Assembly (NCBI GenBank): GCA_025267735.1
Contig: CM046294.1
Span: forward strand, 2,886,001 to 2,950,000
Source of the DNA: Mactra quadrangularis
Taxonomy: Eukaryota; Mollusca; Bivalvia; Venerida; Mactridae
Length of the DNA: 64,000 nucleotides
Direction: 5' to 3'
The notes beneath the pieces were generated by a model that saw nothing but the letters and a program-made list of their open reading frames with translations, did no database searches and had not been told where the DNA came from. Shown piece by piece: positions 1-64,000 of this stretch. The translations under genes were made by a program, and so were the position numbers. The stretch's first letter is position 1, and every line of letters begins with the position of its first letter.

Positions 1-560
1 AATAGTTCCACTGTTAATTTTTTTTATTTGTCGAGTTTGATTAAGATCTTATCGCTTTTGAGTGGTAATAGAATCGTTGATTATACAATTATCAACTGGA
101 ACTACTTTTTAAAGCGGATGATAAAATCATTGGAGCAGAGAATAGAGAAACAATTCTATGAACACGTTAACTTATACTTTATAGAAAATGACGAATATAT
201 TCAAATACGGAAATAATGAACAAAACTGAATAAACTGAAGATATCCTTTTAAGGTATTGTACCTTGAATTTATACGTTTACATTTCAAAGAACTTAAATA
301 TAGTATTTACACAGACATTTGTTTTAACATTCATTTGTTTAGAATTTGCCGAATTCTTGCCTACTAATAGATATGCATTTGTCAACGTCGTATACGTTAT
401 GGCAGCGGTCGACATTTAGTAACATCACTATACCTTTGTCTCGTGAAATTAACTAGTTCCAATAGAAAATGTCACCATCATCATGTCACTACCAAATATT
501 TGTCTCATGGAATAACTGAGTTCCAATTAAGAATGTCACTACTAAAGTGTTTATACTTAC

Positions 561-659
561 GTGAAGAATGTCCCATTAGCTTCGTACTCTTTCCAGAATG
601 ACATCGACATACCAAGTCCTAATAATACTGATGTTAAAATGAAACCAAAAACTGGTAAT
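561..659 (-). CDS. nrf-6-like gene, coding exon 14
   Basis: Residues 638-670, KLPVFGFILTSVLLGLGMSM then SFWKEYEANGTFF and two bases of the next codon. It is a hydrophobic helix followed by a short loop, as expected after the LANDMQFY helix. Acceptor TTTCAG, donor TTCAC|GTAAGT. The next exon was not found in bases 1-560 and should lie outside the window. Confidence 0.85.
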
Positions 660-2324
660 CTGAAATGTAATACAATGTTTGATAGTAAATAGCAAATGTA
701 ACAAAACGAAATTTAAAGCCACTATATGAAGACATATTCATTAAGAGTAGACTTGAAAACTGTTTTACCACCCTGAAGTTATCAAAATATAATATGCATT
801 AAAGACACACTTAACAGTTTAAACCATTCTGTTTTCTTTATTTGAGTTTGACGAAAAGTCCAATTCTTAAAAAAGTGGGGTACTTTTATAAGAGCACACT
901 ATATTCATTATACACTGATGTTTAATATACCTGATCCAAAATAGTTTGAAAGCTTAATTATGTAATTCGGAGTACGTTTTTTTCTCTAATAAGACTTCAT
1001 CTTTAACATACTGTGATCAAAACTATTGTTTCGAGTATTGACAACCAAATTCTACTTTCGGTGTCGATCTACTGTCTCTTTAAAATACAATAAATATCAT
1101 AAACATATCTAAGCAATGTTTGCGTTTATTTGAATATCTTGTTCATTAGAGGTGTTTGAAATAGCTAAATCATATTATCTTTGCAGTATTAAAACAGTGT
1201 TACTTCGATATAGGGGCTTTAATTTTCTTTGCCATTTTACATCCAAAGTCAACGGAAGTACAATACTTTTCTTAATTTGCTTACAAAAGGTTAGAAGATA
1301 AAATAGAATCTATGAAATAAAATGGTCTGAAGTTATACACCATTATGCATACTGTAAGTCTGTTTTTGGAATTGACTGGGTAAAATGTTAAAACAAATCC
1401 TGTTCTTTATGTGTAATAATTTTTGTATAAAGATTGATTTTAAAAAGATCAACTGATCTGCAGATATGGGATTATAGTATCATCTTGTGTGATTATATAC
1501 AAAGTTACATTTGAAGCCTTCCATTTGTTTATCTTGTGATGTTATTATTCAAATGCCTAATTTTTAGATTTTAGTCTCTGTCTCTAATACATTTAATACA
1601 GAAGCTAGCTATTATTCTAAGCCAAGGCAAATCTAGGAATTAACTGTCTAAAGATCAGTCATTACGGACCTCATTATCTCCGGAAATCAATGGCCGCCGA
1701 CAGGCTAAAGACCAGACGCACCGTAGTCTATCAAACAAATTGTAATCCTTGATAGTGTTTGGTATACTTAAGCTAATCACGTGATACCAATGAACAATTA
1801 ATTGTCCAGAATGAATAGCAACAGACTCTATCATTTTTCCGTGGAACAATTTGTACATAAATAGACAAAATTGTTCGAGAACTATCGGAAATTGGTCATT
1901 TCCAGCCATGCAAAAGTGATAGATTTAAACCGGTTGTTTTACCGGTAAAAACAGCAAGAAACCTAATACCTGCTGGGAAAATCTTGACGATGAATTATCA
2001 ATATTGATAAAAAAAAACGTTATCAACAATTGCATATTATTTATGATAATGATAAATACCGTTTTTAATCGTGGACCAATGCGTTGTTCATTAAATAATA
2101 ATAGGAGCTTAGAAGCGATGTTGCAGTAAATTGCCAATTCAACGCAATTAAATACATCATTAAGTAAATTGTTGCTTTCTGCTTGACCCAAGCTGATTTT
2201 CATAGTTTTGATAGCTTAATGCGTTTTTATAGCTATAAAATATTTGGCTAGCGTTTTATAAGTAATAAACAGTTAGTGTATAAGTAATATATTCGAAATT
2301 CTACATATACATTATATTACTTAC
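660..2324. other. nrf-6-like intron 13, no other feature
   Basis: AT-rich intronic sequence between exons 13 and 14. ORFs here (for example 1655-1909 and 1925-2203 on the minus strand) show no recognisable domain. I see no clear mobile element. Confidence 0.6.
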
Positions 2325-2404
2325 TTGTACATAAAAGCAATAAATAATGGTGATATCACATAGAACTGCATATCATTGGCTAAATACCAGGACCATCCCA
2401 TACA
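2325..2404 (-). CDS. nrf-6-like gene, coding exon 13
   Basis: Residues 612-637, CMGWSWYLANDMQFYVISPL then FIAFMY, plus two bases. 'CM.WTWYLANDMQFY' directly follows the exon 12 motif in the family, so this exon belongs to the same gene despite lying 21.9 kb away. Acceptor TTTACAG, donor ACAA|GTAAGT; phase 0 in, two bases out. Confidence 0.92.
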
Positions 2405-2647
2405 CTGTAAATGGAAAAGAAAAAAAACGCAATATTATTCGCACTCGAGCGGAAAACATTATCTTGTGCAAAAATGGTTTATGCAGAGGGTTCATTTGTC
2501 TATGTTTAAGCTGCTGTAGAAATTGGAATCGAATAAGTAGTTATACAATCAACACTATACATGTAAACTCAAGACATTGTATTGGTATAAATGATGTACT
2601 TCACCTAGGAACAATTTGGAAGTATCTAACTAAGTTTTGAAATTTAT

Positions 2648-3112
2648 GTATACATGGTATGGCATGCCGTTTGCACAATAATTACTTAAACTATAGGTTT
2701 AACTGTTAATCCCATAGTTTAACAGACTTAAACATAGGGTTTAACTGTTATTCCTATAGTTTAAGACTTTAAACTATGGGTTTAACAGAATATTGTGCAC
2801 AATGTTACTTAAAGTATATGTTTATCAGCATAAACCCTATGTTTAAGTGTTAATCCTATAGTTTAAGACTTAAATCTATATGTTTAACAGATTTTCACAT
2901 TAAACACTTTAAACTATGGTATTAAGAGACTTTAATACATAGTTTTAAGCGAAAATCTGTTAACTATATAGTTAAGACTTGAAACTATGGGTTTAACTGT
3001 TAATCCTATAGTTTAACAGACTTTAATACATAGTTTTAAGCGAAAATCTGTTAACTATATAGTTAAGACTTGAAACTATGGGTTTAACTGTTAATCCTAT
3101 AGTTTAACAGGT
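2648..3112 (+). repeat. CTATAGTTTAAC-type quasi-palindromic repeat block, left copy
   Basis: About twenty repeats of a roughly 20-bp motif alternating AAACTATAGGTTTAACTG with its near reverse complement (TTAATCCTATAGTTTAAC). It starts with GGCATGCCGTTTGCACAATA. A highly similar block lies in the opposite orientation at 22946-23360, with the same GGCATGCCGTTTGCAC outer edge. Strong hairpin potential; probably a subterminal region of a non-autonomous DNA transposon, but no target duplication was found. Confidence 0.7.
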
Positions 3113-3224
3113 AACCAATCAGATTACGAGTTTGTAATCCCGTGAGATGACGTTGATGTAAAACGGGTGTGACTAAAACACGGAATGGAATTTGAGGCGA
3201 TATGGGCGAAATGGAGATTTTATG

Positions 3225-3817
3225 GCGAAATGGAGTTTTAATTGTTAAATAACTCTTTTATTCCAATGATAACATTTATTTTGTTGACTGAAAATGAACT
3301 TAGGTGTAATATACTACACAAATATCGATAAATATTTAAAAAAGGTTTTACTTAGAATGATTTATTGCCGAATTCCTATAAATTATCGTACCAAAGTCCA
3401 TTTCGTACACGAATTGGAGACGAAACGGGGTCTAAATTGTTTGATAATTATTTTACTTCTATGATTATATTTATATTGTTTACTGAGAATGAACATTAAT
3501 AAAAAATAGATAACACAAATAACGACGAAGATTAAAAAAAAAGTGTTCTATTAAGTTGGATTTATAACCGAATTCCTAAAGTTATCAAACCAAAGTCCAT
3601 TTCGTTCTCGAAATGGAGACGAAATGGAGTCTTAATTGTGTAATAACTATTTTTTCAAATGATAATATTGATTTTGTTCACTGAGAATAAATATTAATAT
3701 AATAAACTACACAAATATCGATTAAGGTGTAAAAATAATGTTTAACTTAGATTGATTTATTGACGAATTCCTACAAATTACCAAAAAACAAAGTCCATTT
3801 CGTACACGAAATTATAG
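3225..3817 (+). repeat. Three tandem ~197-bp repeats
   Basis: Units begin at about 3225, 3422 and 3620. Each opens with GAAAYGGRGTYTWAATTG and ends with AAAGTCCATTTCGT. Conserved internal pieces include a 'GATAATATTKATTTTGTT' segment and 'GAATTCCTA'. Isolated copies of the CCATTTCG motif also occur near 7230 and 15240. They may be the internal array of a dispersed element. Confidence 0.75.
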
Positions 3818-4445
3818 AGATAATCTTATTAAATCTTGGACTTCATATTTTTTTTAGATTAATTAAAGATGAACACGTGGAAAGCGGACGATCGATAATA
3901 GCATATGGGGCATCTCAATAATATTTCACGCAATTTTATGATATATAAATGAATAATATATTAATTTGTTACAATACAAATACAATTTATGATGGTTGGT
4001 AATGACGAAATTTGCGGTAGGCGAAATGGGGATATCATATTATGTAGATACTTCTGTCGTTTATAAACGGTTAGGAAATGGATAGTTCAATGAAAATAAT
4101 GTATAAAACGCCTTCGTTGTTAAAGATTTAATGATTTTACTGATTATTACAAACTTATTAACATATGCATTAAACCAACGTATGATTTTTGATAATAAAG
4201 TAATTAATTTAATAAATAATTAGTAATAAATTAATTTATCATATTAGCTTAAACGATACAAAGTTAGGCGTTTCTCACATGAGTGGGAGGAGCTACGATT
4301 GTTTACTAGCTACATGTAATATAAAACAAAATCTACGTCATGTGATAATTGAACCAACCCACAATAATAATGATCAAATGAATTACTATTAATAATTTGT
4401 GTTAATTACATGTAGTAAAAAACATGTTTTGATTATTATATCTAA
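3818..4445 (+). repeat. Dispersed repeat, copy 1 (second copy near 15240-15860)
   Basis: Shared landmarks in the same order and orientation at both sites: a segment with ACAATTTATGATGG-like sequence, AAAGTTAGGCGTTTC, GAGTGGGAGGAGCTACG and ATCTACGTCATGTGATAA, then an ATAATTGA-rich tail. The LINE starts directly after this copy, so the LINE probably inserted into it. Confidence 0.6.
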
Positions 4446-4459
4446 CATATTATATCTAA

Positions 4460-7024
4460 CCCTAGCATGTTTGATGATATTGACGTTAAACAACTAGATT
4501 TTGTTGAACAGTTTAATAGTTCTAGTAATTTTAACATTGATAATGAGACCTATTCGGAATTAAATGTACAAATTTCTATAACGGAAGTTGAAAAAGCAAT
4601 AAAAAAACTTAAGCGTAATAAAACAACATGTCCAGCAGATAATCTCATGAATGAGTATTTTATAGATACAAGCGATATTTTATCTGGTCATTTATGTGAC
4701 TTATTCAATAAAGTTTTTAACTCAGGTGTTTTTCCGGAATCATGGGCTCAAGGATTTATTGTGCCGTTACATAAACGGGGTCCGGAAGCAGATGTAAATA
4801 ATTATCGCGGTATAACGCTTTTAAGTAATCTAGGAAAAATATTTGCAAGTATATTAAATTCCAGGGTTGAAAATTGGTATAATAAATATGATTTACTTAC
4901 TGACGCTCAGTTTGGATTCCGTAAGGATCATAGCACTGCTGACGCTATCTTTATTTTGTACAATTTAATTGAAAAATATTTATCTGATAAAAAAAGATTG
5001 TATTGTGCTTTTATAGATCTAAAAAAGGCGTTTGATTCAATTAATCGCAATGCATTATGGTATAAATTATTTCATCTAGGATTAGATGGTAAAATACTCA
5101 TTATGTTTAAAAGTATGTACAATATCGTTAAATCATGCGTAAAGCATAATAATAATTTCTCTGATTTTTTCGAAATAGCAGTGGGTCTACGACAAGGTCA
5201 AAACAATTCCCCAACTTTTTTCGCTTTATTTTTAAACGATTTAGAACTATTCTTACAGAATGATCCTAAATGTGGTTTATCAATTAATGAAATATGCATA
5301 ATTACTTTACTTTTCGCCGATGATATGGTGTTATTTAGTGAAACTGTAGAAGATTTACAAAATAGCCTTAACTACTTGCATCTGTATTGCAACAAATGGG
5401 GGTTAGAGGTTAATACAGACAAAACAAAAGTTGTAGTATTTCGTAAAAGAGGCAAATTGAAAAATAATGAAATATGGCATTATGATAATAAATTAATAGA
5501 AACAGTTGATAATTTTAACTATCTAGGGGTTACCTTTAATTATACCGGTACATTTTTGTTGAATAATAAATGCTTGAAAGCAAAAGCTTTAAAAGCAATG
5601 TATGTATTATTAAATAATGTTAAAAAACTTGCAATTCAGCCCCATGTAGCATTGCAATTGTTCAATGCTTTTGTAAGCTCAATTTTAAATTATGGTTGTT
5701 CAACTTGGGGTTTCACAAAATCTAAAGATCTTGAACGTGTACATTTACAATACTGCAAGTCTATATTAGGGGTAAAACAATCTACAAGCAATGCCGCTAT
5801 TTACGGGGAATTGGGCAGATACCCACTATATATCACCCGTTATATATATATTTTAAAGTATTGGTTTAAGTTAATTAAAACCGAAAATATCATACTAAAA
5901 ACTGTTTATAATGACGTCTTGGATCGCCATTTTAAAGGTACTACAACCTGGGTAACCAATATAAAAGAATTATTAGACGAGTATGGTTTTACATATGTTT
6001 TTAATAATCCATATAATGTAGAAACTAAACCGTTTATTGAATTATTTAAGAAAACATTAATCGACAGTTTCGTACAAAAATGATATGGTGACGTAGCTCG
6101 TAATTCTTGTCTTAATACTCTATACATGCATGTCAACGATAGCTTTAATTCACCTGTTTATATGTCTAAAATATTTTCGTTTAAACTACGTTCATGTATT
6201 ACTAAAATTCGAATAGGAGCTCACAACTTATTTATTGAAAGCCAACGTTATGGCAGAAACAGAAAAGAAAGACATGATCGTAAGTGTATTCTGTGTACGC
6301 ATAATGACATCGAAGATGAATTCCATTTTATTCTAGTTTGTAATAAGTATTCAGATTTACGTGAAAAATATATTCCACGTTACTATTATCGTAACCCGAG
6401 CATGCTTAAGTTTTTAGATTTATTAAATAATGATAATACAAATATTTTAACTAAATTAGGCAATTTTATAGCAAAAGCATTCGAAAGACGAAATAAAAGT
6501 TTCCTTAATGTTCAATAATGACTTAAAACAACAATTGTACCGTTCTTCTCCATATATGTACATATAAAAATATTTAATATATGTTAACATTTCTACTTTA
6601 TGGTCTTTTTATAGTTTATATATGTTGATTAATAAATCTGTAAATATATTTGTAAGTAAGACTATATTTGTGGAAGATTGCTTGTGTGTGGTATGTGTGA
6701 GTGTGTGGTGTGTGTGGAGTGGTGTTAGAATATGTATTGTATAGTTTTGTATCGTGATTATTGTCTTCACTCTTTTGTAATGTTTTGAAAATTAACATAA
6801 AATGATAGACATTTGTAAGTAAAGCTACATTTGTGAATGATAGTTTTTGTGTTTGTGTGTGCTATGTGTGGTGTGTGTGTGGTGTGTGTTTGAATATGTG
6901 TTTGTACCATGTTTATTGTATGTATGTTTTGTAATGTTTAGTTAATCTTGTAATGTATATTATGTAATATGATGATGTGCTTACGCACAAATCAAATAAT
7001 AAAGTATCTATCTATCTATCTATC
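4460..7024 (+). mobile_element. 5'-truncated non-LTR retrotransposon (LINE)
   Basis: A reverse transcriptase ORF is followed by an untranslated 3' region with GT-rich stretches. The element ends in AATAAAGTATC and a short (TATC)n tail, typical of LINE 3' ends. The endonuclease and the N-terminal part are missing, so the copy is 5' truncated. It lies in intron 12 of the nrf-6-like gene, antisense to it. The closest relatives I recognise are LINEs with a C-terminal zinc knuckle common in molluscs and cnidarians; I do not assign a clade. Confidence 0.88.
4467..6518 (+). pseudogene. LINE reverse transcriptase ORF, truncated, one in-frame stop
   Basis: Encodes an RNA-directed DNA polymerase for target-primed retrotransposition. 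In order: a palm/finger start (about residues 35-60), NNYRGITLLSNLGKIF (about residue 110), LTDAQFGFRKDHSTADAI, LYCAFIDLKKAFDS (first catalytic Asp), VGLRQGQNNSP, and LLFADDMVLFSE with the catalytic FADD box (about residue 288). A thumb with WGLEVNTDKTKVVVF, LNYGCSTWGF and GVKQSTSNAAIYGELGR follows, then CILCTHNDIEDEFHFILVC, the C-terminal zinc knuckle. The only interruption is TGA at 6081-6083; the frame continues unchanged from 6084 to the stop at 6516. Tryptophan is the likely original residue. The endonuclease is absent. Confidence 0.9.
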
Positions 7025-8500
7025 ATATTTATTATGTTGTTTTTCATGATCAGGATGTCATTTATCATACAACAATAATATATTTCTGGATATTTTTTAC
7101 TATAATATAAAAAAATCAAATATACACTTATAACATATATTCACTTAAATCTTTATACCCGATTTATTTTGTTACCAGTAAACTTAAGATGCATCAAATT
7201 TATTGTTTATGAGGAACAAAATATTTTCTACATCTCCATTTCGTCGCCGACCCCTTTGCCCACGAAATGGAGGTATCGTTCGATCATATAATATAATCTT
7301 ACTCCACTAATATTGTGTACTTGACTAAGTTACTACTCATAATCAGTTAATTCAAATGAAATTCTTACCCCGAACAGTTCTTAGATTTGTTTGAATACTT
7401 GACATCGTAAAGATATTCCACTTACTTGGTAGGCGAGTATTGCTCAAACTCTGTAATAATATCTCTGTTCTGTTCTGTTCCCTTATAAAACAGTTTCTTA
7501 AAATATCTATTACCTTTGTATTTGTTATTTTATCCACTGCCGGTAATCACGTAATTTTGTTACGGTCAGCTGTACTATTAATTGGCGGCCAGACTCGTCA
7601 CCTCAGGTAGGTTTTTCACATTTTTTAATTATTAAAAACCGCGGGATCTTGTATTTTTATTACGCCCGAAGTACCCTCCATTGCAAGCGATTTATGACAA
7701 TACAAACTTTTTTTCCTACTTGAACTTCCATCAATAAAAAAGTTATTGAGCGAATTATTTCGAAATCTTACGTACTTGTTGTGATCGACTGCACTATATA
7801 TATATACATGTATATCTGTTTTTGCCTTTTTGGACTGAATGAAGCCATTTGCCTCAAGAATTTACCCACTAGGAAACTCGAAACATTATCCTATGATACT
7901 TTTGTCATCTTTCCTGTCAAAGGTAATGTTGCAAATGTGATTTTTGACGGAAAACAAAAAATGATAGGCTGTACTATTGGATTTTTAATGATTAACTGTA
8001 CTTTCAAATTTATGAACCAACCGATAGTGATTTTACACGCAGCTTTCTTCATTAAATGTCAAATTCCTCGGTTGCAAATTTCCATTTTTTGGTAAGGATA
8101 GATAAAAGTAAACTATAATGTTAAGTTTGGTGAAGTGTCACCGTCAAATAACGTCATTTTATGAACCTATAAAACGTATTTAATGACTTTACTTACTGAA
8201 ATACGATTGAGATAATCATAATTTGATAACTCATGTTTTATGCAGAAGACGTTGTAATACAACCTAACTGATTTGAGTTTTAGTGTAGAAAAGGCTCGAT
8301 AAGATCAAACGCAAATTCGCCAGACTAATGTGATTTAGGGTCAATGTATTTTCAGGAATACAATTGAGTTTCCAAAATACACTTTCTATAAAGTTGTACT
8401 CAGACCCTTCAACAAGTGGAATTTGTTATGTATTTAGCAAACAGTATTGTCGGTCACGCATGAATTTACTATGTTCAAACCGAGTAATACCTTACATAAG
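7025..8500. other. Intron 12 filler
   Basis: AT-rich intronic sequence. Near 7228-7275 a CCATTTCGTCG...CGAAATGGAGG pair echoes the 197-bp repeat units, perhaps the distal part of the repeat split by the LINE. No coding signal recognised. Confidence 0.45.
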
Positions 8501-8544
8501 TCGGTACATGCAATTATTTTAAGAATATATTGGCGTATTAAGGT

Positions 8545-8862
8545 TGCAATCAGTGCTTCCGAATTTGGCTGTTTATAATTCTTTTATTTTACCAGTGTCT
8601 TCTAAGACGCACTGGGTTAAGCACACTGTTCGCCTTTTGGCTACACTAGCACTTTTTGCCGCTAGAAGAGGTTTGTTTATAACATGTTCTTGTAGATATT
8701 GTTTACCATATACATGTACTTTTTTGTTTCTTTGCCAGGATTCACGTGTTTGACTCTATCGAACGTGGTCGTCGGATGGAAAGGAAAAAGATGGAGACTG
8801 TTGCGAGACCTAGAACAGCACTTTAAAGAAGATCTTCGAGCGTCCGTTGAGAAAAAGCCTTA
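8545..8862 (+). CDS. Possible two-exon gene fragment, function unknown
   Basis: A frame through 8545-8672 ending ...LFAARR joins in phase to 8740-8862 if a short intron (AG|GTTTGT at 8673 to TTTGCCAG at about 8739) is removed. The joined product runs LALFAARRGFTCLTLSNVV then VGWKGKRWRLLRDLEQHFKE and ends DLRASVEKKP-stop. The tail has coding-like composition and a basic amphipathic stretch after a hydrophobic one. I do not recognise the family, the inferred intron is unusually short (about 67 bases), and no start exon was found. It lies antisense in the nrf-6 intron. It could be a transposon-carried or relict exon pair, or chance. Confidence 0.25.
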
Positions 8863-9660
8863 AGGAAAGAAGCAAAAATGCTCCCGTTCGATAAAATGGG
8901 GGACAACACGAACACTAACAGATGTATTGTTATTTGGATTGAATTCATTGACACCACATTACTTGAAACTTTCTAACTTGATATGTGGATACTCAGATAA
9001 ATAGAACGGAACTGAAACGAACACATAGAGTGACATATTATACGATTTCATTATGTTTGAAATAAGTTCAACTGAGTAACCATTGTGGACATCAGTGACA
9101 GTGTTGTACTTACTTGCAAGAGTCAATGCTTTCTACTGATTTTTTTCCTGTACAGGTAGATCTATACAGCAGGTCCCAGAAACAATTGATAAGAAACTTG
9201 TTAGGCTTCACAGATAAATTTTAAGTTCCGATCGGAAAGGAACGTCATTGAAAATATGTTTAAAATTGGATATCAAAATCTTTGTTAGTTTAGAATTCAG
9301 TTAGTTTTCCAGTTATGTGTAAATTATGCGTTGAATGATAGTTTGCTACATTTTCTCTCAAATAACCAATGGAGACGAAAATTTTGTAGTCATTATTGAA
9401 TTTAATGTAATGTTTTGGATGTGTTTGTGCATGTAAGAATAATAAAACATTTTTCCAGAGACTTGAATGTCTTGATTGATTATAAATATGCGTATATATA
9501 TATATATCAAACACATTCATTAAACATATTCATAAACAGCATTTTAGTTATAAGCTACTGTTTACATTATTGATTTATATAAATAAAAGCCAATTTTTAT
9601 AAGCTTATTACATTGTTTTAAATTCATCTCAAGTTCTTATTCATTTTTATAAAAAACAAT

Positions 9661-9669
9661 AAACAAAAC
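9661..9669 (+). repeat. 9-bp target site duplication, left (AAACAAAAC)
   Basis: Identical to 14913-14921 and directly abuts the outer base of the inverted repeat on both sides. This defines the 9670-14912 element precisely. Confidence 0.9.
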
Positions 9670-9949
9670 AGGTGCGTGAAGTTAGCTGCCAGTTGCCAGT
9701 TGCCAATTCAATCGGCAACTGGCAACTGGCAGCCAACTTCACACCCAGCTGCCGATTCAATTTTTTTTGTTAGCAAGCACTATGTACAGGCATAGCGACG
9801 AACGTTCCGCGCGGGTGTTTTGAATCGGCAACTGGCAACTGGCAGCCAACTTTACACCCAGCTGCCGATTCAATTTTTTTTGTTAGCAAGCACTATGTAC
9901 AGGCACTGCGACGAACGTTCCGCGCGGGTGTATTGAATCGGCAACTGGC

Positions 9950-12480
9950 AGCCAACTTCACGCCTCAGCTGCCGATTCGATTTTTTTAGATTTCGGCGCA
10001 AATACGTCGCCTTATGCACAAGTACTGCGACGAACGATCAACGCGAGTGTTTTGAATCGGCAACTGGCAACTGGCAGCCAACTTCACGCCTCCGCTGCCA
10101 ATTCGATTTTTTTAGATTTCGGCGCAGATACGTCGCCCTATGCACAGGTTATGCCACGAACGTTCCGCGGGTGTTTTGAATCGGCAACTGGCAACTGGCA
10201 GCCAACTTCACGCCTCAGCTGCTAATTCGATTTTTTTAGATTTCGGCACAGATACGTCGCCCTATGCACATGTACTACGACGAACGTTCCGCGCGGGTGT
10301 TTTGAATCGGCAACTGGCAACTGGCAGCCAACTTCACGCCTCCGCTGCCAATTCGATTTTTTTAGATTTCGGCGCAGATACGTCGCCCTATGCACAGGTT
10401 ATGCCACGAACGTTCCGCGCGGGTGTTTTGAATCGGCAACTGGCAACTGGCAGCCAACTTCACGCTTCAGCTGCTAATTCGATTTTTTTAGATTTCGGCA
10501 CAGATATGTCGCCCTTTGCACATGTACTACGATGAACGTCCTTCTTGTGTGTTTTGAATCGGCAACTGGCAACTGGCAGCCAACTTCACGCCTCAGCTGC
10601 CAATTCGATTTTTTTTTAATTTCGGCGCAGATACGTCGCCATATGCACATGTTCTACGATAAACGTCCTGCTCGGGTGTATTGAATCGGCAACTGGCTAC
10701 TGGCAGCCAACTTCACACTCCAGCTGCCGATTTGATTTTTTTAGATTTCGGCGCAGATACGTCACCCTATGCACATGTACTACGATGAACGTCCTGCTCG
10801 TGTGTTTTGAATCGGCAACTGGCAACTGGCAGCCAACTTCACGCCTCAGCTGCCAATTCGATTTTTTTAGATTTCGGCGCAGATACGTCGCCCTATGCAC
10901 AGGTACTGCGACGAACGTTCCGCGCGGGTGTTTTGAATCGGCAACTGGCAACTGGCAGCCAACTTCACGCCTCAGCTGCCAATTCGATTTTTTAAGATTT
11001 CGGCGCAGATACGTCGCCCTATGCACAGGTTATGCCACGAACGTTCCGCGCGGGTGTTTTGAATCGGCAACTGGCAACTGGCAGCCAACTTCACGCCTCA
11101 GCTGCCAATTCGATTTTTTTAGATTTCGGCGCAGATACGTCGCCCTATGCACATGTTCTACGATGAACGTCCTGCTCGGGTGTTTTGAATCGGCAACTGG
11201 CAACTGGCAGCCAACTTCACGCCTCAGCTGCCAAATCGATTTTTTTAGATTTCGGCGCAGATACGTCACCCTATGCACAGGTACTGCGACGAACGTTCCG
11301 CGCGTGTGTTTTGAATAGGCAACTGGCAACTGGCAGCCAACTTCACGCCTCAGCTGCCAATTTGATTTTTTACATTTCGGCGCAGATACGTCGCCCTATG
11401 CACAGGTAATGCCAAGAACGTTCCGCGCGGGTGTTTTGAATCGGCAACTGGCAACTGGCAGCCAACTTCACGCTTCAGCTGCCAATTCGATTTTTTTAGA
11501 TTTCGGCGCAAATACGTCGCCCTATGCACAGGTACTGCGACGAACGTTCGGCGCGGGTGTTTTGAATCGGTTACTGGCAACTGGCAGTCAACTTAACGCC
11601 TCAGCTGCCAAATCGATTTTTTTAGATTTCGGCGCAGATACGTCACCCTATGCACATGTACTACGATGAACGTCCTGCTCGGGTGTTTTGAATCGGCAAC
11701 TGGCAACTGGCAGCCAACTTCACGCCTCAGCTGCCAATTTGATTTTTTACATTTCGGCGCAGATACGTCGCCCTATGCACAGGTAATGCCACGAACGTTC
11801 CGCGCGGGTGTTTTGAATCGGCAACTGGCAACTGGCAGCCAACTTCACGCCTCAGCTGCCAATTTGATTTTTTACATTTCGGCGCAGATACGTCGCCCTA
11901 TGCACAGGTAATGCCACGAACGTTCCGCGCGGGTGTTTTGAATCGGCAACTGGCAACTGGCAGCCAACTTCACGCCTCAGCTGCCAATTCGATTTTTTTA
12001 GATTTCGGCGCAAATACGTCGCCCTATGCACAGGTAATGCCACGAACGTTCCGCGCGGGTGTTTTGAATCGGCAACTGGCAACTGGCAACTGGCAGTCAA
12101 CTTAACGCCTCAGCTGCCAATTCGATTTTTTTAGATTTCGGCGCAGATACTTCGCCCTATGGACATGTAATACGATGAACGTCCTGCTCGTGTGTTTTGA
12201 ATCGGCAACTGGCAATTGGCAGCCAATTTTACACCCAAGCTGGCAATTCGATTTTTTTTTAGATTTCAGCGCTGATACTTCGCTCTATGCACAGGTACTA
12301 CGATGAACGTCCTGCTCGGGTGTTTTGAATCGGCAACTGGCTATTGGCAGCCAACTTCACACTTCAGCTGCCAATTCATTTTTTTTAGATTTCAGCGCTG
12401 ATACGTCGCCCTACGCACAGGTACTGCGATGAACGTCCTACACGGGTGTTTCGAATCGGCAACTGGCAACTGGCAGCCAA
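9950..12480 (+). repeat. Left subterminal array, 126-bp units, ~20 copies
   Basis: Unit starts (GAATCGGCAACTGG) recur at about 10054, 10178, 10304, 10430, 10556, 10683, 10809, 10935, 11061 and so on, spacing 124-127, mostly 126. Each unit contains CAACTGGCAACTGGCAGCC, AACTTCACGCCTCAGCTGCC, a T-run followed by AGATTTCGGCGCAGATACGT, CGCCCTATGCACAGGTACT and CGACGAACGTTCCGCGCGGG. Higher-order variants alternate: GCGACGAACGTTCCGCGCGG versus ACGATGAACGTCCTGCTCGG. As 126 is 42 codons, several frames stay open for hundreds of bases; these are not treated as genes. Confidence 0.95.
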
Positions 12481-12513
12481 CTTTACACACAGCCTTACTG
12501 AATTGGTATCTGA

Positions 12514-12744
12514 CAAATCCATCGGGAATTGATTGGACGACACCCGCCAATAGTATGCCTGCGAACTTATGATTTATTGGAAAAATTAGGGTTTCCTAAG
12601 GACATCAGGGCATACAAAGGAAATGTTAACATTTTGAATAAACAATATCGATTGCTCGGAGGGACTTTTTACAGAACAGGACATTACACCGGAGCAATGA
12701 AAACAGGCAAACATGGTTGGGTGTTTTATGATGGCTTGAAATAG
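12514..12744 (+). CDS. Short ORF in centre of element 1, possible peptidase-fold remnant
   Basis: An open frame after a TGA at 12511 encodes about 76 residues ending in a TAG. The most structured part is YRLLGGTFYRTGHYTGAMK followed by TGKHGWVFYDGLK-stop. The arrangement 'GHY...(10 residues)...W..YDGL' resembles the catalytic-His region at the C terminus of ubiquitin-peptidase-like (C19/Ulp) folds, which some DNA transposons carry. The match is short and the upstream Cys box is not visible. It sits between the arrays, where a transposon's cargo would be. It could be a terminal exon or a relic. Confidence 0.4.
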   Translation, partial: QIHRELIGRHPPIVCLRTYDLLEKLGFPKDIRAYKGNVNILNKQYRLLGGTFYRTGHYTGAMKTGKHGWVFYDGLK

Positions 12745-13298
12745 AAGCTGACTAAATACAGTGACAACCTGGCAGCAAATTATGTGCCAACTCATTTGAT
12801 GTTTGTCATTTGTGAATAGCATTATGATATGGCATAGCAGATTACAATTCATGATTACCTGGCTGCCATATATATGTCAACTCAATGGATGCTCGCCATA
12901 ATGACAATAGTGTTATTTTAATATGTAGCATTGTTTTGAACTTTGCTTGGCTACAAAGTATAGGTCCATTAATTTGATTCCCCTCATTTGCTAATACATT
13001 GTAATGTTGTTATATGCTGTACTTTGCCTGGCTGCCATTATTCATGTCTCATAAATAGGTTTTGAAACCAGTCAAGGTCCTAGTCACAATGAACATGCAA
13101 TTTGGTTAAGTGCAATATTTCTGGATCTAGCGTCCATGATACAGTGGTATAGACCACAAAAAGTTTGTCCGTCCAATTACCCATTATGGTCTGTGCCTAG
13201 ACTCTGATGTACGTACATAATTGTTTATCTAACTTTCTTGTACTTTTTGCCTTGTGTTTTACCAGTTGCTCAGGTAGAGATCAATTTTTTATTAAAAT
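12745..13298. other. Element 1 centre, left part
   Basis: Unique-looking sequence with loosely repeated 'CTGGCTGCCAT...ATGTCAACTCA' phrases (12770, 12860, 13030), which may be a diverged roughly 80-90-bp tandem. No ORF of note. Confidence 0.4.
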
Positions 13299-13307
13299 GA
13301 TATTAAT

Positions 13308-13451
13308 AGGGTGACGTATCTGCGCCGAAATCTAAAAAATCGAATCGGCAGCTGGAGTGTGAAGTTGGCTGCCAGTTGCCAGTTGCCGATTCAATACACC
13401 CGAGCAGGACGTTTATCGTAGAACATGTGCATAGGGCGACGTATCTGCGCC
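13308..13451 (-). repeat. Isolated 126-bp monomer flanked by 9-bp direct repeat GATATTAAT
   Basis: One array monomer plus about 18 bases of the next (144 bp) in the right-arm orientation. It is bounded by GATATTAAT at 13299-13307 and again at 13452-13460. Both edges carry the same AGGGYGACGTATCTGCGCC sequence in direct orientation, so the piece has no inverted tips. It looks like a monomer inserted with its own 9-bp target duplication. Confidence 0.75.
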
Positions 13452-13460
13452 GATATTAAT

Positions 13461-14150
13461 TTAAAAACCTGTTTTGATTTATGTGTCAGTGCTGCCCTTG
13501 TACAATGAGGAACATGTGCTCCTTCGGCTACTTACGTAAGACTTGCAGTTTAGCTTGTTTCTCTGTATTGAGAGATTATTCGAAAGTGATGAAAATCTTT
13601 CGATCCAAGTATTCCAGACTCTGACCATTAGACCATGAGAATGCCTATATACTGGGTAAAATATCAGAAATAAATCCTGTATGAGTAATTGCCTATCCCT
13701 AAATATTTATATGAAAACCTTTATCGGAGTGCCTGCACATTAGGCGTTGTATCATTCAAGCATTCATCAAGAAACGATGCTTCTTAACGTTCACAATAGC
13801 GTCTGCACATTGGACCTGGTATTAGTACTGTATTCCAGTGAATATGAAGCTATATTCCAATTGTCCAACGGATTGTCCAGAATACCGAGCTCCTATACAA
13901 TAAGAAAGTATTGACGCAGTATTTCAACAGTACAACGTATAGGCAGTCATTTGACTGATGCCAAACAAAATATCTTACAGAGACGATATTTCGTATCGTT
14001 CTGCAGAAGATCTGCACATATCGCTTAGGATCAGCGCTGAAATGTAGCAGAGATCGAATCTGAAGCTAGCTGCCACTCGCCAATTCAAAACACACGTCCG
14101 GGATGCACAACACAGTGCCTGTGCGTGGTATCCGATCAGAATTCTAAACA
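13461..14150. other. Element 1 centre, right part
   Basis: Non-repetitive sequence without a recognisable ORF. Towards 14080-14110 fragments of the array (CCAATTCAAAACACACG, GCACAACACAGTGCCTGTGC) appear, consistent with decayed array units at the inner edge of the right arm. Confidence 0.45.
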
Positions 14151-14154
14151 AATC

Positions 14155-14800
14155 GAATCGGAGTGGGGTATGAATCTGCGCCGAAATCTAAAAAAATCGA
14201 ATTGGCAGCTGAGGCGTGAAGTTGGCTGCCAGTTGCCAGTTGCCGATTCAAAACACACGCGCGGAACGTTCGTCGCAGTACCTGTGCATAGGGCGACGTA
14301 TCTGCGCCGAAATCTAAAAAAAATGAATTGGCAGCTGAGGCGTGAAGTTGGCTGCCAGTTGCCAGTTGCTGATTCAAAACACCCGAGTAGGACGTTCATC
14401 GTAGTACATGTGCATAGGGCGACGTATCTGCGCCGAAATCTAAAAAAATCGAATTGGCAGCTGAGGCGTGAAGTTGGCTGCCAGTTGCCAGTTGCCGATT
14501 CAAAACACTCTCGTTGATCGTTCGTCGCAGTACTTGTGCATAAGGCGACGTATTTGCGCCGAAATTTAAAAAAATCGAATTGGCAGCTGAGGCGTGAAGT
14601 TGGCTGCCAGTTGCCAGTTGCCGATTCAAAACACACGAGCAGGACGTTCGTCGTAGTACATGTGCATAGGGTGACGTATCTGCGCCGAAATCTAAAAAAA
14701 TCGAATCGGCAGCTGGAATGTGAAGTTGGCTGCCAGTTGCCAGTTGCCGATTCAATACACCCGCGCGGAACGTTCGTCGCAGTGCCTGTACATAGTGCTT
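14155..14800 (-). repeat. Right subterminal array, 126-bp units, ~5 copies
   Basis: Reverse complement of the left array, with units at about 126-bp spacing. It ends at the outer GTTAGCAAGCACTATGTACA segment shared with the left terminus. The same two variant classes (CGTTCCGCGCGGG, CGTCCTGCTCGGG) occur. Long ORFs on both strands here are array by-products. Confidence 0.93.
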
Positions 14801-14912
14801 GCTAACAAAAACAATTGAATCGGCAGCTGGGTGTGAAGTTGGCTGCCAGTTGCCAGTTGCCGATTGAATTGGCAACTGGCAACTGGCAACTGGCAGCTAA
14901 CTTCACGCACCT

Positions 14913-14921
14913 AAACAAAAC
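14913..14921 (+). repeat. 9-bp target site duplication, right (AAACAAAAC)
   Basis: Exact match to 9661-9669, immediately outside the right terminal repeat, which ends CTTCACGCACCT. Confidence 0.9.
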
Positions 14922-15234
14922 ATTACCTTTAAACTAAATGACCCTTTATGATATTGTTTATTGTATGTAATGATAGGAACCAAGAATATACTTACCAAAA
15001 TAATCTTTTGTTTAAAATAGCCACTGACAACTGTTCTTTCTAATCGATTCAATCATTGTCAGAATGTACGTTGAACCCAATTTATCGGTGCAGCTTAAAT
15101 GAAACTAGATGTTACCTTTCAGTTTCACATACCTTGCAATGCAAGATGAGTAATTACCGGCAGTGTCATCGTTGTTTATTCTCAATAAAGTGAATTTGTA
15201 TTATAATTGCTGTAAAACAAGTATTTAACAATTA

Positions 15235-15865
15235 AAACTCCATTTCGCCAATGTCTAGTCCATTCCGTCCAAAATTCTCCATTCCGTGCTCAATTTGTTG
15301 ACGAAATGGAGATTGTTTGTCCGCCATCTTGTTGTGACTATACTGTGACGCGGAAAATCGTCTATAATGGTATAAATGTAGTTTTTATTTACTTTTATCT
15401 AATTCAATCGCTAACGAAATGGATTCAAATAAAGATATATTCATTTCGTGGTTCATATTTGCCAAGACTTATGCAGGTATATAGATTTATAAAAAAAATA
15501 CAATTATAATAATCTAGATGTTTGTTATGTAAAACAATTACAATTTGAAATAATGGATTATGACAAAATTTGTGATGGACGCCATGGAGATTCCCTCTAA
15601 TGTATTCATTTATTATAATATTTTTTGACTATACAGAGTTAGGCGGTTCATTATAAAAACTGACGCAACACATCAGTGCGCTTACACAAGTGGGCGGAGT
15701 TACGTTTAGTTAAGCGAATGAAACATAGTATCTACGTCATGTGATAACATGCGAATCAATCCACGCTAATTATAATTGAATGATCATGTTTCATAATAAA
15801 TATGCGAAATGGATATTTATTATTAAAAATTAATTTTAATTAATCAAAATATGATTATTCTTTAT
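15235..15865 (+). repeat. Dispersed repeat, copy 2
   Basis: Same landmarks as 3818-4445: CCATTTCG motifs, a GACAAAATTTGTGATGGACG segment, AGAGTTAGGCGGTTC, AAGTGGGCGGAGTTACG, ATCTACGTCATGTGATAAC. About 600 bp, same orientation. The intervening LINE and element 1 were not part of the shared unit. Confidence 0.6.
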
Positions 15866-15904
15866 TCTTCATGACTAAGGTATTTAATTTGTGGCTTTTT
15901 ATAA

Positions 15905-16275
15905 TCACTCAATTCGCGAAAAGCCACGCATATTCTGCGCATTATCACTGAGATGCGAATGATTCGCGCATAGACTACGCATAATGTGCGTATGAGTCGT
16001 GTCCTTTCAACGCCGTTCCGCGTATATAAACGAATGCGGGCTTTAGGACATTTTCACGCACGGTCGCTGATGTTCCATGCATGAGTCGCAAATAATCCGT
16101 GTAAGAACTACGCAAACTCGAAGATAAATTTTGAACTGATCAAAATTGGAATCGCGCATAGCGCTGAAACCACACAGTTCCACTCACTACTACGAATGCT
16201 CCACGTCGGAAACGCCGATGAAACGCGAATATCACGGATGACTCACTTTTTCCTATGCGACCGGCCCTAAAGTAT
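15905..16275. repeat. CpG-rich MITE-like segment
   Basis: Abrupt rise in CG content with many ACGCA/TGCGA motifs (CGCATATTCTGCGCATTATC, GATTCGCGCATAGACTACGC), ending CCTATGCGACCGGCCCTAAAG. It is similar in style to the CpG-rich element at 45286-45881. Clear inverted ends were not established. Confidence 0.45.
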
Positions 16276-16684
16276 GATCATTTTCGTAAAAAGGTTACGA
16301 GTTCTTAAAATTTGAGATTAATTTCGTCTTTCTTGTCTTGGGAGGAAAAGAAAAAGGGCTCTCCACTTTACATTAAAAGTTGCGAATATTCGAATATCTA
16401 CAGAAATACACTTTCTCTAAACATATTGTCTGCCATATTATTATTTCAAAAGCATAACTTTACATATAATACTTGTTCTAAACTGGAAACGGGGTAAATG
16501 TCCGCCCTTCAAAAATGGGGGGGGGGCAAAATCCTTCCTTTTCGAAAACCACGAATGTCCTTGTTTGCCTCGACATAAATGGGGAAATGGTCGGGTGGGT
16601 ATAAGCAGGTTCTCGTATATTACATGTTTTGAAAAAAAAATATCTTCTTCATTCAGTTTATTTATTAGAAAATCTATTGTAATA

Positions 16685-17374
16685 AGGGCTGCGGATCGTT
16701 GAGCATATAGCGATCCAATCCGAACCACGATCCATGTGATGCGATTCACAAATCGATTCGTAAACCACAAACCACTTTTTAATGAAGAAATATAATAATT
16801 CATGTAATAAAAAAGTTAGTGAAGAACTGCAAGAGTTTTTACAACAAGGAAAATAATGTTCCCCAAACATGGCTTATAACCAGACGTTTTTTTTGTCTTG
16901 TTTTTTTACGTTGCATTCAACACATATTTAGGTCATACATACGACGGCCAGCTCTACTACTATAGGTTTCCTGGACACTTGTTTCTATCGCCAGTAATAA
17001 CTTACCCTACCACGAGGCCGACAACTCATGTATAGGGTATGACCTGCCGCGACCGGAATTCGAACCCGCGATCTTCGCGGATCGAAGTCAGACATGCTAA
17101 CCACTACGCCACAGACGTTTTGTGGCCATTTTCATTGATAACTTTTTTTAATGTGAATAAATCGAATTTTGACACGATGTTGTTCGGTCTCTACAATAAT
17201 TTAAATTTACATTTGAAGCGCGACTTGTTTTCAGTTGTTAATAAGCTGAAAATGTTCTTCAGTTTTTTTTCCAAAAAAAAGATCGCGATCCGACGATTTC
17301 GGACGTGACGAATACTCGATTTTCTGGTCTGGATCGCGAGTATCCAAGAACTCGGATACTCGCCGCAGCCCTAA
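16685..17374. mobile_element. hAT-like MITE with nested SINE
   Basis: Outer ends read AGGGCTGCGGATCG (left) and, as reverse complement of the right end, AGGGCTGCGGCGAGTATCC. Internal sequence is rich in GATCG/GCGATCC phrases. TIRs starting with AGGGCTG are common among hAT-type MITEs. A SINE (about 16895-17125) sits inside. No clean 8-bp duplication was confirmed. Confidence 0.45.
16895..17125 (-). mobile_element. tRNA-derived SINE, diverged family-A copy
   Basis: On the minus strand the head gives a tRNA-like block with CGGGTTCGAATTCCGG as B box and GGCGTAGTGGTTAGCATGTC as A box. Next comes the shared body (GGTAGGGTAAGTTATTACTG) and a tail towards 16895 (AATGTGTTGAATGCAACG). Not a functional tRNA gene: the tRNA fold is incomplete and the body is attached. 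Confidence 0.6.
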
Positions 17375-18259
17375 AAGTGTTACTCAATGAAATGTAAAGT
17401 TTTTATTGAAAAAGAGTGTAAATGGCATTGTTTGCCATTTTCGTTCCGCCCAGACGTTGCCATGATAAGTGGAAACGGACCCAACTTGCTATGTCTGCAA
17501 GAAAATCACATAGGGGATTATTTTAACAAGTTGCGTATCTTATCGTGAAATGCACTCTCACGCTAAGGCGAAAAATGGCTTCACATGCCACAACCAGTTA
17601 ATGTTATTTTCTAAAGTGTAATGTAAGAAATTATGAACAAATCAAAAGGATTACTATTGACGGCCATTTCTATTTTGACTAAACGATTAATGTGAATTTT
17701 ACAAATCAACTGTAACTGTAAGCAAAGGAGTTCTTTATAACTGTCATATTACTTCGTTCACAATATGCTTGCAAACTTGAAAGCTTAATTTTTATTATCG
17801 TCAGATTTCTTTTAATCTAAGTACAGCTGTAGATCTACGTATAAGTTTTTATAAGTACATTAAGCAGTGCATTCTTATCCAGATATGCGATGTTGATTTT
17901 GAATGAAGGGAAATTGAATTCCTTCCCCATTGTAGAATTCTTCCATTAACAAAATTTGGGATATAATTCCACCCAAAGGAATAGGAAGAGCATAACTATA
18001 AAATGTTTTTTGAGGAAACGAGAAAAACTGTGTATAATTTTCAGATGACTATTTTTGCTAAAACCTGACATATTTAAAAAAAATTGTTCCGACAGTAAAC
18101 ATTCCATGAGTTACTTATATATCCAATATTGTGTAAATGTTCAAAATCAGAAAACTAGCAAAAACTTAAAACAACCTTTGAAGACGGATGTTTTAGTTCA
18201 TACAATGTACTTTTTTTATCAAACTCCTCACAGTGATTACGTCACGCTTTGCTACTTTT

Positions 18260-19935
18260 TGATTTATTATCCCCCGCAGATGGAATCGGGAGGGGGTATA
18301 GTTTTGGAATTGTCCGTCCGTCCGTCCGTCCGTCAGTCCGTCCGTCCTCCCGTCCGTCGGTCAGTCCGTCCGTCGGAATTTCGTTTCCGGAGTAGTTCTC
18401 TGCACCTACTGGCTGGAATTCAACGAAACTTTATGGGAATCTTCAACATCAAGAGGAGATGCGCATGTGGTCAGCTTTTTTCGGGTCAGACCCTTTAACT
18501 CAGAGTTATGGCCCTTGATAAGTTATGTTGTATGCATATGGAGTAAAAATCGTTTACGTGCTACTTCTATGCAACTACTGGCTGGAATTCAACGAAACGT
18601 TATTAGAACCTTCGAAAAAACCAAGAGGAGATGCTAATATCGTCAGCTTGTTCCGGTCAGACACTATAACTTAGAGTTATTGCCCTTGATTAGTTACGCA
18701 GTATGCATATAGAGTAAAAATCGTTTCCGCGCTACTTCTCTGCAACTACTGGCTGGAATTCAACGAAACTTTATGGGAATCTTCAATACCAAGAGGAGAT
18801 GCGCATATCGTCAGCTTTTTTTTCGGGTCAGACCCTTTAACTCAGAGTTATGGCCATTGATTTGTTATGTAGTATGCATATATAGTAAAAGTTGTTTCGG
18901 CACTACTTCTCTGCAACTAATGGCTGGAATTCAACGAAACTTTATGGGAACCTTCAATACCAAAAAGAGATGCACATGTTGTCAGCTTGTTCTTATCAGA
19001 CACCTAAACTCAGAGTTATGACCCTTGATAAGTAATGCAGTATGCATATGGAGTAAAATCGTTTCCGCGCTACTTCTCTGCAACTACCGGCTGGAATTTA
19101 ACCAAACTTTATGGGAACCTTCAATATCAAGAGGAGATGCGCATATCGTCAGCTTGTTATGGTCAGACCCTTTAACCCAGAGTTATGGCCCTTGATTAGT
19201 TATGTAGTGTGCATATAGAGTAAAAGTCGTTTCTGCACTACTTCTCTGCAACTTCTGGCTGGAATTCAACGAAACTTTATGGGAACCTTAAAAAAACAAG
19301 AGGAGATGCTCATATCGTCAGCTTGTTCCGGTCAGACACTTTAACTCAGAGTTATGGCCCTTGATTAGTTAAGCAGTATGCATATAGAGTAAAAATCGTT
19401 TCCGCGCTACTTCTCTGCAACTACTGGCAGGAATTCAACCAAACTTTGTGGGAATTTTCAATTCCAAGATTCGTCTGCTTGTTCCGGTCAGACACTTTAA
19501 CTCAGAGTTATGGTCCTTGATTAGTTATGTAGTATGCATGTAGAGGGAAAAAATCTGCGCTATTTCTCTGCAACAATGACTGGAATTCAACGAAACTTTA
19601 TTGGAATCATCAATATCTAGAGGAGACGCGCATATCGTTGCCTTGGTCTGGTCAAACCTTTCAGCTCAGAGTTATTGCCCTTGATTAATTGTGCAGTGTT
19701 CATACAGAGAAATATTGCTATTTCTTTGCAACAGCTGGATTGATTTCAACAAGATTTTATGGAAATCATCAATACAGAAAAGAAATTTTCATCTTATTGG
19801 CATGTCCTGATAAATTTTATTAACATGGAGTTATGTATGTTCCCTATTATGGTTTTATGGTTTTTTGTATTTATCAATAAAGCCTTATGTCTCCAGTTGT
19901 TGTGTTATTAAAAAAAGTACTCGGCGGGGGATATA
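18260..19935 (+). repeat. ~170-bp tandem array element with (GTCC)n head
   Basis: About nine units starting GGCTGGAATTCAACGAAACT at 18411, 18580, 18751, 18922, 19089, 19257, 19426 and about 19575, with later units shorter and decayed. Each carries CAGAGTTATGGCCCTTGAT and AGTATGCATATAGAGTAAAA. The array is preceded by a pure GTCCGTCC tract (18313-18365). It is bounded by TTATCCCCCGCAGATGG on the left and GCGGGGGATATAA on the right, inverted relative to each other. Probably one mobile element with an internal satellite. Confidence 0.8.
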
Positions 19936-19964
19936 AATTCAACGAATTTGTTTGTTAAAGTATT

Positions 19965-20130
19965 TAGTTGTTGGATTTAACGCCATATCAACACATTTTA
20001 GGTCATTTCGTCCAGCGCACCTAACCTAGCTTTCCTGGACCTTTGTCTATAACCAGTACTCACCTACCCTTCCACAAGGCCGGAAACTTCTCCATATTAT
20101 CTAATAAATGGAGAAAAATTGACATTAGTA
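19965..20130 (-). mobile_element. tRNA-derived SINE family A, tail fragment
   Basis: Contains ACGCCATATCAACACATTTT, GTCCAGCGCACCTAACCTAG, GGCCGGAAACTTCTCCATAT and AATGGAGAAAAATTGACATT, the body and tail of family A. The tRNA head is missing because element 3 begins directly after GACATTAGTA, so element 3 may have inserted into the SINE. Confidence 0.6.
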
Positions 20131-20309
20131 GGCATTGAGTGATGTTTCGTTTTTAGTCCGTAAATTTTGAAACATGACTCATTGCCTTAACGATCGCATA
20201 TTTGTGTATTAGATTAGATTATTCGCACCGAATGGCCGGGGAGTTCCGAATGTATCGTTATGTATCGTTCTGTAACGTTCGCGGTAACTGAACACGCTAC
20301 TGATTTCAT

Positions 20310-21250
20310 TATTCGTAACTTTTTTGAGAATGGAATTGTCATAGTTTTTAACTAATATGTTATTTATTAGGATCCATTCATGAATAAAAATGTAAAGGTG
20401 GGTCCATTTCTGACAAAGAATAGACGCGCAAAATTTTCGAAGATTACATCCAACTTACATCATTCGCAGAATTCGGTTAAATGATCAGATTTTTTTTAAC
20501 TAAAATATATTCAAAAACTATATTACATTGGCTTTAAAATGATGTCCTGTTTATAAAAATCTATTGAGAAATAAAAAGTTGAGGGGTGGGTCCATGCAAC
20601 TTTCACGATTTTTTGGGAGTAAAATATCGGTGGGCTATAATACATAAAGTCTAAAGTTGAAAGTTCACGCGCGCTGGAGTTTTGTTCAAATGCATGCTTG
20701 TAAATTACTACTCCGATTCAGTTCAATTTAGTGTTTTTGAAAATAGCATTGTCATAGCTTTCAACTGACATATTATCCATGAATATCAATCCGTGAATAA
20801 AACATTTAAAGGTGGTCCATTTCCTATAAAATATACTAAAAAAATATAAACGCGCAAGAAACATCGAAGAATATATCAAATTTGAACGTTAATAGAATTC
20901 GCTTTGATAATCCAATTTTGAAAAGTAGAACATATGCTAAAACAACATTAAATTGGCTTTAAAATGATATTCGGTTTATAAAAATATAGTGATAAATAAA
21001 AAAAGTTAAGGGGTGGGTCCATGCAACCTTTGCGATTTATTGGGAGTAAAATATCGATGGGCTATAGTACATAGAAAATCTATAGTTGAAAGTTCACGCG
21101 CGCTGGACAGAGTTGTGTCCAAATGCATGCTTATAAATTACTACTTATCCGATTTAATTCATCTTAGTCTTTTTGAAAATGGCATTGTCATAGCTTTCAA
21201 CTGATATATTATTTATGAATATCCATTCAAAAATAAAAAAGTTAAAGGTG
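20310..21250 (+). repeat. ~425-bp tandem repeat, 2+ copies
   Basis: ATTGTCATAG...AAAGGTGGGTCCATTT marks recur near 20334, 20750 and 21184. Between them lie TACATTGGCTTTAAAATGAT, AAGTTRAGGGGTGGGTCCAT and AAGTTCACGCGCGCTGGA. The period is about 416-434 bases. A separate partial copy is at about 22405-22810 (again GGCTTTAAAATGATG, GGGGTGGGTCCATG). Confidence 0.75.
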
Positions 21251-22400
21251 GGTCCATTTGCTCCAACTAAACATACATGTGCAACTTTTAGGCCCATACA
21301 TAATCCCAAGTCGATATCCGATTTTCAATAGAAAAGTATAAGGGGAAATTTGAAATTTGGGAAACTTTGAACGGTCAAAACTCTTTTATTTTTTAAGATA
21401 TCAATTTTGTGCAAATGATGCAAAAAAGTTTAAACTGTCTTCTTTCATTTGATTGTTCTTGATTTTTTGTAAAATTGTTAAGTTTTGGTCCCATTAAAGG
21501 TTTTATTTGATTACTCACGTTACTGTAAACAAAGAAGGGAAATAAATACCCATACTGATATAAGTTGAAAAATAAAGTATTTCTGGTTCTTTGATCAAAT
21601 TTGTGCAAATGACATGAAAAGGTCGTATGTTTCTAGTTTTCGGAGCACTTTTTAAATTTAAAATAACTTAACGAAGTTTTGGTCCCATTTGCATTTTTTC
21701 CAACAGTTTTGCATTTTTAAAGTATTTTTTTCTTAAATTTATAGTGTGCGCTATCGGATTTATGGACCCCCGGTGTGATTGTATAACACTGCGCATAGCA
21801 AGGCACAGCGGGTACACTTTTATGACAGCATTACCTTCTTGTCTCTGTTTTATTGATAACTATTTGTATATATACATGTAGTTGTATCTGTCAAATGATT
21901 TTGTAATATTTTTTCTGAAATAATTATATTGAAAGTGTTAAGATTCTAGGCAGGTTAGAAAATACATTAATGTAATTTATCTATTCATTAATAAAGTTAT
22001 TGTTCGGGAAGATTGACTCGAAAAGCATGTCCTAATAAACGGATGGAAAATTAATAAATTCAAACAGTAGATGAGTAATAATTATCATTTCTAACATAAT
22101 TTGACCATCGAAAAGTTATTTCAATCATCATTTTTGTTTTATCTGACTGTATTGTATACAAAATGACACCTTAAAAGTTGTGAAACATTTATCTGTTAAT
22201 TTACTCTTGTTGCACAATGGACAATATAAAACATTTGTCTACAACGGATTTAATTAATCCCCTGATATGACTTGAAATCGTGACCTATATGATCGTTATC
22301 TAATCTCATCGATCACAACATGGGGTCACGACTTGTAGATTATATCATCGCAAAACAGACGTATCTACGATCAGAGCTATATGGCTGTATCATAAAGCGA
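21250..22400. other. Intron 12 filler within element 3
   Basis: AT-rich sequence with no recognisable gene. A GGTCCCATT phrase recurs (21486, 21682), hinting at decayed copies of the neighbouring tandem repeat. Near 22255-22400 there is a quasi-palindromic ATCATATAG / CTATATGAT-rich stretch. Confidence 0.4.
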
Positions 22401-22945
22401 AAATCTTGATGGGTCTAAAAGTTGGGTATGAATACGCGCAAAAATTATCAAAGAAAACACATTAGTTTGAACGTTTGTACAAATCGTTTAAATGATCTGA
22501 TTTTAAAAAGAAAAAAAAAACACAAAAACTACACATCATTGGCTTTAAAATGATGTAAAGTTTATAAAAATATTTCAAGAAATAAATAGGTTAAGGGGTG
22601 GGTCCATGGAATCTCTGATATTTTTGGGGGTAAATTATCGATGAAAATGAGTCATATTCAACCTAATTTAATATACATTTTTTATCGTCAGTTTTTTATT
22701 TTGTTTATTTTTCTATAAAGCCTATTATCTTAGCTTTCCAACAGTACCTTCATATAAAAAATATATTCATTATTAAGAAAGTTAAGGGTTGGGTCCATGT
22801 AATCGTTCCATTTTCTATAAAAAACATAGGCCGGTCCGGGGAATACACCTGTCCGGTATATATATTCAGGCGCATGCGTGAATCGTCGCATATTCTACAC
22901 GTGCGATTTCATTGGTTGAACGTCTTAATACTATAGTTTCTATTG

Positions 22946-23360
22946 GTCCGCTGTTAAACATAGGGTTTAACTGTGTTAAACATATAGTTTAAGTAATTAA
23001 TGTGCAAACGGCACTTAAAACCATAGTTTAAAGTCTTAATCTATGGGTTTAACAGAAAACAACGAAACGAAGTCTTAATCTATGGGATTAACAGTTAAAC
23101 CTATAGTTTAAGACCTTAATCTATACGTTTAAGAGATAAAAAGTTTAATCTATAGGATTAAGCGTCTTAAACATAGGGTTTAACTGTTAAACATAGGGTT
23201 TAACTGTTAAACGTATAGTTTAAGGTCTTAATCTACAGTTTCAATTTTGAAAAGTTGAAACTATAGGATTAAGACTCTTAAACCCTATGTTTAAGTCTGT
23301 TAAACTATGGGATTAACAGTTAAACCTATAGTTTAAGTAATAATTGTGCAAACGGCATGC
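22946..23360 (-). repeat. CTATAGTTTAAC-type repeat block, inverted right copy
   Basis: Same alternating motif as 2648-3112 (AAACATAGGGTTTAACTG, CTATAGTTTAAG), read on the opposite strand. It ends outward at GTGCAAACGGCATGCC, the reverse complement of the left block's outer edge. The two blocks lie about 20 kb apart inside one intron. Confidence 0.7.
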
Positions 23361-24312
23361 CATATACATGGATAGAAGTTCTCAGTATGTCAAAAGAAAT
23401 GACTCAATGTCATTTCTGTCTATTTCAGTATTTTGAAAGCAGGTTTTAAGTATTTTCGAATATTCGGTTTTATAAATCTAAAACAGATTCCAAGTATGTC
23501 AGTGCCTCATATTGCGATTTTCGCGAGTTGGTTTTATTTGAATACTACGCTACTTTTGGTTTATATAGAATTTACAGTATCCGACGCTTCAATGAAAGAT
23601 TATGAGTACAATTAAAAATGTCATTTCTTTTAAATCAAGTCTGGTGTTCATATTTACTTTTCTTCACAATAATTAACGTCAATCATCAATTGCGTTCGAA
23701 AACAATAAAGCGCTGACTACGACGGAATTACACGATCAAAGTATTAAAATTACGCTTTAAAATTTGTTCAAATATGAAGAAAGGTACCATCTATACCCCA
23801 AGTACTGACAGTTCATTTAAGAATTTCGAATATTCATATTCGTTTTCCAACATTCGAATATTCAAATATTTTTCCCGGCCCTAATTGTTTTATATTATGC
23901 TAGGCCTAACCAGCGACTAGTAGCGTGTTCAATTACACAAAATGTTACAGAACGTTACATAACAATACATTCGGAACTCCTTGGCCATTCGCTGTGAATA
24001 ACCTAATCTAATACACAAATATGAGATCGTTAAGGCAATGAGTGATGTTTCAAAATTTACGGACTAAAAACGAAACATCACTCATTGCCTAAACGATCAT
24101 ATATTTGTTTACTTTAACACATGTAGTTACAAAATATAGCGTCTAAATATGTCCGAGATTATTCGCAGCGAATGGCCGAGGTGTTCCGAATGTATCGTTA
24201 CGGAACGTTTTGTAACGTTCGCGGTAAATGAACGCAGGGTAGGAGTAGGAGTGCCAACCGCTGCTATATGACTTTTAAAGTGTTGAAATAAAAATAAGTG
24301 TAAAATACGTAC

Positions 24313-24478
24313 GGCAGAATCGGTTTGTACTAGATTATTGATGTAAAATAGATTAGTCCACCAATTTGTCTTACAATGTTCTGCAGCCCATATATATTCT
24401 GGCCAGAATGGACCATCACCGAGATAATGATATAAACAACTAAACATCATCAATACCATCATATAGATTGGGGTTAGT
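24313..24478 (-). CDS. nrf-6-like gene, coding exon 12
   Basis: Residues 556-611, RLTPIYMMVLMMFSCLYHYL, GDGPFWPEYIWAAEHCKTNW and WTNLFYINNLVQTDSA. 'LTP.YM', 'GDGP.W' and 'NWWTNLLYINN' are textbook nrf-6 motifs. Acceptor TTTCAG, donor GCC|GTACGT. It is followed by the 21.9-kb intron. Confidence 0.95.
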
Positions 24479-24532
24479 CTGAAATACAAGAACATATTCA
24501 AAAATTTATAAATTATATAAATACTGTGTGTA

Positions 24533-24618
24533 ACGCCGTGTCAACACGTTTTGGTTATTTCACGGTGTCCAGCGCACCTAACCTAGCTTTCCTGGACCAT
24601 TGTCTATAACCAGTACTC
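24533..24618 (-). mobile_element. SINE family A, short tail fragment
   Basis: ACGCCGTGTCAACACGTTTT, GTGTCCAGCGCACCTAACC and TCTATAACCAGTACTCAC are the tail half of family A. It ends abruptly after the last phrase. Confidence 0.65.
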
Positions 24619-24675
24619 ACACTGAAATAAATTTTCATAACATTTAAGTGGTCAACTAAACGCGGTTGTGTCCCT

Positions 24676-24677
<2 letters not shown>

Positions 24678-24719
<42 letters not shown>
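24678..24719 (+). repeat. (TA)n microsatellite
   Basis: About 20 uninterrupted TA dinucleotides in intron 11, preceded by a short SINE family-A fragment (24533-24618). Confidence 0.95.
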
Positions 24720-24720
<1 letters not shown>

Positions 24721-25404
24721 GGTATGTTTGAAGTTCAAAGGTAGGTCACATGTATGAGTTATTGTACACAATTTTGTAAATGTTTTCTGTACACAGCAGA
24801 TTTCTTAAATTAATACTTAAATTTCCTATGAAAATCAGTAACACTTTTATTTTCGTGATATTTTTCACTACAAAGATAGGCTGATCTGGCGTCAGACGAG
24901 CCATTTTAAAATTACGTTATTTCGAAAATGACGTCATACCATTACAAGTTTTTACATTTTACCATTACGATTTTACAAAATATAAAATTTCATAGTTTAC
25001 CCTTTAAAATGGTGTATAGTTGATCTAAATAGTCGATTACATGTATAAAGCAAAATATAGATATTTCAAAGTGTTACCTTACTTTTGGGACACCCTGTAC
25101 TTCTAATTAAATATTATAATTAAACAAATTAAAACAGTGTAAAACTGAGTTATAAAGATTCAGTAAAATGATAATGGCTGGTCGTGTTTTGTTGTATACA
25201 ATGTAAACAGATAATCCTTTGTCTTTTGCAATTGGGAAAGTCAACATGTATTAGATAATATAGTATTGCATTTTTGTGCATGTTTCAAAATGTTCTCGGA
25301 GTGCCTTAAACAAAGTCACTTTAGACCAATCAAGAAGAATAGACATTTTTGTCACTCAGTCTATAGAGTTGCTGATCAAAACCGTGCGTCATTTTAATGC
25401 TTAC

Positions 25405-25506
25405 CTCCAAAAACGATGAAAATAATACATGATAACAATATTAACTGATATCTTCTTTTTTCTAGAATGAATATCTTTTAATTGTAACCATGTTAACAAA
25501 AATGCA
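25405..25506 (-). CDS. nrf-6-like gene, coding exon 11
   Basis: Residues 522-555, SAFLLTWLQLKDIHSRKKK then ISVNIVIMYYFHRFW and the first two bases of the following Arg codon. 'YY.HR..R' is the conserved cytoplasmic loop before the next helix. Acceptor TTTTTCAG, donor GGAG|GTAAGC. Confidence 0.92.
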
Positions 25507-26019
25507 CTGAAAAATATAGAAATGAATATAATATAATAATTCTATAATAATAATGATATGCACATACATAGCATAATATTATATACATTTACACAAACTA
25601 GAAGATCGTAACCTTATTTGCCTGTGTTTTTGCAATAGACATTTTGATAAATGCCAACACATTATAACACATTTTTAATGTCACAGGAATTTATTGATGG
25701 ACAAGAGACAAAATCAATTAGTAATCTGCAGCGAAGTTCCACTACAAAAACACATAGGTAATTGCAAAATCATGCGATTTTTCATGACTTATAAGTTGTA
25801 AAAAAGATACAATATTATAAGTCGTAGCATTTAGACATTCCAAGGGAGGCGTTCCTGTGCTTATGTTTGTAATACGCTCACCTCACCAGATTTCCCAGGT
25901 ACCATTCTTAACCAGTACTCACAGGCCTATCCGTCCGCAAGGAACTCGTCTATAAGTAATTTTAAGTCACATAAGGTATATACATGTACACCCAGAGACA
26001 TATTTTTGGTACTACCTAC

Positions 26020-26113
26020 CTCAGAACAAAAAATGTATCTACAGCAAATCCGCCCCCTACTACTGTCTCAAACGTAAAACGTTGCATTATGGGTACTGCA
26101 TCTAAAAGATTCT
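26020..26113 (-). CDS. nrf-6-like gene, coding exon 10
   Basis: Residues 491-521, QNLLDAVPIMQRFTFET and VVGGGFAVDTFFVLS, with split codons at both ends. 'VDTFF.LSG' is a strong nrf-6/acyltransferase-3 motif. Acceptor CTTTTCAG, donor TGAG|GTAGGT. The exon is only 94 bases long. Confidence 0.9.
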
Positions 26114-26184
26114 CTGAAAAGGAAAGGATTCTTACACAGCCACACGTGTTAACACTACGTAGGCAATAACAAGAATAATTTAGC

Positions 26185-26425
26185 CCTCACGTCTGGCTAT
26201 GTCTGGCTGTAGCCCACCATTTACTGATAGAGGGGTCGTGGGTTGGATTACCGGCCGGATTATTCTTTCGTAGAGTTTGATCATGAAGTAGTTACTACGA
26301 TCATTCTCCCTCCTACCACATATTCTAAATAATGTAAGACAGTTGTCAGACACTGACAGAAGTATACGCCTAGTAACTGTTAAATAGTTAAATCCAGAGA
26401 TTTAGCCTTCCCATGCAGGAACGGT
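26185..26425 (+). mobile_element. tRNA-derived SINE family B copy
   Basis: Diverged tRNA-like head with GAGGGGTCGTGGGTTGGATT (B-box region), then the shared body CGTAGAGTTTGATCATGAAG, CTCCCTCCTACCA, CAGTTGTCAGACACTGACAG and TTAAATCCAGAGATTTAGCC. Other family B copies are at 28888, 36821, 47700 and 48545. Confidence 0.65.
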
Positions 26426-26604
26426 TAGACCAATCCATTTCAAAGGTAGGACAGTATTGGAATTAAAGGTTGTATAACAATTTTAACAACAAGGAAAGGG
26501 TGGAGGATAAACCACTATTAAATGAGTGAATCATGCTTGTTGTGGTATAAAGCTTAATCATCACACAAACAAGACACTCATAAAACATTTTAAAATTAAT
26601 ACAT

Positions 26605-26785
26605 ATTATCTTACCTCGTACAGAATACTCGTTTTTCATTGGCCGAGAGCGGTCACGTGCTGACCATGTATTATCCCATATTAGGTCAGTAGATTCTAAT
26701 ATCCAGTCAGTAACAAAATTTATAAATGATAGCGCTGACGAAACCTTATTTTTCTACTCAGATGGGGGTACTCGGTAAGATAAAT
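26605..26785. mobile_element. Small inverted-repeat element (TTATCTTACC ends)
   Basis: Left ATTATCTTACCTCGTAC (26605-26621) and right GTACTCGGTAAGATAAA are inverted. The interior contains GGTCAGTAGATTC and CCAGTCAGTAAC, related to the adjacent 120-bp hairpin element. Probably a diverged longer relative of it. Confidence 0.5.
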
Positions 26786-26787
26786 TC

Positions 26788-26907
26788 GTTACACAGTCAG
26801 TTACTGACCGGATACGGTGTGATACCGGGTCAGTAAATTAATATTGGGTGAGAGCGTAGCTCGAGCCCAATATTTATTCGTATCCGGTCAGTAACTGACT
26901 GTGTAAC
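26788..26907. mobile_element. 120-bp MITE with perfect 29-bp inverted ends
   Basis: The first 29 bases (26788-26816, starting GTTACACAGTCAGTTACTG) and the last 29 (26879-26907) are perfect inverted copies. A second hairpin (AATATTGGG / CCCAATATT around a GAGAGCGTAGCTCGAG core) lies inside. Perfect arms suggest recent activity. No unambiguous target duplication. Confidence 0.75.
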
Positions 26908-27254
26908 TAATAATACTAGTTTATTGCCATCCTGAGCCTTCCCTGTCGTGGATTAGTTTTGTTTACATAAACAGAGGTCATTTTCACAAAAAATCTTACC
27001 ATAAAAATCATCGTAAGTTAGAAGCAGGAAACATTTATAATACCTTTATTATTTGTCCAATCAATTCATAGTATTCTATAATTATGAAGAATAATGGATA
27101 TTTTCTTAAATTCATATTATTATATGATATCATATATTTTAGGCTTTGAACTTTAAATTTTTGAATTTGACTTACGATAATATTTTCGTATGATTCTTTT
27201 TGTGAAAATGGTCACAGGGTTTTGTTTTGTTGAACGAACTGTAAATTAACTTAC

Positions 27255-27443
27255 GTATAGTAAACGTATCTTGATGTGAAATGATTCCATAGTTATAAGT
27301 GTGTCCAAGTACGACCCATGTTAAACTGAGGAACCGTATACCATGTATACATGTCACTGAACCGGAAGATGACTTAGCGCTAAGCATTTTGGGTATATTT
27401 GTGTACACAGAGAAGCAGACGAGAAATCGTAGCCACACTGGTT
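27255..27443 (-). CDS. nrf-6-like gene, coding exon 9 (acyltransferase-3 start)
   Basis: Residues 428-490, EPVWLRFLVCFSVYTNIPKM then GSVTCIHGIRFLSLTWVVL, GHTYNYGI and DTFTI. 'GIR.LS..WV.LGH' is the diagnostic opening of the acyltransferase-3 domain, and the histidine (about residue 475) is the conserved membrane-embedded residue of the family. Acceptor TTTCAG, donor ATAC|GTAAGT. Confidence 0.92.
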
Positions 27444-27549
27444 CTGAAATAACAAAAACAACATATAGGTTATCAGCCTAAATTTGTCAGGTATAGTGGT
27501 TGTTTTTATAAAAAAGGGTCAAAATTATCAGATTTCGAAGGATTGTTAG

Positions 27550-27903
27550 TTAAAGGTACTCATTCACACATTTCAACTTAAAACATTAACTTTTTCTGAA
27601 ACTATCAAAATTGTTTGGATTTTTTTAAAGCAGAAAATTAGAGATTTGATAATGACAATTTTAGTGCAAAATGACATGCAAGTACAAATGATGGTGTTTC
27701 AAGAAGTAAAAATCTACTGTGTATGTCCCGGTATGGACAATTTTAGTGCATTTTTGTGACTTTTATTGTATACTTCTTGCAATCTATAGGTCAGTTTGTC
27801 TTAAAATATTGAGACTTAATTTTTTGACACAATTACAGACACTGAATGGGATTTTGAAAATATTGAAAAAAACTTAACCAAATCTGTGAACTATAACCTT
27901 TAA
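27550..27903. mobile_element. TTAA-flanked MITE, copy 1
   Basis: Bounded by TTAA at 27550-27553 and 27900-27903, with inverted tips AGGTACTCATTCACA and (reverse complement of right) AGGTTATAGTTCACA. The body includes AACTTTTTCTGAAACTATCA and AGTCAGTTTGTCTTAAAATA-like segments shared with copy 2. TTAA targets are typical of piggyBac- and Kolobok-mobilised MITEs. Confidence 0.7.
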
Positions 27904-28123
27904 TAAACCACATGTAACGTAGTTTTCAAACAATTTTCATCCAAAATTTACTTTCAAAGAGCTACAATACACAGTACAAACTATAGTTTACTTTTTTAAA
28001 TATTGTCTTGCATGTGGGCATTTTTGTAACTTAGCAAAAGTCTTGATATCATACACGATTACGAAAATTGCTTTTTGGAGGTACATAATCATTACAGGAC
28101 AAACTATAGCATATTTTTCATTG

Positions 28124-28439
28124 TTAAAGGTACTCATTCACAGATTTCAAAAAAATTTAAACTTTTTCAGAAACTATCAAAATTGTATGGAAACATTTTT
28201 TGAAGCATGAAATAAGTGTTTTGAAAATGACAATTTTAGTGCGAATTGACTTACAACTACAAATGATGGTGTTTCAAGTAGTAAATATCTACTCCGTATG
28301 ACACGGTATAGACACTTTAAACCCATAGGTCAGTTTGTCTTAAAATATTAAGAATTATTTTTTGACACAATTACAGACACTGAATGGTATTTTGAAAATA
28401 TAGAAAATCTTAACCAAATCTGTGAACTAGTACCTTTAA
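28124..28439. mobile_element. TTAA-flanked MITE, copy 2
   Basis: TTAA at 28124-28127 and 28436-28439; tips AGGTACTCATTCACAGATTT and, inverted, AGGTACTAGTTCACAGATTT. Same orientation as copy 1, about 220 bp downstream, both in intron 8. A third partial body match is near 31560-31730. Confidence 0.75.
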
Positions 28440-28887
28440 GCTCGCATGAAAAAAAGTTTCAAGTTTTATACGATGGACTTATGTACCGTTTACATGACAC
28501 TATACACCACTCGGTTAGCTTCGATCATTTCCGTAATCTACGAAAAATACTACAGCGGAGCATAAACACCGAGCTCGTCAGATTGCATAACCCGCTGTCA
28601 GGTTTGTCTAACACGGGTCGCACTATAAAATTTTACAATTTGACAAATGGTCACATTTCAATTACCTATTATTTGTATAGACGTAACTTTTGGTAACTGC
28701 ACTATATTAATTACTTCTGTGTAACCCACTCTTAATATAATTTCTTACGTCAATTTAAAGCTACTAGATTTATTCATTTACAACAGATTTGAAAACGATC
28801 TTGCAACCGTTAAATCATTAAATATAGCATGCATACGAGACAAAATAAACATGTCACATTATTTTGCTTTCTTAGTTTATGTTTAAG

Positions 28888-29075
28888 CCGCCCGGTTAGC
28901 TCGGTTGGTCGTGCGAAAGTCTACTGATCGAGGGGTCGTTGGTTTAATTTCCGGGCGGGGCATACTTTTGTGGAGCTTGGTCATGACATTTTATTTTAAT
29001 TATGTAGTTCAGTTGTCAGTCACTGACAAAAGTATGCGCTTAGTAGTTGTTTAACAGCTAAATCCAGAGCGAATT
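28888..29075 (+). mobile_element. tRNA-derived SINE family B copy
   Basis: Good tRNA-like head: GCCGCCCGGTTAGCTCGGTT (A box), then GAGGGGTCGTTGGTTTAATT (B-box region) and CCGGGCGG. The body has GCATACTTTTGTGGAGCTTG, GGTCATGAC, CAGTTGTCAGTCACTGACAA and TTTAACAGCTAAATCCAGAG. Confidence 0.75.
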
Positions 29076-29284
29076 TTTTGAGCGCTGCAATGGAGAGAAA
29101 ATTTAATCAACACCGTGTCTTCCAACTTCACTACATGAAAATTTTGAAAGGGTTACATAATCTTGATAATAAGACTTTAGTTAAATGGCTAATGGATAAA
29201 TAAGCATTCACATACGGGTGTTTGAAGGCGTGGCCTAAAAAATAAACATAAATATGCATTACTAACAATACGTATGGGCCATAC

Positions 29285-29452
29285 CTGTAGTTTGAAAAGT
29301 TATTCCAGTTGGAGGGCTGGTCTTTCCGGTAACTGAATTATCTCCTTGGTCATTCTGGCTATTGATTTCATTCTCTTTTTCCATTGTAACCACGCTCACG
29401 TCTATTTTGGTTTGTTCTTCCTCTGTGCTAGGTTTCAATCCATTCACAATAT
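29285..29452 (-). CDS. nrf-6-like gene, coding exon 8 (polar linker)
   Basis: Residues 372-427, NIVNGLKPSTEEEQTK to TGITFQTT plus one base. Hydrophilic, Glu/Asn/Thr-rich and without domain motifs, as expected for the cytoplasmic linker before the acyltransferase helices. Acceptor TTTTAG, donor ACAG|GTATGG. Support comes mainly from matching splice phase on both sides. Confidence 0.75.
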
Positions 29453-29929
29453 CTAAAATCAACAATATATTAGGCTTACAGTGAAACTTTCCATCACAAC
29501 CACTTTCTTATGACTGGCACCTCAAAACAAAGTTCGTACTAAATTGATTGGGTCATTGAAAAACAGTCTATATTCTCTTCATTTATATGTAAATAGACTA
29601 GTGTGTGCTGGCCCATCGAACAGTCCCATCACTAAACAGTCGTATGCTTACTTCTGTTTTGTCCAACTATATTCAGCTCATTGTCTAATAATTTGATTTG
29701 TTACCGTATAGGTCCATTATCAGCGCCCAAGATCAATCCAGCACTCCATTTACAAGATACTACAAGACATTTGACGATGTTTAACAACATTTATTTACGT
29801 GTTTTCTGTGTCTGATGGTTGACACTTTAACTTCAGGTTCATACGTGTTTTTTGCATTTAAACAATATACTTGTACACTTAATAGGCGAATAATCTGATG
29901 GACGTACATCATTTTACTAACTTTTTTTG

Positions 29930-30192
29930 CCCGGGTCCCTAGCGCAGTTGTTAGCGCGCCGGGATTTGGAATCTCGTGTCCCGAAGGGGGTACTGGTTAT
30001 ACCGGGGAGGTTATACCCTTCCATGAAAATTTGACGATAATGTCATTTTTCCTCAAATTATTTGATACTATGGAGAAGTTTACGGCCTATTGGAAGGGTG
30101 AGTACTGGTTATAGACAAGGGTCCAAGAAAGCTAGTTAAGGGCACTGGACGCCGTAAAATGACCTTAATTGTGTTGACATGGCGTTAAACCC
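29930..30192 (+). mobile_element. tRNA-derived SINE family A, near full length
   Basis: Head CCCGGGTCCCTAGCGCAGTT and GTTAGCGCGCCGGGATTTGG (A box), a weak B box near 29988, body TTATACCCTTCCATGAAAAT and GGAGAAGTTTACGGCC, and tail TGGACGCCGTAAAATGACC, ATTGTGTTGACATGGCG. It is the plus-strand reference copy for the fragments elsewhere in the window. Confidence 0.8.
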
Positions 30193-30939
30193 AGGAGAAA
30201 AACTGAAATTTTACTGTGCAGACCACTTTGACGAATAAAACATAAATTGTACATATTGGGATATCAATAAAATATGATTAAGCTAACACAACTATTAAAG
30301 TGGCATAATGTTTTGACCGCAATTGATGGAGCAGGTCATATATTCAGTATCGTAATAAGATTTCCTCAACAGAACTTTAGTAAAGGCATTGTATTAGACG
30401 TAAAATGAACAATTGATCATATAATAAACTGAAAGGCATACAATACATATTTGCTGAGAGAACAAGACAGCGATAAATGGTAATGTCAAATGTTATAAAC
30501 ATTTTAATACAGCAGACAGTGTATTAGCATGAACAGAACACATAAATACCTGGTTCCATAAGATGAACTGACAATGTAAATTTTACTAAATGAATAGTTT
30601 CTATTAAGAACGTTCTGTGGTAAATGTATATTTTATTTTGTAGGAGTACGAGGATAATTTCCCGAGGGAGTCTAACATTACGATAATATCAAGAGAGTGC
30701 ACTGACAGAATGGAAAAGAAGTTCCTTAAATGCTTATATGTCGTTTAAGATAACTTAAAGCGAAACTGAACGATATCGTTAGCTATCAATGCACTATGTT
30801 GTCTTACTAAATATATTGTTTTAACGGCATTTTGTGCCTTGGTGTTTCCTTTTCAATATATTCAATGTCAAATCAACGTAAGTTGTACATTTAAAAAGCA
30901 GGATGATTTTGTCCAGTAGCATTTGAAGGCAATACCCTG

Positions 30940-31165
30940 CAGCTGGTAGCGAGCCGGGATAATGATGCATGTCTCCAAAAGGATATGCGTTTTCGACTCC
31001 CATCGGAGCGGTTTATACCCTTCCATTACAATGTGACAATAATGTCAATTGTCGGCCTTGTGGAGGGTATGTGAGTAATGGTTAAAGACTAAAGTCCAGG
31101 AAAGCATAGTTAGGTAAGCTGATTGTCGTAAAATGATCATAATTGTAAGAACACGGTGTAAAACT
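30940..31165 (+). mobile_element. SINE family A, diverged copy
   Basis: Recognisable pieces: ATACCCTTCCATTACAATGT, CGGCCTTGTGGAGGGTATGT, AGTCCAGGAAAGCATAGTTA, GTCGTAAAATGATCATAATT and ACACGGTGTAAAA. The head is decayed. Confidence 0.55.
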
Positions 31166-31747
31166 CTTAATAAACGGAGGTCATCGTATATCATTGTTTT
31201 CGACATGCATAAGTATTACATTCGTCATATTAAGCTTCTTTGGGCTTAATATGACGTTTGCTTCATGAGGTGGCCGCTTAAACAAAACCAAACAAACAAA
31301 GCCTAAATTTATCTATAGAGAATATGTTCTGTTAATAGTAAAATTGTGGCCGTTGAATACAAACAAATTCTCGTGTAAGGGCCCAAAGTATTTTTGCAAC
31401 CTAATAGTTTCTTCAAATACGTCAGTTCTTATTCTACTTTATGTATATTTTATATTTATCTAATGGTAAATTTCTCCTACTGCTCGATGATTTGTCATCA
31501 TTCATTTATATCAAATATGTAATCATCTACAAGCGACATCTACAAACAGCCTAGCATTACAAAAAGCACTTCATTTAGAGTTGCCTTGATTTCAAGTTTT
31601 CTAGCTCTTAAATCAAACATTTTTTTCATGCAGTTTGCGGTTAAATATTAAGAATTCTATTTCTGCAACCGATTACGGACACTGAAAGGTAATTTTAAAG
31701 TACGAAACACATTTTACAAATTCTGTTAGCGAATAGCATTACAAAGA

Positions 31748-32036
31748 TTTGTTTTTGTTGGGTTTTACGCCATAGCAACACATTGTATAGGCCATATAAC
31801 GGCGTCCAGCGCACTTAACCTAGCTTTCATGGACCCTTGTCTATAACCAGTACTCTCCTACCCTTCCACAAGGCCGGAAACTTCTCCATATACCTTATTA
31901 ATGGAGAAAAATTGACATTATTGTCAAATTTTCATGGAAGGGTATAACCTCCCTGGGTGGGATTCGAACACGTACCCCTTCGGGACACGAGATTCCAAAT
32001 CCCGGCGCGCTTCCTACTGCGCTATCGACCCTGGTT
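31748..32036 (-). mobile_element. SINE family A, full length with target duplication
   Basis: On the minus strand: head with TAGCGCAGTAGGAAGCGCGC, B box CGTGTTCGAATCCCACC, shared body, tail ending AAAACCCAACAAAAACAAA. Flanked by GCATTACAAAGA on both sides (31736-31747 and just after 32036), a 12-bp target duplication consistent with LINE-mediated insertion. It lies in intron 7, 40 bases from the exon 7 donor. Confidence 0.85.
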
Positions 32037-32076
32037 GCATTACAAAGAAGGTGGCAATTACATAACTGTTACTTAC

Positions 32077-32240
32077 TTGTACCATTATTTATTTTATCAT
32101 CCTTCGTCACCCCATTCACGTAAATATTACTTCTCGCCCTCACATGTCCATCAGTACTATGTTTATCTTTTCTTTTCATTTGATATATGTCACAAATAGT
32201 GCCAGCCAACATTAGAAATCCTATTACCGCCAAAACAGAT
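32077..32240 (-). CDS. nrf-6-like gene, coding exon 7 (first membrane helix)
   Basis: Residues 317-371. SVLAVIGFLMLAGTICDIYQ is a clear transmembrane helix that links the extracellular NRF domain to a charged cytoplasmic segment (MKRKDKHSTDG). The sequence then runs into an Asn/Lys-rich linker. Acceptor TTTCCAG, donor CAA|GTAAGT. Confidence 0.85.
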
Positions 32241-33270
32241 CTGGAAAAGAACAAAACTTCATTTGCAACGGTATTGCAAGAAAGATGTGTCTCCAATAAC
32301 TGTGCATTGTATAAAATAGTATTAGAAGAAAAAATGCTTAAATGTATTACCAGAATTAGATAACATTTAACATTATATAAGGGCAACGGGTGTCAACAAA
32401 TTTGCCAAATGTACCCATAGTAAATATATATTAAAGTAAATGTTAATATTGATTTCACTATTCTCATTGCTCAGTGGTATAGTGTATGGACTCGGAGGCT
32501 TAATAGAGAGTGATTAATATAAGTTATAAGAACTTGTTGCACGATTGACAATTTCCTGAGTGAACGTTTAACCTTGTATAACAACAATACATTAGCCTAC
32601 AAACGTTACCATGTGATCATTTATTTACAGGATAAATAATTGTCGGACAATCAACATGACTGTGTTTTTATATCAACAGCTTATATCTGGAACAAAAATA
32701 GACCTGCAAACCTTTGTTAAATATGTTTGCAAATTTGTTACATTGAAAGAAAATGCTTCTTGGCCTTTGTGTTATGACAAAGTCGTAAAAAACATATATA
32801 CATACATGGCAACAATAGCGGACGTATCCTTAGTTACATCTTTTTCTTCTTCACAATATGAGTTTTCTATCACCAGATTTAAACGTTTTAATGGTTCTGA
32901 AAACAAACACCAGAAAAGTAAGAAAAGTAAGTACACTGAGCTTGACAATTGAAATAAAATGTTCATAAATCTTTTTTTTTTTGGCATTAACATTTTGTCG
33001 CATTAATATCATTTTAATGGGTCAAACTCAATCAAAATGTGAAATTCTAGTTCTACGAATGCTGTGTAACTATTACTTTCGACTAAAATTTCAATATCAG
33101 AGGCCCATATTGCTATTTAAATAGAATTAACAATAAATATATCTGTTGGGATGGTTTCAACCTAACACTCGAAAGGGTGTGCTTCAAAATGGTATGGGGA
33201 AGTACCTACACATAACATGCGGCGATCAAACGAAAACAGTTGGTCTTTGGTTATACATGTACAAGTAATT

Positions 33271-33655
33271 AGTGCTGTAACGATTCGATTCGATAAATCG
33301 GCGAGGGCGCCGATTCGATTTTGATTCGGGACTTGTGGTTTTCGATTCAATACCTGCCTTTAAACTTGTCTGTAAAAGTTTTAAGAGTTTACGATTTTTA
33401 GTTACGTTGTTAAACTAGTGAAAAATGAATCAGAATGAAAATCCATTTGCTTTATTGATCTTGTCCTCATTAATGTTGAAAATTTACTAACACTTTATTT
33501 TATCAATATTAATTAGTTGTAAGCTCAAATAAATGTTTTAATGTAAATTTAAATATACTGCATTATCCAATGAATCGAATCGAAAAAAAAATCGAATGGA
33601 GAGGAAAAAATCGAACCGCATTGAATAGACTTGCCAGTAAATCGTTGCATCCCTA
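33271..33655. mobile_element. hAT-like MITE
   Basis: Ends TAGTGCTGTAACGATTCG and, inverted, TAGGGATGCAACGATTTA. Subterminal runs of GATTCGATTCGAT and GAATCGAATCGAAAA. This tip type is widespread among hAT-derived MITEs in animals. The flanking duplication is unclear. It is in intron 6. Confidence 0.6.
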
Positions 33656-33783
33656 CATTACATATAATAAGAATCAACTTGACCCTGTATTGTTTGCTTT
33701 CTTTTTATCTTCCAAAGTTCTTAGTGAATTTTGATAAGTTTTTGAGTATTTCATATTTTTCCTATTAACTATTCATTTTGTAC

Positions 33784-33878
33784 GTACCCAAAGCGAACAA
33801 TCCTTCGACATCTGCTCCATGACACGTGTCTGGTACACAAAGTCCCCATGTTAATTTCAAATGCACTCCATGGGTATC
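33784..33878 (-). CDS. nrf-6-like gene, coding exon 6 (end of NRF domain)
   Basis: Residues 286-316, DTHGVHLKLTWGLCVPDTC then HGADVEGLFALG plus two bases. WGLCVP.TC is the most conserved motif of the NRF domain. Two GT dinucleotides lie together at the donor (GGGTACGTACAAAA). Only the second, ending the exon at 33784, keeps frame with exon 7. Acceptor is TTATAG. Confidence 0.87.
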
Positions 33879-34396
33879 CTATAACATAACACACATACTA
33901 AGACAAATATGTTTAAACTCATCGCAGCAATTACTTAAACAAGCATCCAGACCAAATTTGATGACAATTGAGGCAAAAATGTAACCCTAGATTATTCACA
34001 ATGTTATTCCATATTTGGTCTGTGACCAGTTTTTAACTTCCAGGGGGACCCATGTTTGAACTCATCCGAGCAATTAACTAGACAAGCATTCTGACTAAGT
34101 TTGATGACAATTGAGTAAAAAAATGTGACTACTAGAGCGTTCATATTTGGAACTCGAATTCATGTTTTTTACAAGCTGAATAAGGTTTGTTATTAAACGA
34201 AGTTATGTAACATATTATTGCGGAAAAGTATGCAACACATATAAAACACGATTCAATATGCACACACATTATTATTTTAATTTATTTCGCATTGGTACAT
34301 TCGGTACAATGTTTTTAGCTGAAAAAAACACAACAGCATTAATTTAAGTTCGGAATCAAATCTTCAAGCCAAAAAGTGGCGCTAAAATCGACTTAC

Positions 34397-34584
34397 TATG
34401 TTCAGAGAATCTATTAAACTCTGAGTAATGGCTATATCCACTCTACAGAATCTGGTCTTGAACTCACGGTACGTCGTCTCAGTGTCAATAACTGGATTAA
34501 TTCTGTAACATTGGTCATATGATCCAACAAAATAAAAGGCACCACGTTCAATACCAGACTCAATCTTTCCTTGAGCGTCAAACA
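34397..34584 (-). CDS. nrf-6-like gene, coding exon 5 (NRF domain)
   Basis: Residues 223-285. The split Met codon opens MFDAQGKIESGI, followed by GAFYFVGSYDQCYRI and TRFCRVDIAI. The 'G.Y..C' pattern and paired cysteines are NRF-domain hallmarks, presumed to form disulfides outside the cell. Acceptor TTTCAG, donor ATA|GTAAGT, phase 0 at the 3' end. Confidence 0.9.
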
Positions 34585-35302
34585 CTGAAATATATTGTTC
34601 ATAAATAAATCAAAGTGCTTAAACTATTGTAGACGGAATCGCCCCAAACTTCCTAATCGTAATGATAAACAATTACAAATAACTTTGCATGTATGCTGTA
34701 TTGTAAGACGCGTTGTTAGATACAAAAGGTGTTACATCGTATGTCCTTTACCTCAATAATGAGATATTCAACCGAGGCAATACGACAAGCTTGAACTCCA
34801 ATGACACTTTCGGCGTATCTTTTCTCCTTGACTGGTAAAATACTACGGTATTTATGACTTCATTGAGAGTTTGCGATGACCTAACACCAATTTGTAGTAG
34901 TTCATGTATGCTTCATTAAGACAATTTGTTATTGTATGTTCATGAACCATTTGGAGCAAGTGTGAGGTTTGTGCAACCCAGAAACTGGTTAAATTTCTCA
35001 GTGACAATTATTTTGCCAATAATGCCCATTCAAAGGCGAACCCCAATTGTGTTATTGTTTCTTTATTTGTTTGTGGTGTCCCTTTAATAACAAAAGTCTT
35101 TTAAAAAATCAAAATGCATCTCCCTCTTTGCTTTTGGGCTGCATGGAAGATCTGTATTTTTGTCCGGTATGTTTGCTTACACATTTTTTTGGTAGATATG
35201 GATCATCTAACATATTTCTTATTCCAACGCTCGTAGTTATTTATATTGTTATATTCCTTAATTAGATAAAAGTATGTATAAAATAGAAAAATCAAAACTT
35301 AC

Positions 35303-35534
35303 TTTCAATTGCCCATGATTTGGCAGCAACCAGGGCATCAAGAGATCCAACGATGTCTTTGAAACAGGCGTTATTAACATGATCGCTTGCAGCACTAAGG
35401 AATTCTGGACTTGTTGAGTACGACGTGAATGCAGTACGAATTACATCAACAGGCTGAATGAGTGATAAATAGGACGATAAGTCGTTGCCAATGGTTACGT
35501 TATTTCTTTTAGCATCAAATATTCCCATGGAAAC
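35303..35534 (-). CDS. nrf-6-like gene, coding exon 4 (NRF domain)
   Basis: Residues 146-222, VSMGIFDAKRNN to AKSWAIE plus one base. It contains the NACFKD cysteine and the LDALVAAKSWA segment typical of the start of NRF domains, where 'ALDA.GKP' follows in the next exon. Acceptor TTTCCAG, donor GAAA|GTAAGT. Confidence 0.87.
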
Positions 35535-35668
35535 CTGGAAAGAAAATCACATCAAGAATATATAACTCCTTTGAGATTTATCACACATAATTAAGGACAA
35601 AATCATAAGAAAACGAACAAAGCTTATTGTCATAACTTGTTTTACTTATTCCATTGTCCGTACATATT

Positions 35669-36300
35669 CAGTACCCACCAATTGTTTGTAGACATTGTCA
35701 CTTTGTATGCCTACTAAATAGCTTTTATCTTAATTTTGATAACTGTTTACTTTGAAATGCTTTTTAGTTTTGCTTTATTTTTGGGGTATCAATATAATCA
35801 TATCTGAGACTACAAAAATAGCATACAAGCATGTTATGGAAAATAATTACAATAAACATGGTTTTGGAGACTTAAGGATGTCAGATGATGAATCTGGGAC
35901 CACAATGGAAATAAGAGTTCGCTCTCTTTTGTGACATTCCTGAATATTTGTGGCTTGACATGGTAATATTATAATTAAATTAAATAGACATACTTACTTT
36001 AACATTTTAATTGCCTTTTTTTATTTTTATTCTTAATAACACAGAATTGATTATGTCAATTATTTATTGTTAATGTGCTATTTATATTTGCTATGTTAAA
36101 ATGTATACCATGTGCAATGCTCTTGTATTCTAAATAAACTATATATATATAGATGTGTTTATACATGAAATTTGTTTCCATTTTATCACAAACCATATTT
36201 CAATATTCTAAAAACAATGAATCCGAAAAAATAATCATTAAAATTCAAGAACTGTAGTAAATTTCTTTTGTCTCCGAACTTTTAGTGGGCACTGTATATC
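35669..36300. mobile_element. Possible Tc1-type MITE remnant
   Basis: Left CAGTACCCACCAATTGTTTG and right (reverse complement) CAGTGCCCACTAAAAGTTCG, both followed by a GACA phrase, suggest diverged inverted ends. The interior holds no recognisable transposase. It covers most of intron 3 on the exon 4 side. Confidence 0.35.
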
Positions 36301-36527
36301 TTTAAAACAGCAAGAACTTGGCATTCAATATAAAGGGGTGAAATTATGTATATTTCATCAGGCATATATCTATACACTTTACTTTGTAGCAGTTGTGCTG
36401 TAGAGCAAATGTTAAGCATTTTATCTATTGAAATGTTCTCAAGTTTTAAAAAATGATATTTGCGGAAATGACTCTATAAAGATTTACGTAATTTAAATAG
36501 TCACGTGGTTTTGGCATCAGTACTCAC

Positions 36528-36712
36528 CTTTTTAAATAAGGCTGTTGCTACTTTACGTAATAACGGATTTTCCAGTAATGACATCACAAAACTACTTCCG
36601 GAACTCGTTTCATCCGTGGTGTTGGTCACCAAGTCAGTGGAATTTCCGACTTCCGGTGTAGAATTATTGGACTTATTGTCAACTTCCGGTTTTGCTGCCA
36701 TGCTTTGTAAGC
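36528..36712 (-). CDS. nrf-6-like gene, coding exon 3
   Basis: Residues 84-145. It begins with the split glycine codon and LQSMAAKPEVDN. A Ser/Thr/Asn-rich low-complexity stretch follows, with several NxS/T glycosylation sequons, and then LLRKVATALFKK. Acceptor is GGTATAG, donor AAG|GTGAGT, phase 0 at the 3' end. Such variable Ser/Thr-rich inserts are common near the N terminus of secreted NRF domains. Confidence 0.8.
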
Positions 36713-36820
36713 CTATACCACGTTAAAAAGAAATAGAAAAAGTAGAAATAGCTTGCCAAGACAATACAGCAACTTATTAAAAATACTTTCATTTATAGCA
36801 GCTATAAAAACAGTAAATAG

Positions 36821-36885
36821 CCGCCCGGCTAGCTCAGTTGGTAGCAAGCAAGCCTACTGATGTGAAATCTCTAAAAAAGGAGGGT
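36821..36885 (+). mobile_element. SINE family B, head fragment
   Basis: GCCGCCCGGCTAGCTCAGTT then GGTAGCAAGCAAGCCTACTG, the tRNA-like A-box region only, truncated after about 60 bases. Too short to be a tRNA gene. Confidence 0.6.
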
Positions 36886-37372
36886 CCACTGTATGAATAT
36901 TCTATTATAATAATAACGTTTTGTTAACATTGACAATACAAATTATGATCCAAAATATGTTTGCAACTTAATTATATGTTTTGGGATTTCCATCACTAAC
37001 CAGACATCAACCTAAAAGTGATGAAATCAATATTTCTGTTTTAAGTATTCTACTTTCGGTTTCAATCTACTTTCACTTTGAAATGTAATAAATAAAGTTA
37101 ACATATGATAGCGATGATTGTCTATCAAAAGTTCAGTTTCATAGAAAGTGTAAATGATGTATGAAATAGATAAATATTTAATTTTATTTCATTCAGTCAA
37201 TGGATACATGTTGTAATCGGCTGGGTACCTTACCGGCCTATTTTGACTAAGAAATACTGTGTGATTTATACATTGTACATGAATATAATGTTGATATGAA
37301 ATATTAAAATTAAAATATAAACAACAAATAAACATGCCTAAATGATAAATTTAGATTAATCTAAGAACTTGC

Positions 37373-37472
37373 CTTTGAGCAGTATCCCTGCCAATGGATT
37401 TATTGACACTCCAGTCACATTGTCTGGCATTTTATCTGCATTTTCTATATATGTCTTCAGTTGTGGATAGTT
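37373..37472 (-). CDS. nrf-6-like gene, coding exon 2
   Basis: Residues 51-83, starting NYPQLKTYIENADKM and ending NPLAGILLK plus one base. The acceptor is TTTTAG. The donor reads AAAG|GCAAGT, a GC-AG intron rather than GT-AG; no GT donor keeps the frame nearby. Phase joins cleanly to exons 1 and 3. Confidence 0.8.
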
Positions 37473-38371
37473 CTAAAATATTCACATTGACTTATTGACA
37501 TATAGTAAGTGATGCTTTTAATGAAACTCTTATGGATTATGTAATGTATTTAGCCTCAAAAACAAGGTTCGATGGTATATTCATGGCACCAGCCCCGTGT
37601 TCAGTAATTACTGTTGGCTAACTTTAAGAGTATGGGAGAACTCAACCCGAAGACAACTAAACCCGTGCAAAACTCCGATAGTAGGCTTGAATTGTCTATG
37701 GGGATGAGTTGTTCCGACACTTCCGTTAAGGAACGTTTTGGAACGTTCAATGTAACTGAACACGCTGCAGTTCACACCTTAATTAACATTTAGTTAAGGA
37801 AGTACTGAGTACCTAATCATGTAACCTGATAACGACTAACCAGGTAGCTGTTTCAAATTATTCGCAAAGAATATCAAATTTCGTACCTACATTAACTTAG
37901 TACTTAATAAACGTGTTAGTTAGAGAGTGTCTAATTACAAGGCTGGTTAACATGTTAATTATGTGGTTATATGACGGCAGAAATATGCCACCATAACAAA
38001 GCTATGCATACGACCTAGTGTATAGATGAATTTTTTAGGCACACGGAGCTCATTTACACAGGTTATTTAAAACACAAATATTTAAAAAACAATTTCGTAC
38101 ATAGTTGACAAAATATCACTATAGGGGACTGACGGATTTGAGTTTTTGTAAGGGTCCGTCCGAAGAGAAGAAGAAGCCTCCCCCTCTTGGTTTCGGTTTG
38201 GCTATTACAAATATATAGCCAGGTTTAATGAGGTAGAGCTAACTAGCGAGTTTGAATTTGTAGTTTTTGAAATGTTCATGTCATTTAAAAGTTTATCAGT
38301 TTTACACAGATCATCTCTATAACGATCGCGCAGACTCCTTCAAGAATCATCGATTTTAATTAATAAATTAC

Positions 38372-38521
38372 CTTTATCAATAAATGCATGAAATATAACG
38401 TTTGTATTTGATCTTTCGTGAGAGCTTGCTCCGATTGCTCCTGCGCATGAGTGAATTGCACTATGGGTAAACAGGAAATCAACACTATGTAACAAGCTGC
38501 AAGACTTGGAAATGCCGCCAT
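38372..38521 (-). CDS. nrf-6-like gene, coding exon 1 (signal peptide)
   Basis: Fifty codons from the ATG at 38521 to a GTAATT donor. The start context is CAAAATGG. Residues 1-27 (MAAFPSLAACYIVLISC and the following stretch) form a hydrophobic signal peptide ending near THAQ, consistent with an extracellular NRF domain. The exon ends in phase 0 (...MHLLIK). Fifteen bases of 5' UTR precede the ATG, back to a TTTCAG acceptor. Confidence 0.85.
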
Positions 38522-38536
38522 TTTGAGGAACCTCTA

Positions 38537-39073
38537 CTGAAACAAGAAAAAATATTTTAAAAATGTTAGAAACTAATGTAAGCTATATCAAATAAAATTT
38601 GAATGTCTACTTATGTAATTCCAGGGTACACTGTCACGTGATCTTCAGACTGTAAACAAACGTTTGTTTTTCCCTCGAATTCTCACAGTTGCCAGATACT
38701 CGTCATAGAAATTCAAATAGTGCATAAAATAACTATTACATAGCTTTGACCAAAATGCCCTCATTAGCCTGAAAGCTGGCGATCAAATTACCCAGGAACA
38801 ATTGGATTTTTCAGGAAAAGAAAAGTAATATTTATTGCCATGCCCTTTTTAATGTCATTGGAACATTTGTCTCATTTTTAGTTCCTGTAGATCACGGACC
38901 GTGGACTCTTAATTCCAAGTCATACAAATATACAAATTTCGAGCTTGATACATGTCCGCTCAGTCCGAACTCAACTACTAGTAAATAATCCTTTTTTAAT
39001 TGAACCTTTATTAGTTGAGACATAGTTGATTTTTTTCAGGCTAAACACAGAACTGGTATTTCATAATGTATAC
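38537..39073. other. Upstream of nrf-6 coding start
   Basis: Intron or 5' flanking sequence. I see no convincing promoter or first exon. Confidence 0.4.
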
Positions 39074-39568
39074 CAGGGATTATATATAACAGGGATTTGT
39101 AACGAAGTGCTTTTTTTAATTTTCTCGGTCGTCACTGTCTATAACTGACTGAATCAGACTGTACAAACTCTTCCAGAGTTTAAAGACTTGATTTATGTTT
39201 TTGTACATGTCTTCCATGCAACTTGTGAATGCTTCTGAAGTTTTTGACAAAGGATCGTTGCAATTACGACCGAAAATATGACTTTAGGTGATGTAAAATG
39301 GGGCTAAAAATGGCAGATCGGCGGGAAATACATTTTTTGTGAAACAGTCTGTGAGCGTAATTTACCTCAAAATCATCTAGAAACACATTTTTCCTAACAT
39401 TTATGTCAGTTTGAATGGTAGTGGCACACATTTTCACGTGCATATCTTTATTTAAACTTGTTATACTTGTTTTCCGTACGGGCCGAAATAATAGCGACGA
39501 CAGTGAAATTTGATGAAAATCTATTACTTTAACTTATCGTTACAAATCCCTGTTACATAAAATTCCTG
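39074..39568. mobile_element. hAT-like MITE (~500 bp), copy 1
   Basis: Tip CAGGGATTATATATAACAGG and right end CCTGTTACATAAAATTCCTG; subterminal GGGATTTGTAACGAAGTGC. Body about 90 percent similar by eye to 44445-44949 throughout, including GGGGCTAAAAATGGCAGATC. The right tip has decayed and no target duplication remains. Confidence 0.8.
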
Positions 39569-40032
39569 ATAAACTTCACATGTTGTGTGAAACCTTCAAT
39601 TATGTTTATTCATATCTCCCTTTTGTAAAAATGTAATTTTTGGTGGAAAAAATGGCTTTTATTTCATGCTCATTGAACTCACTACAAATATTGAAGTTTT
39701 TAGAGAAATCCCTGTGTATACTTATGTTTATTATCAATTCTCTTAAGGTACATGTTTGAGGTTTTAATCGTAAATCACGTATACAATAATTGTACATGAA
39801 ATTATAAGACATTTCATGAATATGTTTAATAAGGAGACGCATACATCAACTAAAATGTCATGTAAATGACCAGCGGCAATTTATACAAGCCATGAATTTA
39901 AACATGTCAATAAATCTTCGTAAGACGTTTAATTTTCATTTTTTTCATCAGTTTGATAAAACGATATTGATTAGACAAAAGCAAGTATAGTATATTTTAA
40001 GAATTACTATTCATATATTTCTTGTTTTGGGT

Positions 40033-40165
40033 GTGACACCGTGTCACGCAATTTAGGTTACGTGTATTTTACGGCGCACCTAAACTAGTTTCCTGGACCC
40101 TTGTCTAAAATCAGTATTTAACTACCCTTCCACAAGGCCGATAACTTCACCATTTACCTTATTAA
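40033..40165 (-). mobile_element. SINE family A, tail fragment
   Basis: Decayed ACACCGTGTCACGCAATTTA, CGGCGCACCTAAACTAG, CTTCCACAAGGCCGATAAC and CACCATTTACCTTATTAAT. Head absent. Confidence 0.55.
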
Positions 40166-40169
40166 TTTA

Positions 40170-43100
40170 CTATTCAAAAAAGTTTTAATATATGTGGAAT
40201 CTAAAGAAACTGGCACCAATAAGCAGTGAAACATAAAGAGAACTTTAAGTGACTAAATTCATGATTTTGTGAACTATTTATTCAAAATTTGTTTCAGGAT
40301 AGGTCTCGTAATACGTGTACTTCAATTCACCGTGATTGACCGATTTAATTAAGTTCACTTATGAATGGCGAATATCTGGTAGTTTGGTAGAAACTCCATA
40401 ACTTCTATTTTTCATACTTAATATTTCGCTCAACTACAAAATATTAAAAACAAAAAAACACTAAAAGAATTATATTTCCTCGTACTCCGGTTATTTATTA
40501 TTTATTTTAAAGTGACTGATAATTTAAACTAAATAAAATCACAATTTTAAAGAATGACAACCTGCGTTTAATTCCAAAATAAAAATAAATCTGAATCCGT
40601 ATGAATCTCTGATATCTACCAGTTCACTTTCAAAACTGACGATACTCTCTATTATGTATTGCATTCAAATAATTCACAGATAGTGCAACATAAATAGGAG
40701 TTTTTACAATGAAATTACAACTACGCATAAGTGCGGCATTGGTCAAACCTAAAATACAGTTACACCGTTCCTAAGAGGACCCGTGACATATCCTGACTGA
40801 AGAATTAGATTTGATAAGATTAGATATATTTTATTATCTCCAAATGCGAAGAGAACATAATAAAGTATTGTATATATACAAATACATCAATAAATAAATA
40901 ATTACAGATCATGAATAAAAATGTGAAATAAAGAAAGTACTTTCAACTAAAAAAACAAAGTAATGTACAAACGCAATAACATGATTTATAATATCTTACG
41001 TATATACACATATAATGATATTCATATTGATTATTATATAAACAGTATTCATATAAATACATGTTCATTTAAGTTTATAAATGGTGTTGTTGCTGTTGTT
41101 GTTGTAATGTTGCTGTTACCCTTGTCGAACAATATTAATACTTTGGTAGAATTTACAGTTTTATCATATGTTCATCAGTTAAGTGCATGACATGTCGGTT
41201 TAATGTTTACATTGAGATTCAGACAAATGCATCCAAGATATAAGACGAGCGAGAGTATTCATGCATAGAGTATTCAAATATAATGACGAAACAAATCATC
41301 GCCATACCTAATTTATGAATTTGGTTTTAAATGGTCTTAAACTCTTACATAAAAAAGTCAGTATGATTCCAGGGACCAAAAATTACCAATTCCGTGGTTA
41401 CTTATGCCCAACAAAATTTCGAGTGATCGCAATACTTGTTCCATGTCATTTTTATGTTGACTACAGGCCTTATAATATGAATAAAAGTTAGAATTGTTCA
41501 AATTCAGAATCCAACATGAAAAGATGAAAACAAAATATATACTTAATCTATAGAATTACCATACTTTCTTTTATTTTTTTGAGAATCTTTTAATGTATTG
41601 CGCTTTTTTGCCACACCCTTAGTCAAAGACGGGCGACACGTCCCAAAATCAAAGACACTACTAAGACATATATATTTATGTTTTACTTATATTGTGTCGT
41701 AGGTTCGAGATCGCGCTTGACTGTATTCGCTCTTAGCACAGTCACTTAATTGTGTTGGTCAAGCACCATGAAAATAGACATGCCAGTCTACGAAATTAAT
41801 GGGTGGCCGGTTGCCCAGGACTACTAATTTTAGTCCGGGCAACCAAAAATTCGTTTGGGCAACCAAAATCTACAAACAAAATAGTGCTTGCTACTAAAAT
41901 GACATTTTCGGGCAACCACATTCATATCCTAATTTCGTATAGACTGTGAAACTCATGTAAACATTTTATTTACCGATACACGATGGTGACTTAGACGGGG
42001 TTTTACTGTAATAAAGTTTACCCATACCAAATTTTGAACTGAAATACCAAATTATATTTAGATACCCAAGGTATCTGACATTCCTAAATTAGTTTACATT
42101 AGGATTATATAAAGTTTTCACGACGCTATCAGCTGACAATAACATAAATAGACCTACAAATATCTTCACGTTTTGACCCAGTTTTGCTTCCAATATAATC
42201 ATTCGGACAAAAGTCTCAAACTGAATCAGCAAGTACAATTTCATGTTGATTGAATGCATTGCTACCTTAATTTAACGATGAATTAACCTGGGCGTGACGT
42301 AGTAGTAGAGGTCATGATTATGAATCCAGGGGTTTCTGGTCTAGGCAAATTAAACATTTCAATGAAAATTTACATCGTATTTTTCCGCAAATGGGGAAAT
42401 TGTCTGCTCCTTGAAGAAAACAATTACATATTGGTCCAGGAAACTTTGCTAGGCGTGCGGCCGCCATATATAATCTTATAAAAGTATTGATTGACTGATA
42501 TATATCAAATTTAAAAAGAAAAAAAACGATGGCTCAAGAATAGTGGTCAGTAACGAGCTGAAATGTTATAGTTTTGCAAAAAAGGCATTCTAATGTGATC
42601 GGAACATTGGGACGTGCATTCTCAATAACCCTTCGCACTTTAGGATCAAACGACATACCAAGTTGAATACCTATAGATGCATGCTTGTAACTTGTGCGTA
42701 TTGAAGCTAATAGGAAATCATAACTTCTCGGCAATTCCTGTGATTGAAAAGTTAATTGGAAAATTCCGATCGAGTTCAGGCTGGAAAAGTGGAGTCGCAA
42801 CTTTTTAACTTAGTAATACATCGACGAACTTTCTAATGTTGACATCAAATTCATGAACATTGCCTACAAACGAAATGTTTGGTGCAAATTAAAGGCGAGA
42901 TTACCGTGTTGAAGGTCGCAGAAGACCTCAGCAAAGAGGATGATTACATGAGGTGTTTGACTTACTGGAATTTAAACGTTCATCTTGTCATGTTTTGTAC
43001 ATATTTGGCACGTGCAGAACACATGGTATGCAATGATAAAGAAATTTCTAATGTCTTTGCACTTTGCACTTGAACTTGTGATGAGTTTTATCAAACAGAA

Positions 43101-44095
43101 TAAAATGTGAAGCAATATACATGTACAGTATGTGTATTATTACATTCACGCTCGTAACATGCTAACAGTCATTCGAAAGTTTATAATCAGAATCCAGTGG
43201 TTGCTTTTAATCATTGTGTTTTACAATACAATGCTTAGTACGTATTTTTCGATTCATACGCGTATTCTAAAGCGAAACACTTAGCAGAGAAACCCAGCAC
43301 ACTGTTTAAAGCGTCATGCGGACAAAGTTTTACTTGTGGAAACAGGCTTACAATGCATGTACTTTGTACTTGGTGACGGATACGAGCTAGATTATATGTA
43401 TTTTCTTGAGCACGATGTCGCTGTTTAGAATAACTTTCGTTCCTTTTGTTTTTGAAAACCTGCTTAAAGGAAAGTGTAAGTTCGATTATATTTTGAATAT
43501 AGATTGCGTTCTTAATATTTAATCCTATAACACATGAATATGATGATATTTGATTTGAAAAATGTGAAACTACAATATACCTGATATTAATATTTTAAAA
43601 TGTACTAATCTTGGTGTTTCAAATATTTGATGAATCATTTTTGGACTTTGGAATTTCGGTTTTAAAGAACGCCTTAATTGAGTCACCGAATTTTATTATA
43701 AGAAAAAAGAAATTTTGGACTTTGGACTTTGAACGCAATTAAGCAATGATATCAAACGCGAACGTGTTTCTTTACACAAAACACATTTTCTTATGAAATC
43801 ACTTGATCAAAGTCCGATTTTTCAATACGTGACTTTAGAAGTGTGAATTCGATGTTCTAAATTTATTTTAAATTCATTTGATATGCCATGCTGTTACAAT
43901 GTATCAGTATTAAGGCGAATAAGTAATGACAAATTGTGGCGTTTAATAGAACTGTATGTCTTCAAATAATTTTATATTATTGCAGTTATTTTAAGCTGCT
44001 CGTGCACACATTACAACTTAAATATTAACTTTCTTAAACTTCCAAAACTGTAAGTACTTTATATTGGTTTAATCGTAAACAAATTAGAAAGTTTG
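40170..44095. other. Intergenic or 5' region without recognisable gene
   Basis: AT-rich DNA. A (GTT/GCT)n-like microsatellite lies at 41085-41120, and a 'GGGCAACCA' phrase repeats three times at 41808-41910. The minus-strand ORF at 42534-42800 (88 codons) has no family match that I can see. Confidence 0.4.
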
Positions 44096-44099
44096 TTTA

Positions 44100-44325
44100 A
44101 AGGGTTTGCGCCGTGTCAACACAATTTAGGTTATTTTACGGCGTCAAGCGCACCTAACCTAGCTTTCTTGGACCCTTGTCTATAACCAGTACTCACACAC
44201 CCTTCCACAAGGCCGTAAACTTCTCCATGTACCTTTTTTATAAATGGAGGAAAATTGACATTATTGTCAAATTTTCATGGATGGGTATAACCTTCCCCAG
44301 GTGGGATTAGCAAGTGGTTCAATCT
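44100..44325 (-). mobile_element. SINE family A, body and tail
   Basis: GCCGTGTCAACACAATTTAG, GGCGTCAAGCGCACCTAACC, CCGTAAACTTCTCCATGTAC, GTCAAATTTTCATGGATGGG and CCCAGGTGGGATTAGCAAG. The head beyond the B box is replaced by a different sequence (TTCAATCTTCTAACCATTC...), also seen in the copy at 49617-49835, so these two form a subfamily. Confidence 0.7.
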
Positions 44326-44444
44326 TCTAACCATTCTCGTACACAGAAAGTATCAAGATTCTCTACGTATCTCATTTTAGAAAGAGAATATTGATAATAC
44401 ATGTAGAACGGAACCGACAATTTTTTTCAGAGCTTGAGTAATAC

Positions 44445-44949
44445 CAGGGATTCAATATAACAGGGATTTGTAACAAAGTGCTTTTTTAATTTTCTCGGTC
44501 GTCACTGTCTATAACTGGCTGAAGCAGGCTGTACAAATTCTTCCAGAGTTTAAAATCTTGATTTATGTTTGTGTACATGTCTTCCATGCAACTTGTGAAT
44601 GTTTCTAAGGTTTTTGACAAAAAAATATTGCAATTATGACCGAAAATATGACTTAAGGTATTTAAAATGGGGCTAAAAATGGCAGATCGGCGGGAAAGTG
44701 CATTATTTTGTGATACAGTCTGTGAGCGTAACTCAAGTCAAAATCATCTAGGAACACATGTTTCTTACATTTATGTCAATTTGAATGGAACTGGTACAAA
44801 ATTCCATGCGAATATCTTTATTTAAACTTGTTATACTAGTTTTCCGTTCCGTATTGGTCGAAATACTTGTAATAGCGACGACATTGAAATTTGATGAAAA
44901 TCTATTACATTTACTTATCGTTACAAATCCCTGTTATATAGAATCCCTG
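44445..44949. mobile_element. hAT-like MITE (~500 bp), copy 2
   Basis: Tips CAGGGATTCAATATAACAGG and, inverted, CAGGGATTCTATATAACAGG, about 30 bp nearly perfect. Flanked by GTAATAC (44438-44444 and 44950-44956), a 7-bp direct repeat where hAT elements normally make 8. CAGGG tips are typical of hAT. An ORF at 44785-45009 is part of this element and not a gene. Confidence 0.8.
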
Positions 44950-45285
44950 GTAATACTCAGCACCCAAATAGATACAATATACTTACAATACAATGTAAAT
45001 GCGACATAAAACATATGATTTAACATTTACATAACGAACATGTAAGCATGAAAATGCCTGCAAGTAACATGTTACTTATTATTCTATATAATTATATGTA
45101 ATAATCTGATAAAATTATTAAAAGATTACGAAACTTTGTGAGAAAATAACTAATGAAAATATGCATCGACGATGAAAGACTTTTCTTCTCTGACTTTCAC
45201 TCATAGAAACAAAATACAAAAAAGAGAGCATTATACATTGTAGTTTTATAATTGTGTTGAAGTCAAGTTTTTCTTTCATAGTTAA

Positions 45286-45881
45286 GCCTGTTTCACATCA
45301 GCCGTGCGATTTTTTCGTCGTACGATTTTTACTGCGAACGAAATCGCAAACGAATCGCAGCCGCCGCAGATACATCAAACTTTCCGTGCAATCGTCGTGC
45401 GGCGGTCGTACGACGCTCTCACGAGCCGTATGTTGTTCGTCGCACGTGTTTACGCACGACTGCCGTGCGATAATCACGAGGCTGTCGTACAAACACTAAC
45501 GACTGTCGTAAGACTGTCGTCAGATTTCGAAAAGTTTCGTACGTCATCCGTACGTCAATCGCACGACAAACGCAAACCTGTACGTAAGTCGTACGATATT
45601 CATGCGAACGCCTAATTCTTTAACTGACGTGCGACTGTCTCAAGAATGACGCACGGTTGTCTTACGGCAGTCGCACGACTGCCTTGCGGGCTCCAAAAAT
45701 CCAAAAATCGCAACAAGATCGCAAGAAAAATAAACATGGTGAAAATTTGACTTGCGACGTCTACGACGATGCGATCACCTGAAAAAACACACGACTGTCT
45801 TGCGGCGTTCGTACGAAGTTCTGCGATTTTTCAGAAAATGTTGTCGTACGGCTGCCGCAAGCGTGATGTGAAATTGGCTTT
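45286..45881. mobile_element. CpG-rich MITE with dense CGCACGAC/GTCGTACG motifs
   Basis: Inverted ends GCCTGTTTCACATCAGCCGT and, reverse complement of the right, GCCAATTTCACATCACGCTT. Flanks TTAA on the left and TTTAA on the right suggest a TTAA target. The interior packs dozens of TCGTACGA/CGCACGAC motifs in both orientations, producing overlapping ORFs in three frames (45254-45615) that are not genes. The CpG content contrasts sharply with the AT-rich surroundings. Confidence 0.7.
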
Positions 45882-46985
45882 AAACAAATGAAAACACAGA
45901 AACAAAACTTGGCATATCTGTTTAACGCAGAGGCCATGTAAGAACGGAAGCACATGGTAATTCATAGATCGTAGTCAATATTTCGGTATATTACATATAA
46001 GTTCACTACCCTGCAGTGCCATAAAAATACTTAGTATTTACGTTAATTTTTTTTACGTTTGTAAAAATATCGGGTTTTTTTATTACAATTACACATAAGT
46101 CTTTATTTTATATGTATTTACGCATTATGACAATTATATAAATTGTAACATTTGAAAGAGGCGTAATGATAACTTATACAATTGAAATTGTTATACATGT
46201 GCATGTATCTATAAATATGTTGTCAGTCTCAGTTTCTCAAGTATTGGTAAAAAAATAGCATCAAATAAAACATTTACACTTTAGTGTAAAGATTATTATA
46301 TTTGGCACTGAATATTTATTTACATGGAGTTGCAAGTAATATGTTAAAAAGGACAAACCTCAGCTCTGTTGACTTTTATTCCTAAAAATAATTAAACTAT
46401 GATTATTTTCGCACCATGCTCACATATTGACAGTTGATATTACATGCTAATATCCTAAATTTGAAACTTTTATTACATGGTCAACCTTTTGGCCTTTTCA
46501 TATGATGTCCGGAGAGGACATGTACACAAACCAGGTCAGAGTTCGGACTTCGACATTAATTTCACTAATTTAAGCCTCGAGGCACTTTGAAATGTCAATA
46601 TTAAATATGGATGGAGACTGTATTTAATTAGTAAACTGTTATATTAAAAAATGTAACAAGTTTTGTAAAATAGCATTTGTTTCCGTATTGATGTGTTCAT
46701 ATCCATTTAATTACTTTAAGCCACTGAACGAAGATATAGTCACTTACATTATACATGAAAGCTGTATCAAACATTTGTATATTGAACACTGGATAGCATA
46801 CCACAAAATATCATAAATTATGAATACATGAGTGCATTAAAACATAGAATTATTATATTATGCTAAGATATGAAGATAGAAATTTTAAAAAACGGTGCGA
46901 GTAGCGAGTTTTGTGCCTCGGAATCAAATAACGGCAGGATATAGAGAATGGTTAACGATTTCGATGCCTCCCATTGCCAATACCA
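45882..46985. other. No recognisable feature
   Basis: AT-rich, no domain-bearing ORF, no obvious repeat structure. Confidence 0.4.
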
Positions 46986-46987
46986 GA

Positions 46988-47180
46988 GAATGTGAGCGGG
47001 CGTGGCCGAGCGGTTACGACGTTGGACTGGTAAATATTGGATAGCCACCTCCACGTTGGTTCGAATCCCATCCAAAATCTACCCCGGTGTTTCCATGAGC
47101 AAGAAACTGTATTCTACTAGCTCAGTACTGGAGAACCAAGAAGCGGACTCAAAAGTGATTAAATTCAAGTTGTAAAACTT
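46988..47180 (+). mobile_element. tRNA-Ser-like SINE head
   Basis: GGGCGTGGCCGAGCGGTTAC matches the D-arm/A box of serine tRNAs, and GTTGGTTCGAATCCCATCC supplies a B box with a long variable region between. The acceptor stem does not pair (GGGCGTG against AAATCTACC) and the sequence runs on into CCCGGTGTTTCCATGAGCAA. So this is a SINE, not a tRNA gene. Confidence 0.6.
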
Positions 47181-47420
47181 GTTTCACAATCGATCTAACA
47201 TAAATTAGTATAAACTAAACCAGAGCATGAGCTTTAAAATATAAACACGTACTTTTCAGTCTTAAAGTAGTCAAACAATAGAATAGTTTAGTCTGAAAAT
47301 GCTCATAGTGAATAATTACCTAATTTATTGTTTTAGATCACGTAATTAAAAGGCCCGGTGTATGACATATCAAAATAACCCAAACTGGTGTAAGGAAAAT
47401 ATGCACACGATAAATGCATA

Positions 47421-47575
47421 TCTACATCACAAAAATGCATTAAACACCCAACACATTGACAACAATGTTCGAATTTCAAAACCAGTGACTTTTTCTATCT
47501 ACATCACCAAAATGCATTAAACACCCAACACATTGACAACAATGTTCGAATTTCAAAACCAGTGACTTTTTCTAA
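47421..47575 (+). repeat. Two near-identical 77-bp tandem copies
   Basis: TCTACATCAC begins at 47421 and 47498. The copies differ by essentially one base (ACAAAAATG versus ACCAAAATG). A recent duplication; no function seen. Confidence 0.9.
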
Positions 47576-47699
47576 AGAATATGGGGGAAATGTATGCTCG
47601 AGACAGTGGCACGTAAACATAAGTCAATTAAAATATTGAATACACTGAATCTTTCAGGAGTGCTGATAGATAAAATTGTTCAGATCCTTTAATTTAATA

Positions 47700-47860
47700 A
47701 ACCTTGGTTCAGCCGACCCAGCTCTCTCAGGTGGTAGCAAACAAGTTAACTGATCGATGGGTCGATTTCCAATACTTTCGTAGAGTTTGATCATGGATTT
47801 ACATATACGGCTATTTCTCCCTCCTTCTACGGCGTAAAACCCAACCAAAATCAATTAAAT
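47700..47860 (+). mobile_element. SINE family B, diverged copy
   Basis: CCCAGCTCTCTCAGGTGGTA (A box), ACTGATCGATGGGTCGATTT, CGTAGAGTTTGATCATGGAT, TCTCCCTCCTTCTACGGCGT. The body is shortened. Confidence 0.6.
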
Positions 47861-48544
47861 AAACCTTTGCCATACAGTAATAAACACGCACAATCTGAAG
47901 GCTACTTTATATTGAAACTCCCCTACTAGCACGCGTAATTCACTTTCAAATCCACTCATTGCCCACCTACCAAACATAGAGAAAAGTGATCACGCGCGTT
48001 GTGAACCAAAATCAGAACAATTCATAAGTTTTGTTTGAGATAGAGGCCAAAAAGTACGCTTGAACTTGGGCGAGGATTTTGTTTACAAATAAATCTCAGC
48101 TGTTTCAATCTAATATTGAACTTGTAAGTCGGGTTAAAAATGATAACGTTTAGATAGCCGAGGGGGAGAAATTCCATGGTTTCCAACTCAACAATTAAAG
48201 CTAACTACCGTTTACTGCGTTGATATCAACCAATACTTAATTTCGCGGGCATAGACATTAACTTGTCTAATCGATGGTAACGTATAAGGTACCATGAGGT
48301 ATGAAATGCATTCACGCGTGAAAATTTGAATTAGAAATGCATGACACAGTGTACATATTTAAGCTTACAAATCTTTTTGGGAGATATACATTTTAACTTA
48401 GAAGTAATTTTATGCCCATAAACGTTGATAAAATGAACTCCTGTGGGGTTTCTTCTTGTATATTTGGTGTAATAAGTACCGTCTGTTCCAACGACAACAT
48501 ATCAATATCCAAGTATCTCTTTCAGTGTTAAACCAAAGTCATGA

Positions 48545-48790
48545 CCGTAGCCCCTGGAGGGGCATACTTTCACGGAGCATGGTCATGAAATTATTTCTAC
48601 GGCCATTCTTCCTCCTACCAATGATTCTTAATCATGTAGGGCAGTTGTCAGTTACTGACGAAAGTATGTGCGTAGTAGTTGGTTAATAGCTAAATCCAGA
48701 GATTTTGCCTTTCCAGGAACAGTGAATGGGTTGACTGACCACCGTTATATGACCTATACAATGTGTTGCTACGGCGTTACCCCAAACAAA
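48545..48790 (+). mobile_element. SINE family B, body copy
   Basis: GGGGCATACTTTCACGGAGC, ATGGTCATGAAATTATTTC, CAGTTGTCAGTTACTGACGA, TAATAGCTAAATCCAGAGAT, TTTCCAGGAACAGTGAATGG. Head mostly lost. Confidence 0.65.
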
Positions 48791-48879
48791 AACAAAAACA
48801 AAAAACATGACTGTAGCCCAGTGGTTAGTTTACGCGTTGTCGAATCCGTGGGTCACATGCTCGATATTCTATGAAGACT

Positions 48880-49275
48880 GGTAACTTGGCATTCGGAACT
48901 ACCTCGGCGATTTTCCACGCAAATACACCTCGGATATCACGAGGAGCGAAAATAGTTCCATCATAGAATCTAGCCTCGTTCCCGACGTTTGGAACGCTGG
49001 CACACACCAAAAATGACGGACGATTATGGGCAGTTAAAGCTCTTCAATGCCTGTAACTGATATTCACTCAAATCAAAGTTGATCCTCAAACATTTTTGTG
49101 TTCTCGATACTTTCTGCAAAATGATCTGCCATGTTGGTTGTTTACATTGGCACTAATTAACCTATGAGGTTAATCGCCTGACCTCATAACTTTGTTGTAT
49201 TTCTACTACGATTGATATCCGAGGTGTATATTCGTAGATGATCGCCGAGGTAGTTCCGAATGTTGGCAAACAACT
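48880..49275. mobile_element. Probable inverted-repeat MITE (CATTCGGAACTACCTCGGCG ends)
   Basis: Left CATTCGGAACTACCTCGGCG and right CGCCGAGGTAGTTCCGAATG are perfect 20-bp inverted copies about 390 bp apart. Subterminal AATACACCTCGGATATCA and TGATATCCGAGGTGTATATT are also inverted. Flanking bases TTGG and TTGG are shared, giving a possible short duplication. Confidence 0.75.
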
Positions 49276-49616
49276 CAAAATATACTTTGTCTACGGTATA
49301 CTTGATAGATAAAGATACAGTATGGAGTATTGTTTAACATTCATTGTTTGTTCATTGTTTGTACGAGTTCAGATTCAAATGTTCTTATAAAAAGCGAAGA
49401 AGTTCGCCTGCTATATAGTAAGACTTGTTTAAAACACGTCTATTTAGCTATTCAGCAAAGGACAAAATACATCATTTACTTACACTTTCAGTGCAACCAT
49501 ATTATAAAATTTGCAATAGTTTCATTCGTTAAAACTAGATGCGGAGACCATTTAAACATCTTCTTCATGTTTGTATCAACGTGCCAAATCTAAATTTATA
49601 AAATGATATTATTTAT

Positions 49617-49835
49617 ACTGGGTTTAACGCCATGTCAACACGGTCATTTTACGGCGTCCATAGCAGCGCACCAAACCTAGCTTTCCTGGGCCCTTGTCTA
49701 TAACCAGTACTCACCTACCCTTCCACAAGGCCGTAAACTTCTCCATGTATCTTATTAATGGAGGAAAATTTACATTATTGTCAAATTTTAAGGAAGGGTA
49801 TAACCTCCCCGGATGGGATTAGCAAGTGGATCAAT
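49617..49835 (-). mobile_element. SINE family A, same subfamily as 44100-44325
   Basis: ACGCCATGTCAACACGGTCA, GCGTCCATAGCAGCGCACCA, GGCCGTAAACTTCTCCATGT, ATTGTCAAATTTTAAGGAAG and CCCCGGATGGGATTAGCAAG, followed by the same non-tRNA sequence as the 44.1-kb copy. Confidence 0.7.
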
Positions 49836-50004
49836 CTGCTAACCATTCTCGTACCCAGAAAGTATCAAGATTCTTAACGTATCTCATTTTAGATCGAAGG
49901 CAATGAATTTGTTCGGGTTTGAAAAAACGAAAGTATGTCTAGTGCTGCAACAACGTATGTATACAAAGGACAGTTCAGTGACACTTGTTAATAGGTACAA
50001 AATA

Positions 50005-50013
50005 ATGAGAGCT
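50005..50013 (+). repeat. 9-bp target site duplication, left (ATGAGAGCT)
   Basis: Identical to 57096-57104. Directly abuts the tip AGGTGTGTGAAGTTGG. Confidence 0.9.
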
Positions 50014-50084
50014 AGGTGTGTGAAGTTGGTGTGTAGATTGTACATTGTAATTCAACTCGTAGTTCGCGAATTACTAGCTAGCTA

Positions 50085-50460
50085 GTAGATGGGTATTCAA
50101 CTTGTAGTTCGCGAATTACGAGCTGGCTAGTAGTTGGGTATTCAACTTGTAGTTCGACCCGGACAAAGGTATCGTTTGAATTACTAGCTAGTAAATAGGC
50201 ATTCAAGTTGTAGTTCGACCCGGACTCACCAGCATAGGTATTCTTTGAATTACTAGCTAGTAATTGGGTGTTCAAGTTGTAGTTCGGACAGGACACACCA
50301 GCATATGTATCTTTTGAACTACTAGCTAGTAGTTGGGTATTCAAATTGTAGTTCGGACAGGACACACCAGCATAGGTATTTTTTGAATTACTAGCTAGTA
50401 GATGGGTATTCAACTTGTAGTTCGACTCAGATACACAAGCATAGGTACTATTTGAATTAC
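50085..50460 (-). repeat. Left subterminal array, 69-bp units, ~6 copies
   Basis: Reverse-complement units of the right array (GGGTATTCAACTTGTAGTTC, GGACTCACCAGCATAGGTAT, TTTGAATTACTAGCTAGTA). The minus-strand ORF at 50078-50413 is simply this array read in frame (NYNLNTQLLASNSKNTYAG repeated). Confidence 0.93.
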
Positions 50461-50940
50461 TTCATTGCTGAAATTGTTTTTGCTAATTAATAATTTTGCT
50501 GAAAATTTTTTTTTTGCTAAAATTTTTTGCTGAAATGTTTTTTGCTGATTTTTTTTTGCTGAATTTTTTTTTTGCTGAAATTTGAACACCCAACTACTAG
50601 CTAGTAGTTCAAAACAGTTAAACGTAATATTATTTCGTTAAATCGAAAAAATTATTTAAAAAAACGAAACAATTATTTCGAAAAAAGAACGAAATAATAT
50701 TATTTAAAAAAACCGAAATAATATTATTTCGAAAAAAACAAATAATTATTTCGGAAACGAAATAATAGTTTCAATTTTTCGAACTAATTATTTCGATTTT
50801 CGAAATAATATTATTTCGATTTTTTGAATAATATTTTGAATAAACGAAATAATAGCTCGTTAAAACGAAATAATATTTCGTAAAAACGAAATAATATTAC
50901 ATTGTACGTTTAAACGAAATAGTAATGAAAATAAAAAAGT
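50461..50940. repeat. Low-complexity TTTTTTGCTGAAA tract and ATTATTTCG palindromes
   Basis: 50461-50600: repeated (T)nGCTGAAATT. The inverted counterpart AGCAAAAAAAATTCAGC occurs at 54585-54840, so these tracts are part of the element's long inverted arms. 50640-50935: a run of AACGAAATAATATTATTTCG-type palindromes. Confidence 0.8.
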
Positions 50941-51829
50941 ATTTCAAAATGTCACTTTAGGGGCTCCGTACAGCCTATACGCCACAAGTTGCTACTTAAC
51001 CACCGCCATGAAACAAATCACGTGATATTAATAGTATCATGTGACAGATGATTTTATTAAAATATGATGGTTTGCCTTACAGTATTATTAAACGAGGTTG
51101 AACTTGTCCTCGATGCATCTTTGTTTACACATGTATACTAGATAAGATAAGGTAAGATAAGATAAGATCAGATAAGATAATCTATATTTAGAGTCGGTTA
51201 TAATCAACCACATATAACATTAACTATTGTCCGACAAAACAAGACTATCCAATAAAAATCAAACAAACTGAAAAGGAAATAATTCACTAAAAATACAATC
51301 AATACATTACATTAATCAAGAAACATGCAAGGCTCAGCAAAATTCGTACCACATAATAAGTTTATTATTAAACTATTTTTAATACATGCTAAGATTTGTT
51401 CGTTATGTGAGTTTATTCGATAACCGATACAAAAGTTAATCTAGGGCAAGTTCAATATTGTTTACTAATACCAGGGTCTAGAGTCACGTGATATACAACA
51501 TCTACTAACAAGATAAACAAGCACATGTTTTCCACCCGATTCTCTTCCTAAACGAAAGACATCATATAGTACATAACACAACTACTACATTTCTTTCCAC
51601 AAAATGTCTTAATTGGTCTTGCAAATACTTGTTGTTAGCTCCTAATCACAGAAATTAGATCGAATGGTAAACTGTCATTTTTTTCAAAGATAAATTGTGC
51701 AGAGAATTTCAAGTAAAAAAACTCGAAGACCAATGAAGGCATTATCGTATATAGAAAGTAGTTATTTTATTCACGATATGATTTTTTTTCAAATTGATGA
51801 TTGCTACAAGAACTTGAAAAACAATGATA
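50941..51829. other. Element 2 interior, left
   Basis: No recognisable ORF. A (GATAA)n microsatellite lies at 51142-51180. The rest looks like decayed AT-rich sequence. Confidence 0.45.
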
Positions 51830-52694
51830 TACCCAAAGGAAAAAGAAACGCAGGGTAAAACAATATGAAATAACTTTTAACAGCTTTGTTTTAGGTAATG
51901 AAAATCGGTCAGATTATTATCTGGGCCATTTTGTACACAACACGGTATGAAAAATTACTGAATCATGTTTTTCATATCATTCGATACTCTGGATATTTAC
52001 ACACTATCGTAATTAAAACTCTGTAATTATTTTTTACGGCAATGGCACGGCTTACGGAAGTTCATAGGAGTCAGGCCAATGCGCTGCTAATGCAAGATCA
52101 AACGCTTCAGCAGGTTGCTATGCTGTTTAGCGTGAATATTTTGGCCACAGAGTGACTTGTATGTCGTCTTAGAGAAAGGCTTCCTAACCGAGCTCCAACG
52201 TTACGTCAGCGCGCGTAATGACACGACGCCAGGAAGGGCTATACATCTTGTCAACCTGCGTAATCGGTCAAAACTGCCAATGAAACTGAACATTTAGCAA
52301 ACCAACTTGACAGAAAGGTAAGGCAGCGAACTTCCCGACCACGTTTGACCAACTGAGAAATGCCTTGTTGGAAAAGTGGAACAAAAGCCCCATGAGAAAG
52401 ATAAAGACCTTCACGAGTTCAATTCACTTGAGAATGCGGCATGTGATAGCTGTGCGAGGAAGACATACCCGGTACTGAGAACTATACTTCCATTTGAATT
52501 TAAGATTGTATTGGATATCGCCAAACTCGTTCCAATAACTCAAGAAGTAAATGTCAAAATCTGGTGAAAATTTCATGAAACAAATTCATGAAAGTCAGTT
52601 CTTGATAGATTAAGAAATAAATTTTAATATCATTTATATGGATAACCATAAATATCCGCTAAAGTTTACCCTGCGTTTCTTTTTCCTTTTGGTA
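51830..52694 (+). mobile_element. Tc1-like transposon, degenerate, nested in element 2
   Basis: 865 bp with inverted ends TACCCAAAGGAAAAAGAAAC / (reverse complement of right) TACCAAAAGGAAAAAGAAAC, both continuing GCAGGGTAAA, and a TA dinucleotide outside each end (51828-51829, 52695-52696), as for Tc1/mariner. From 52042 the sequence reads MARLTEVHRSQANALLMQ followed by TLQQVAMLFSVN, the N-terminal helix-turn-helix of Tc1 transposases. It then breaks into frameshifted pieces (HLVNLRNRSK, VRQRTSRPRLTN). The catalytic DDE part is missing, so it is inactive. Confidence 0.85.
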
Positions 52695-53092
52695 TATCTT
52701 TCGCGAGACTATACTAAGTAAACATAGAGTATGTTAGGCGTAATGTAGCGTAAAGTCCCAACCTTGCGCTCTCTAATATGATTTGTTTATGAAATTAACA
52801 AACCAACCATTGAATAAATATTTTAAAGATATATGGTACATTGTATTGAAATGTATCGTTAATTTATAATGCATCCAAACTGTTAAATTTATAAACAATT
52901 TTATTAAATAGCAGAGACAGCGCCTTATTATAGCGATTAGTAAAAAATATTCATAATAACAATAGTATGTCTATATAAAGACTTCAAAATGCAATGCCAA
53001 TTTAATAATCTTTTTGCGCGACGTTTTGCTTTTCGCGCGGTTTTTACACACTTAAGGCAGTTTGTGTAAAAGTCAGCACTGAAAATTAATAT

Positions 53093-53176
53093 TATAGCTC
53101 GTTTAGGATAACTTTAGACAAATTTAAACTATATTTATGTAAAATTAATGTCTCAAGTTATCCTAAACGAGCTATA
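53093..53176. mobile_element. 84-bp hairpin MITE, TA-flanked type
   Basis: Arms of 22 bp: TATAGCTCGTTTAGGATAAC and TT, inverted as AAGTTATCCTAAACGAGCTA and TA; only about 40 bp between. The outer TA at both ends is compatible with a Tc1/mariner-type target. Confidence 0.75.
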
Positions 53177-53270
53177 CGTGTACAGTATGACCTCTTCAGA
53201 GCTGTCATTTACAAAACAAATCCTCTGCACAACAACAACTTTTGATGTTTATTCTTCTTTTTGTTCACGG

Positions 53271-53581
53271 CTACACAGTCAGACTAGTCTTAGGGATGAA
53301 TTGTAAGGTCCGTCTGAGTTCAACTACAGTATCATACAGTTGCTCCTGTAAAATTGTCTCAGTCGGCCATATTGCTATTCTCTCCTGGTGGTGTCTCACA
53401 GATTTGAAGGATGTGCTCCGTTGGTTTGGTCATCCTCACCGTATGGGCATGTAGCTGTTGGTGCCAGCTTCAGCTTTGTATACATATGTGCATTTAGCTG
53501 GTTGTGTCCATTCTTAAGTCTCATCATTACTACTTGTTCTGGCCTGCTGAGGTGATATTCATCCTTTTCTAGGTCTGTGAA
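53271..53581 (-). pseudogene. Fossil C-terminal tail of a LINE ORF2
   Basis: On the minus strand, reading from 53581: DLEKDEYHLSRPEQVVMMRL, KNGHNQLNAHMYTKLKLAP, TATCPYGEDDQT. After frame shifts come EHILQICET, HQERIAIWPTETILQEQLYD and TVVELRRTLQFIPKTSLTV-stop (TAG at 53271-53273). 'R.GHN.LN.H', a C..G box, 'T.EH.L..C' and 'WP...L' are the usual end of reverse transcriptase proteins of a LINE group common in molluscs. It differs from the LINE at 4460-7024. Two frameshifts and loss of the rest mark it as dead. It lies inside element 2. Confidence 0.75.
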
Positions 53582-53599
53582 GCTAGCTATCTATTGTCT

Positions 53600-54180
53600 A
53601 TTCTCTATTCAAAAGTTTATTGCACTAATGATAGCCATGTATTGAGAAATCTATTCATTCAAAAGTCTATTTGCATTTACTGTATACATAGATATAGGTA
53701 AGTTCAAATATCTGTACCACTATCTATTCACAAAATGCCGAAAAGACAGCTGCCTATTCGGTAGTCTATTCAGAAGTCTATTCGAAAAAAGGTCGGTAAT
53801 GCAATAAAACAGATTTAAAAGTCTTTTCGTGGAATACGTAAAGAGACAAATGTCCATTCAAAAGTCTATTCAGAAGTTTATTCGTAAAAACATAGTTATG
53901 CAATCTGAATTTGCAAGATGTCTATTCCCGGAATGCGAAGCCACAAATGTCCATTCAAAAGTCTATTCAGAAGTTTATTCGTAAAAACATAGTTATGCAA
54001 TCTGAATTTGCAAGATGTCTATTCCCGGAATGCGAAGCCACAAATGTCCATTCAAAAGTCTATTCTGATCTCTATTCAGAAGTCTTTTCGCAAAAATATA
54101 GCTATGCATTCAGATTGTTCCTGAGGTTAATTCGTGGGTCGTGAATAGACAGCTGTATATTCAAATGTCTATTTTGAATG
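53600..54180 (+). repeat. GTCTATTC-based minisatellite, incl. 97-bp direct repeat
   Basis: A TCYATTCAGAAGTCTATTCG-type core recurs throughout. Two identical roughly 97-bp units start AAATGTCCATTCAAAAGTC at 53848 and 53945, with a third partial at 54042. The ORF at 53911-54144 results from this repeat. Confidence 0.8.
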
Positions 54181-54580
54181 ATTTTGCTACCATTGATTCC
54201 AACATTCTTCAATGATTTTTGATATTACTCACGAACAAGTTATTCTCAGTTTTTATATTCTATCAGCATGTATGATGTACGCATCATGATATATGGTGTG
54301 TCATGACTGCATGTTATATCTCACCAGACTACAGAAACAATATAACACCATTGTAAAAACTTATGACGCAACATTGGCTTTATACCTAACAGATTACAAG
54401 TGGTGAATAATTCAGGTAGTAGTAGCTTCTCAGTACTGGTGCAATGTCTGTATATTTTGAGTTGATCGCCTGGATATATGATGCTTGTATAGCAACGGAT
54501 ACACATGTTTAACTTATTCTGATGTTACTTGTCCAACTCCTGAACTTATACGAAACACTTGGTGGATTTGGGCTACTAAA
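54181..54580. other. Element 2 interior, right
   Basis: No repeat or domain recognised. A minus-strand ORF at 54321-54506 has no visible family signature. Confidence 0.4.
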
Positions 54581-54837
54581 ATTTTGCTGAAAAATTTATA
54601 ATTTTTTTTGCTGATTTTTTTGCTGATTTTATTTCTGAAAATAAAGAAAAAAATTTCGGCAAAAAAAATTAAGCAAAAAATATTTTAGAAAAAAAAATCA
54701 GCAAAATAAATTACCAAAAAATTTTTTAGCAAAAAAAACATGTTTAGCAAAAAAAAATTCAGCAAAAAATTTTCAGCAAAAAAAAATTCAGCAAACAAAA
54801 ATTCTTACAAAAAAGATTTTTTTCAGCAAAAAAATAA

Positions 54838-57050
54838 TTCAAATAATACCTATGCTTGTGTACCTGAGTCGAACTACAACTTGAATACTCAATTACTAGC
54901 TAGTAGTTCAAACAATACCTATGCTGGTGAGTCCGGGTCGAACTACAACTTGAATACCCAACTACATGTGTACTAGCTAGTAGTTTAAAAATGCATATGC
55001 TGGTGTGTCCTGGCCATACTCTAAGTTGAATACTCAATTACTAGCTAGTAGTTCAAACAATTTCTATGCTAAAGTACCAGGGCCGAACTACAACTTGAAT
55101 ACACAATTACTAGCTAGTAATTCAAACGATACCTATGCTGGTGAGTCCGGGTCGAACTACAACTTGAATACTCAATTACTAGCTAGTAGTTCAAACAATT
55201 CCTATGCTAGACTACCAGGGCCAAACTACAACTTGAATACCCAATTACTAGCTAGTATATCAAAATGTTATGTGTAGTAATGTGTTTGGGTCGAACTACA
55301 AGTTGAATACCCAACTACTAGCTAGTAGTTCAAACAATTCCTATACTAGAGTACCTGGGCCGAACTACAATTTGAATACCCAACTACTAGCTAGTAATTC
55401 AAAAGATACATTTGCTGGTGTATCTGTGTCGAACTACAAGTTGAACACCCATCTACTAGCTAGTAGTTCAAAAAATGCATATGCTGTTGTGTCCGGGCCG
55501 AACTACAAGTTGTATACACAATTACTAGCTTGTAATTCAAGTACAACGTATGTTGATGTATTTTATGTGAACTACAAGTTGAATACCAAACTACTAGCTG
55601 GTAGTTCAAATAATACATTTGCTGGTGTGTCCGGTCGAACTACAAGTTGAACGCCCAACTACTAGCTAGTAATTCAAACGATACCTATGCTGGTGTGTAC
55701 GGATCGAACTATACTTGAATACCCAACTACTAGCTAGTAATTCAAACGATACCTATGCTGGTGAATACGGGTCGAACTACAACTTGAATACCCAACTACT
55801 AGCTAGTAATTTAAAAAAATACCTGTGCTGGTGAGTCCGGGTCGAACTGCAACTTAAATACCAAACTACTAGCTAGTAACTCAAACAAATACCTATGCTC
55901 GTGTGTCCGGGCCGAACAACAACTTGAATACCCAACTACTAGCTAGTAATTCAAACGATACCTATGCTGGTGAGTCCGGGTCGAACTGCAACTTGATTAC
56001 CCAACTACTAGCTAGTAGTTCGAAAAATACATATGCTGGTATGTCCGGGCTGAACTACAAGTTGTATACCCAATTACTAGCTAGTTATTCAAGTATAACC
56101 TATGTTGATGTATTTTATGTGAACTACAAATTGAATACCCAACTACTAGCTAGTAGTTCAAATAATACATTTGCTGGTGTGTCCGGGTTGAACTACAAGT
56201 TGAACGCCCAACTACTAGCTAGTAGTTCAAAAGATACATATGCTGGAGTGTACGGGTCGAACTACAACTTGAATACCCATCTACTAGCTAGTAATTTAAA
56301 AAAAAACATACCTATGCTGTTAAGTCCTGGCCGAACTACAACTTGAATACCCAACTACAACTTGGTAATTCAAAAAATACCTGTGCTGGTGAGCCCGAGT
56401 CGAACTACAACTTGAATACCCAAATACGAGCTAGTAATTCAAAAAATACCTATGCTGGTGTGTCCGGGCCGAACAACAACTTGAATACCTAATTACTAGC
56501 TAGTAATTCAAATGTTATGTATAGTAATGTGTCTGGGTCGAACTACAAGTTGAATGCCCAACTACTAGCTAGTAGTTCAATTAATTCCTGTGCTAGAGTA
56601 CCTGGGCCGAACAACAATTTGAATACCCAATTACTAGCTAGTAATTCAAATGTTATGTATAGTAATGTGTCTGGGTCGAACTACAAGTTAAATACCCATC
56701 TACTAACTAGTAATTCAAAAAATACTTATGCTGGTGTGTCCTGGCCGAACAACAACTTGAATACCCAACTACTAGCTAGTAATTCAAACGATACCTATGC
56801 TGGTGTGTCCGGGTCGAACTACAAGTTGAATACCCAACTACTAGCTAGTAATTCAAACAATACGTATGCTGGTGTGTCCGGGTCGAACTTCAACTTGAAT
56901 ACCCATCTACTAGCTAGTAATTCAAAAGATACCTATGCTGGTGAGTCCGGGTCGAACTACAAGTTGAATACCCAACTACTAGCCAGTTCGTAATTCGCGA
57001 ACTACAAGTTGAATACCCATCTACTAGCTAGCTAGTAATTCGCGAACTAC
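54838..57050 (+). repeat. Right subterminal array, 69-bp units, ~32 copies
   Basis: Units of 69 bp contain AATTCAAACGATACCTATGC, TGGTGAGTCCGGGTCGAACT, ACAACTTGAATACCCAACTA and CTAGCTAGT. Read in frame they give a 23-residue repeat (NYNLNTQLLASNSNDTYAG + ESGS), with ORFs of 78-158 codons interrupted by indels. Variant units (TGTTGATGTATTTTATGTG, ATGTATAGTAATGTGTCTGG) recur at spaced intervals, indicating higher-order duplication of multi-unit blocks. I treat it as satellite DNA, not as an expressed protein. Confidence 0.93.
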
Positions 57051-57095
57051 GAGTGGAATTACAATATACAATCTACACGCCAACTTCACATACCT

Positions 57096-57104
57096 ATGAG
57101 AGCT
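57096..57104 (+). repeat. 9-bp target site duplication, right (ATGAGAGCT)
   Basis: Exact match to 50005-50013, immediately outside the right tip CCAACTTCACATACCT. Confidence 0.9.
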
Positions 57105-57348
57105 TTAGAAATTCGTTATAACCTCATCCCTAATAAACGCCTTCAACATTTTATTTGAAAAGAGAAAAAATGGAATACCTAAACGATATCACTTTCATGA
57201 TAAAACATAGCAAATAAAAAACACTGCTGTTTTTTTCAGTATTTTTATATTCTAAATGATAAAAAAATAGACAGAACACAATTCATAATCTGTATTTCTA
57301 GTATATATACTAATTAGAAGTAAAATCACACAGCATAATTATTATAAT

Positions 57349-57629
57349 TCAAAATAAATGTGTACTGTCACATTGCTCGTGAATTTCTTCACTAAAGTCT
57401 CCATGTCCAGAACCGTTGTAATTCGATACCGACTCACAATCTATGGCATCATTTTCCACGCTAAATTCGTCAGTTCTTGACGTTACAAGCACATTTGTGC
57501 GTCTTCAAGGTCCTCGGCAGCCAACCCTTTAAAGTCTGACCCTTCATCATCACTTTTATGTCCAAACAAATGGTCTTCAGACCCATTCAGTGCTGACGAA
57601 ATAACGGACATAACACCACTCGCGCACAT
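57349..57629 (-). pseudogene. Short acidic ORF with one frameshift, unknown family
   Basis: From ATG at 57629 the frame encodes 48 residues (MCASGVMSVISSALNG... HKSDDEGSDFKGLAAEDLED) and stops at 57483. A one-base shift continues as VTSRTDEFSVENDAIDCESV to GSGHGDFSEEIHEQCD and a TGA at 57349. Composition is strongly acidic and coding-like; 'SD..GSDF.G...ED' resembles acidic N-terminal regions of some transposon-derived proteins. It could instead be a gene exon pair. No neighbouring exons seen. Confidence 0.35.
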
Positions 57630-57639
57630 GTTCCCGATC

Positions 57640-58300
57640 AACAAATATACAATAAAAGAAGTTGTAATAATCTAAGATTAGTGAAGAGAATAAACTTTTG
57701 AAATTTACTGGTGAAGTACTATTGAGCATAGTGCTGGGTATCTCCAGTCAAGATGCTATATTTAATTAATTTACATGTATCTAGTTTGATGATGCATCGC
57801 TATGCACTTAATTGGTGTAACAAAAATCAAATTCTTAGTTGTCACGCATGCTCGTGAAATTATCCTGAATAAGTCAGTATATTTAATTTTACTAATTAGC
57901 TAATTTGGCTTAAACAAACGGAAATAATAATGTTTTGTTTTTAAAATGAAATTCAGCACATCTATAGGGAAGATATTCAAAAACCAATGTCAAATAAAAT
58001 TGTTTTTTATTTATGTTATTTTTAGTACATGTTTCTATGGATGAAACGTGATAGTATTATTGGTACATATATGTATTTGAATGCCATTTATTCTATGAGT
58101 CATGCAATTTGAATTATATTATAACTGCCAGTAGCATAGAACTTTAATGCAACAAGAACTGTCATGTAAACTGGCAAACTATGTGACCTGCTTGTAGGTA
58201 ACTTGCTGGTCTGGGATAACCTGTACATATTTATTAAGTATAGTTCGTCAAACACTTCAAATGAGTTAAATATATTCTTATTATTCGCGGCCTACTCAAA
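57640..58300. other. No recognisable feature
   Basis: AT-rich, no repeat or ORF of note. Confidence 0.4.
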
Positions 58301-58334
58301 TGACATCTCCGAATTAAAACATTGGGCGCAGCCA

Positions 58335-58530
58335 CATTGATATTTCTGACTTAAGTCACCTGTTTTAGACTTAAGTCACCTCCCTAGCTGACTTAAGTTT
58401 TGTCTTAAGTTTATGTTTCAAAATCGACTTAAGTTGTTTTGTGAAACAGTGATAAGATAAAAACTAGACTTAAGCAACAAGCTAAGTTTAAAAATGAACT
58501 TAAGTTGTTTTGTGAAAGTGGCCCCTGATC
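58335..58530. repeat. ACTTAAGT-rich segment
   Basis: Nine or more ACTTAAGT/CTTAAG palindromes (GACTTAAGTCACCTGTTTTA, CGACTTAAGTTGTTTTGTGA), ending GTTTTGTGAAAGTGGCCCC. Looks like one end of a MITE; the matching left tip was not found. Confidence 0.5.
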
Positions 58531-60850
58531 CGATTTAATCTTGATTTTTTCTCACAATAACCACAAGATAAAGGGGCCATTCCTTGTACAATTCAAAAAC
58601 TTCAGGTTTAAAGATAATAATCTACTTTAACTGTATATAATATAGCAAACAAAACTCCACTATTCATTAACTGAGATCTTTAAACTGTTCATGTACGGAC
58701 GAATAGCTTGAACCATTTTATTACATAAGATGACGTAAACATCTCTACTGAGACGCATTACCTATAAGCGGTTATACCTACGCTGGAGATAAAGTCTGAA
58801 TTACAAGTGTAAGTCAAGAATCATTGCGCATATCATAGCAGACGATCTTTTTAATTGTTCATTACATTTATACTGAGGGACTACTTCTGGCTTCGGTGAA
58901 TTTCAAAATCGGCAAGAGTCTGAATTATGGAAAAAAAATTTGTTCAGGACTGAAGTCCCGAACAAATAAAAATAGCATTAACCATTATCATTGCGTTAAA
59001 TATTACAAAGCACTGCGTGATTTCCTGTATAATGAATTTATGGATAAAACCATCGACATATCCTCTTTTAGCAACCATTAATTACGATTATACCTAAATC
59101 TTAAGTATTGGACATTTTAGAATTTATACTTAAATCATAAGTAATAGTAATTTTAGAGTGTTTTTTTTTTTACTTCAACACTATGTAAAAAATTATAACA
59201 TTCATGTTATGGTGGAAGCATGAGTTATATAACTTTCCAGCGAAATACAGTAACTATCACATCGAGGCTTAATACAGCGTTCCGACTGGATATATAATGT
59301 TACTTTATTGTCTCTTTGAACAGTGATGGGCTATTAAATGATTGTAATACAGCAATGGTACGATGCTGAAAACACTATAAGATGATATCATGTAAGTAAC
59401 AGAATCGTTCCATTGTGCAATTGTTGTTTTTCACTGTCGTTGTAAAATGAGTACAACATGTACGTCTGGTAATTTGTATTTAGGAAAATGGCAAAATATT
59501 ATAAGTTTCTCTAAAATCACATATTTTACTTAAAAATCAACATTATATAATACATTTGTATGTGTAAAAAATAATTCATTTGAATATAAACCTCGGGCTT
59601 TAATAGCAATACAAATTTGTTCCATCTTGCATACTTGATAAAAGCTGTGGATAATGTTTAATAAAGACCACAAGCTTCATTTGTTTCTTTCTATTTTTAA
59701 AAATAACGAATACATGTACAAAAATTTGACACTTTCAGATAATAATATGAAATAATATGTAATTCCTTATTTCAGTGTTCTATATTAAAATCTAATATCA
59801 AGTCAAATTATGTTCTCCAAGTTGTAGACATTCACTGTCCAGACATACAGACATATCGAATGATGATATTGACATTCATGGGAAATTTAAGAACCTATGT
59901 TATAGACTTGATAAAATTTATTGTGAAAACTTGCCGTAATGTATTAATAATTAAGACCTTAAAACCCTGTATCAGTATTTTTTACTTCCAGACGTAATAC
60001 AACTAGAACCGATATCATATATGATGATGTCAACAACATTTCCCTTGTTGCTATATTCTATATTTTATGCCTGTTATAAAAATGTATAAAACGTCTACGA
60101 ATGGTCTTCAATTTTTAGGAATATACAAGTTACAAAATGTAATTGTTTCTCTGCTTAAGAGTTCCTTACAAAAACAATTGATTACAAAAAGTGTAAACAT
60201 ATTACAGGTCGTCCACGTAAACTTTGCATATATAAACATAGCCAGTTTCATTACACACCAATATTTAGGGGTGTATTATTTTTTCAGTTGTATAGTTAAG
60301 TTATTTGACACTTATTTATTACCTAAAACACGACCTGTAGGAACAGTTACAGTAAAACACAACAAACCTACCACATAGCAAACAGCAAAGGGAGAGAATT
60401 GTTTTTTTTAACTTTTGTTGTAAAAGAGACGCCACAAACATAACAAAAACAAGCACCTACGTTTTTCCGCATTGGAACTGGCAGTGGCAAAAAAAATATC
60501 ACTTAGTTTGAATACATTTAGAAAAGTATCAAAGAGTGCTTCATAATATACCTTATCTATCTTCAAAGTTGGCGTGTGCATTTAAACGTAATTATTCCAG
60601 GATACAATTATTGATAATTGTGAAAATTTGTGGCAAAGACCTAGGCGTGTTTCATGCATAATAACGATTTTAGATGACTTCAACATTTAAATCTTGTCAT
60701 AAAAGTATCAATTCTGAATAATCATATCAGCAAAGACCTTTTATAAGAGCTGCAGCATAATTTGTATCTAAGTTAAATACAGTCATTTAATAGGAATTTA
60801 ATTGCGTAAGATTTTCAAATGAGGTTTGCACTATAAGAATCAACGAAGCC
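58531..60850. other. No recognisable gene
   Basis: AT-rich. The plus ORFs at 58896-59081 and 60067-60378 lack domain signatures and have AT-biased random composition. Confidence 0.4.
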
Positions 60851-60859
60851 AAAATTGAA

Positions 60860-61045
60860 AAAAGTTGCAATTGGTCAAATTCAGTAAGGTTTAAATAGGT
60901 CACATTCAGTAAGGTTGAATGGGCAAAATAATGTAAGCTTTAAACAGGCCAAAATCAGTAAAGTTTAAAAAGACCAAAATCAGTAAGGTTGCAATGGGCC
61001 AAATTCAGTAAGGTTAAAACATATCAAAATCAGTAAGGTAATCTT
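60860..61045 (+). repeat. ~25-bp minisatellite (CAAAATCAGTAAGGTT)
   Basis: Seven imperfect units of CCAAAATCAGTAAGGTTTAAA-like sequence, with spacers varying by a few bases. Confidence 0.85.
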
Positions 61046-61144
61046 GCAAAAATTTAGTGTGTGTTTCACTTTTTGTTCTTCTTCTAAGACCGATCACAAT
61101 AACTCAACAAGTATTCTTCCAGTTTTTATTATCAAATATTGTTT

Positions 61145-61300
61145 TAGCAGGATCCCAAGGGATCTTTGTTATGACAATATGATCTTTAATTTAATGGAAT
61201 ATTGGTCATAATTAATATAACGTTCCCTAAGGTATCAATTATTTCTGAGATTACAATATTGCGAAACTTCAGGCCAACATATCGGTGGGAATGCAATTAG
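61145..61300 (+). repeat. Dispersed ~150-bp repeat, copy 1
   Basis: Shares GATCCCAAGGGATCTTTGTT, GGTCATAATTAATATAACGT, GGTATCAATTATTTC and ACTTCAGGCCAACA with 63255-63400, same order and orientation, about 2.1 kb apart. Confidence 0.65.
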
Positions 61301-62884
61301 AGGTGATGATTCGGTTAAAGCAAAACAGTAAATCACCGGGTCTTACTCTGTGGTAGAATACAACAGCTTGAGTGAATTTGATATCAAGTTTTTAAAAAAG
61401 CAAGAATATTTTATGAAAATGCGCCGGAAGAATCGGTACTCAACGTATGCATTGCCTTTTCTCCATATATTTGAACTAGTACCATCAAGAACGAAAAAAA
61501 ACTTTTGCGTTAATTATATAACACTATTGAGAAAACAAAAGAAATACAAGTTCGAAACAATTCAATATTAGTTATACATTAATTAATGTATTGTTATCAT
61601 TTTATTGGTGGTTTCCTACAATAAATAGTAAAGTACCATTAAATAAAACACCGGTCAGACAAAATAGCAATATGGATATATTTCAATGGGATTTTACGCT
61701 TAATCGTAAAATATACTTTACAAAGTATTAGGGTATACAAATACTGTTAAAGCATGACTTTTGTACTCCTGTATCACTTCTCGTTAAAGTTTACCAATTC
61801 GTAGATATAATTGTTTTGCATATCCTTTGTATTATTCAATTTGGATCACATTTAACCCAACTTTACTTGTATCTTACATTAAAACATTTCAACTGATGTT
61901 TTACTTGTATGATAGACAGACAAAAAGTTAAATCAAATGAAAATTTTGACACTTTTAAGAAACTATAGGGCTTATGTTTCAGACTTTATGAAATATATTC
62001 AAAAATCATGTGATCAAGTATGTGGTTGAAATTTACACAAGTATCAAGTATGCACAATTTTATTCACCCAGACGAGTCTATATAAGACATTATAAAGTAT
62101 TCACAATATTATCTATTTATACGTATAGCGTCCCCATCACTTAGACAACAATACTTTAAAGTTGGCATGTTCCAGACAGCACTTATTTACAATAGATTAT
62201 TTGCTAAAAATTAATACCTATAGTTGTTATTTGGTAAGTTATTGACTGATTCCTTTATTGTAATATTTACTAGGCAATTGTATAAATATATTGCACAATT
62301 TAAAGTCTTTTAATTATATTATATATGCCAATAAATAACTGGGAAATTAAATGTACTAATAAACGAAATGTTTTGAATTTAAACTTTCATGCATCAGTGC
62401 ATATTCAATTATAACTCCATTCGTATTAGAAAATAGTTTCATTATATTTGCAATCCGCGGTTATTATTTAATATTGATAGATCCCTTACTGAAAGAACTA
62501 TAATAGTTTGAACTTCCGTACATTGGTTTTTATAACTAGACTAGTGTTGGTCTGGTATGATAATACACATCTCGATATTTGTCATTAAAGGTTTGATTCA
62601 GTCAGTCATTAAATATGTTCTCAGCTCCGAATCAATTTCCTTCAGACCTGGTTAAATGGATCAGGAATTATATATATATATAAATGTTATATAGAATCCC
62701 TGAATGGATATACTACATGTATCAACTTGTTCATCGTCACTCAATTGACATTCGTTACCTTATACATATGGAATTGAACATTGAATTCCCTAACTATATC
62801 AAACAGTTTTGAAATCTCACCCAGACTCTATTTTATCTTAGATAGTAATCTTGCAAACATGACAACAAAATATAATGTATAATG

Positions 62885-62970
62885 CAATATGATGCAATAA
62901 TGCGATATAATGTAATATGATGCAATAATGCGATATAATGTAATATGATGCAATAATGCGATATAATGCA
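62885..62970 (+). repeat. 28-bp minisatellite, ~3 copies
   Basis: GATGCAATAATGCGATATAA plus TGTAATAT repeated three times, nearly perfect. Confidence 0.9.
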
Positions 62971-63254
62971 ATTAAAAACGTTTTCTGGCAAGTCTGTGCC
63001 AAAACTCATAACTTAAAACAAAGAGATGATTTTTTTTGTAACTGCGCCATCGTTTAAGTGGTAAACGGGAGAAACATCATAGAATCAATCTGTGACTAAA
63101 CTCCTCAAATGCATTATAACATTAAACTTAAAATTGTAAAGAGTGGTTCTTTCTGCAGCTTTGTCTTAAATAACATATTCCAAACTTTGTTTCAAAATGT
63201 TTAACAAAATCTTTACTGTTATTACGCTTTGCACTATTTACAAAATGTAGTTCA

Positions 63255-63400
63255 TAGAAGATCCCAAAGGACTTTTTGTTATGACCAAATTGTTGTTTGA
63301 ATTTTACGGAATGTTCGTCATAATTAATATAATGTTCTCTTGGGTATCAATTAATTTTGAAATAACCATATAACACAACTTCAGGCCAACAACAATGTGG
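63255..63400 (+). repeat. Dispersed ~150-bp repeat, copy 2
   Basis: See 61145-61300. This copy reads GATCCCAAAGGACTTTTTGT, CGTCATAATTAATATAATGT, GGTATCAATTAATTT, ACTTCAGGCCAACAACA. The remainder of the window to 64000 is featureless AT-rich DNA. Confidence 0.65.
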
Positions 63401-64000
63401 GACAAAGAATGTGACACATTGTAATTGTAACGATGTTTTCACTAGAAGTATAAAACATTTTGCCGTTTTCGTCAGAAGATCTGATACATAGTCTTTGGTG
63501 GCGTTTTTCGTCAAAAATGTCTGTTATAAATCAATTAGGAGATAAAGGTTTTGACAACACACATTTATCAAAAATTAATATAAGCTCACAAGTAGCACTG
63601 TCTAAAAACGTTTGCCTATCCAGAAATAGTGCTTATTAGTCATCCGATTCTTTTCAAATTTAAACAAATGATGATCTACATATGAGCACAACACTACCTA
63701 ATTTTTATCGAGAATTTTAGCACGAAATTTAATCAAATTTAAATCTAAAGTCAAAATTCTCATGACGCTTGGCATTTTCACATTCTCAATGATAAGACTT
63801 TGTTATTGTTGAACTTTTTAAATACTTTTTTCCTTACATTGTTTGGAGCGTCATTTTGATGCAAAAGCTGCTGTATACTTCGCTATTAGTACTATGACTG
63901 AAACTAGAAGGGGGAATTGTTATATTCAGGAAAATTCCCATTTTCAAAAGTTATTAAAGAATATTCAAATCATATGAAATTATAAACTTTTTATCGAATC

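Follow-up and report, generated by a model that had tools for sequence, protein, structure and literature searches.

Two very probable Foldback-type transposon insertions with a common 16-bp tip and different tandem arrays in Mactra quadrangularis

Foldback elements are known from fruit flies, where FB combines long inverted terminal repeats of tandem units with 9-bp target duplications. Helitrons and Helentrons (Pearl) leave no target duplication and carry Rep/helicase. Some Foldback elements may be without a known enzyme, and none was found for Tetris (PMC4079207). The hosts listed for Rehavkus in PMC6446971 are arthropods and annelids only.

The window is a stretch of 64,000 nucleotides of M. 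quadrangularis (assembly GCA_025267735.1, contig CM046294.1, positions 2,886,001 to 2,950,000). Two elements within it, e1 and e2 (Table 1), are very probably inserted cut-and-paste DNA transposons of two related families that belong to the Foldback (NOF-FB-like) type. A sequence-only reading had described common inverted 16-bp tips, exact 9-bp duplications and arrays of 126-bp (e1) or 69-bp (e2) units inverted between the arms, all of which was borne out. Three tips, at 9670 (+), 14897-14912 (-) and 50014 (+), are exact matches to AGGTGYGTGAAGTTRG; the one at the right end of e2 has a single mismatch to it. The 9 bp flanking each element are identical on both sides. The same reading held that everything differs inside the tips. 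Indeed, blastn at E 1e-3 detects no similarity between e1 and e2, but e2 contains a fragment of another family with this tip (family C, the third), and this fragment matches the left end of one C element at about 81 %. A right tip of family C was searched for in the window and none was found. The e2 core itself yielded no remnant of a transposase (E 1e-3) and is unmatched by the full A element described below.

Table 1. Features of e1 and e2, in positions of the window
Feature	Start	End	Strand	Remark
e1 target-site duplication, left	9661	9669		AAACAAAAC
e1 arm, left	9670	12493	+	tip 9670-9685, ~75-bp terminal hairpin, then ~21 126-bp units
C-terminal transposase exon, remnant in e1	12490	12816	+	91 % amino acid match to the C4 copy
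e1 core	12494	14173	+	between left and right 126-bp arms
e1 arm, right	14174	14912	-	~5.6 inverted 126-bp units and tip 14897-14912
e1 target-site duplication, right	14913	14921		AAACAAAAC
e2 target-site duplication, left	50005	50013		ATGAGAGCT
e2 arm, left	50014	50461	+	tip 50014-50029, then 45-bp units, then 69-bp units
e2 core	50462	54834	.	between the e2 arms
family-C remnant in e2 core	53571	54173	+	tip AGGTCTGTGAAGCTAG at 53571-53586
e2 arm, right	54835	57095	-	~31 69-bp units and tip 57080-57095 (AGGTATGTGAAGTTGG)
e2 target-site duplication, right	57096	57104		ATGAGAGCT

Across the source genome (979 Mb), AGGTVYGTGAAGTTRG is found at 1269 places (634 + 635) and its reversed control at 1 (1 + 0), while exact 16-bp tips number 313 (166 + 147; reversed control 0 + 0). 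Among the first 100 of these 313 places, which were listed, a hand count assigns 81 to family A and 19 to family B. Sixty-eight of the 81 A tips form 34 convergent pairs; the other 13 have no partner among the places listed, one of them being an extra inner tip and one the last place listed. Thirty of the 34 pairs (e1, 11 of 15 in one batch and 18 of 18 in another) are flanked by exact 9-bp duplications, one by a duplication with a single mismatch and three by none. The proposed genome search for inverted tip pairs with 9-bp repeats thus found them, and coincidence, which had been expected to leave most tips unpaired and without duplications, is contradicted by these counts for the places listed. 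Thirty A duplications are all distinct, with 70 % A+T and no target motif clear to the eye. Over all pairs tested, exact 9-bp duplications flank 31/35 in family A, 4/5 in B and 14/19 in C, and no duplication of 8-9 bp was found for three pairs in A, one in B and two in C. Duplications of 8 bp were seen in 3/18 C pairs versus 0/35 A pairs, a weak difference (Fisher, exact 9-bp versus 8-bp, p 0.04) hinting that another enzyme serves family C. Insertion is also documented by an empty site: a nested C element is flanked by duplicated TATCTGTTA, and another copy has this sequence once, unbroken, in its A core.

The elements related to e1 and e2 make up at least three families that have one 16-bp tip and different tandem arrays. 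AGGTNYGTGAAGTTRG is common to A, B and C, while the array units measure 126 bp in A, 69 bp in B and about 98 bp in C. The arrays are inverted between arms that reach about 7 kb. The search for a copy encoding a transposase, which had also been suggested, yielded two A elements with a 1339-codon open frame, one of 31,909 bp on C4 with the exact 9-bp duplication ATTGATTTC and one of 30,785 bp on C19 with its own exact duplication, GGATTGGAA. These copies differ at 3 positions over 5367 bp. Of the A elements retrieved, 13 have a core, and every one of these matches the full element over part of it, with about 94-99 % identity in the listed stretches. Some cores also have parts without a counterpart in the full C4 copy, among them a large share of the 4835-bp core of C1:27109172. 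On C15, a B element of 7437 bp has an exact duplication, the B array and a decayed, diverged transposase gene. No similarity to a transposase was seen in the one C element analysed. Homogenisation of arms within an element was considered and is unsupported: over the first 500 bp of 16 A elements, mean arm identity is 93.4 % within and 92.7 % between elements, so that arms are barely more alike within an element than between elements and give no evidence of it. The families look large, partly recent and new. Their layout is not new, as Foldback elements are known to place tandem arrays within their inverted terminal repeats.

Named relatives appear to place the A transposase in the NOF-FB (Foldback) type: P0017, P0023 and P0031 carry source names of the kind "in NOF-FB transposable element". 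The sequence-only reading had proposed a Mutator-like transposase. A DDE triad with C-x2-H between the second D and the E is a motif of the MULE superfamily, and the A transposase has it: in an alignment of 26 rows, D255 and D327 are found in 25/25 rows with a residue, E560 in 20/20, C374 in 24/24 and H377 in 23/24. The Pfam MULE domain PF10551, however, gives no match at E<=10 to the 788-aa part or the C-terminal exon, and the best E of any Pfam family against the transposase part is 0.1, for an unrelated family (limit 10). PHD fingers are present in the relatives P0009, P0016, P0033 and P0034; none was found in these two A exons, though further exons might carry one. The C-terminal exon lies downstream of the 1339-codon frame, and its e1 remnant also matches the P0005 C-terminus. 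A first exon with a start codon was looked for and not found, and the frame likely starts at a splice acceptor. In two protein searches (18 and 23 matches), the only matches with both a full-length uninterrupted frame and known tips are the two A copies. A relative on C13 sits in a 1987-codon frame. The A and B genes are homologous and belong to separate transposase lineages. A search for family-C DNA or extra tips around the distant transposase copies L080-L093 turned up nothing beyond the B tip of C15 and a single 45-bp match, in L080. No transposase relative was confirmed in contig collections from viruses or from bacteria and archaea, a result that says little on animals.

By alignment, e1 is an internal-deletion derivative of a 31-32 kb A-type full element that retained the C-terminal exon. 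Its core is about 95 % alike to positions 23058-23610, 25658-25914 and 25906-26611 of the 31.9-kb copy and includes a 162-bp array piece at 13306-13467. The exon remnant matches the Argopecten proteins P0011 (4.5e-8) and P0005 (2.9e-6); queried against PDB and phage sequences it gave no match. Since e1 retains only this exon of the gene, a transposase would have to move it in trans, which largely upholds for e1 the suggestion of a Mutator-related enzyme acting in trans on elements defined by their tip; the B element, however, has its own diverged gene.

In the favoured Foldback-type reading, each family has the short common tip, which would be the cleavage end; behind it lie long inverted arms whose tandem units are peculiar to the family, and full copies carry a gene for a NOF-type DDE transposase at their centre. 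The A transposase would move derivatives such as e1 in trans, and arrays may lengthen or shorten via unequal exchange or slippage. A units also multiply the tip core (in 9670-12483 of e1, GTGAAGTTRG occurs once forward, as the tip, and 18 times in reverse), and these copies may be extra transposase-binding sites. A tentative extension, to which we give about one chance in four, sees a tip-defined guild: a recognition requirement would fix the 16-bp tip in at least three families while kilobase arrays are swapped wholesale, one or a few NOF-type transposases would serve unrelated bodies in trans, and the array unit, which in A brings one tip core for roughly every 126 bp, would act as a transposase trap or enhancer. 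About equally probable is that the A transposase alone now mobilises A, B and C through the common tip, with the arrays as passengers. The motif common to all three families, the restriction of intact frames with known tips to two A copies and the C element without transposase similarity are all consistent with a single enzyme, whereas the diverged gene of the B element and, weakly, the 8-bp duplications of family C argue against it, as might the long-frame relative on C13.

Convergence or chance likeness of the tips in otherwise unrelated families is very unlikely. It would account for e1 and e2 having no blastn similarity outside the tip and for A and B arrays likewise being without similarity in masked elements, but near-identical 16-bp termini with 8-9-bp duplications recur in three families, and the reading is largely refuted by the A and B transposases being homologous. 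Even less credible are Pack-MULE-like carriers of captured host gene pieces: the coding-looking exon in the e1 core suggested them, and the idea was dropped as that exon is the transposase gene's own C-terminal one, matching both the full A copy and P0005. Satellite arrays on Helentron/Pearl-type elements, in keeping with reports, as excerpted, of tandem arrays on mobile elements of bivalves such as oysters (PMC8268682, PMC12628747), have a negligible chance and are refuted by the inverted tips, exact 9-bp duplications and DDE transposase with NOF-type relatives.

The A, B and C elements spread satellite-like arrays across the source genome. Full-length copies whose main frame is uninterrupted occur in one assembly together with derivatives shortened by deletion and with sister families that have different arrays, which makes the role of the arrays, their replacement and the narrowness of the tip requirement directly testable. 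Among described systems, consulted in excerpt, Galileo (PMC3573991) resembles these elements in its foldback look, its several subfamilies and its chimeric copies without matching duplications; it has, however, 7-bp duplications and a P-type transposase, and the P superfamily (7-8-bp duplications) is ruled out here by mostly 9-bp duplications (8 bp in three C pairs) and NOF-type relatives. Tetris/DAIBAM of Drosophila virilis (PMC4079207) is a foldback element with ~220-bp tandem units, 8-10-bp duplications and a short derivative with the same ends, but its arms reach at most 1.7 kb and no transposase copy is known for it. Tm1 of root-knot nematodes (PMC3169594) is similar in its composite inverted repeats built from tandem units, in duplications that are mostly of 9 bp and in the coexistence of versions with transposase and empty versions; its units (~14 bp), element size (~1-2.6 kb) and tips differ. 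Rehavkus (Repbase; PMC6446971) likewise duplicates 9 bp and has a minisatellite adjoining its terminal repeat, and the PHD finger of its transposase recurs in the four relatives named above; here, however, the minisatellites lie at both ends and no PHD finger was found in the two A exons. Compared with Foldback/FB-NOF of Drosophila, with D. melanogaster sequences outside the comparison, the host differs, units measure 126, 69 and 98 bp, arms extend to ~7 kb and full copies to ~31-32 kb; what is alike are the inverted tandem-unit arms, the 9-bp duplication and, in full copies, a NOF-like transposase with relatives named NOF-FB.

The two foldback-type elements of the window, e1 and e2, have the coordinates, inverted tips, 9-bp duplications and 126- versus 69-bp inverted arrays that the sequence-only reading had described, the arrays of each running in opposite orientation between its arms. 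The tip that it considered common to both also stands, with the correction that e2 has AGGTATGTGAAGTTGG as its right tip. No blastn similarity was found between e1 and e2, which represent families A (126-bp units) and B (69-bp units). The table collects their features, those of the transposase-encoding copies and other observations; C followed by a number denotes a contig of the source assembly.

Features of the window and of related genomic elements
Feature	Location	Details
e1 (family A)	window 9670-14912	inverted tips, 126-bp units; target duplication AAACAAAAC
C-terminal transposase exon in e1	window 12490-12816	
e2 (family B)	window 50014-57095	inverted tips, 69-bp units; target duplication ATGAGAGCT
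Family C remnant inside e2	window 53571-54173	tip-sharing third family
Full A element (C4 copy)	C4:12239853-12271761	31,909 bp; duplication ATTGATTTC
Main open frame of C4 copy	C4:12256240-12260256	1339 codons
Downstream exon of C4 copy	C4:12262696-12263217	C-terminal part of transposase
Second full A copy	C19:2715598-2746382	30,785 bp; duplication GGATTGGAA
NOF-type relative	C13:22598003-22600006	1987-codon open frame; 26% to P0004
Non-LTR-type reverse transcriptase frame	window 4446-6083	RVT_1 E 6.4e-37
Second open stretch	window 6084-6518	in frame with the reverse transcriptase stretch
AT-rich arrays of similar look	window 2684-3110 and 23017-23337	around GGTTTAACTGTTAA / TTAAACTATAGG
GTCC microsatellite, then about eight 171-bp units	window 18312-19709	

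In the source assembly (979 Mb, 447 contigs), AGGTGYGTGAAGTTRG occurs exactly 313 times (166+147; reversed control, 0) and AGGTVYGTGAAGTTRG 1269 times (control, 1). By hand count, the first 100 places listed for AGGTGYGTGAAGTTRG comprise 81 with AGGTGCGTGAAGTTAG (family A) and 19 with AGGTGTGTGAAGTTGG (family B). The expectation that such tips would lie genome-wide in inverted pairs with 9-bp duplications was borne out as far as the matches listed go. Among these, 34 convergent pairs with spacings of 2.5-32 kb account for 68 of the 81 A tips, and 13 are without a partner. Exact 9-bp duplications flank 31 of 35 A pairs (all 34 listed, e1 included, and the C19 copy found later); they include 11 of the 15 pairs fetched whole, where one further pair has one mismatch and three have none, and 18 of the 18 checked at their ends. 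Two single A tips (L001, L002) have a nearly identical outside flank (AAATCCAGAGATTTA...), which suggests that they were inserted into another repeat or duplicated along with one. For family B, five pairs were examined, covering a minority of the 19 tips listed, and four carry exact duplications: e2, C6:20018855 (2740 bp), C15:23212222 (7437 bp) and C1:8506080. The fifth, C1:27237906 with 27246251, has no exact duplication; a second left tip exists at 27238900. The right tip of a sixth B element, C4:26349111, was not found, and its right array ends short.

A third family, C, came from an A pair (C2:22542381-22561933, 19.5 kb) that holds a nested 9574-bp element whose tip is AGGTCTGTGAAGTTAG and whose inverted arrays consist of units of about 98 bp. 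Exact TATCTGTTA borders this element on both sides and is single and uninterrupted in the same core of the A copy at C2:13929076, which thus provides the empty site. Exact 9-bp duplications flank 13 of 18 further C-tip pairs checked at their ends, listed pairs with more than one candidate partner being set aside; three others have exact 8-bp ones judging from the flanks, and two have neither; deliberately mismatched pairings agreed in 1 of 306 cases. Another tip form, AGGTCCGTGAAGTTAG, lies at C1:5329325, 12164069, 16068307 and 32865488 and at C2:11718574, unpaired among the first 100 AGGTVYGTGAAGTTRG places listed; it may represent an end of a fourth family.

The search for a copy encoding a transposase led to the 1339-codon frame, present in the A elements on C4 and C19. 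The C4 copy consists of a 19.8-kb core between arms of 6.7 and 5.4 kb. No early methionine was seen by eye in the frame, which likely begins at a splice acceptor and ends at a splice donor; the exon structure of the gene, as read from the sequence and the Argopecten irradians protein P0005, would include the downstream exon. Tandem repetition of a coding unit of about 50-60 residues makes up the N-terminal part of the frame; an N-terminal repeat is present in P0005 too, and the two look unrelated. Over 5367 bp around the frame the C19 copy differs from the C4 copy at 3 positions, and the distance to the right tip is equal in both, so that the 1124-bp length difference falls left of the frame. 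The two copies probably reflect recent transposition. A third transposase copy, on C14, is interrupted.

At a limit of E 10, a protein search returned 18 relatives of the transposase, the weakest at 1.9e-7; a profile search also gave 18, of which 16 were new. Three (P0017, P0023, P0031) are named by their sources as NOF-FB proteins, P0011 is, like P0005, from A. irradians, and several contain PHD, Ulp1 or UCH domains. The Argopecten relatives agree with a mollusc host, as given by the sequence-only reading, but do not prove it. The records of P0003 and P0029 are bacterial MAGs (Sedimenticola, Thiodiazotropha), presumably through host contamination. D255, D327, C374, H377 and E560 (positions in the 789-aa part) are kept across the aligned rows; no Pfam model matched the transposase.

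The core of e1 consists of three pieces, about 95% identical to the C4 element and joined by deletions, and one array piece. With these pieces and the C-terminal exon that it retains, e1 derives from a full element that resembles the C4 copy without being identical to it. Another 15 A elements were fetched whole: two are arrays only (C1:44307280, C2:13048322) and 13, including C1:24417352, have cores matching the full element over part to nearly all of their length; some core parts, among them a large share of the C1:27109172 core, have no match to it. The proposal that a Mutator-like transposase acts in trans is upheld only in part. As e1 has no long open frame of its own, it must have moved either in trans or before its deletions. 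Family B has its own diverged gene. In e2 neither a transposase remnant nor a match to the full A element was found. The C15 B element contains a transposase gene in decay, whose pieces are 27-39% identical to the A protein and in most cases closer to the metagenomic P0004. A and B are thus separate lineages of one transposase family with a common tip.

Besides the tip, GTGAAGTTRG occurs 18 times in reverse in the left arm of e1 (shuffled mean 0.016) and 6 times forward in the right arm (shuffled mean 0.004); the A units thus repeat the tip core, pointing outward. In the arms of e2 the motif occurs at the tips only. The 69-bp B unit has much of its length in common with the subterminal unit of 45 bp. 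In A, a strong hairpin is formed by the outermost ~75 bp. A proposal given in PMC3573991 and PMC4079207 is that the tandem units of foldback arms supply extra transposase-binding sites; the A arrays fit this role, and the B arrays, judged by the tip core, do not.

No mollusc family of this layout was known to the sequence-only reading, and none was found described in the literature searched, subscription journals and Repbase lying outside it. The accessible parts of PMC8268682 and PMC12628747 cite, on foldbacks, Tetris only. A bivalve link between MuDR-type elements and satellites is already hinted at in print, the oyster satellites CgiSat23 and CgiSat28 being annotated DNA/MuDR (PMC8268682). 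In the portion of PMC6446971 available, Rehavkus is listed with a minisatellite and with arthropod and annelid hosts, and the same table gives the mollusc groups MULE-Cg, whose terminal repeats measure 48 and 296 bp, and MULE-Mollusca, which has none; arrays of this kind are not mentioned there for either group. Inverted arms of tandem units with 9-bp duplications are, as here, the known layout of Foldback (PMC3169594 and PMC4079207), and most foldbacks are placed in Mutator by the latter.
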